Shown piece after piece: positions 1 to 64,000 of a stretch of DNA of 64,000 nucleotides. Source of the stretch: Cornus controversa (lineage: Eukaryota; Streptophyta; Magnoliopsida; Cornales; Cornaceae); contig CM048853.1 of NCBI GenBank assembly GCA_026545225.1, positions 42,362,755 through 42,426,754 on the forward strand, given 5' to 3'. The notes beneath the pieces are model-generated. The model was not told where the DNA came from. It worked only from the letters and a program-made list of their open reading frames with translations, and did no database searches. The position numbers and the translations under genes are program-made. The number at the start of each line of letters is the position of its first letter. Positions within the stretch are counted from its first letter, which is position 1.

Positions 1-117
1 TAAGAATGGTCATTCCCTTAGAATGAAAATTCATTATATAATTAAACCTGTGGAATGGCTATTCCATTTCCAGTAAGATTAAAAAAAATTCATATTACCA
101 AAACATCTTTCACCTCC

Positions 118-510
118 ACCACACCACCACCACCACTTTCACCACCACGCCGGCTTTACCACCACCACCATCATTACCACCGACTCTACCACCACCGCCA
201 TTGCCACCTCCACCTCCACATCACCATCTTCCTACTCCACCACCCCACCACTTCCATGTCGCAACCTTCCTACTCTACCACCTCCATATCGCCACCTTCC
301 TCCACCACCACCACCACTACCAATACTGTCACCCCTACCATACTGTTGGCACCACCTCCACATTGCCACCACGCACCACCGCCACCTTCCTCCACCACCA
401 CACCACCACCTTCACCGCCACCCCCACCATACCACTAGCACCACTTCCATATCACCACTACCACCACCCAAACCGCACCACCACCACATCGCCACCTTCC
501 TCCACCGTTA
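118..510. repeat. CCA/CAC/CCT-rich imperfect simple repeat, left part
   Basis: The stretch is built almost wholly from CCA, CAC, CCT and TCC triplets, with a recurring phrase close to GCCACCTTCCTCCACCACC. Several frames stay open and read as His-, Pro- or Thr-rich strings; I treat these as repeat artefacts. The same phrase resumes at 993, so the TRIM at 533-992 seems to sit inside one repeat tract. Confidence 0.8.
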
Positions 511-532
511 TATAATAGCCCACTCCACCACT

Positions 533-992
533 TGTGGGCGAGTGCGAGAGACACTGGGCGAGCTACCACACTGACAAGCAATAGGATGCTCAATCTCACA
601 TCGCCTGGGTGTTTTTCTCCAAATGTTATGAGACCTTTTAGGATAAAATTCAAGAACAAAATCGTGCAGACTTGGCTAAAAATGGATAACATCATACCAT
701 GTGGTGGAGTGGGCTGTTATAGATGGTATCAGAGTCGAAGCCTGGCTGAAAGTGTGCCGACGAGAACGTCGGGCCTCTTAGGGGGGTGGGTTGTGGTGAC
801 CTTTGTGGGCGGGTGCGAAAGACACTAGGCGAACTACCACACTGGTAGGCTACAGGGTGCTCAATGCTATATCACCTGGGTGTTTCTCTCCAAATGGTAT
901 GAGGCCTTTTAGGGTAAAACCCAATAACAAAATTGTGTGGTTTTAACCCAAAGCGGACAATATCATACTATGTGGTGGAGTGGACTATTACA
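533..992 (+). mobile_element. TRIM (miniature LTR retroelement) with two LTRs and a ~70-bp interior
   Basis: Two closely similar direct repeats (about 533-721 and 792-992) share a TGTGGGCG start region, a CTCAAT...TCGCCTGGGTG segment, a GGTATGAGGCCTTTTAGGGTAAAA-like core and a GTGGTGGAGTGG...TTAC/TA end. Between them lie only about 70 bases: a primer-binding site TGGTATCAGAGT at 724-735, matching the initiator tRNA-Met 3' end, and a purine tract with GGGGGGTGGG before the second LTR. This is the plan of a TRIM, a non-coding element mobilised in trans. The 5' edge of the first LTR is damaged: bases 510-530 read as an inverted copy of the LTR end. No clean target duplication is visible. The same family recurs at 62304-62849 and, diverged, at 47390-48932. 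Confidence 0.8.
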
Positions 993-1180
993 GCCACCTT
1001 CCTCCACCACCTCCACATCGCCTCCTTCCTCCATCGCCATCACCACCACCACCACCACCACCACCACATCACCACATTCCTTCACCACCTCCACCACCAC
1101 CCCCACCACCTCCACCACCACATCGTCACCACCACCTCCACCATCATCACACCCATATCACCACCTTCCCCACCACTACA
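993..1180. repeat. CCA/CAC-rich simple repeat, right part
   Basis: This continues the CCA-rich tract after the TRIM and includes a run of CCA/CAC triplets near 1040-1075 and again at 1090-1145. Overlapping open frames are an effect of the triplet repeat and do not indicate a gene. Confidence 0.8.
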
Positions 1181-1229
1181 CATTTGTTGATTTAATTTAT
1201 TTATCACTAAGAGGGGTATTTTAGAGAAT

Positions 1230-1371
1230 TTGATTTATAATTTATTTCATTCCTACCTTATTTATATTTGCAACTAAATAATAGAATGAGAATGACCATT
1301 CTATTCCATTCTCATTTTCATTCCATTCTCAGTTGCATTTCATTCCTTTCCATTCCCACGTACCAAATGTA
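1230..1371. mobile_element. Possible right end of an element whose left end is outside the window
   Basis: Bases 1280-1371 repeat ATTCC/ATTCTC phrases and end in a CCCACGTACCAAATG motif. The first 75 bases of the window carry related GGAATGG...ATTCCATT phrases. This could be a MITE-like or hAT-like element enclosing the CCA tract and the TRIM. Without the left end the terminal repeat cannot be confirmed. Confidence 0.3.
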
Positions 1372-2189
1372 GTGTTAGAGTTTTGGTATTTTAATTTATA
1401 AAAATGTAATTTAGTATCTTTAGTACTCCCTTTGTCCTATAAAAAAGAGTCCTTTTTCGGAACTCGACTTCTTAAGAGTGTATTGTTTAATGTTTTTTTT
1501 ATTGTAAGTGAAGTGAATGGATTCTTGAGTTTACTCTTCTAAAATTTTGACTTGAATTAGTGATGGGTCAATTAGTCTATGGTGAGTCCACAATAGAGGG
1601 TAAATTAGGAATGTTAAAAAATATGATGCATTGAATTTTGAAATGGAATAACTATTTTAGAACAGCCAAAAATGAAAAGATGAACACTTATTTTTGAACC
1701 AAGGGAGTACTACATAGGAGTAATGAATTAATTATGCAATATAAACTTGACAAAATGAGACAAGATAGGGTACCTATCCTCATTCTCGCCTACACCCTCA
1801 CAGGATTTCATATTTTCATGCCGACCTCAATAAACTATCCCAAATCCGTTCTAATATGAGCAAGTACCGTCTAGAACGGGATAATTTGACACCCCTAGTC
1901 AGGACATATCACTAAATTGATCAGTTCCCAACCCATTCCCAGTTTCCCACTGCATACAGATGAGTTTTGGAGCAAGTGTTTTGGTAATTTGATTGTGTCA
2001 TCAAGGTATGATAACTGAATATTAATTTCAATTATAAAAATGAAGAGTCTGAAAAGTTAAAAAGAAAAGATAAAAGTGGTCCCAAAGGAAGGCAATTGAA
2101 TATTGTCACGCCCACGCCACCACATGCAGATAGGTTAATGAGGTTTTCTAAATTTTCCTGAGTTCAGTTGAGAGGCCCAATAACGGAAG

Positions 2190-2235
<46 letters not shown>

Positions 2236-4114
2236 TGGTTCTGTCTCTCACTCTCTCTCTCTCTGTGGTTCTGTCTCTCTCTCTCTCTCTCAACATGCAT
2301 TGTAACGTAAGCATCAAACATTAACCAAAAAGAGTGTAAAACAGGAGTCTATGGGGGGACCATGCTGCTTGAGTCCTTAGGTCTTGCACAAGGTTCACAT
2401 AAAATTAAATTTAAAGAAACAAAAAGGCAAACAGCATCTAAGCCTATCAAAATCATTTCTCTCTCTCCTCTCTCTGTGATGCATTAATTTACTCCATTAA
2501 TTGTTTATTGCAACTTTAGTTTGTTAAGTGATGGTAACATTTTAAATTTTTAAATAAGAATGGCCATTTGTTGAATGCTTCCTAGTCTTTCATCTGATTG
2601 GTTTCAGTTATACATCAGTGGCAATTATCAAAGTCACCAAGGATTAGGTAACATTTGGAGCATTAGTCTGTAAAGTGCTCCATCTGACTTTGGCCATTAA
2701 GAAAATCATATGTTTTGTTGATCTTTAGTTTGCTTTGATTTGGACTTTCTGTTCCATTTCATTTTATATGTTCCCCATAGAAATGGATCCATGTGTAAAC
2801 ATGTACATGCAGAATCAAAAACTAATGCCTGTCATTACAAATTGTTGATAAATTATGGCACGAGGGAGAATATTATTCAGACTTAACAGTCTAATAAAGA
2901 ATTCTAACCGATTGTTGAAAATTAAAGTTTTTATCTTTAATGAATACGACTACTCTTTTTGGTTATAATATGATGTCTCAAAATCATTATTATTACCATA
3001 AAAAACTAATTATACCTTAGCATTCATTTAACGTAAGAATGACAATTTATCCCGTCTCACTTTAATAACGCATGAAATGGGTTTCGAGAAAGCTTAAAAA
3101 ATAAGATTGGGTCAATAGATTAAATAAGAAGAGAAAATAAATATGATCTCGGTCAATCACAGAAAGATGGATAACCTAACGTGTCAAAAAAAATTTTAAC
3201 TTTTTGATTGTGTCTTTTATGTCATACTGTAACCATATAATAATAATTTCTCGGAAAGAAACCCTAGTTACGGGAAACTTCCATTTACTCAGTGAGTCAG
3301 TGTACTCTTTTTATGGGGCATTGGGGCCCAATGACATGCAAGGCCATTAGTATTCATGGAAAAGGTCAGTGTGCATTAAAAACAAAACAAAAACAAAAAG
3401 AAAAAAGTGAGAGAAAAATAGAGGGTTACTAACTTTTAAGGTACACCTATGACCTATATTAGTTGGAAAAATTATTAAAGCCACGATAAAACCTCAATTA
3501 TTTAAACTTATTGAGTTCAGATTTCATCTCCTTTTATCATTGAAATAAGTGGATTTTTATGGGAAATAACAAAATTTAGTCTCATAACTCTCTCCAAAAA
3601 TAAGAGGGTGAATTTGATTAATTTCTATATTATGTTATATTATTTATATGTATATTTAAATAAATGATACGTGGTCCTTGACTTGCTAATTGCTATGGAG
3701 GATGAACCCACTACTTACATTATGGGCCTGCAATCCTGAAATGCTTTTCCAACGTTCTGACTATTTTAAGCCTACTCTATTTTGGGCTTCAAATTTATTG
3801 GGCTTAGCTTGTCAGAGTGATTTTAGTGCTTTATTCCCCACAAAACTTTAATACAATAAGGCCGACTCAACCCGCTCAACTTTCCCTTTTGAGAAGAAGA
3901 AATCGTACCATCTAGACTGATGTTCATTCTTGTTTGCACTCTTGCGGGTGAGTTGTCATGCACTCTTAGCGATATGAAATTTGAGTCTAACTTTGTATTC
4001 GAAAGTACTTGGAAATATCACTATAGTTAAACAATCTTGATTTTGTTTGATTGGATCAGATTATTTTGATGATGTTATTTGCTTAGTTTAAATGTGGAAC
4101 TCCTTCTCTCAAAG
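1372..4114. other. Gene-free AT-rich intergenic DNA
   Basis: No coding pattern of a known family is seen on either strand. The notable content is the CT microsatellite at 2192-2290; the rest is AT-rich unique-looking sequence. Confidence 0.6.
2192..2290. repeat. (CT)n microsatellite, interrupted
   Basis: Two CT/TC runs are separated by a repeated GGTTCTGTCTCT phrase. The tract is likely length-variable between individuals. Confidence 0.9.
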
Positions 4115-4227
4115 GTCTCAAAACTTGGATTTGCCTCACTGGGCTCCTTAATGATCCTGTGCCAAAAGAGGATGGCATTCATGCCCTAATCAAGGAAGCA
4201 TTCAATAGAAGAATTTTACATGATTCT
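4115..4227 (+). pseudogene. Relic of AKR exon 2
   Basis: The stretch opens after a CAAAG acceptor-like site with codons for V-S-K-L-G-F, the same opening as exon 2 of the four AKR copies downstream. After a deletion and frame change it continues as D-P-V-P-K-E-D-G-I-H-A-L-I-K-E-A-F-N, matching the [16 protein letters not shown] region of AKR-4, then decays before the D-T-S-D-x-Y-G motif. The Cys-Met-Gly segment is lost and the frame is broken. No other AKR exon is visible nearby. It is the remnant of an extra, older AKR copy at the left edge of the array and resembles AKR-4 more than AKR-1. Confidence 0.75.
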
Positions 4228-4271
4228 AGTTTAATTTTATGATAATTCTTAGCTTAAATTGAAAATTGAGT

Positions 4272-4505
4272 AAAATAATTGAATTGTTTTACAAAATTTA
4301 TTCACCCCCTTCTAGGTCTGAATCAGTGGACGTTACACAACTCTTCATTAAAATCTTGAATTCTGGTCATCTAGCTTGACCAAAATAATTGAATTGTTCT
4401 ACAAAATTTATTCACCCCCTTCTAAATTTGAATCAATGGACGTTACCGAACTCTTCGTCAAAGTCTTGAATTCCGGTCCTTAGCACTTTCAATTGGTATC
4501 AGAGT
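4272..4505 (+). mobile_element. Copia-like LTR end with primer-binding site and internal 110-bp duplication
   Basis: A unit of about 110 bp, containing TTATTCACCCCCTTCTA, is present twice in tandem (from 4272 and from 4382). It is followed by TTTCAATTGGTATCAGAGT, so TGGTATCAGAGT (4494-4505) stands where a Ty1/copia primer-binding site would. No gag-pol coding is seen downstream and no second LTR is recognised, so this is a truncated remnant just after the AKR exon relic. Confidence 0.5.
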
Positions 4506-7084
4506 GAGTTGCTCCAACTCTAACTCCAAAAGCTAGACAACTGCCTTTATATGGTGTGTTTGGGTGAAGCACAAGTAAAATTGCAGCTGATTTCTCAAAG
4601 TTAACTGACAGACCAGAAATCATTCTATATTGTAATAACAGCTCCTTTTACCCTGGTCACCTCAGTCTGGTTTGTTTTGCAGAACAATATGGAATCATGA
4701 GCAAAAAGTATGTGTGATGGTCAAGAGTTCCATTATATGGTGTGTTTGGGTGAAGCAAAGAAACATGAGAATACAAGTAAAGATTTGCTTTTTGGAATTG
4801 GCATGAGTACAGTCCAGCTCTCTGATGGCAGCACTAATTGAAATCAATTATTGTTGCTTTCACAAAATTTTATTCTAGGACTCAATTATTGTTACTTCCA
4901 AGTTCAAAAGTTAACTTCAGATGCTGGCATTGAAGGGTTGAGCCTGAGACTATTTTTAAGTTCGTTAATTGGACCTTTCTGTACTTATTTTCGGATCAGA
5001 AAAGTGAAGCAACCAAAATAAAGGCAGAATTAGCTTGAATCAAGATAATTGCTTAACACACACAGAGAAAGAGAGAGAGAGAGAGGGAAAAAAAAAGAAG
5101 GAAAAGAACCCGAAAAATCAATTTCTATTTGCTTTTATTTTTTGAAAATATCTTTTCCCACGAAAGAAGATTTCATGTTGTGCACATGTAAAGGGTGGAG
5201 ATTACTCCACGGATTCAGATTCGGATCCCCTCCTGTGTAGGGGATTATATGCACTCATATTATACTAATGCAACAATTTTATATCGTAATAAAACACAAT
5301 TATATCACAAAAATTGCAACACTCATTAATTCAAGAATTTAACACATTTACATAGTTGTTGCATTTACGATTTAAAACCGTTGCCTCTTGGATCACTTGG
5401 TCACACAGTGACACAGGACCAAAACTAAACAAGAGTATCATGTTTCGCCCCCACACAGGGATGTGATCCCCATCCTATGTAGGTGATGTCCACACTCTCC
5501 TAGAAACACAGTACCGTATTGCGCACAGGATTGAATCCGAGTTCAATATATACCTCTCTATTTGCCAGAAACATGTCCAACGCTCTCTATTTTAAATCAC
5601 AGTTCCTTTACATCCAGAGCTCAAGTCTCTTAAGGTTTTTTTTTTCCCTTCAACGAGGGCTCAGGTAAGGTATCAATATGGTCATGCCAAGACAATGGGG
5701 CCAAAATTAGCATTAGGCTTGTTTGCTTTTCTTTAATTTTAAAACATCAGTGTAATCTAATCTAATAGGCTTGTATTTTTTTAAGTTCATAAGACTTTGA
5801 TAGGAGTGAAATAAAACATTGCATTTAATCATCTAAGAATAAAATATTCTGAATTCCACAATATATGCCACATATTCCTCCACTCCTTTTTTTTTTTTTT
5901 TTTTTGTTAATCCTGAAATCACAAATCATAGAACATCAAACCATAAGATTCAACAAAAGAGACAAGAAAAGGCTTCACAACGAACAAAAGAAGAGCAAGG
6001 AGGCACTGCCAGTGCCACCCGAATGCCACGCATGCCAATCATGGCTAACCACCGAGCAAGGTAACTTCGATGCATCTCCGTCACCTCAGCCACCATCCAT
6101 TGAATCCATCACCACACTCAAAAAGGAATGAGAATTGCCGGAACAAACCAAAACGAAGCGTGCAAAACCAAACCACAAAATCCAAATCTTTGAAAGTTTT
6201 TTTTTTTTTTCCCGCACCCTTGATATGTGAATTTATTAAGTTATTTACTAAGGGAGCTGATATTGACTCTCCACTAATATTCTTAAGCGCTCCACTTTTT
6301 TTTTTCTTTAAAATATTATTACAAAAGAAAGAAAAAAAATTATTGAACTTGTTAAAACAAACAATATGAAAAAATCTCAGGAATCTATGAATTATTAAAT
6401 GCTTCTAATTCTCGTGGTAATGACAATTTTTTTTCTCAGAACATATTTTTTGAGTTGTTTTTGAAAATAATAACTTAAGAAAGTATTGATAATTAGGATA
6501 AAAAGGTGTATGTGATTAGGATAAAAAAATATTTGAATTGAAATTAAATTTTATATTAATGAATAAAACATATTTATAACATTAAATTAAAAGCAAAACA
6601 ATCTCTACAATGCATAGTAATATTTAATTGAATTAAAAAATCAAAGGAAAATCAAGTTTTTTTTTTTTTTTGAAGGGTGAGAAAAACCTAATTTTACTTA
6701 AATAGAAACTCTATTATATAATCCAATAAATAAGTCAAAAAAAAAATTGTTTACTTTAAGTTGGAAACTTTTAAAATTTATATTATTGTGTGAATAAATT
6801 TACTTTTAATTATTATATAATAAATTTTACATATAGTGTGTGTGTGTGTATATATATGTATACCATGTGTAATTTTAATATGAGAATGAATTCAAGTGTT
6901 TTGACTTTAATAAAAAATAATAATTATTATGGTATTAAAAATGTAATAATCAAATATTTTGTAATTTAGAAATTCTTTTATAAATTTTATTTAAAAAAAA
7001 AGAGTAGATCCTCTCACGTCATCGATGAAGCAAATATTAGCCGCCTTTAATAACTATTAAGCAAAGCATGAAATAGAGACCAAG
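4506..7084. other. Gene-free intergenic DNA
   Basis: A 20-base phrase with TATGGTGTGTTTGGGTG occurs near 4550 and again near 4737. Otherwise the stretch is AT-rich with long A and T runs (for example 5887-5905 and 6657-6671). No coding region, RNA gene or complete mobile element can be supported. Confidence 0.5.
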
Positions 7085-7480
7085 TTTGATTGAGACCCGA
7101 TTTGATTCAATACCTAATCAATGACTTTTTATTACAAAAGTAATTTAAATTAAAAAATGAATTAGATATCGAAGTGTCAGGAAAAAATTGAGTTCAACCA
7201 CAGATCTGATCCAATCTAAATCTCATTTACCAAGTTTCTACAATTTATTTAGATTATGTCAGTTAAGTTTGAATTCAACTATAAAGCATTGCACTGAGAT
7301 GTAAATTTAAATTTACACTTATTTTATGTCCTTTTCAAGGAACAAGTCTAGATATTATAGAAAATAATTAAGTGGTTGTTAAACTAGGTGAAGCTCAATG
7401 GTCATTTGTAGTATTGACAAAATACCTTTAATAGGTCCCACTGTGGAATAAAGTGGATATATAACAACTTTAACTTGTCA
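7085..7480. repeat. Recurring intergenic block, copy upstream of AKR-1
   Basis: The block starts with GATTGAGACCCGATTTGATTC and later has AAGTGTCA, GAGTTCAACCA, a CATTGCA...GATGTAAAT motif, AGCTAGGTG-like sequence and ATACCTTTAATAGGTCC. Related blocks lie at 19155-19450, 26480-27010 and 40040-40310, each in the spacer before the next AKR copy. It is part of the duplicated unit and not a separate gene. Confidence 0.65.
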
Positions 7481-7492
7481 CATTCCATTACA

Positions 7493-7529
<37 letters not shown>

Positions 7530-7585
7530 ACATAAAAGCTTGATGTAATAAAGACGAACAACTTGAGTGCAAGTGCAGCCGTAGT

Positions 7586-7808
7586 CACAACTCACAAGCA
7601 TACATTACTGTATATATATATATATATATATAAAAAGGTAAATTATCCAACGGCTCATGAAGTTTCTACAAATTATTTACGTATAAAACTATTTTAAATC
7701 ACAACTCACAAGCATACATTACTGTATATATATATATATATATAAAAAGGTAAATTATCCAACGGCTCATGAAGTTTCTACAAATTATTTACGTATAAAA
7801 CTATTTTA
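7586..7808. repeat. Tandem duplication of a ~114-bp unit
   Basis: Two nearly identical copies (7586-7699 and 7700-7808) each carry CACAACTCACAAGCATAC, a (TA)n tract, and AACGGCTCATGAAGTTTC. They differ mainly in TA-tract length, which suggests a recent local duplication. Confidence 0.85.
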
Positions 7809-8450
7809 AAAAAGTGTGGTCAACTTTTGTCAAAATTTTGCATAATCACTTTGACCTAACAGGTTAAGTGCATTAGTAGAATAATTTCAATCTTAATAAC
7901 AAAAATACCCTAACATGAATCAAAATTACTTAAATGTTCCTCTTACATAGAAGAAATTAAGAATTCTAATATGCATATTGTCGTTTACCACCGACACCAC
8001 CACCTCCGCCACTATCCCCTTCTACTCAACCGGTCTCTCTCTCCTCCGCCCCCACCCTCCCCAGCCAGTGCAGCCATTATCGACTCTCTCTCTCTCTATC
8101 TCTATCTCTCTCTCTCTCTCTCCTCCACTCCTCCACCATCCTCTCAGTTCTCTGTCAAGAAAAAATCCTTACTGAACATAAATAGTGGTATGCAATCTCA
8201 CACCACTTTCCATCAACAACAAAACCTTTTCCCTCGATCTTCCCAAATTTAGTAACTCCACTACTATTAATAAGTTTAAACACGCATGTTTGCAACCAAT
8301 TTGTGAATACCCAAATCATCAACGAAAGTCATTAAACTCATCTTATACAAAATCCATCACTTAGCTAAACAATTTAACAAATAACTCGTAGTCAACAAAA
8401 AAAAATACACAGACAAATACGTAAACATATACATACATACAATGTCGGGG

Positions 8451-8630
8451 CCAGAGACGGACTAGCGGGGGGCAATTGCTTCCACCGGACTTTTCAATTT
8501 TTGAGTATTATATGATTTTTTTTATATAATTATATAATTTCACCTACTGAAATTTTAAAAAATTCTCAAAGAGACCCAATATTTATTCAAAATTCAAAGA
8601 TTGAAAGTAAATTTCTGACTTTGCCACTGC
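8451..8630. mobile_element. hAT-like MITE remnant
   Basis: The left end reads CAGAGACGGACTAGC and the right end reads TCTGACTTTGCCACTG, whose complement is CAGTGGCAAAGTCAGA. These resemble the CAGnGGCGGAGCnAG termini of many plant hAT-derived MITEs. It is about 180 bp and non-coding. I cannot see a convincing 8-bp target duplication. Confidence 0.4.
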
Positions 8631-9904
8631 ATATATATACATATATACAAAGTCATATATGTATATATATCTTCCACCAACCACCACTTTGCCATCCATC
8701 ATCATACGCCATCTCAAGCTCTCTCTCCTCCCCTAAAACCTGCCAACAAAACCTTAGACTGCTTCTTTTTCACCTTCAGTGGTTGACCCGGCTTTGTTTT
8801 TACTTTTTGCCATAATTAAAAGTTCCCAACTTGCCCTTTTATCCTCACTAAATCTACTATTTCGTCTCCCGGGTGGCAGTGGCGATGACGGCGACCTGAA
8901 TGAGCAAAGGTAGTTGAAGTGGACGAATTGTGCGTTGACGAACGAGCTGTTAAAGCACCCGATTGGGGTGAATCTTCTCACTAATGTGTTCAATAAGGCA
9001 GCGACGACGTTTTTGGGAAAGTGATGAGTTGATTAGAACGTATAGTGGCAAAAAAGAATAGGGTTGTCACCAGATTGTGGTGGTTCTTTGGGGATTAATC
9101 ATTGTTCAGTTGTGTGTGTGAGTGGAAAGCTAATCGGGTGATTAGATCTTTTAGGGTTATAAGGGTAAAAAAAAAGTAAATTTTTTTTTTTTATGACATA
9201 AGCAATTTTGTTTATTAAAATTAACGGTAAAATGGTACTTTTGCAATTGTCGTACTTAATGTTTCGTTTGATAAGAAGGAAGAAAATTGGATAGAAAGAA
9301 AAGAAGGGATGAATGAGACATTTCTGATAGGATTCTTCCCTTTTTTGTTTGGTTAGATGAAAAAGAAGGAAACGAGATAACACATTACTTTGTTTGTTAG
9401 GAGAAAAAGAAAAGATAGTTGCTAATATTAGATTTATTTAATAATTATGAAGTGTAGTATTGTAATTTAAAATTTCATAATAGTTTTGTTTTTTTTTTTC
9501 TTCCTATCTTCTGTACATATTTGAATGGATGAAATTTTTTAAGGTGTTTATTGCTACTAAAAAAATAATAAAGGTAGATATTTTGCAATTTTTTGATATT
9601 ATAGTTACTTCTGTTCTCTTTCGCACTAGCTCTAATTATTCAGAGAAAATGATGTCTCCTTTTCTTTTTTTCTTTTTCTTTTTTAAGTAACTTCTATGTG
9701 TTTGGACTTGGAGCTGTACACATTTGAATTCAGGCACCATCAATTGTAATTAAATAAAAAAAAAAATAGAACACTATACAATAACATTAAATCAAGTATT
9801 ATATTTATATATATTTTTAAATTGATCATGTAACACTATTAAATAGAGAATGTTCAAACACAAAATAAATATAAGGTAAAGTGCATAAAATTTATCTGCA
9901 GTTT
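8631..9904. other. Gene-free upstream DNA of AKR-1
   Basis: The stretch contains a short TA/CT-rich start, a GC-richer patch at 8860-9025, and purine-rich GAAGAAAA tracts. Bases 9727-9800 match the AKR-3 upstream at 33272-33335, marking the outer limit of promoter homology between the copies. Confidence 0.5.
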
Positions 9905-10503
9905 AAAAAGTGTGCAAAAAACTCTCTTTATATTCATTTTTCTCCCTTGTAGTTTGTATTTGATGCAAATAAATTCTTCTGAGCTAAAAACATTCTTTAA
10001 TATCAATTTTACCCTTTTATCAAAAAATTTTATACACTTTTTTTTTTCAACAATAACATTTTTATTCCTTTTATATATTTTTTTTTGTAAAATATTAATT
10101 TAATTATCAATTAAATATTCTTGTTTTATTATTATTTCGTGTTCCAGCCAAAAAAAAAATTTCACTATTTTTTTTAATTAAAAAAATGGCAATGTTTTAG
10201 AAAAAGGGCATTTTTTTAAACAATGCCAAATGTTTTGTTTTTTTAAATAGTAAAGATTTTTTTTTTGGTTAGGCCACGAAATAATAATAAAACAAGAATA
10301 TTTAAGTTATAATTAAATTAAGATTTTACGAAAAGGTATATAAAAATAAAAAAATGCTATTGTTGGAAAGTGTATAATGAAATTTGGTAGAAGAATAAAA
10401 TTGATATTAAAGAGTGTTTTTAGTTCAGAATGGTTTATTTTGCACTAAATACAAACTACAGTAAAGAGAAGTGAATATGATGAAAATTTTTTGCACATTT
10501 GAT
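9905..10503. mobile_element. ~600-bp foldback (long inverted repeat) element
   Basis: The left arm has, in order, GTGTGCAAAAAACTCTC, TAGTTTGTATTTGATGCAAA, GAGCTAAAAACA and TTTAATATCAATTTTA. The right arm carries the reverse complements in reverse order, ending TTTTTTGCACATTTGA. Arms of roughly 285 bp meet near 10200. It is non-coding. The AKR-3 upstream lacks it, so it inserted in the AKR-1 copy only. Confidence 0.7.
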
Positions 10504-10521
10504 TTAATGTAATGATGTGAT

Positions 10522-11248
10522 TAGGGGTAGAGCTGGATTGCAAAGTGGGGAGGGCTAAAAATACGTGTGTGTGTGTGTGTCTATATATATATACTAGTGT
10601 ATGCCCGTGCCTACAGCACTATCGCGCACTCGCCACCGTAACCGTTAGATGAAGTGATTGTGAGCCGTTGATAGCGAAAGACATTTTGGACCGTCAAATT
10701 CAAGCTTAAATGTAATACAGATATATATATATTTGGATATGAATATGTGTATATAGGCATGATTTCGACATAATTTTTGACAAAACAGACAATGAAATCC
10801 CTAGAGATAATACATTATAAATTTATACCATTGAAGCCGTGCACAACCTATTAGAGCATTGTCTGCGTCTCACCATAGCACCATCACCACCATCTTTTTC
10901 TCCGCAGAATTCAGTTCTTGCAATTTCAAACTCAAAATCTATTTTTCAAAGGAAATTTCAACAAATCCAATATCAAAAAAATTGAGCAAAACCCACACTT
11001 CATCTCTCTCATTCATGTTTTCTCAATATTTCTCTCTCCAGAAAGTTTATAATTTGCATATCCGTTTCTTGTCCAAAGCTGATGCCTTTTAGAAATATTG
11101 CGCACACAATTGCAATGCGACTGTAGAGAAAAAATTTGTCCAAATCAACGTACGGTGGGTTAAGGGACTGGACAGTAATACTAAAAAACATTTTTTATTT
11201 TTTGGGACGTGGGCTATAGCCTATATCCAGGTTAGCCCAGTTCCGCCC
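10522..11248. mobile_element. hAT-like non-autonomous element in the AKR-1 promoter
   Basis: The direct repeat ATGATGTGAT flanks the element (10512-10521 and 11249-11258), consistent with an 8-bp hAT target duplication plus chance bases. The ends resemble hAT termini: GGGGTAGAGCTGG on the left and the complement GGGCGGAACTGGG on the right. The corresponding AKR-3 upstream (near 33390-33420) looks like an unoccupied site. The insert lies about 310 bp upstream of the AKR-1 start codon and carries a Helitron-like end inside it. Confidence 0.65.
10594..10720 (-). mobile_element. Helitron-like 3' terminus (minus strand)
   Basis: Read on the minus strand the segment ends with a GTGC-TGTAG-GCAC hairpin, about nine bases, then CTAG followed by T. 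This is the layout of a Helitron 3' end. A related stretch (TGCCTACAGCACTATC, CGTTAGATGAA, GATATTTTGGACC) occurs at 60226-60330. No matching 5' end was located. Confidence 0.4.
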
Positions 11249-11391
11249 ATGATGTGATATGTTGGCCGAATGTTATATCCTCTAAATAAATGTGTTACAT
11301 TGTTGTTGCGTGCATTCGCTTGCCTGAGACAGCGGGCCAAGAGTATATACTGACTACATTAGTCTACTTGGTATAATCCAACTCTTATGAT

Positions 11392-11495
11392 CACGTAATC
11401 AGTGAAGTCAGCCACCTAGCTTAGTGAAAGCGATAAAATTGGATACTCCACCAAAACATGTTTTATAAGTGTGTGTGTGTGCAATTATATAAATA
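11392..11495 (+). promoter_or_regulatory. AKR-1 proximal promoter with array-shared motifs and TATA box
   Basis: CACGTAATC, GTGAAGTCAGCCACCTAGCTT and ACTCCACCAAAACAT occur in the same order upstream of AKR-2 (20857-20943) and AKR-3 (33468-33540). A TATATAAATA box lies at 11486-11495, 70 bases before the ATG, implying a 5' leader of roughly 45 nt. The leader phrase GGAGAAAGAAGTTTTAACA before the ATG is also shared. Confidence 0.6.
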
Positions 11496-11564
11496 GATGG
11501 TCATGTATATCATTTTTAAAGTGCAAGCTGAGTTCCGGTTTCAAAGGAGAAAGAAGTTTTAACA

Positions 11565-17475
<5,911 letters not shown>

Positions 17476-17611
17476 TGCATCTCCTGAAATGCATCAACTT
17501 GGTGGACAATCATCCATTTACTCCTGCAGATACTGTTGCTTTAGTATGTTTGAGTTTTAATATGTGATATGAGTTGCTCTGTTAACAACAGTATTTGCAT
17601 AATATGATATG

Positions 17612-17617
17612 AATAAG
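17612..17617 (+). terminator. Putative poly(A) signal of AKR-1
   Basis: AATAAG stands about 137 nt after the stop codon in the phrase ATGATATGAATAAGA, which is shared by the 3' flanks of AKR-2, AKR-3 (near 39030) and AKR-4. It is a one-base variant of AATAAA. Confidence 0.4.
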
Positions 17618-17734
17618 AAGAGCAGTGATCACTTTTATAGACAATTTAACAGTGTTTTTTTATGTTCTATAAAATTATTCTATGTATTAATAGCATGATA
17701 TGGAAACTGTATTAACACAATTATATATATATAT

Positions 17735-18870
17735 TGTAAACACATGAGAACAACGGAGGATAAAGGATATGGGAAGAGGAGAGTGAGCGAAGGGAATAAA
17801 GTTCAGCACAAGAAGCCTTACGCGGGGCCCCCCTTCCCGCGTATGGGTTAAGCCCGCGGGGGATAGGCTCCCGCGTGGTTAACCCATGCGCGGGTAGCCT
17901 CTCCCCGCGTGGGGTCAGCCCTTCCCCGCGAAGGGATGGTCCTTTTCCCGCGTAGGGATATTTACATAAAAAGAATTCTTATTCCCCATGGGGGGGTTAG
18001 CAAAGCATACAAGAGCACAGGGAGTGAGAAGATTGGGGGCAATCTTCTCTGACGGGCATGTTATGATTGGTAATTGAATTGTGTTTTCTGGGACCAACTC
18101 TGAAAGAAGTATGATTCCATAAGACACTTCTAAATTAACAATCATGGCATATTCTCAAGGGTTGCAAGGAACCATGGATGAATGGGCCATTGTGCGGCTT
18201 ACCAGCTCACAATCCCGAGTGGTTATCCTTGTAGCAGGGGCTATGTAGAAGACTATTAATTCCTCTCTTCAATATGGAAAGTAATTTGTCGCGACGTTAC
18301 TTCCAGCATTGAGAAGTGGGAATTAGAATGAGGCTACGGTGTCCCACAGACCATTTTAGGCACAGGTACAGGCTGTGATATGGTCTGAGCGATCATGGTG
18401 TCATAATGAAGCATATGGCGTCATGGTCCCAGGCGGGAAAGTGGGTTGCTTGTGGTATAGAGGATTGAGAGGAAGGCTCGTTGGGCCATGGGTATCTAAA
18501 GTTGTGCTAGTGTGACTCTACGTGGGCACCATCACAACGTTTCTCGCGGGTATGTCCAAGCCCGCGAGGGGTATAGGCTCATGGTTACAACCGGGAGTGG
18601 TGAAGGAAGGGATACGCGGCCAAGTGCCACGTAGGATGACAGCTGTCATAAGCCTCATGCCTGAGGTCTATAAATACCCCATGGCGTGGTGACATGTGGA
18701 TCATTCCGGTGCCCCCTCCCTCTCCGAATCACTTTTGTTTTCTCTCTCTCTCACCTAGCACCCAGCTCACATTCCTATTATTATTTCTCGGTTACTTCAT
18801 CAGCTTGATCTCTTACATTCCAGTCATGTGATAGTCATTCCTCATAGCAAAACTCATCTACCTATTTACA
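17735..18870. mobile_element. Solo LTR, 1136 bp, with 5-bp TATAT target duplication
   Basis: The insert begins TGTAAA and ends TTTACA, the terminal inverted TG...CA form of an LTR, and is flanked by TATAT on both sides (17730-17734 and 18871-18875), though the surroundings are TA-rich. The equivalent 3' flank of AKR-2 near 25970 lacks it. It is far more GC-rich than the neighbours at 17820-17950, contains a TATA-like TCTATAAATACCCC near 18668 and CT-rich sequence downstream, as expected of an LTR promoter on the + strand. No coding interior or second LTR is present, so an LTR-LTR recombination product is the likeliest reading. Confidence 0.75.
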
Positions 18871-19154
18871 TATATATCTATATATATATATATATAATTT
18901 TTTATGTATATACATATACTTGAATAAGATTAGTATAGAACAATAACAAATGTTAAATTTCAAGAGTTAAATATCATAAAAGATGAAGTTATACTATTAT
19001 TTTGTCACAGTAATTAATAATATATATAAAAAGTATTATTTAATATATATATATATATACACACACAAACTTCATTTTGAATGTCAATTTTGTTGAAGAA
19101 AAAACAATTGAACCCTTTGAGGTGTGTAAATAATATTTGCCCTTATTTCAAATA

Positions 19155-19450
19155 TAAATCATTGCATTAAGATGTAAATGTAGATGTACACTTATTGCAA
19201 CTCAACTCTTAAGTCCATTTCAAGTAACTAAGAAAGGCCAGCATTATGAAAAATAATTAAGGTTGAATGGTTGTTAAGCTAGGTGGAGCCAATTGATCAT
19301 CATTTTTTTATTTTTTTTCCCTTAGCCCAATGATCATCTACAGTATTTTTTTAAACATTTACAAGATTGATAAAATACCTTTAAAAGGTTCCATGGATAA
19401 ATAAAGTGATATATAACAACGGTAACACATTCCCTTTTACTTTTACTCTA
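19155..19450. repeat. Recurring intergenic block, copy upstream of AKR-2
   Basis: This matches 26700-27000 nearly continuously (ATAAATCATTGCATTAAGAT, GAACAAAGAAAGGCCA-like, AGCTAGGTGGAGCCAATTGA) and 7270-7480 more weakly. It lacks the first third of the block seen at 26480-26700. Confidence 0.65.
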
Positions 19451-19462
19451 TCTCTCTAGTTA

Positions 19463-19752
19463 GGACATTACTTAGGCACTCGTGGTGAGTACCTACCTGT
19501 CATCACCACTAATCAAAATTAAACACATCACTTTTAAATTGAAATGAAAGAAAAGGTAAATGAGTCTTTTAAAACCACTTATCACAATTTAACACATCAC
19601 TTCTAAATTGGAGAGAGATAAAAGATAAATGAGTCTTTTAGAAAAGAGTAACAGAATAATAAATGTGAAAATTAATTACATATAATTAAAAGTGATGTTC
19701 TCAATTTTGATTGGTAGTGAGATTCTCATAGGTGAGTACCTAAGTATTGCCC
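19463..19752. mobile_element. Tourist-like MITE (PIF/Harbinger type), 290 bp
   Basis: Terminal repeats are GGACATTACTTAGGCACTC at the left and, complemented, GGGCAATACTTAGGTACTC at the right. A TTA trinucleotide lies on both sides (19460-19462 and 19753-19755), the target duplication of PIF/Harbinger MITEs. An orthologous but interrupted copy is found between AKR-2 and AKR-3 (28154-29235), so this insertion predates the block duplication. Confidence 0.7.
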
Positions 19753-19755
19753 TTA

Positions 19756-20856
19756 TAGTTATTTTACTAGTTTGACCATGTGTTCTCTTTATTAGCTAAT
19801 TATTCATAAGTGCAAAAAGCTTTTCAGAGTAACATAATATCCCCTAAATTATAACATTTTGTAATAAAATGTCCCTCATTTCTATCATATGATGAACTAT
19901 TTCTCAGTAAATGATCATTATGCCCTTTTTTATTGAATTACACTTAACCCATTTTTCTTATTAAAATAAATTATGAAAATAATTCATACTATTTTGATAA
20001 TATATTCTCTATCAGGTTTGCATAAATTTACTTTAATTCTTAAAATTAATTGTTTCGATAAAAATCTTAAGTAGAAAATTTTAAAACAATTTAAGTAATA
20101 TCTTAATTTTTCATGAATATACTGCATGAAAAAGAAGGTATTTTTTATTTAAGTAATTTCTTAATTTTCATGAATATATTGTATGAAAAGTTTTTTTTTT
20201 TTACTGTAAAAAAGTTCAAACTAAAGTTGTAATAATATCATTTTAAAAAATAGTTAAATTTGGTGGTAGTTACAACTCTAGTTATTTTTTTTTCATTGTT
20301 AAGGTAAATAGTATAATTAATATTTAGAAAAGAGAAAAGATAATAAAAATAATTTAATAAGAAATGACAACTTAATAAAAATGGGTAAAATGGCCAAATG
20401 GCCTTTTGCGATGGGTAAGTTCTTAATTACAACGTAGGGAGACAATTTATAGTCAAGGAGTTATTTGCAAAAGGGCAATAATTGGGAGTTTTTATTTTTT
20501 ATTTATGCAGTTTACCCTTATTCATATTAATGACATCTGATCATGTAAGGAAAAACCACGTGAATTTTTTTATTTTTTTTAAGATTTTGTTTGATAATTC
20601 AATTCAAAGATATCCAAAAAAAAATATATATATTTTTTTAATTACCACTTCAGAATTTTAGCAATCTTAAAATTTTCTATTTTATGAAACTAACATCTAC
20701 GTAGTAATCAAATTATTTTCTATACATATTTGAATGAGATGCCATCAAATTTCAATAGAGAAGCGATATGGTCGGCGTAAATACACCGGTAAGAGGTTTC
20801 ACTGGCTACATTACCCCGTCCACGTAGTATAATACTATAATCCAAAACCCATAAAC
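19756..20856. other. AT-rich spacer, duplicated in part before AKR-3
   Basis: Bases 19790-20090 match 29236-29562 (AGCTAATTATTCATA, AATGTCCCTCAT-like, AGTAAATGATCATTATGCC, AAAATTTTAAAACAATTT). The homology breaks at about 20092/29562. No gene is seen. Confidence 0.55.
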
Positions 20857-20980
20857 GCACGTAATCCGTGACGCAGCCACCTAGCTTTGGTTAATGGAGT
20901 ACTGAAGTGATCAAATATTATACTCCACCAACCACCAAAACATTTTTTTAAACATATGTGTGTGTGTTTGTATATACAGA
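20857..20980 (+). promoter_or_regulatory. AKR-2 proximal promoter with array-shared motifs
   Basis: CACGTAATCCGTGA, CAGCCACCTAGCTT, GTGATCAAAT and ATACTCCACC...CCAAAACATT match the AKR-1 and AKR-3 promoters. The AKR-2 version reads GTGACGCAG where the others read GTGAAGTCAG, creating a TGACG core. The TATA region is the weaker TATATACA at 20971-20978. The leader phrase before the ATG is conserved. Confidence 0.55.
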
Positions 20981-21050
20981 TGATGGCGTAGATTCATTCT
21001 TTGAAGTGTAAGCTGAGTTCCGATTTGAAAGGAGAAAGTAAGTTTTAACA

Positions 21051-25718
<4,668 letters not shown>

Positions 25719-25856
25719 TGCATCTCCTGAAATGCATCTACTTGGTGGACAATCATCCATTTTTTACTCCTGCAGATACTGTTGCTTTAGTGTGTTTGAG
25801 TTTTAATATGTGATATGAGTTGCTCTGTTAACAGAGTATTTGCATAATATGATATG

Positions 25857-25862
25857 AATAAG
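25857..25862 (+). terminator. Putative poly(A) signal of AKR-2
   Basis: AATAAG lies in the conserved ATGATATGAATAAGA phrase about 140 nt after the stop codon. Confidence 0.4.
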
Positions 25863-26346
25863 AAGAATAGTGGTCACTTGTATGGACAATTTAACAGTGT
25901 GTTTTTTATGTTCTATAAAATTATTCTATGTATCAATAGCATGATATGGAAACAGTATGAACACAATTATATATATATAAGATTAGTATAGAACAATAAC
26001 AAATGTTAAATTTCAAGAGTTATATATCATAAAAGATGAAGTTATACTATTATTTTGTCACTGCAATTAATAATATATATATAAAGTATAATTTGTTATG
26101 TATATATATATATATATACACACACACAAACACTTCATTTTGAATGTCAATTTTGTTAAAGAAAAAACAATTGAACCCTTTGAGGTGTGTAAATAATATT
26201 TTCAATATTGTCGAGAATTGTATGGGGAGAGCTGGGCAAGTGTTTTGGAAGTGATAGTTAAATTTATTAACAAATTATAATATAATAAGTACATTCATGA
26301 AATATAAATAGATATTTAAAGTGTCCACGAAGTGTAAAACCCTCTA

Positions 26347-26458
26347 TGGTAGAGTAGAGGTGTTGTACTACTTGGGAGTGTCGGGATCATTTCATACACT
26401 ATTATGTGAAATGATTCCAGTCCTCCAAAGCAGTACAACACATGTGCTTTACCACAAA
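26347..26458. ncRNA. miRNA-precursor-like hairpin (candidate)
   Basis: The 5' arm (about 26361-26396, TGTTGTACTACTTGGGAG then GGATCATTTCA) is nearly the reverse complement of the 3' arm (about 26405-26442, TGAAATGAT then CTCCAAAGCAGTACAACA), with a loop under 10 nt. Weaker pairing continues outwards (GGTAGAG against CTTTACC). The stem exceeds 35 bp with few mismatches, which fits a young MIR locus or a small inverted-repeat element. I recognise no known miRNA family in either arm. The homologous spacer after AKR-1 lacks it. Confidence 0.4.
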
Positions 26459-26479
26459 GAAATCCGATGGGAATCCGAC

Positions 26480-27010
26480 TTTTGATTGAGACCCGATTTA
26501 ATTCAATACCCTGTCAATGAATTTTGATTACAAAAGTAATGGAAAGAGGATTAGATATTGAAGTGTCATGTAAAAAAAATGAGTTCAACCACTGATATCA
26601 TCCAATTTAAATCTCATTTAGCAAGTTCTAATTTATTTAGATTATTGATGATCACATAAAGTCAAACATAGAATATGTCAGTCAAATTTGAATCAATTTC
26701 GATTGCTAATATAAATCATTGCATTAAGATCTAAATTTAGATGTACACTAATTGCAAATCAACTCCTAAGTCCATTTCAAGGAACAAAGAAAGGCCAATA
26801 TTATGAAAAACAAGTGAGGTTGAATGGTTGATAAGCTAGGTGGAGCCAATTGATCATCATTTTTTTTTTATCCTTAGCCCAATGATCATCTACAGTATTT
26901 TTTTAAATATTTACAATATTGATTAAATACCTTTAATAGGTCCCATGCATGAATAAAGGGATTTATAACAACGGTAACACATTCTCTTTTACTCTGGCTC
27001 TCTTTCTAAT
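26480..27010. repeat. Recurring intergenic block, fullest copy, upstream of AKR-3
   Basis: It begins TTTGATTGAGACCCGATTT and runs through GAAGTGTCATG, GAGTTCAACCAC, CATTGCATTAAGATCTAAA, GCTAGGTGGAGCC and ACCTTTAATAGGTCCCATG. It combines parts held separately in the 7085 and 19155 copies, so it is nearest to the ancestral form. Confidence 0.65.
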
Positions 27011-27020
27011 TACGACAAGA

Positions 27021-27695
27021 ACAATGCTTGGGTTCTACACCAGCAGAACAAAATTTTTTTTGCTAGGTGAGGTGACCAAAATAAATATTGACATGAGTTC
27101 AAAATGCTATAATATTAAAAAATTAATTAAACGTAGTGTATATGAGTTAACCCATCTCAAATTATAACGAAATCTTCTTTTTAACCTACAAATAATTTTT
27201 GAAAACCCCAAATCAAGAAAAAGTTTATCGGTTTTAGATGACATAACAGTGGTCATCTCACGGCAAGTTGTGATTTTCCATTTGCAATTACAAGTTGAAC
27301 TCCAAGACACAAATCAACAAATGTAAAAATAACAAAATTACCTACAAAGAGCTCTACAAAATTTTAATATATCTTTTATATATATATAGATACAAAGTGG
27401 GTAAATCTCCCTCTCTCCATATATATATAGACATATATATGTAAATCATTCTCTTTCCATATATATATACAAACTCAGTAATCCCTCTCTCTCTCTCTCT
27501 ATATATATATTTAAATCTTATATATACACCATTAAAAGGGGATTTGATATGGTGAGAGCTACAGCCCCTTTTAATGGTATATATAATATTTAAATATATA
27601 TATAGAGAGAGAGAGAGGGATTACTCCGTTTGTACATATATATGGAGAGAGAATGATTTACATATATATGTATATATATATATGGAGAGAGAGAG

Positions 27696-27742
<47 letters not shown>

Positions 27743-28148
27743 GAGAGATTTACATACATCTAAGATATATATGCAGAGAGAATCCCACTTTGTATCTATA
27801 TATATATAAGATATATCAAAATTTTGTAGAGCTCTTTGTAGGTGATTTTGTTATTTTTGCATTTGTTGATTTGTGTCTTGGAGTCCAACTTGTAATTGCA
27901 AATGAAAAATCACAATTTGCCGTGAGATGGCCGGCCGCTATGTCACCTGAAACCAATAAACTTATTCTTGATTTGGGTTTTAAGAAATTATTTGTAGGTT
28001 AAAAAGAAGATTTTCTTATAATTTGAGACGGGGTTAACCCCGTATAAACTGGATTTAATTAATTTTTTAATATTATATCATTTTGAACACATGTCAATAT
28101 TTATTTGGGCCACCTCTTTGTCCTACTAGGGCAGTACCCAAGCATTGT
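27021..28148. mobile_element. 1.1-kb near-perfect palindrome (foldback element)
   Basis: The ends are ACAATGCTTGGGT and ACCCAAGCATTGT. From about 27078 to 27540 the sequence is repeated as its reverse complement from about 27570 to 28112; matched landmarks are TAAATATTGACATG, AATATTAAAAAATTAATTAA, CAAGACACAAATCAACAAATG, TACAAAGAGCTCTACAAAATTTT and CCATTAAAAGGGG. The arms are about 470 bp or more and the centre lies near 27555. It is non-coding with TA- and GA-rich tracts; the Tyr/Ile-rich frame across the right arm is a microsatellite artefact. Its termini resemble those of the MITE beginning at 28154, suggesting related mobilisation. Confidence 0.75.
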
Positions 28149-28153
28149 CCTTG

Positions 28154-29235
28154 GGACAGTACTTGGGCACTCATGGTGAGTTCGTACCTATACTCACCAC
28201 TAATTATAATTGGACTAATCACTTTTAAATTAGAGAGAGAAAAGGTAAATGAGTTTTTTAGAATCACTAATCACAATTGGACACATCACTTTTAAATTGG
28301 AGAGAGAGAAAAGGTAAATGAGTCTTTTAGAAAAAGAATAACGAGAAAAATAAATGTGAAAATTAATTGCATATAATTAAAAGTGATGTTTTCAATTGGA
28401 AAAATGATAGAGTTTACTACTATACAAAACTGAGAAAAAGATGACTTTTACGTGACAATATCCTAATGATATTCTCCAAGTCTTTCATTACATATTAAAT
28501 ACATTTAAGTTTTTTTTAGACAAAAGTATCATTTCACCCATTTTCTTCACCTCTCTCCCTCTATATTATTAGTAACTCCAGATAAGGATATTCTCAATCA
28601 ATCGGTAGTTTGTCTCTTATTTTGTATTGTAAAAAAAAAAAAAAACTTTTTGCTGCCACCTAAAAGATTCAGCTGCATTGGAGTGAATGAATTTTTTTTC
28701 TCTCTATTGTCTTCAACTAATATTATACTTATATGGTTACCCTTAAAAAAAAAATTATATATGATTAATATGACTTGAAGAGAGAGAGAATATTTTAAAA
28801 GTGGGTTATGTGATGGTGGATTTTAATAGAGTTAAATTTAGGATAGTAGGATTCAATTGAATTTAAGAGAATTAGAGAGAAGAAATAGGGATGCACAAGT
28901 AACAAGAGAGAGAAGATTTTGTATGAATAAGGTTGTGCTTGAAGACAAGGATGAGTTTGGATGTGGTGAGAGTTGTTCTAAGATGGATTTGGATAGAAAG
29001 AGAAAGATGATCGACGGTGGAGATAGGGATACTAATTGGTTAGGGAAACGGAAAGAGGCGGCATATTCTAAAAAATTAAAGATATTTTAGTCTAAAAGAT
29101 TTTATGCTTTCATTGTCTTACAAAAACTAATCCACTTTAATGCCACATCATGAGTCGATTGAGTGTCGGGTTAAAAAACTCAGTTGACGTAGCATTACTC
29201 TTTCAATTGTGATTGGTAGTGAGGTTCTCATCAGT
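28154..29235. mobile_element. Tourist-like MITE, second copy, split by a nested insert
   Basis: The left part (28154-28398) matches 19463-19710: GGACAGTACTTGGGCACTC, two AATCAC-type repeats with GGTAAATGAGT, and CATATAATTAAAAGTGATGTT. The match resumes at 29201 (TTTCAATTGTGATTGGTAGTGAGGTTCTCAT) and then loses its right terminus. The gap is filled by the element at 28399-29200. Confidence 0.7.
28399..29200. mobile_element. MULE-like element nested in the MITE, 9-bp TSD
   Basis: TTTCAATTG is duplicated on both sides (28390-28398 and 29201-29209), a 9-bp target duplication as made by Mutator-like elements. The uninterrupted MITE at 19700-19712 gives the empty site. The ends GAAAAATGATA and, complemented, GAGTAATGCTA are weakly inverted. 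An open frame at 28857-29090 (77 codons, rich in K, R, E and D) lies inside; I do not recognise it and it could be a captured gene piece. Confidence 0.7.
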
Positions 29236-29684
29236 CTTTTTTAGCTAATTATTCATAGGTAAAATGCAAAACGTTTTTATGAGGTACGTCCAAATTTGCA
29301 ATACCCCTAAATTATAATATTTTGTTATAATATGTCCCTCATGCCTATAAGATATGTTGAACTATTTTTCAGTAAATGATCATTATGCCATTTTCTATTA
29401 AATTACACTTAACCCATTTTCTTATTAAAATAAATTTTAAAAATAATTCATACTATTTTAATAATATATTCTCTATCAAATTTGCATTAATTTATCTTTA
29501 ATTCTTAAAATTAATTGTTTCAATAAAAATCTTAAGTGGAAAATTTTAAAACAATTTTGGAAGGAGAAAAGGCTTTGTCATGGAGCAAACTTTAGAGGAG
29601 CACGGTGCAACAAAATATACAAGTTATGTTGCCTATGATTAGATCAAACTTCAAAGACGTCAGTGTAATTTACCATTGTTTCTT
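29236..29684. other. Spacer: duplicated flank, then ~120 bp of unplaced sequence
   Basis: Bases 29236-29562 match 19790-20090. From 29563 to 29684 the sequence (GGAAGGAGAAAAGGCTTTGT onwards) matches nothing else I can find in the window; it joins the spacer directly to AKR intron sequence. Confidence 0.5.
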
Positions 29685-30166
29685 TCATTAGAATTTCATG
29701 ACCATGGCTTTATTGTATTACAGTGTTTGGGAGGAAGGAAATGGAGAGAAATGGAAAGAGAAGAAGCATAAGATGGGGAGGGGTGGGGTACTGGTTTTTT
29801 CTTTGTTTTGAAGTTTTATGTGAATAGAAATGGAAGGAAAATGGATCTCCTTTAAATGCACTATTTCTCTCTAAAAGTATGAAGAAATGAATGAAAAATG
29901 AAGATAGACTAGATAGTAATTATTTATCTTGTTGTTTCCTTTTCTGTCTAAAACTCCAAAACAAAGAATTCTGAAGAATGATCTGGATATTGTTTGGATC
30001 TTTGGATCTAATTATAAGTGAATAGATTGGGAGATTCTTCTATCAATTTTATTTGAAGTGAGATGCCACAAGCACATTGGGTAGTTGTTCGTTTGGATTG
30101 AAAAAATTTGAACCTGATATAACTTGCAAAGCTCTCCCCATACCAATCACGCGATAGCTCTTTTAT
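29685..30166 (+). pseudogene. AKR intron-1 remnant without exons
   Basis: Bases 29685-29965 match AKR-2 intron 1 (21282-21560): ATTTCATGACCATGGCTTTAT, GGGTACTGGTTTTT and CTAAAACTCCAAAACAAA. Bases 29972-30166 match AKR-1 intron 1 from 12943 (GATCTGGATATTGTTT, AGATGCCACAAGCACA, GATAGCTCTTTTATAGA). No exon 1 or exon 2 sequence is present on either side. It is the gutted trace of another AKR copy between AKR-2 and AKR-3. Confidence 0.7.
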
Positions 30167-32600
30167 AGAACTTGGAGAATAAAGGAGTCTTGTATATATA
30201 TATATATACACTCTAGTATTAAGCTATCATACCAATAATAAGAAAATAAAACTAATATTTGACTTTAATATTAGTTAAGCAAATCTATAATTATCTGTTA
30301 TTTTACTTTTGAAATTTTTTAATATCTATTTTATTAATTTTTAATCCTTTCTGAATTTCTGAATTCTTTAAACTATTACACTTCTTTTAATAGCTAGTTA
30401 TGGACACAACATAGATGAATAAGTAAATGTTAAGTTATTTATATATATATATACAAAAACTATAACTCATCTCAACATTCAATATCAAAAAATAATAGGC
30501 ATAAATGTAATGGCTTAAAACGCCGTAATAGAGTTTGAAAATTTGCGTGTCTCAAATGAGTGATATAAGCCTTTAATCTACTTTGGACATATATATGAAC
30601 TATAATTCTAACATTGAAATTAATGATAAATTTGCATCACATCAAATCAAATACTTTCAAACATTAATGTTTCAGAAGTCTTATTCTTGTAGTCTAAAAA
30701 TTTAGTGCAATAGTAAAATTGCATTAACTTGATCACTTATATCCATTTAAAAAGAAAAAAAATGAAAAGATTATAAAAACTTAGATAAATTAGAAACTAG
30801 ATACTTTGTTTAATATAATTATGCAAATTATAATTTTAAATTAGTTGAAATCAATTTTTTTTTTCTAAATTAGAGATTAAAAAAGAAAATAATAACTCGA
30901 TCATAGAGAATAAAAAAAGGATCGTACTAGTTGTTGCTATAGATGTCACTGAGATTAATTTTGTTTTTATGATTTATGATTTCTCTTCCTTTGCTTTTAA
31001 ACTTCGTTACGTTTGTCTAAAAAATTGTACATAAAACAATCTTAATATTTCAAACAAATATATAAATATATATAAAGGGCGCAATCTTAACCATAGCAGA
31101 AGAGAACAATCTTAATTATTTAGCTGGAACGAACATAAATTTTTATTATTATTTTAATACGATCATATTTTATTAGTGGCTGATATAAATTACTAAGGTA
31201 TATAATATATGTAGTGTTTCTTTTCGTATTTCTTTAGTCAAATCATCCGATCATAAATTTATTTTTCTCATAGTAGTTCATTAGTCATTTTTACACCATT
31301 ATCATCTAGGTAAAAAAGTATTAATATTTTTTATAGATGTTGATTTCCTGTTAAATTTAATTTTATATTATTTTATCTGGAGCTATAGAAATAACATTTA
31401 TTCTTGTAATCATGATTAGCTTCGACATGATTTTAGGCTATATAAGTCATAAATTAATTTGATTTATATATTTTGAAGTCATATAGCAAAAAAATTGTAT
31501 CTATTACTTACAATAGCACGTTATAAAGTCTTACACAATCATATTTAAGGACAAGAGCTTCCTATTCATAAATTAAAATTTAGTAATAGTATACATTTGA
31601 ATTCTAAAGTTTTGCAAAATTTCTGTTTTATGTCTTCACAAAATTATAGAAAATGATTTTTTTTACACATACCCTATATTCAATCATGTCCCAAATTATT
31701 ATTATTATTATTATTATTATTAAATCTTATATAATATTTAATATCAATCCAACAAAAAAAATAAGTAAACCAATATAATAGATTAACATAATCATTATTA
31801 TTTCCATAATATTCAAATCTAAAGATTATAATTGACTACATAAACATATTAATAATCACCGTAAAATAAAAACACATTATAAATTATTTAAGGAAAACAA
31901 AAGATATAGGAAGAGTAGAGAATGTATGTTTTACCATCACGGAGGGTCATCCCAACACATCCCATCACCGACTTTCTTCGTTTTACTTCTATAAATTTCT
32001 TTTTCTCAAACAACCTACAACAAGTCCTTAAAGATAAGTAAAAGAGATAAAATATGAGAGAAATTGAAAGTCAGATAATTAGTTTGGTTTGTTTGCATTC
32101 CTCTGAAATTTTTTTAAGAGTAATATATTACAATTAAATTATTTAAAACTCTCTAAGAATTTCAGGAATAATGTATTACAATTAAATTAAATAATTTAAA
32201 ACTCTGTCAAGAGTCTATTATTAAAAGAATCGTGGCATAATTAAAGAGTGTTAATAATAGGTAATAGAGTTTAATTGTAGAATTAGTAATAGAAGAATTG
32301 TGGTATACATAACTAGATGATTTGAAGCTTCTTGGAGTATAGATATATATGGTGTGCCAAAAGCTGAAAAAGAAAAAGAAAAAAAAAAAAAAATTTGTTT
32401 GTAGTCTGTCAGACAACTGCATAACCATCCCAAGCCAGAAATGCCTGAGAACGATCCTCTACGGCTATGTTGGTTCAAGACCACAGAGCCAATAATCACG
32501 CTCTGGTCATACAGTCATGGTTCATCCACCAGACTTAAGTTCCTGTCTCCTTAGAATTCAAGGATACAGAGGTACGAGCCTATAGAACAGATCCTGTTCA
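30167..32600. other. Gene-free, strongly AT-rich spacer
   Basis: Long A/T runs, short TA tracts (30194-30208, 30441-30452) and an (ATT)n run at 31697-31722 dominate. No conserved coding pattern, paired terminal repeat or RNA gene was found. Confidence 0.55.
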
Positions 32601-33260
32601 AGTAAGGTCGTGACAAGTCGTGTTCACCTCATGTTATAAATCGTGTTCGTTTTTCTACTTCTTTATCGATGTGGGATGGTCTACTGATTTCTCTGCATAT
32701 GAAGAAAACAGTGTTGCTAGCAAAACTCTTGTACACAAAATCAAAAAACCATCTTTCACTCTCTCTAAAATTTTCTTCCTCAAAGTTCAGATCTGTAAAA
32801 ATCTTCTCTCTAAATTTTTCTTCCTCAAAGTTCAGATCTTCTCTCACTAAAATTTTCTTCTTCCTCGTCGTGATTCGTTGCCCCATTCACATCCATGTTT
32901 GCCTCCAACCACACCTGAGCCGTGCAGCTATGACTCGGTTCGATTGCACTCACGCTGACTCGTTAACCGGAGGAAGAAGACTCGCGTAATGTAACAACCG
33001 TTTCATGCAATCGATCGGCTCGGACAGAGAGACTTGAATTCCGAGATCAAATTGTGAAGCCTATCGGCTGCGCCGGAGAGTCCCGCTAGAGACACGGTGA
33101 CCACCGCCAAGCATGACGCCGACGGTTACTGTTTCGAGATTGTTATTTTAATGGATGATGAGATGATAAAGAGTAGACTTTCGAATCGGAGCTGTGAATA
33201 CATCTGTGAGAGATTTGAAGAATAATTGTCTCGTTTTTTCTTTTTGCACATTTGAATTCA
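32601..33260. other. GC-richer patch with CTTCCTCAAAGTTCAGATCT repeats
   Basis: The phrase TTCTTCCTCAAAGTTCAGATCT occurs twice (near 32771 and 32818) with CTCTCTAAA/TTTTTCT sequence between. Downstream, 32990-33180 is locally GC-rich (GGCTGCGCCGGAGAGTCCCGC) unlike its surroundings. A 106-codon frame (32669-32989) overlaps the repeats but shows no recognisable domain. It could be a gene fragment or an LTR leader. Confidence 0.35.
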
Positions 33261-33467
33261 CTCCCATATACTACACACACAATTTGAATTCTACCATCAA
33301 TTGTAACAACATGTATACAATAACATTAAATTGAGTCCGCAACAGATGCAAAAATGATGGAAAGGTGTTGCATTTTTTTATTTAATGCCAATTATGTCAC
33401 ATATTACATAACCCTTGTATCTTCTAAATAAATGTGTTATATGGATATCTAGAACGTTATTGCGTGC

Positions 33468-33595
33468 TCGTAATCCGTGAAGTCAGCACCTAGCTTAGTG
33501 AATAGTGAGTGATCAAATTGGATACTCCACCAAAACATTTTTAGTCATGTATGTGAGTGTGTGGTGTCTATATATATATATATATATAGATGGTT
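33468..33595 (+). promoter_or_regulatory. AKR-3 relic promoter with array-shared motifs
   Basis: CTCGTAATCCGTGAAGTCAGCACCTAGCTTAGTGA and ATACTCCACCAAAACATTT (33522-33540) match AKR-1 closely; a (TA)n tract at 33570-33590 stands at the TATA position. The leader GGAGAAAGAAGTTTTAACA is retained although the start codon is lost. Confidence 0.5.
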
Positions 33596-33659
33596 ATGTG
33601 GTTTCATTGTATAAAGTGCAAACTGAGTTCCGATTTCAAAGGAGAAAGAAGTTTTAACA

Positions 33660-38904
<5,245 letters not shown>

Positions 38905-39350
38905 TGTATCTTCTGAAATGCTTCTACTTGGTGGAAATTTTGCATTTCCTCCCGGAGATACGATGTTGATGTTGAGTTTTAATATGTGATCTGGGTTGCT
39001 CTATTAACGGAGTATTTGCATGATATGATATGAATAAGAAGAGCAGTGATCACTTTTATAGACAATTTAACAGTCTTTTCGATGTTGTATAAAGTTGTTT
39101 TATTTGTGTGTGTACCCGAAAATGGAGACGATTTGAAATTGGTATGTTTCACAAGAAAAAGAGAGGGAAACAGAGGAAATATAATACGTAGAACTAATTG
39201 TGTTAAACCACCATTTAATGTGTTGATTAATGCACCATTCTGCACTTCTATTTTTTGGATAACAGTCTTGCACTCTTGTGCATTGTCAGTTGTTATGTTA
39301 GGTAAAAAAAAATTATTTATCATGTTCAATATGTCTTCCTTGAAATAGGT

Positions 39351-39505
39351 TTCTAGCTCTTTTATTGATGCTATCATGTATCACTAAATTGATTGAAGCT
39401 AATTAAATTAATGAAAAACAGAGGCCAACTTACCTTCTAGCTCGTTTATTGATGCTATCATGCATCACTGAATTGATTGTGGCTAATTAAATCAATGAAA
39501 AGCAT
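39351..39505. repeat. Two-copy tandem repeat, 84-bp spacing
   Basis: TTCTAGCTC-TTTATTGATGCTATCATG followed by CACT-AATTGATTG and GCTAATTAAAT occurs at 39351 and again at 39435. Both lie in the 3' flank of the AKR-3 pseudogene. Confidence 0.8.
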
Positions 39506-39529
39506 AGGGTAGCTATCCAATATGTGAGT

Positions 39530-39690
39530 AAGTATACGTCTGCGCACAATGCATAGGACGCATCTGAGTCATTGGTGCCCTACACGCGTGGTGGAGCCCA
39601 TGGTGCGTGTATTGCACCGATGGCCCAGACGCGCCCGGTACAAGTGCGCCGGGCGCACCCAATATCTATTCTCAATATAGATAGATAATG
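39530..39690. other. GC-rich fragment of unknown origin
   Basis: A 130-bp island with GCGCACAATGC, CTACACGCGTGG, GACGCGCCCGG and GCGCCGGGCGCACCC stands out in AT-rich DNA. Its style resembles the 56300-56450 segment and it may be part of an LTR. No terminal motifs were found. Confidence 0.3.
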
Positions 39691-40039
39691 AAACTATCAT
39701 GCATTACTTTTAAAATATGAAGACTCGTAAGGAATAGTTGTAATTGTATTCAATGAAAATATTACCAATCGAGATTTTGATCTTTATATTTGTGTAGTAT
39801 TTATTTTTCTTATATTACTCTTTGATTAATATATTATTTTAAAATAACTTTTTGTTCTTGTTTGAGCTTAGAAGAAGGTTTAGAGGGGCAAAACTGAGTA
39901 GCATGGCCAAACAATTCACAATCTTTGCATATTTGAGGTTTCCATAGAATATCAACCTAACTTCAAAGGATTTAACACGAGTAAAATCCAATTTGAAGGA
40001 TTTGGGACATTTTAATCTTTTAATATAATTCAAGATATG

Positions 40040-40310
40040 AATCAAATATGTAAGTGTCATGTGAAATAGATGGGATTCAACTACAAATAAGATCCAAATC
40101 TAAAGTATAATTCATTTGGATTATCGATCATTTAAGTGAAATATGAATTATAGCCATTTAAATTATTTTTTTCAAATTTGGATTCAAATATAAATCATTA
40201 TATTAACATGTAAATTTAGATTTATTTCATGGAACAAAGAAAGGCAATATATTTTAAAGAATATTAAGGTTGGATAGTTGAGGTACATGGGACTCAATAA
40301 CGGGTCATGG
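40040..40310. repeat. Recurring intergenic block, copy upstream of AKR-4
   Basis: AAGTGTCATGTGAAATAGATG, ATTCAACTAC, ATAAATCATTATATTAACATG and GGAACAAAGAAAGGC match the 26540-26800 block with more divergence than the other copies, agreeing with AKR-4 being the most diverged gene. Confidence 0.55.
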
Positions 40311-40620
40311 TATTTTTTATTTTTTTTCCTTTAATATATTCTATTATTAATTTTTCCGTCATTAATCGTCTGTTACTTCTTTTGTTCATAATTTTTATTC
40401 ATGACATGTCTATGTGAAGAGAAACACAAGAATTGAATATCACTGTCTCTCTGTTCTTTTAAATAAAATCCATATATAATTTGATCAGATCAATTGCCAC
40501 CAAAATATGTGGATAGAGAATTCAAGTATACTACTAGGGTTATTTATCCCAAAAAAACAGTTTTAAAAAAACTAGAAAAATCTATCACGTCTCTCAATCT
40601 AATGACTTCAATATTTTTAA

Positions 40621-41035
40621 GTAAATTACTCTCAGGTCCTGAGATTTTATCTAATTACTTTCAGATTAAAGTTCTTAAAATATGGTGTTCAATCTCTGCT
40701 GAAGTTTGGTTGATTTTATTCTAAGTACCTCTGTCATTAATTGACAATCAATTAACATAAAAAATTAAAATGCTAAAACTATTTTCGGTGGCGATAGTAT
40801 TGGTGTGATGTTGATAGAGAAAATATATATATATAACATGTTAATCTCAGTCAAAAAATTAGAAATTGAAATTATTTTTGTACAACAGTATTATAACTTG
40901 AGAGTACTTTTGTAATTGTTTATTATATGTGTTTTTGTTTAATGGATCGTTAGTTTGACAGAGTAGTGATAGTAATTTTACAAAAATTTTAATTTGAGAA
41001 TAATTAAGTCAAACTTCAAGAAAGGTTAAAAAAAA
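40621..41035. mobile_element. Degenerate foldback element, related to 43055-43908
   Basis: GTAAATTACTCTCAGGTCCTGAGATTTTATCTAATTAC at the left parallels the left arm at 43057. GTAATTTTACAAAAATTTTAATTTGAGAATAATTAAG near the right parallels its complemented right arm. Arms are decayed and the ends are not sharp. Confidence 0.4.
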
Positions 41036-41509
41036 ATTGTTAAAAAAAAATTTTTAACCATTCCTCTGTCTCTTCTTTTTAATAACCTCAATGTTTTAGG
41101 AAGGACACGTGTCAAGGAAGAGGAGACAATGTTTAGAATGCAATGTACCACCTTTTATTAATTTTTCTTAATAAAAATTCAAAATTATCCAATAAAAAAA
41201 ATGGACTCACAAAGTGTAATAAGATATTAAAAAAATAAATAAATAAATATGAGCTTTAATCAAGTGACAGCATGTCAGTGGACTCACTCCTTTTCTTAAT
41301 TTTTCTCAATAAAAAAGTCACTTGTTTAGGAAAACAAAAAGCACGTGTCACATGTTAAGGACTCAAATGGATCTTGTGGTTGCAAGCGTACTTATTTATC
41401 AAAAACTTAGACGCAAAGACACGTTTAAAAGTCAAATCAAACACTGACACGCGTTTGATCTGCCGGACACATGGTAGAGACACCAAAATATGTGTTGTTG
41501 ATTTTTTTT

Positions 41510-42445
41510 GGGATAATTATACTTACCTCCCTTCTAATTTGGTTTTATAACACTTACCTCCCCTGTGTTTTGGAATATAACACTTACCTCCCTCTAATTT
41601 GCACATTGGTAACAAATACCTCCTTTTATCAATCAAACTAACAGTTATTGCTAATATCATCAAAATTTAATCTTAAAAAGACAATTATAACCTCAAAAAT
41701 GTTGCAACTGAAGTTGGCGAGTCTCGATTTCAATGACAGCTTCGACATTGGGATAGTAGTGGCTAGTGGTTTGGCCGGAGCTGGGTCTTCTCAGCAATAG
41801 TTTTAATGGTGAGTGTTGATGGCGTAGGTGGTAAAGCATAGTGGAGATGGAGTTGGGTGGCGGCTCGGCTAGAGGTGATGTCACTACGGTTGAAGGTCCG
41901 AAATGGGTCTGCTCACAGTGGTGGTTCATAGTGGGGGAAATGAGTTTACACAACTGTTTGAGTGTTGCTTAAATAATGGTGGTGGAGTTGGTGGTTTGGT
42001 AGGTCTGATTGACATTGGGCCTTTTTGGCCAATGTGATGACGGCAGTGGAGATATAAGTCTTCTAGGTGCGGCAGTGGAGGTGGTGAGTCTTGGCTTCAA
42101 TCGCAACTTTGGCATTGGGATGATAGTGGTTAGGGATCTTCTCGGCAGTGGTTTCAATGGTGATTGTTGATGGTGCAGGTGGTGGGTGGTGGCTCTTCTG
42201 GAGGTGATGTTGCTATGGTTGAAGGTCCGAAGTGGGTCTGCTCAAAATGGTGGCTCATAGTGGGGTATAATTATCCTTTTAAGATTAAATTTTGATGATA
42301 TTAGCAATAACCGTTAGTTTGATTGACAAAAGGGGGTATTTGTTACCAATGTGAAAACTAGAGGGGGGTAAGTATTATATTCCAAAACACAGGGGAGGTA
42401 AGTGTTATAAAACCAAACTAGAAGGGAGGTAAGTGTAATTATCCC
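41510..42445. mobile_element. MULE-like foldback element with ~185-bp inverted arms
   Basis: The left arm (41510-41698) begins GGGATAATTATACTTACCTCCC and continues CTCCCCTGTGTTTTGGAATATAAC, ACTAACAGTTATTGCTAATATCATC and AATCTTAAAAAG. The right arm (about 42262-42445) is its reverse complement and ends AATTATCCC. Flanks are T runs (8 Ts left, 12 right), compatible with a 9-bp T-rich target duplication that cannot be bounded. The interior carries two direct copies (about 41706-41940 and 42082-42262) containing CTTCTCnGCAnTnGTTTnAATGGTGA and GAAGGTCCGAAnTGGGTCTGCTCA-like phrases. The open minus-strand frames there (41693-41953 and 41969-42157) have no recognised domain. Confidence 0.75.
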
Positions 42446-42744
42446 TTTTTTTTTTTTAACACACCACAAACGCATCTTAAACACGTTATCAACACATGTT
42501 CGACAGGCATGTTATATCATTATGAAATTTTTATAAAAAAAAGATAGTTTAAAGTATAAATATAATAATTTCTTTAAAAAAATTTAATAAGATTTGGCAG
42601 TCATATAACTTGTAATATTTTTAAAAAAAATTTTGTTTTTGTTGAAAAAATAACTATTATTATTGTTGTGGAGTAAATTCAATTGTGTAGTTGTTATAAT
42701 TCTTTAACCGATAAACTAATTATTTTAATAATTTCCTTTTTCGC

Positions 42745-42915
42745 ATGCTAAGTTGCCAAATGGGCTAATTTAGCCATATTTAATGCATTTTAGTGTGCAG
42801 CTAAGGTTTTACCAAAATGTTGGCTTTTCTAGCTACTAGAGAGAAAAGTATTTAGATGTATAATGTTGCACTAAATAGAGGGTATTTAGCGTACATTTGC
42901 AAAGTAAACAAGCAC
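42745..42915. repeat. Duplicated AKR 3'-flank segment (pair of 57700-57920)
   Basis: GCTAAGTTGCCA, TTAGCCA, TAAGGTTTTACCAAAATnTTGGCTTTT, TTAGATGnATAATnTTGCA and GTAAACAAGCACGAGAG match the flank downstream of AKR-4. This shows that the AKR-3 and AKR-4 duplicated units share distal 3' sequence, here pushed away from AKR-3 by inserted elements. Confidence 0.65.
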
Positions 42916-43054
42916 GAGAGGAAGTTATAAAATTTGTTAGGACATTTTTTCAGTGGGGCCTATTTCCAAAATTTGTCTTTTAAATGTTATTTTTTGAAAA
43001 TCAATCACTGTGGTGTACGTCACTGGGCGGATGCTTCAATGAAATTTTTTTTTT

Positions 43055-43232
43055 GGGTAAATTACTCTGACCTCCCCTGAGGTTTGATCTAATTACACTC
43101 AGCATTAAACTATTGAATTTTGGTACAATGACCTCCCTTGAGGTTTGCTCCGTTATGACACAGACCCCCTCCGTCCAAAATTCCGTTAATTTGGTCAAAA
43201 AATTTCGTTGAAAAGACCAAAATGCCCATCAA

Positions 43233-43280
<48 letters not shown>

Positions 43281-43877
43281 TATATATAATATATATACAT
43301 ATATATACACTATTCCGGTCATCTTCTCCGGTGATGTGCACTATTCCGGTCATCTTTTTCGGCGACTTTCACGGGTTCCGGTCATCTTCTTCAGCGAATT
43401 TTCGGCGAGCTGCAAGGTTTCGGTAATCTTCTCCGGCGAATTTCCGGCGAGATGCACTGTTCCGGTCATCTTCTCTGGGGAATTTTCGGCGAGCTTCTCT
43501 ATTCCGGTCATCTTCTCCGGCGAATTTTCGGCGAACTGCACTATTCCGGTCATTTTCTCCGGCGAATTTCCGGCCACCTTCATTTTTCCGGCGACCTTTC
43601 CGGGAAGTCAATTTTGGCCATTTTTTACCAACTCAAACTAGTTCCTAGCTAAATGGACCATTCCAGACGCAACTGTGAAGTTTGTTTTTTAGAATTCAGC
43701 TTCGATTTGTCAAATTTAACATCCAAGTGTTGTGATATTAATAAAATATATTAATATAATATTAATAAGGGTATAATAGACATTTCACCCAAAAATTAAC
43801 CTCTGTTAGTCAATTTCTGTTAGAGGGGAGGTCATTGTAACAAATTTCTTTAGTTTAATGCTGGCTGTAATTAGGAC

Positions 43878-43908
<31 letters not shown>
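43055..43908. mobile_element. MULE-like foldback element carrying a 42-bp minisatellite
   Basis: The left arm starts GGGTAAATTACTCTGACCTCCCCTGAGG; the right arm ends as its complement, CCTCAGGGGAGGTCAGTG then AATTTACCC. Inner arm parts (CAATGACCTCCC / GGGAGGTCATTG) also pair. T runs flank both ends. The interior holds the TA microsatellite at 43236-43275 and the minisatellite at 43312-43604. It shares the GGG(A)TAA-T terminus with 41510-42445 and probably the same superfamily. No transposase is seen. Confidence 0.7.
43312..43604. repeat. 42-bp minisatellite, about five full units plus two short ones
   Basis: Each unit is close to ATTCCGGTCATCTTCTCC followed by GGCGAATTTTCGGCGAnCTGCACT. Units start near 43312, 43343, 43378, 43420, 43462, 43504 and 43546. 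Because 42 is divisible by three, frames on both strands stay open: 14-residue repeats of the type E-N-S-P-E-K-M-T-G on the minus strand and P-V-I-F-S-G-E-F on the plus strand. I do not claim a protein. Confidence 0.8.
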
Positions 43909-43909
<1 letters not shown>

Positions 43910-44421
43910 TTTTTTTTTGTATTATAACGTCTACTGTTTTATAAAAATTATAAAAATATTTCATTAAAATAACACTTTACTCCATTGAAATTATGAAAAA
44001 ATCTTCCTATATACAATTTTGCCCTTACATATATTTTTTTATTTAAATTAACTTGACAATTATAGATGTACTAAACTTTATCCAACTCTTATAATTTTTT
44101 GGTCCGTAATTTGATATGGCGAATCAAAATCTCTCAACAAAGTAAACTACAAAATTTGCAACTCTCAAAAAAGATTTAGGGTAAAAAAAATTCTCAAAAA
44201 TATTTTAAAAAACTACGAACTTTCACTTTACTGTAAAAATTTGAACCCCACTCAAAGAGATAATGAATGAAGCAAAGGGGTGGTGTGAATCACAAATTAA
44301 AAGTGACACAAATGAAACAAGCTTTACTGGTTCATTTTGTAAACTTTTTGAAAAATACATTGGAGGACAAATGCTGGATATAGTACTGTGTGCACTAGAG
44401 TTTTTGACCTAATCTTGAATG

Positions 44422-44665
44422 TCAGGCCGGCCCTGGGTACATGTCACCTAGGCGGCCGCTTTGGGCCCCACATTTCAAGGAGTCCCAAAATTATATATAT
44501 ATATATATACATATATATAAGGACTAAAAAAATTATATATATGTCGGGCCTCCAAATTATATATATATGGATCAGAGACACATTTGTCTTTAAAAAAAAA
44601 TAAAGAATGAGAGATATACGTATAATAAATAGTAATGGGAAGAGAGAGAGAGCGCCATATGTGTG

Positions 44666-44696
<31 letters not shown>

Positions 44697-45459
44697 AGTC
44701 ATGAGTGGAAGACAAAATCAAAAAATGATGGGAGGAGAGAGAGAGAGAGTTGTATTAAAGAAAGAAATGTTGGTATGAAAAAGAGAATGAAAAAATAAAA
44801 AAGAAGCAAGAGAGGAATAAATAAACTTAAATACACCATTTTGTTGATTATTATAAACCGAAGGAAATGAGGGCGGGGACAAAGACACATGCTATTTTTC
44901 TTCTTCTTCGGCAGATGCATGCACGCTATATATGTATTTTTTTAATTTATTTTTTTCTGTTTCAATTATTTAAGTGATTTCTGTTGTGTTTTTTAAATCG
45001 ATTTTTTTCTATTTTAATTAATTTAAGTGATTTATATTGTGTTTATTTTATTATTTGTTTTTCTGTTTTATTTAAGATAAATGAACCTTATTGATGTTCG
45101 GTAATTTTTTTAGTTATATTTCTTGGAGTCCCAAATTCAAATCAAAGAGAGATTGATAGCTTGGAGTTTGAAGATTGCTTGGATTATCTACTTATAAGAT
45201 GAGTTGTTTTTCTTATGTCTACTTGAAAATTTGAATCTAGATATGAAAAAAAAAAATTTTGATTCAATCTCAAAAAAAAGTTCTTCCTAAGTTTTTTTAA
45301 AAACAATAAACAAACAAAATGTGTCGATTGTGTCATTTTAATGAAACATGTGCACTGTTATAATTTTTTTGCATTTGTGAAATTATATGTATAAAGGACT
45401 CCTTATTTGAAAATTTGCTTTGGACCTCTTTTTATTTTAGGATTCTCAGGACTGACCCT
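44422..45459. mobile_element. hAT-like non-autonomous element, ~1 kb
   Basis: The left end CAGGCCGGCCCTGGG and the complement of the right end GGTCAGTCCTGAG are imperfectly inverted. The flanks CTTGAATG (44414-44421) and ATTGAGTG (45460-45467) agree at 6 of 8 positions, as an aged 8-bp duplication would. GGAGTCCCAAA-type phrases occur near both ends. It carries TA and GT microsatellites (44659-44697) and no transposase. Confidence 0.5.
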
Positions 45460-46199
45460 ATTGAGTGTAGTCAATGCATTCTTTTAGATCGGTCATGTCG
45501 GCATACGACAGTCTAAATATGTTATGGTGTTATTCAAGCAATTGTGAGAAAGCAAGGAATGTCCCCCCTTATAGGTTTGTACCTCATGCATTGGTAGCAA
45601 GGATTTAAAATTTTGTCATAGTTGTCAAACTGGTATAGAGATGACATAGATGGAGTGTATTGTGCATGTGAATATTAAGGAGAATAACTATATTGCAAGG
45701 AAGATGGAGGTGACGTTGGATAGTAATGAAATGGTGTATTTGGCCCATCATCATACTGATCTTCGCTGGAATCTCTAAAACGGGAGTTACATCGGTAAAG
45801 GAATTACACTAATTAAAGTGAATGAAAATAAAGGTCTAAGACTTAAAATTGAAGTACAAGTTAGAAAAAATAAAGACATGATTTAGGGTACAATTACTTA
45901 AAGAATGAGTATTTTTATACGAGACTTGTTGGGCTGATGGGATTGGTTAAGTGGGTCTCTTCCATCGAAAAGGTTGCATGTTGCAGTACTTGGGTTGCTT
46001 GCACTAATGGGTTTGCTCTTGGTTCCTATATTTTTCCACTAAACATGGTTGACAACTCTTGGACAGGACAAGTGGCCTTAGGAATGACATTGCTATTGAA
46101 TGCATGGCTGACGTATAAATATATTTTAGAAACCAAAGCTAATATGTATGTTATGTTGTCTCGGTTGGTGTGGTCAATTAATCACCAAAATTTTATCGT
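45460..46199. other. Gene-free segment; unassigned 99-codon open frame
   Basis: An open frame at 45937-46236 (+) has hydrophobic stretches but no known family signature, no start context and no introns that would extend it. The segment borders a probable LTR, so it may be retroelement interior. Confidence 0.3.
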
Positions 46200-47389
46200 T
46201 GTGATGGCACTTGGATGCACACCAAGTCTCAACTAAATGCGCACACACACAATATATATAACAAGGCACAAGGGACACATGAATTTATAAAAGACTTTGC
46301 CCTCCAACCTTTCACTATAACTCAATAATAGATACAAAGGAATTCTCAATGGTGTTTACACAAGCTTACAAGGTAACTCTCACTATTACAATGAATGCTA
46401 ATGCTCACCACCAAATGGGTTATATAGGCTCACAAAACCCTATACATCCCACCATTTTAGTGCCCACTATCTTAGTGGTGGACACTCTCATCCACTAAGA
46501 TTGTGACACCAATTGTTAGGGTAATGTTAAACCGTCAAGATCGCACCACATGTCAAATGAGGTTGCCACCACTATCTTTGACTCCTCCAAAATAGCACAT
46601 ATGGAAGATATCTTTGCCACCTCATGCCTATATATATTGTTGGACATTTATGTATATGCCCTAGTATTCTCCACCTCCCATATTGTTAGCACTAGTAAGA
46701 GTGATGTTAGGAACCACTTGTTAACTAGCCCATTGCATGCCATGTGTCAAGTTAAGCTGGGTCATATGCCCATAGTTTAACCTATGTCCATTCCCCAGTC
46801 CATGTCCACTAATATCTGAGGCCCGCTGGTTGGAGACTTAGCCCAATGCCAAGCCTTAACCTTACATTCCCTTTGTTGTGGTTTAAAGCCCACCTGTATT
46901 GACTAAGCCTGCACCATAACTTATTCTCTTGGGTCATGCTGGTGTCATGCCCATGAAATCTGTCTGAGCCCATGCCTGCGTGCACACGAGCTTGTGAGCC
47001 ACAACCAAGGCCACTGCCTTTGTCTCAAACCATCACCTTGCCCAAGGGCAAGTTTGCACACCCATGGGTCCATATGCACGTGGCATGCCTGCTACGCGCA
47101 CGACTTGGGGCACACCCACTGGTGCTACCTACCCATGAGGCTAGCTGCTGCTGAACCATGATGTGATGCCACCTTTGGTGAGGTGCACCACTATGCCAAG
47201 GCCAATTGAAAATTTCCTGATAATTACCGAAATGCCACCGCCGCATACTTGTGACATGTTGACAACCTGTTGTGCACCAGTTAGTTGTCAAGGGCTTAGC
47301 CATGGACATGTCATGGCCTAAGCTCTGGCGTGAGAGAATGTCATGGGTGTAACAGTTGGCTACTTGAATATGGTCTACCAAACTAATCG
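46200..47389 (-). mobile_element. Probable decayed LTR, minus strand
   Basis: The + strand begins TGTGATGGCACTTGG. Read on the minus strand there is a CTATATAACCCATTTGG TATA-like site near 46420, then GAATTCCTTTGTATC and GAGTTATAGTGAAAGG, an order typical of a plant LTR's promoter and R region. Composition is more GC-rich than the spacer. The far boundary is lost at the TRIM array beginning 47390, and no primer-binding site is convincing. Confidence 0.35.
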
Positions 47390-48932
47390 TGTGACATCTC
47401 ATGTCACGTGGTTTAGGTATGATGAAAAAGATGTGTTTATATGTAGCGTATTTTTTTTAAATGGTATAAGATTTTTTAAATAAAATTAAAAAAAAATCAT
47501 ACGGGTTTGACTCAAAATAAATACTATCATACCATCTATTGGAGCGGGTTGTTACAAATGGTATCAGAGCTGGAGTTTGGAGCCCAGTCGGATATATGGC
47601 AAATAGCGTGCAAAAGCTCATGAGGGAGACGTCAGCGAGGAATCTGACTCACCTCCGAATTCCTAGGGATGTCACCAACACATTTGAAGGTGATGGCATT
47701 CACACTAGAGCGTGCACCAAAGTATGCGACACACACCGCATTCAGGCCCCAGTGATTGCATGCCATGTCGGGCGAGTTGCAACTTGTTGGGGTAATGCTG
47801 GAGGCACGACCTGGCCAATTAAGGCCAAGAGCGCATCGCTGACAAAAGAGATAAGATAACCGATGCACACTAAATGCAGACTTATCGGCCCAACCCAAGG
47901 TCCAACTACGAGCTTTTTAAGTGCAACAATTTAAATATATGCTATTGGATCTTGAATTACCACGACTACTTTTCATTAATCAAGAATGAAAGTTGGGGGC
48001 TCGAAGACGATCAAATACCATCCTAGTCTCAACCATAAATGATGTCGATCAACGGATGTTATTTTTAGGACTCCGCTAGCACCTTATGAGAAATCAAAGT
48101 TCTTGGGGAGCGGGTCGTTACAAATGGTATCAGAGCTGGAGTCCAGACCGCAGTCGGACTTATAGTGGATAACATGCACAAGCCTATAAAGGAGACATCA
48201 GCGAGGAATCTGACTCCCAAAAGGGGGTGATTGTGACATCTCACATTGCCTAAGTATAGTGAAGGGGATGTGTAGAGGGGGTGATTGTGATGTCCCACAT
48301 CGCCTGAGTATGATGAAGGGAATGGTCTATATATGTGGTGTGTTCTCTCTAATGGTATGATGTCTTTTGAGGTAAAATCCAATAACAAAATCATATGGTG
48401 ATGGGGAGATACTGAAGGGGTGATTGTGACGTCCCACATCGCCTAGGTATGGTGAAGGGGATGTGCTTATATGTGGTGTGTTCTCTCTAATGGTATGATA
48501 TATTTTGGGGTAAAACCCAAGGCCAAAATCGTTCGAGCTCAGTCCAAAACAGACAATATCATACCACTTGGAGCGAGTCATGACAAATGGTATCAAAGCT
48601 TGACCCAGCCGAACATCTGATGGATGGCGTGCACAAGTCTATAAAGGAAACGTCAGCGAGGACGCTGACTCCCAAAAGGGGTGATTGTGACGTCCCACAA
48701 CACAAATGGCATGCACAAGTCCATAAAGGAGACATCATCCAAGAAGTTGACTCCTAAGAGGGGGTAATTGTGACGTTTCACAATGTTTGGGTATGGTGAA
48801 GGTGATGTGCTTATATGTGGTATGTTCTTTCTAAATGGTATGAGGCTGGCCTTTTGGGTAAAATCAAGGAACAAAATCGTAAGACATTGGCCCAAAGCGA
48901 ACAATATCATACCATGTGGTGGAGCGAGTCTT
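47390..48932 (+). mobile_element. Concatenated TRIM array: six LTR starts with tRNA-Met primer sites
   Basis: LTR starts of the type TGTGACGTCCCACATCGCC occur at 47390, 48232, 48286, 48425, 48686 (truncated) and 48769. Full LTRs are about 161-167 bp and end GGAGCGGGT-GTTACA (47556, 48122) or GAGTCATGACA (48585). Primer-binding sites TGGTATCAGAGC follow at 47559-47570 and 48125-48136, and TGGTATCAAAGC at 48588-48599. Interiors are only about 105-110 bp, contain a GCACAAGnCnATAAAGGAnACnTCA phrase, and end in a purine tract (AAAAGGGGGTGAT) before the next LTR. The first interior is extended to about 550 bp by unrelated sequence. No protein is encoded. Confidence 0.8.
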
Positions 48933-49006
48933 AAATGATTGCCCAAAACCAAAAGAAGCAGTCATAGAGTGGGTTGGCTACTAGATACAACGGTAGGATT
49001 TTTGCT

Positions 49007-49230
49007 GAATAATCCAATTCAATCGAAAGACTTATTTCAGCCAAGAAATTAATAGACCCAAATGATATATTCGGTCATTCAATTAAATGAACCCAAAGAC
49101 TTATTTCTCACCGAATAATCCAATTCAATCGAAAGACTTATTTCGGCCATGAAACTAATAGACCCAGATGATATATTCGATCATTCGATTAAATTAACCC
49201 AAAGACTTATTTCAGTCGAATAACTAAGTT
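49007..49230. repeat. 106-bp tandem repeat, two copies and a partial third
   Basis: Units start with GAATAATCCAATTCAATCG at 49007 and 49113 and contain AAGACTTATTTC twice each and AGACCCAnATGATATATTCG. A partial third begins near 49218. It lies in the distal AKR-4 promoter. Confidence 0.85.
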
Positions 49231-49333
49231 CAGCTAAAACCCAAAATACGTTAACGAAAAAACTCGTATTGTGGTGACCATGGCTAATACCAAATTGGGT
49301 AACCCATTTGGGTGCAAACAAAGTGATAGTCAA

Positions 49334-49383
<50 letters not shown>

Positions 49384-49930
49384 CTTTTAATTTCAACCAC
49401 AAATGAAGTTTTTATTACTTAAAATTTTATTCTATTTTAAGTGATATATTGTCATTTTTTAGTAATACATAAAATGCATTATAAAACACACTTAATTGGA
49501 TAAACACATCTTTATTAAATTTCAGATTAGGTAGTTACTTATCGGTATTCAAATGGTCCAAATTTTTGTTATAATATTTAAAATAAAATTATAAAATATT
49601 TTTTTGGGTTAAGAAAAATATACGAATTATTCAAAGATAAATCGTTAATTTGGTCGAATTTGAGAGTAAGGCATAGGAATTTTTTATTATATTTTTTTGT
49701 GGAAAATTAAGGCATATGAATATTCTAAATGATTCATCGTATTGTTCCCTTGTTTAAAAAAAATTGACATATTCAGATAACTCATGCATGCTATAAGGAG
49801 GTGAGTTATATAGCGTCTCTTGTGTTTGTGAACGTGTACATAATTACATATTTGGTCATGTAGGTAAATTCTTCACTCACCCAAGTCAGAGTAATTGCGA
49901 TTTCCATAGGAGAAGAAAGAAGCGTTAACA
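49231..49930. other. AKR-4 upstream region
   Basis: It holds a (TA)n tract at 49342-49381 and AT-rich sequence. The CACCTAGCTT and CTCCACCAAAAC motifs shared by AKR-1 to AKR-3 are absent. A TTATATAG near 49806-49813 is about 120 bases before the ATG. The last 45 bases (TTGCGATTTCCATAGGAG, GCGTTAACA) keep the leader similarity. Confidence 0.5.
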
Positions 49931-52900
49931 ATGGCTGAGGGGCAGAATGTTGAGATGCCAAGACTCAAACTGGGTAGCCAGGGACTTGAGGTATAACCCT
50001 TTCCTTTTCCATTCCCATCAAAGAAGATTAATGTTGATATAAATTTTATTATAATTCGATTTCTTGATTTTTTATTGATTTATATTTAAGAATGAACATG
50101 AAAGGATACAACGTGAAACCCAATTCAATATTTTGATATTCAATCTCATTAGCAGAGAAAAAGATCTATTTATTTTGTTTATTGCATTAGATTTTCACCG
50201 TGTCTCTATTCTGTTATACTATGTTTGGAGGAAAAAAATGGAGAGAAATAGAAGGAATAATGTGATTGATTATGAAATTTCTAACTTCTGAGAAATTAAC
50301 ATGCTTTTAGAATTAAAGAGGACTGCTTTTATTCTTAATGTTATGCAAGAAATGTTGTTTAAGCTTGTTAACCATTACAAATCGGTGTAAGCTATGGAAT
50401 TGCATGGAAATGGTAACTGTAGTATTGATATTCACCAAGAAAAATAGTAATATATATATATAGTGATCCGTGGAAATACAATTGCATTTTTTGTGTAGAA
50501 TCTTGAGATATCGTAATGCTACAAACCATTATCAACAGAAAAAGGATTCCGTATCCATAAGTACTGATGAATGCCAAGTTACACTTCGCCAGTACCTTCT
50601 TCTTTCTCTAAAACAGGATTCTTGGCCTTCATTTCGAACTATTTTTTTGCTATTAACGGTTAAGTGTTGCCCGATATGTGTTATCAATGTCAATGCTAAG
50701 TATAATGCTTGCTAGAGTTGTGGTACCAACTAATTTTTCTCATGACATGCTTGCTTTGAAGTTTCCTATTTGAAATAATTGAGAATAGTGTTCTGGATGT
50801 TACTGAAATCCATTTGTAAATAAATTAGAGAGAGTAGATTGAGATGGTTTGGACTTGTGTATCAAAGACCTAGAGACGTGCCGGTGAAGTGAGGAAAACT
50901 AGTTGTGAAGAAGGTAAGAGATGGAGAGGGTGACCAAAAATAACATGGGATAAGGTTTAAAAAATGACTTTAAAAAGTTAAATTTGGTAGGAGAAATGGT
51001 ATGTAATAGAAAATCTTGGAGAGAGAGAATTCATGTAACCGACCCCATTCATGTGGGATTGAGGCAAGGATGATGATGTTGCTGAAATCCTTGCATCTAA
51101 TCGTAACTAAGTAGATTGGGAGATTTTTATCAATTTCAAGCAATTAAGCTTCAAAATTTTATAACCCAGAGCATAATCAAACCCATTTATAGTTGTTGGC
51201 TTCAATTGTTAACCTGTGAAAAAGATTTTATTTGTGAAGCTATCCTCATACCATTTAAGCCGTAGCTCTTCTATGGAGATGATAATTTCTTAAATGGTTT
51301 GTTTACCTCTAACATTACCAATACCCAGACTGGATAGAAGTAGGGAATAAAATTCTTATGTGCAAGGACTGGAAGAACCATAAAAGAACCGAGAAGCCTC
51401 AATATAATAACCATCATATCGGCTCTATGTTTTTTTGATTGTTTGTTTCTTCTTAGATGGTAGAGAAAAAATATTCTTTTGTTTCTCGTCCATTCCTAAA
51501 TTGTGGAGTCTTTTGCTGTCACAGGTCTCCAGATTGGGGTATGGGTGTATGGGGCTTTCTGGAGTCTACAATGATCCGCTCCCCGAAGAGGATGGCATTT
51601 CAATAATGAAGGATGTGTTTGATAAAGGAATCACATTCTTTGATACATCAGATATTTATGGTTCCAACCATGCAAATGAAATATTGGTGGGAAAGGTAAT
51701 TGTATGTGAGCATTGTTCCATTAAAGCAGTACCTGTATATTTTTGACAGAACTTTTTTTGTTTTAAAAAAAATGTTGATCATATCATTGCTTTTCTGGTT
51801 TATATTGCATAAGGAACCATATTTGTCAATTTCACAAATGTTTGGGGCATTTGAATGTGAAGTGCTTCATGTTTAACCTAGAAACCCCATACTGAGGGAG
51901 GGTATCCCTCCTTCTGTGTGTGTGTGTTACTTTGTTAAAGGAAAAACAAAATATTAAAGGAGGATATTGATGTCAAAGGTTAGGTTTGTAAGCAATATAG
52001 GATTCCCAGACTGGCATTGAGCAACAGCTTCATCATATTGGTTCTGTTGGCTTAGGTGTGTATTATTATGAGGTTATGCTTGCCTAAATTAGAATTCAGT
52101 CTGTCATCCTGCTAAACTATTTGTATAATATGATATGCAATCATTAATACATGAAATAGATTGTCATAGTCATACACAATAAACAAGTTGCCAATGAACT
52201 TACAGTCTGCTCCCATTAACCACTCGGGACCTCAGGCATCGACCTAGGAAGATTTAACTTTATGAGATTACTAATACATGGACGAACAACACATCTTTAG
52301 TAATACAGCCTTCCAAAAGTCCAGAAAATCGAAGTCGGTTTTTTCACTTAAGAGTATTATAAGCATTTTTGGCAAGAAAAATCAATTTCTCGGTGCTACA
52401 AACACAAGTTATATGACTTTTATGAGGAGTACACCCCATCTCTAATTTCCGTAGCTTTCCCCATAGTGAATAAAAAAAAGGTCGTACCCAGTGCACAAGG
52501 CTCCCACTTGAGCGGGGTCTGGGAGAGGTAGATGCCGGCTAGCCTTGCCCCCATTTTTGGAGAGGCTGCTTCCAAGTCTCGAACCCGAGACCTATCGCTT
52601 TTGGGTGAAGGCACTTGCCATCGCACCAAGGTGCAACCTATCGCACTTATCCCATAGTGAATGTAATCTTTAAATTCCATATGTAAGGAAATCGTAGGAA
52701 AGGGGTTGAGGTGGGAGAGATTGATGGAGCTTTATTTCTGAATGGGAAAAATACCTCGTTCTTCCCAAACATTTCCCACAAAAAGTTAAAGAGGGACTAA
52801 TCTAAAGTCTTCTTAGTCACCAGGGGTTCATTGGTCAAGGCATTCTTTTAGGCTGATGACAGTTTTAAATGGTTATAAATGTGCAGAGAAGGCGTGAAGG

Positions 52901-55900
52901 ACATGGAGATGGTTATAGGAATGTACTAATGATCTGCAATCTGCACAATTTTGGTGGTTAGAGGAAGTGGAGAAGCAACATGGCAACATTGCGACGCATG
53001 GCAAATGGAGAAAAAGGCAGTTATTTTCAACAGACAGCTTAAAGTTTTAGTTAACTAAAAGCTCGTCTTAGATATATTTAACTGAAATTACCATAAGTAT
53101 CGGACGATGACAATGAAACTTGAGACCGATCACCCTTTAGACTGTTTAGCATGCTTTTTTGAAGCAAAAAGAACTGTGATACAAAAAATTGAAGTTCAAA
53201 ATTTAGAAGTATAAAATAGAGAACTTGGTATTTAAGAATGTGATTTAGACTGAACATTTGTTAATTGCATATATTATCAATTGGCAGCTTCAATTTCTGC
53301 TTCAAAATTTCAACACAGTACGAATCTGGGCACATCTTACTTCCGTTTATGTTTCTAGACTGTCAATATATATATATATATATTTGCTGAAAAAATTCAG
53401 ATCATTTTTTGCTGGTTGGAGTGGTATTTCATCTAGTAGAGCCCTAATCTTGCAGGCATTAAAGCAGTTGCCTCGTGAAAAGGTCCAGTTGGCCACAAAA
53501 TTCGGTGTTGCCAAAACTGAACCTAATCGTTTTACAGTGAAAGGCAATCCTGAATATGTCCGCTCCTGCTGTGAGGGTAGCCTGAGCCGTCTTGGTGTAG
53601 AATATATTGACCTCTACTATATACACCGAATAGACAAATCAGTACCTATTGAACTCACTGTAAGGATTATAGTTCTTTTTGTCCATATCCATCAATAGGC
53701 CTAAGGTCTTGATTTATTTTTCTTTATTTTTATTTGAAAAATGGTATCATAATTGCTGCCAAATTCTAAATAATTTAAATTTTATTTTTCACGTGTAGAT
53801 GGGGGAACTTAAGAAATTAGTGGAAGAGGGTAAAATAAAGTACATTGGCCTATCCGAAGCTAGCCCAGGCACAATAAGGAGGGCACATGCAATTCATCCT
53901 GTCACTGCTGTACAAATGGAGTATTCCCTTTGGTCTCGTGACATTGAGGAAGAAATAATCCCACTTTGCAGGTTTCTTCATGTTCCATCTAAAATTCTTG
54001 CAGGAGTCTGTATTCATTTACATTTTGTACTTAACAATTTGCAATGTTTGTTAACATGCTACTCTTTATCTCAATAACAAATCCCCTTACGAAGAATAGT
54101 ACATTTGGAGAATGCACCTCTTACAAATAAAAGTACATCTAGAGAATGACCTTGTTTGACATTTTAACTTCAACTTCCTAAGATCGAATATGAGATTTCG
54201 CCTTTAGAGTATGGACAAGGATATAGGATACAAATACGACATGATATGAATATTGTGATATGACAAATTCTTAAAAAGAAGGTTACATATACAACAAGGA
54301 CACAACAATTCATATATATATTTATCCATGTGTATATTTTATGTATGGCATTTAGATAAATAAAAAATTTGAGGATATATATGTACCTATATATAGATGT
54401 TTGTCATCTTACATACATATATTATGACTAACATTTCCTTATGACACATTAAACGAGTAATTTTTTGAATCTATCAAAAAGCTGAAGAAGCTGAAAACAA
54501 TGCATTTTTAATTTATAATATTAAACATCACATGAAAAATCTGAGAGAGGTGTTTTATGGACATGGCTTTTGGACTAATTTAGAAATGATATATTTTCAC
54601 TATATCTTAGTTTAACTGATCTTATGGCCTTAGATTGAGTAGAATGGAGAAACAGGATTCATACAGGCAACCCTAAATAGTTGGAAAAGGCTTTTTTGAC
54701 TTGATTATATTCTCATTAGTTTTAGACATGAAACCCTTGTTATGCTTTTTCTAACAATTACATTGTGATATTATACTAGAAATATTACATTCTAAGGTTC
54801 AAAATGTATCGTACATCTACTCCGGAGTAACTTGAATTTATCATATGCATTTTTGGGACGAAAAACCTATTTTAAAATAATCAATACATTTAGGAAGTAA
54901 TGGACATGCATCTACGAGTATTCAAACAAACAGAATCAGTATTTTGATATTGAAATAATACATATATGACTCCTTTATAGAAGTATCCTCTTCCGTGGAT
55001 TTTGCCTGTCAAACTTCCATCATCTTCTGTCCTTTACTATACTTCCAATTTGTTTTATTCTTTCCTTTTATCTCATATGTTCCTAACTATGTTTTGACTT
55101 CTGATAATCAGGGAACTTGGAATTGGGATAGTTCCATACAGTCCAATTGGTCGTGGATTTTTCGGTGGCAAGGGAGTTGTGGAAAGTGTGCCTTTAAATA
55201 GTTTTTTGGTACAAACTGCATCTGTGTCTGGAATTTTCCTTGACCATTTCCTTAGTTTAATTGATTTTATGACATAAAGAACCTTTATAATCTAAATTGG
55301 GATTGAAATTTCCTCTTTTTTGCATATTTGGACAAACTTGGTGAACACATGAGTCAAATGGCAAAATTTTCTTTTTAACAGGAAAGACATCCTAGGTTTA
55401 TAGGAGAAAACATTGAGAAGAACAAGATCATGTATACTCGAATAGAAGCATTGGCTAAAAAGCATGGATGCCATCCTGCTCAGCTCGCTCTTGCATGGGT
55501 TCTTCATCAAGGGGAGGATATGGTACCCATTCCTGGTGAGTGACTTATCAAATTTTGCTTCATTATTACAAAATTTGATTTTGAACTTGCTTCATTGCTA
55601 TTAAAGCATAAGTCAAAAAGTACAAACTGATTAAACAATAGAATAGACCTCAATACTTTACTTGTAATGAAAACAAAGAAACTGGAAGTGTGCTCCCTTC
55701 AGAGTTCCAAGGAGGTTTTCCATGAGTCTTGAGAAGTACAATTTATAAAATGACAGGAAAAGAAAAAAAGTTATAATATTCAATAATCCACCAAGTTTAG
55801 AGGAGAAAAAACTCATATTATGTGAAATTATAAAATTGCCAAAAATGACTAGAATAAACTAGAACTTTATTGAAACGGCCTAATTTTTGGGTCTGAAAAT

Positions 55901-57408
55901 GGCCCCAGATTGAAAGTTATTGCCTTTTGAAGTTTGAAATTGTAAGGGAACAAGTTCTGGAAGTGGGTTATTTCCAAGGTTGACGTAAGACAAAGAAAGG
56001 AAAGGATGAGAGGGTAGGGGAGAGAACATAGGCAAGGGAATAAATGAGGGAGTAGGCCAGGAGAGCGGCAGAATCTTGAGGTAGTCCCCCCAAATGATTG
56101 CCTTGTCACAGTCCTATCTTGATCTTGTCAAGGATCTACTTGTGGTCCTTCTTGATACCTCAGACATTTCACCAAGCCTGCACTCAATACCGAATGCATT
56201 AGTATCTGTCCATGTGAAGTCATTGGAAGCTCCATATAAAGGGAAAGATTCAAACGCCCTTGGAAACACTCAAAATGGTCAATCAGAAGGTGCCAAAGAG
56301 AATCTTTTCATCAGGTGCCTCAAGGGCGTCCCAGGCGCGCCACGTGGGAGCCTTACTTGGTCGCCATAAGGAACCACTATGTGGCACCCCACTTGGGTGC
56401 CTTATTTGGGCACCATAAGGCACCACTGCTAGGCGCCCCAATTGGGCGCTTCGTGTGTGTGTGTGTGTCTATATATATATATATATATTATTTTTATTCT
56501 TTTTTTTTTTTTCAAAGTGTTTTTCTTTGATTATTAATTTTTGACACTCCTACAAAGCTACTTTCTTATAGCTTTTGATTAGTTTTTGATGACCCAAATG
56601 CTCTATATAATCCAATGCCACTTGTTCTACATCAAGTGTTCTCAAATTGGATTAGCCATGTCGCACTGCCAACCAAACAAAAGATTTCTATTTTTTATTT
56701 TTTTGGTGGAAGAGTTGTTTGCACATAGCAAGCATAATTATCATAGGTTAAACTGGAAGCTCAGCTCATGCATGGGGTATATTGATAAATCAAAAACTAT
56801 GTAAGCAGGATAGACCCATTTCATTTACCTTGATTCACCATTTGCCTTCTGGATAGTGAGAGATAACTTGAAAACATGTCTGTCAAAGTAATTTCTGCTT
56901 CAAGCTTATATTTTTTCTTATTTTATTTCCCCCATTTTCCCCAAGAAACAAGCAAAACAAACAGACTACTAAGAAAAAATGATATTGTATGTGTGTAATT
57001 ATTATTATTATTGAATTTTCACTAATGCCCGCAGTTGAGGAGTCATCTAATGCATCATTGCTTGCATGAAGACATCCATTGTTTTCTTCATGTCCAAAAT
57101 TTTGTCAATTAGAAAAAATAACTAAACAGAGATGCTCTGAACTATATTGTTTTTGTAATTGCGCCTTTGAATTCAATGACTAAATCAGTTTTTATCTTTG
57201 TATATTGTTAGGAACAACGAAGATAAAAAATCTTGCTGATATTATTGGTTCTGTGAGAATGAAGCTCACGAAAGATGATGTAAAAGAGATCTCTGATGCG
57301 GTGCCTGTCAATGAGGTGGCTGGGCCTGCTACTCCTGAAGCTTCTGAGAAATTCTCATGGAGATTTGCTAATACACCACCGCCAAAAGATAGCAAGTCAT
57401 CGGCCTAA
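49931..57408 (+). CDS. AKR-4: perakine-reductase-like aldo-keto reductase, 351 aa, 7 exons
   Basis: Exons are 49931-49990, 51525-51695, 53456-53659, 53799-53971, 55112-55208, 55382-55535 and 57212-57408, all GT-AG, with TAA at 57406-57408. Exon lengths equal those of AKR-1 and AKR-2. The tetrad is D60 and Y65 in the canonical D-T-S-D-I-Y-G, K92 in A-T-K-F-G, and H134 in Y-Y-I-H-R; the cofactor segment G-T-T-K-I-K-N-L is intact. The stretch from P-L-P-E-E-D-G-I to P-I-P-G-T-T-K is the most family-typical of the three copies, and it probably preserves the ancestral function: NADPH-dependent carbonyl reduction in the cytosol, substrate unknown. It is the most diverged copy and lies 11 kb beyond the AKR-3 pseudogene. 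Introns 1, 2, 4 and 6 are enlarged by inserts. Confidence 0.92.
50830..51080 (+). mobile_element. RTE-clade LINE 3' end in AKR-4 intron 1
   Basis: GATTGAGATGGTTTGGACTTG translates as L-R-W-F-G-L, the C-terminal reverse-transcriptase end common to plant RTE LINEs. It is followed by R-P-R-D-V-P-V-K, then decayed sequence, AACCGACCCCATTCATGTGGG and GATGATGATG. The insert is 5'-truncated and non-functional. Confidence 0.75.
52472..52650 (-). mobile_element. Au-type tRNA-derived SINE in AKR-4 intron 2, with TSD
   Basis: On the minus strand the element reads CTTGGTGCGATGGCAAG (A-box region), CGGGTTCGAGACTTGG (B box), GCAGCCTCTCC, then GGAGCCTTGTGCACTGGGTACGACC and a short T tail, the plan of the plant Au SINE. 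It is flanked by a perfect 12-bp duplication CCCATAGTGAAT (52460-52471 and 52651-52662). The clean duplication suggests a fairly recent insertion. Confidence 0.9.
54632..54705 (+). mobile_element. RTE LINE 3'-tail fragment in AKR-4 intron 4
   Basis: GAATGGAGAAACAGGATTC followed by AACCCTAAATAGTTGGAAAAGGC is a decayed form of the same kind of LINE tail as at 51033-51080. It lies in the part of intron 4 that is expanded (1140 bp against 358-400 bp in AKR-1 and AKR-2). Confidence 0.5.
55860..56560. other. Insert of unknown origin in AKR-4 intron 6
   Basis: This stretch has no counterpart in the intron 6 of other copies. It includes a locally open frame (56094-56369, +), GC-rich sequence at 56290-56450, a 49-bp tandem repeat (56340-56449) and GT/TA microsatellites at 56454-56488. 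No known domain is recognised; a captured gene piece or an LTR are possible. Confidence 0.4.
56340..56449. repeat. 49-bp tandem repeat, ~2.3 copies
   Basis: Units starting CCACGTGGGAGCCTTA (56340), CCACTTGGGTGCCTTA (56389) and CCAATTGGGCGC (56438) contain GnCnCCATAAGGnACCACT. The GGTGCC/GGCGCC phrases make short internal palindromes. Confidence 0.7.
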
Positions 57409-57542
57409 ATGTACATCTTGATGTGCATTTATACAGACAATCTTGCTTTACTCCTGCAGGATACTGTAGCTTTTGGATGTAGTGTTATAATATGTAGTGA
57501 TACCTATTTCTATGTTAACAAAGTATGGTATAATATGATATG

Positions 57543-57548
57543 AATAAG
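57543..57548 (+). terminator. Putative poly(A) signal of AKR-4
   Basis: AATAAG in the conserved ATGATATGAATAAGA phrase, about 135 nt after the stop codon. Confidence 0.4.
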
Positions 57549-57699
57549 ATCTGAAGATCAAATTCGTTTCCAAAATTTAGCTTTCGAAAAGAAAAACGAG
57601 AAGGTCGAGTCTCCCCAATGTTTGGGCATTTGTAAATTTTTCGATCAACTACTGCATGCTGCAAGCCTTTAACTTTCATGCTAGTAGCTGTTTTTGTTG

Positions 57700-57920
57700 C
57701 AGGCTAAGTTGCCAGAGGGGCTTTTATGATCCCACTTAATTGTCATTTCATGAAGAATGTAAACTTAATTTAGCCACAATTCATGCAATTTTGTTGGGTT
57801 ACTAAGGTTTTACCAAAATATTGGCTTTTTTCTATTAGAAGGATAAATTATTAGATGCATAATTTTGCAGTAAATGGAGGCTATTTGGTGAACATGGACA
57901 TGGTTGAAGTAAATAAACAA
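57700..57920. repeat. AKR-4 3'-flank segment shared with 42745-42915
   Basis: GGCTAAGTTGCCAGAGGGGC, TAAGGTTTTACCAAAATATTGGC and GTAAATAAACAAGAGA match the distal 3' flank of AKR-3. Confidence 0.65.
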
Positions 57921-58466
57921 GAGAATTTTAATGTTTCACCCAACAAAATAGGAAAAGAAAGAAAGAGACTAGATTAAGTATGAGATTGGACAAAGATCCT
58001 CTCCAGCCAAATAACTGACCTGAACTCCGCAGATTTTAATTTGATTTTAATCCGCGGTCTAGATTTAGTCACGTCATCATCTTATTCAACTTTATCATTT
58101 ATAAATTCACTTTAAATAAAAATTTCAACATTGAATTTAACAAAATGATAACGTAGCTGAATCTGAAACATTATGAGATTTTTTAACACATTATGTCACT
58201 AATAACCTTGGCATAAATAAACGGTAGTGGGTGTATGACTCAAAATCTTGTGGTTGGGGGATAATCCACCTTATCGGCCTCTCTCTCTCTCACTTTGTTC
58301 CTCTAAAATGTGACCCAAATCTTGTTTTTATCAAGTGGAATTGCCCTTGTTTTTATCAAGTGGAATTGCCAAAAGAAAAATGGGGATAAAAAAAGGTATA
58401 TGGCAACACAATAGTTTATAGCTACAGTATATAATCAGTTTCAACGTTTTTTTTTTAATTCATGTT
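57921..58466. other. Gene-free flank
   Basis: The only structure seen is a perfect 26-bp-spaced direct repeat of CTTGTTTTTATCAAGTGG (58321 and 58347). No coding pattern is present. Confidence 0.5.
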
Positions 58467-59297
58467 GGTTCGTTCACTAACGAAAACTTTTTTTTTTATT
58501 TTTGAACTAAAAAAAATATAAATATATTCTTGTTTTTTTGAGTGAAAACACGTTCATTAAACTTGTTGTTTCTCCATTTTTGAAAACAAAAAACAAAAAA
58601 TAGTGTTTAGTAACATATTTGTTACATATTTTCTTTCCTTTTTTTTCATATTTGAACTTATAACTATTAGATAACACAAAAGAACTTTCCAGCCGAAGTA
58701 GTCTTCCATAAGTATGATATCATATGTATGTGAAAATTAAATTAAATTAAATTAAATTAAAGTAAAATGATACCATATATATGTGAAAATTAAATTAAAT
58801 TAAAATTGATTTCATATATATGTGAAAACTAAATTAAAAAATATGAATCAAGTTAAAAGATATTAATATACATAACATGTATATCATAAAGAATTATTAT
58901 TTATAAATGATTCTTAAAAAAAAAAATAAGATGAAAGTGAGAGCATTTTCAAAGTGTTTTTTATTTTAATATAGATAATTTATGCACATTATTTATTATC
59001 ATATTAATTTATTATATATTATTTAACTAAGTAGACAAGAAAAAGATTATAATATATAAATAAGAAAACAATTGTGCAAAAAATCATGAATAGTGAAAGT
59101 TATGTTTAATATTATATATTATTTAATTAAGTGAAACATCTTTTTTTTATGTTTCCTCCTTCTTTCACAAAAATGGGAAACATTTTTTATTAAAGAGAAC
59201 ATAAACATTTTATTAAACATAATTTTTGTTTTTGTTTTTACCTTCTTAAAAGACAGAAACAGAAAAACAAGAAATATTTTCGTTAGTGAATTGGTCC
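58467..59297. mobile_element. ~830-bp non-autonomous TIR element
   Basis: TTGGTTCGTTCACTAACGAAAA at the left is matched by TTTTCGTTAGTGAATTGGTCC at the right, an inverted pair with a few mismatches. The interior is AT-rich, contains an (AAATT)n run at 58736-58760, and has no transposase. The target duplication and superfamily are not clear. Confidence 0.55.
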
Positions 59298-60150
59298 TCA
59301 AATACAATTTTATAGTAAGTTTATAAGAAATGGAAGTGATAAAAACTCACTTCATGCTTTGCTAGGCAATACTAAGAGGTATTTTCCTTTCGGAAGTGAT
59401 TGGTTTAGTGATAAAAGAGCAAGTGATATCTGTGATTAAGTAGATGATATTTGCTGTCCTAATTTTGTCATGTATAATGATTCATATTCCAGTCCAAAGC
59501 CATAAGAACAACAAGAATTAAGATCAGTCTCCAAAATGTCTTGTTTACGAAGAAATACAAGTTCTAATTTTTAAATAAATAAAAACAAAGATTCATATTA
59601 AGAAGAAGAGACAATTCAAAGCAAATAAAAAGAATGAAGAACTACATCATAACTCTCCAATATATATATTTACTAGAAATACTATACAACAACTTGGTGC
59701 ATTTATATTATAAGATTTATTGATACTAACATTGTCTAATTATATCTTTGACATCAAATAATTTGGGTTAATGTAGGATATTTTTGTCATGTCTTGACAA
59801 TCTTTTCCTCTCAATATGGAGCTAGAAATGGAGTAGTGTGATGTATTTGCTGTGTTTTTTTTAGCTATGAAATAAAAGAAAATGAAAAATATATATATAG
59901 AAAAGAAGTGTATAGAAACTTATTGTTAGAAATAAAGAAAGAGAATTATATATATTGAATTGATTTATTATATTGATACATAAAGCTAGACTTATTTATA
60001 GGCACATAATCTTGAAGGCTAAGTAAATTAACACTTATGTTATCAATGAATTAGATAAAAACATGCGTATATTTTGGTTTGGTTCACCCCAATTATGTTC
60101 TATGGATCATTTAAGAAATATTTGTGGGGTCCACCCACTATATATATAAC
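59298..60150. other. Gene-free AT-rich flank
   Basis: No coding, RNA or terminal-repeat pattern found. Confidence 0.5.
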
Positions 60151-60194
60151 ACATAATTACACCTACTATTTAGTGGTTAGTGTGCATCTGAACT

Positions 60195-60225
<31 letters not shown>

Positions 60226-60422
60226 TAATGTATGTCAGTGCCTACAGCACTATCACGCACTTATAATCGTGATCGTTAGATGAAATAATTTTAAATTGTA
60301 GATAGCAAAAGATATTTTGGACCACATGATTATTTTTTTAACCACTTTTGACCATTAGATATTATATAAATACACACACATAATTACACATACTATTTAG
60401 TGGTTAGTGTGCATCTGGACTT
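60151..60422. repeat. 46-bp direct repeat enclosing a Helitron-like end
   Basis: ACATAATTACACcTACTATTTAGTGGTTAGTGTGCATCTG-type sequence occurs at about 60151-60193 and again at 60377-60419, with two mismatches. Between lie a TA/CA microsatellite and a segment homologous to 10594-10720 (AGTGCCTACAGCACTATC, TTTTGGACC). Confidence 0.6.
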
Positions 60423-62303
60423 GTATGGATAAAAAACGTGTGGGGCATGCTGATGAAAAGAAAAATGAATTTTGAGCTTGCAATCGACAAGGCTATATTT
60501 GGTATTATGTAAAAGAAAAGAAATGATACCATTAGTGATGAGATATAAGAAAAGAAAAGAAAGAAAAAAAAGAAGAGAGAAGTATAGTGTTAACTTCTTA
60601 TTGTATTTGATGATAATAATCATGTTTGGAAAAATAAAAGAAATGATTTAGAGGCGGATCAGACTAGTTCGATTCTACTTTTACGTGATGTGGTGGTGGG
60701 CCCCATTACCTAATATCATGTAGTGAAGTCCATCACTCTTCTCATATAAAACTACTTTTGTGTTAGTTTGATTCAGACTCCCTATCATTACTTTTCAATA
60801 AATTGACTATTATACCCTTTTCACATTTATAAGACATATATATGTAAGAAATGGTAAGACAAATATAAGAATTGATGTTTGATAAATATAAAAATTGTCC
60901 TAAACATAATTAAAGTCAAAGTGAAAATTTGAACACAAAAAAAAATGATCGAAGAGAATAAAAACATGCATTAGGGTTCATATGGTATTTTGATTTCGTC
61001 TTTTATAAAAGTAAAAGCAAAATTGGTATTGAAGAACTTTTATTAAACTTTATAACCCTCTTCTTCCCCTCTTCTTCCATTTCGTTTCATTTCATTTCTT
61101 CCCATTTTTGAGAAGATAACAAACTTATTCATTATGCCTGATTTGTATCCCTTTAAATCCTTCCATTTTCTTTGAAGGAATTTCATACCAAACACAATAT
61201 ATTGTTTCCTTCAATTCCCTTTCTTTTCTTCTCCTTCTATATCTCTTTGACCCTAAGGAAAGGACATAAAAAATTGTTGGCTTTATAACACATTAAATGC
61301 TCCGTTGGCCAAGGCACCAAACATTGTTATTCAATGGAAGATATAAAATTACGAGAAAAAACTACAATGGAAAGTGTGAGAAAACACCGACAGAGAAGTG
61401 AGAACCTATAGTATAGTGATGTTCTAAATTTTTTCATTGTTATTGCAATTATTCAAGTTTTGATAATAACTTGAGTGGGATTACTGTAATATTTTAAGTT
61501 TGTCCCGTATTTTTTTTCCCTCAATTCTTTGAAATTCATTTCATGTTAAATTTTGATATCCCTAATCTTTTCATTTTTTTGTATTAATTTATTTCTTATT
61601 AATGAGCTTGGCAAATTTAGATTTTGACTTGTTTTTTATTTCCACACCATAGATTTTTTTTGTTTTTCAATAATATTTAGTATCCAATTTAATTCAGACC
61701 ACGATTTATATGAGAATAATACTATTTACTAAACCACTGCAAAATATAAGAGAAACAATATCCACAATCCAAATATTTTCTGTACTCCACGTATATATAT
61801 TTAACAATTTTTTGAGAAGGATTTTTTTGGTCTTCAAACCCATTTGAATTCGCAAGAAGGATTTGTTGGTCTTGAAACCCGTTTCAATTGTGAGACCCCT
61901 ATACATGATCATTCTCATTAGTATAATTTAATTTTGGAATAAATACGAATTGTATATGATTATTTTGTATGTACACTAAATTGAGGAGGTGGCATGTAGC
62001 ATGCCTAGTGTGGGTTGTATTGTGAAGTTTATGTTATGCATCATAGTAGGTATTAACCATTGAAATGTGTTAATTAGAAGTTATGTATTAATATATATAT
62101 AAATATTAATCTAGAGTTGGTGAGGTGCTTGTGGAAAATAAAGTGGTTTAGAATGGTTAAAAGGCAAATAACTTAAGAGGTGAAGTATAAATTTAAAGTG
62201 TTGAAGATGGTGAAGTGCAAATAATCTAAAATGAGGCTAGGTGTCAAAATTGGCTGTCAAAGAGATGAGAAATCAGTTTAGATCAGATTGAGAGAGGAGC
62301 TTG
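60423..62303. other. Gene-free AT-rich flank
   Basis: Purine-rich and T-rich tracts dominate. A short tandem repeat of about 44-50 bp (GAAGGATTTnTTGGTCTTnAAACCC) lies at 61815-61895. No gene is recognised. Confidence 0.5.
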
Positions 62304-62849
62304 TGTAACAGCCCGCTCTACCTGATGGTATGATATTGTCCGCTTTGGGCCTAAGCCCACACGGTTTTGCTCTTAGGTTTTACACCGAAAGGCCTCATAC
62401 CATTTAGAGAGAACACACTACATATAAGCACATCCCCTTCTCCACACCTAGGCGATGTGGGATTGAACACTTGTAGCCTGCTAGTGTGGTAGCTCGCTCA
62501 ATGTCTCCCTCACCCACCCATATCACACCCTCCCACAAGGGTCACCACAATCCACCCCCTAGGAGGCCCGACGTCCCCGTCAGCACACTTCTGGTTGGGT
62601 CCGGTTCTGTTACCATTTGTAACAGCCCACTCCACCTGATGGTATGATATTGTCCATTTTGGGCATAAACCCACACAATTTTGCTCTTAGGTTTTACCCC
62701 AAAGGACCTCATACCATTTGGAGAGAACACACTACATATAAGCACATCCCCTTCTCTACACCCAGGCGATGTGAGATTGAGCACCCTGTAGCCTGCCAGT
62801 GTGGCAGCTCGCCCAGTGTCTCCCGCACCCGCCCACAAGGTTCAGCACA
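62304..62849 (-). mobile_element. Complete TRIM, minus strand, with 5-bp TSD and 68-bp interior
   Basis: The element is bounded by GCTTG on both sides (62299-62303 and 62850-62854). On the minus strand the 5' LTR (62849-62618, 232 bp) starts TGTGCTGAACC and ends GGGCTGTTACA; the 3' LTR (62549-62304, 246 bp) starts TGTGGTGACCC and has the same end. The interior, only 68 bp, has a primer-site-like TGGTAACAGAACC (complement of 62603-62615) and a purine tract CCTAGGGGGTGGAT beside the 3' LTR. The 14-bp LTR length difference is a local duplication-like stretch at 62511-62532. No protein is encoded. Confidence 0.85.
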
Positions 62850-62854
62850 GCTTG

Positions 62855-64000
62855 TCTCTACAAACCTTAAGCCTTGTTTGGCAAAACAAAGTTTTTGGTG
62901 TCTTAGACTTGTAGAGAAATAGAGAGGAGACTAAGAAAAGAGGAGGAGAGGAAGAAGGAAAAAAAAGGAAAACTCAAGTTAAGCACTTGTGAGCCTTATG
63001 ATTCATTAGTTTCATGTTTTTATATTGATTATAATCTATATACATGATTTTGTATAGAAAATCATTGAAGGAAAACATGAAATCATTATGTATGTTTGTA
63101 TATGTGTGTGTTGAGAAAAAATGTAATAGTATGTGAATGGTAGAGTAGGTTATTATGGATTTGATTGTATTTTGTTGGTAGAAAATGAAAGGAATCATGC
63201 TATAAATATGTTCTATAATGATTATTAGGAGTTATAAGTACTACTATATGTGAATTTTGCTTGAAAAATAAGTGAAAAAGATAAAAATCGAGTTCTGTAG
63301 AGAGCCTGAAGTCACTTTACGAGAATGGCCATAAAATGATGTAAAAAAATCAGATTTGTGCACCGTTTGTTAAGTTGGAAATTAGAGTAATAATGCTTTC
63401 CATTAATGTATGGTAAAACACCTAGTTCTTTATGAATCGAAACATTTTAATCATTGAAGTTTGGTGAAAGACAGGGATTGTGGTAGAAACAAAATTTAAA
63501 CCATCCATTGTTTTGCTTCTTTATGAAAACCTAACCATTGAATCATACTCCAATTTTAATATGATGTTCTTGAATATATGTCCTATCTACTATAAAATTT
63601 GTAGGCCAATTGGATGTCCGAAAGTCCTTCATTTAGAGTGAAAATGTTGACAGCGCATAAGGAAGGAAATATAACATTGAAATTGCAAGTGTGGAGGTAT
63701 TAGACTGAAATACTTGAGTGTGTGGTATAATTAGAATAATTAATCATATTAGTATTGATTTTGAAATGTGTTCAACAATGTATACTTGTAGAGTAATGTA
63801 AAGGATGAGCTTGGTATTCTTGCTTACTATGTGTTTGACAAAATGTTCAAATGAGCTTGTGATTTATGATTATCATAATTGGTCTTTAAAGTTTGTATGA
63901 ATGAAATTTGTACTGGTTGTTGTCTAATTATATTTAGAAATATATATGACATTAGTATAATATTGTACAAGCAAAGAGGAAGAGACTACAACCTTAACAA
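62855..64000. other. Gene-free right edge
   Basis: AT-rich DNA with no recognisable coding, RNA or transposon pattern. Any gene here would have to continue beyond the window. Confidence 0.5.

Follow-up and report, generated by a model that had tools for sequence, protein, structure and literature searches.

Perakine reductase carries out the reduction of perakine, and a protein is placed in an AKR subfamily when it shares more than 60% identity with the founding member. The solved structure closest to the genes described here (PDB 3uyi, 3v0s, 3v0t and 3v0u) is that of perakine reductase, AKR13D1 of Rauvolfia serpentina. Genes from apple, cucumber, soybean and grapevine also bear the label "perakine reductase", and a rhubarb genome paper used perakine reductase as a search seed. 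A homologue of perakine reductase in Ophiorrhiza pumila, an alkaloid plant, is reported to be coexpressed with pathway genes (PMC7810986). As for the growth of the superfamily, the AKR genes of Brassica rapa are described as having multiplied mainly by tandem duplication, which accounts for 37.9% of them in the excerpted text (PMC7503288). Here we analyzed a window of 64,000 nucleotides from Cornus controversa, which very probably holds a locally duplicated array of AKR13D-type (perakine-reductase-like) genes for putative NADPH-dependent aldehyde and ketone reductases, later reworked by recombination. The gene structures, the family, the array and the mosaic pattern of one copy are observed directly, and overall the array is an unremarkable series of reductase duplicates.

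Gene models and relics in the array

Three whole seven-exon aldo-keto reductase genes lie on the same (+) strand of the window, and we built their models on homology and splice signals. Copy A occupies 11565-17475, with exons at 11565-11624, 13426-13596, 14372-14575, 14712-14884, 15285-15381, 15546-15699 and 17279-17475, and has one terminal stop. Copy B spans 21051-25718 (exons 21051-21110, 21895-22065, 22823-23026, 23163-23335, 23694-23790, 23955-24108 and 25522-25718), and copy D, the most diverged, 49931-57408 (exons 49931-49990, 51525-51695, 53456-53659, 53799-53971, 55112-55208, 55382-55535 and 57212-57408). The exon lengths are 60/171/204/173/97/154/197 in all three, the 18 introns are all GT-AG and each product has 351 aa. 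A fourth copy, the pseudogene C (33660-38905, + strand), gave nhmmer matches to all seven exons and carries at least eight lesions. Its start codon has changed from ATG to CTG; exon 3 has an in-frame TGA, a 23-nt deletion, a lost GT donor and an Ile codon in place of the catalytic His codon; exon 4 has deletions of 13 and 36 nt, and exon 7 a 1-nt insertion.

Two further fragments complete the array. At 4116-4215 (+), the four-copy exon 2 profile detected a decayed AKR fragment with a broken frame, consisting of exon 2 alone (nhmmer, E 2.2e-10, 35.5 bits). When the seven exon profiles were run with E up to 1, they returned, beyond the four copies and this relic, six weak matches (E 0.07 to 0.84). 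The second fragment, relic R (29676-30169, +), was delimited by alignment to the other copies and comprises two pieces of intron 1 (29676-29965 and 29963-30169) with no exon, 71-93% identical to intron 1 elsewhere in the array. Its first piece has its nearest counterpart in the 5′ part of B (93% identity to B 21279-21560), and its second aligns with C 34810-34923 at 91% identity and, when gaps are counted, with A 12928-13183 at 71%.

The first-pass annotation had read this locus as a tandem array of at least six copies, and most of that picture holds. The three intact copies with equal exon lengths, 351-aa products and catalytic tetrads are borne out by our models and alignment; the broken copy, the exon-only relic at 4115 and the intron-only relic at 29685 are all real, with the nuance that the count of six takes R as a lost copy. 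Its proposal of local tandem duplication is likewise backed by our data, as the copies are adjacent and on one strand, their introns can be aligned with each other (67-94% in local alignments, some of which extend into an exon), and A and B have homologous 3′ flanks, as seen in a self-comparison and in a flank alignment. D diverged first and C next, with A and B the last to separate, an order consistent with one tandem duplication after another. A tRNA scan of the window, run with the bacterial code, found none.

Family assignment and constraint on the copies

All three products match the Pfam family PF00248 with 247-255 bits, for a curated cut-off of 24 (E 3.2e-74 for A, 2.1e-73 for B and 1.1e-75 for D). 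In a PDB search the nearest solved structure was perakine reductase, with identities of 72.4%, 69.7% and 71.5% over 337 residues (235-244 identical), all above the 60% threshold for membership of AKR13D, and no other chains matched closely. Together, Pfam and the nearest structure support the earlier assignment to perakine-reductase-like AKRs. The tetrad Asp60, Tyr65, Lys92 and His134 is intact in A, B and D. If expressed, the encoded enzymes would be expected to act as NADPH-dependent reductases of aldehydes and ketones, in which a hydride would pass from NADPH to the carbonyl, with Tyr65 as the probable proton donor and Asp60, Lys92 and His134 assisting.

The dN/dS ratio is 0.31-0.35 for the A-D and B-D pairs and 0.52-0.62 for A-B, and the B branch has accumulated 21 nonsynonymous and 9 synonymous changes. 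At the sequence level, the A-B ratio and the B-branch counts are compatible with a loss of function in B. B could be a pseudogene in the making, whose function is lost or fading behind an intact tetrad. Consistent with this, at positions where perakine reductase has the same residue as both remaining copies, there are ten changes unique to B (G30E, E42D, D63N, C202S, H238I, A258T, I291K, K304Q, K307E and A323V) and three unique to A (L19F, S213C and K223R). The open frame of B, its intact splice sites and tetrad, and a dN/dS below 1 all argue the other way, so that we consider decay of B unlikely, but serious enough to keep in view.

Mosaic pattern of copy B

The relationship of B to A changes along the gene. 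The 5′ part of B (20836-21662, +), made up of the 5′ flank, exon 1 and the opening stretch of intron 1, is not of recent A lineage, while the sequence at 21762-26201 (+), which runs from the last portion of intron 1 past exon 7 and into the proximal 3′ flank, is A-like. Noncoding divergence between A and B is 16.0% in the 5′ part (100/624 sites, global alignment) and 4.5% in the body, up to 25979 (117/2598; Fisher p 1e-20); 11 of 215 sites differ at B 25977-26201. How large the 5′ divergence comes out varies with the alignment method, as a local alignment that includes exon 1 gives 10.9% (82/751). Exon 1 by itself is uninformative (3/60 between A and B). Among sites at which two of the three copies A, B and C agree, A and B are the matching pair in 39/123 cases in the 5′ part vs 302/410 in the body (p 8e-17). 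The best breakpoint falls within intron 1, at B 21406-21411, and was reached by none of 2000 permutations. Over the 280 sites that can be compared with R, B differs from R at eight (2.9%); A-B divergence over this stretch is 10.7%. Judging from these alignments, B looks like a mosaic with a 5′ part shared with R, a body shared with A, and a break in intron 1. Neither the mosaic nor its tie to R appears in the first-pass annotation.

A 5′ end that simply evolves faster than the body, in a B that is no mosaic, seems improbable to us. Flanks and introns at the 5′ end can indeed evolve faster, but the A-C comparison, which serves as a rate control, gives body-like values: the two copies differ by 13.5% across the 5′ flank and by 13.9% across the opening stretch of intron 1, with 10.0-16.8% in noncoding or mixed segments of the body. 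This control is weaker over the stretch covered by R, because A-C divergence rises there to 18.5% (46/249), above the other A-C segments, and A=B is the commonest pattern (23 vs 4 and 18). Also speaking against a fast 5′ end is an R-B divergence of 2.9% where A-B is 10.7%. We regard a misjoining of two copies within intron 1 during assembly as quite improbable. Tandem repeats of such similarity are prone to misassembly, and for some 100 bases at the junction (21663-21761) a comparison at E 1e-3 yields no counterpart in any other copy; against this, exon sites unique to B lie on both sides of the junction, and its 3′ flank has insertions of its own.

On the preferred reading of B as a mosaic, recombination would have reworked the array after the duplications, leaving B with a flank, exon 1 and intron 1 start in common with the decayed copy R and a body in common with A, and the exchange point would lie in intron 1. 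Unequal crossing over or gene conversion may have been the type of exchange.

We also considered whether one unequal crossover could explain B entirely and rejected this: it predicts 4.5% divergence in the distal 3′ flank, where the A and B units differ at 96/867 sites (11%). The history of B must therefore also include a two-edged conversion tract, or else quicker change in that flank.

Implications

The main value of these results lies in annotation, as they confirm the copy count and caution against inferring alkaloid chemistry from the name of a best hit. They also point to a likely exchange of modules within a tandem enzyme array in which the remnant of the other partner is still present. 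A more speculative idea, which we find rather doubtful, is that the chimeric B puts an A-type enzyme under the promoter and first exon of the lost sister R, is expressed where R was, and has taken on a new role through its changed residues 30 and 63, which analogy places near the active site, together with the divergence of its exon 7. If B were expressed from the promoter of the lost copy, it would illustrate on a small scale how recombination in an intron can swap promoters.

None of our results backs the earlier hint at indole alkaloids and specialized metabolism. That the array is an indole-alkaloid cluster of true perakine reductases diversified in substrate is very improbable: perakine reductase is the nearest solved structure, the Ophiorrhiza pumila homologue is coexpressed with secoiridoid genes in the excerpted study (PMC7810986), and exon 7, which encodes the C-terminal region, shows the greatest A-B divergence of any exon (29/197 vs 44/760 flank sites), but the same name is carried by the fruit-crop and soybean genes mentioned above, PMC12528653 cites a dahlia AKR13 as a chalcone reductase, and dS is also raised in exon 7 (0.294; dN/dS 0.46), which by itself is no signal of selection. 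Moreover, the window has 35 ORFs of at least 100 codons, of which 9 contain AKR exons, and the 10 non-AKR ORFs scanned against Pfam gave no family match, so no neighboring pathway gene is seen in that part.

Comparison with known systems

Among the matches listed for tandem arrays, chimeric genes and unequal crossing over in the literature, aldo-keto reductases were absent. In Brassica rapa and Arabidopsis, which have tandem-duplicated AKR genes, local duplication is likewise a main way in which AKR numbers grew, as far as the excerpted text goes; that study covers the whole AKR superfamily, and we liken it to this locus by description, not by sequence (PMC7503288). The chalcone reductase DvAKR1 of dahlia, also likened by description, belongs to the same plant AKR13 subfamily, as cited in PMC12528653, and it indicates that membership of AKR13 does not imply alkaloid substrates. 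Perakine reductase itself resembles the products of the array over its full length, with 70-72% identity and the same Asp-Tyr-Lys-His tetrad. It differs from them in that the products described here have eight additional residues at the N-terminus and six at the C-terminus, and in copy B its Gly22 is replaced by Glu (residue 30) and its Asp55 by Asn (residue 63).

The AKR Copies Form a Tandem Array

The locus was confirmed as an ordinary tandem array of aldo-keto reductases (AKRs), an enzyme family known in plants. The window (33% G+C, free of N) is plant-like in its genes, its introns, and its U3 snoRNA, and self-comparison gave collinear blocks near 11-17, 21-26, 33-39, and 50-57 kb. The spliced models of three copies, all on the forward strand, A (11565-17475), B (21051-25718), and D (49931-57408), share exon lengths of 60, 171, 204, 173, 97, 154, and 197 nt, have GT-AG borders at all 18 introns, and encode 351 residues each, with a single, terminal stop. 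Their products, identical at 318/351 (A-B), 279/351 (A-D), and 274/351 (B-D) positions, all match PF00248, and comparison with perakine reductase (AKR13D1) shows the catalytic tetrad (Asp52, Tyr57, Lys84, and His126 in perakine reductase numbering) intact in every one. The first-pass annotation had proposed a tandem AKR array with three intact copies of identical exon lengths, 351 residues, and complete tetrads, as these blocks and models bear out, together with a broken fourth copy and two relics, all of which we recovered. The fourth copy is pseudogene C (33660-38905), in which remnants of all seven exons are still detectable. It has lost its start codon; its exon 3 carries an in-frame stop and a 23-nt deletion, lacks the donor GT, and encodes Ile where the catalytic His should be; exon 4 has deletions of 13 and 36 nt, and exon 7 a 1-nt insertion. 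The exon-only relic at 4115 (4116-4215) matches the exon 2 profile with an E value of 2.2e-10, and its left end is still similar to the splice acceptor regions of the remaining copies, which favours an origin as a decayed genomic copy over one as a retrocopy. The intron-only relic placed at 29685, here R (29676-30169), consists of two pieces of intron 1 sequence.

B Is Probably a Mosaic Gene

The single extra point of interest in the array is B, for which a mosaic structure is well supported. Divergence between A and B is 4.5% in the noncoding segments of the body (117/2598 sites). Between A and C it is 10.0-16.8% over body rows that are noncoding or mixed (intron 2, intron 4 with exon 5, intron 5 with exon 6, intron 6a, and intron 6b with exon 7), and D is more distant from all; therefore D branched first, C next, and A/B last. 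The 5′ part of B (5′ flank, exon 1, and the first part of intron 1) does not obey this order. There, A and B differ at 44/192 sites of the flank and 56/432 of the intron in global alignments, and at 82/751 (10.9%) over the whole part, exon 1 included, in a local alignment; exon 1 alone (3/60) decides nothing. R differs from the 5′ part of B at only 8 of 280 sites (2.9%), against 27/252 from A and 35/275 from C. As a rate control, A and C were compared over these regions: 13.5% of sites differ in the 5′ flank and 13.9% in the initial portion of intron 1, both inside the body range, but 18.5% (46/249) in the R-covered stretch. The control therefore holds well for the 5′ part overall and less well in that stretch. 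A-B difference there is 10.7% (26/244), and among two-of-three patterns A=B is commonest (23, with 18 B=C and 4 A=C). The 2.9% between R and B is independent of this control.

To locate the break we used the 533 sites at which two of the copies A, B, and C share a base and the third differs, treated as independent. A equals B at 39/123 sites up to and including B 21581 and at 302/410 to its right (p 8e-17). The best break falls at B 21406-21411 (24/97 left, 317/436 right), and none of 2000 permutations reached the observed chi-square of 79.2, the largest permuted value being 18.6. Since in B similarity to R extends to 21560 and full similarity to A restarts at 21762, the exchange is placed in intron 1, at ~21.41-21.76 kb. 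The near 3′ flank fits ~4.5% (A 17476-17733, 11/257; A 18924-19138, 11/215), but distal pieces within A 19145-20092 do not (33/316, 31/245, and 32/306). This excess requires either a conversion tract, whose second edge would lie near A 19138/B 26201, or faster evolution of the flank itself; self-comparison found in the window no third copy of the distal A/B flank able to discriminate. A single unequal crossover in intron 1, joining A to the ancestor of R, would account for the mosaic as well as for the position of R downstream of B, but it predicts ~4.5% across the whole shared 3′ flank, which the distal pieces exceed.

The A and B products differ at 33 residues. At positions where perakine reductase agrees with the other two intact copies, 10 changes are found only in B and 3 only in A. 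With D as outgroup, 21 nonsynonymous and 9 synonymous changes map to the B branch, against 13 and 9 on the A branch, and 7 sites could not be assigned. Between A and B, exon 7 diverges more than any other exon (29/197 sites vs 44/760 in its flanks, p 1e-4); 14 of the changes fall within 50 nt (17376-17425) that code for part of the C-terminus beyond the Pfam match. Its dN (0.135) and dS (0.294) are both elevated, so the divergence is not in itself evidence that selection was positive; an unseen copy may have contributed through a short exchange.

Sequences Around the Copies

A complete plant-type U3 snoRNA gene lies between R and C on the reverse strand (32403-32611; Rfam RF01847, 186 bits, model positions 1-221 of 221). 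Its surroundings fit the layout of Pol III-type plant U3 genes: upstream lie ATCCCACATCG (32667-32677) and, 26 nt after it, a TATA-like TTTATAAC, and a T-run follows close downstream of the gene. Dispersed repeats related to one another and present in both orientations (47411-48930, 62304-62849, and 531-992), possibly a mobile-element family, contain RTCCCACATCG at 48292, 48431, and 62453, a motif that the U3 upstream region also carries. Downstream of B, its 3′ flank holds a foldback-like stretch of ~1.1 kb without counterpart in A (27018-28150), mostly inverted repeats (27016-27747 vs 27352-28153), and ~1.2 kb downstream of A (17734-18923), with AT-repeat sequence at its borders, is missing downstream of B. 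More foldback-like stretches lie at 9903-10507, 41510-42445, and 43055-43908, the last two with similar ends, GGGATAATTA and GGGTAAATTA following a T or A run.

Function and Comparison With Perakine Reductase

Judging from the family, the three products most likely carry out NADPH-dependent reduction of aldehydes or ketones. The closest solved structures, queried with a composite sequence and with B, are perakine reductase entries, to which A, B, and D are identical at 244, 235, and 241 of 337 residues. This name does not reveal the substrate: genes or proteins from apple (PMC6312547), cucumber (PMC6901629), soybean (PMC7793830), and grapevine (PMC7037071) also carry it, and a rhubarb genome paper uses perakine reductase as a search seed (PMC11005207). 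The earlier hint at indole alkaloid metabolism is unsupported, though an alkaloid role is conceivable. Pointing the other way, AKR13D1 is listed alongside monoterpene indole alkaloids (PMC8524200), and a perakine reductase homologue is reported to be coexpressed with secoiridoid genes in the alkaloid plant Ophiorrhiza pumila (PMC7810986). A mulberry paper cites an AKR13 from dahlia as a chalcone reductase (PMC12528653). In Brassica rapa, AKR genes are reported to have been amplified mainly via tandem duplication, similarly to Arabidopsis (PMC7503288).
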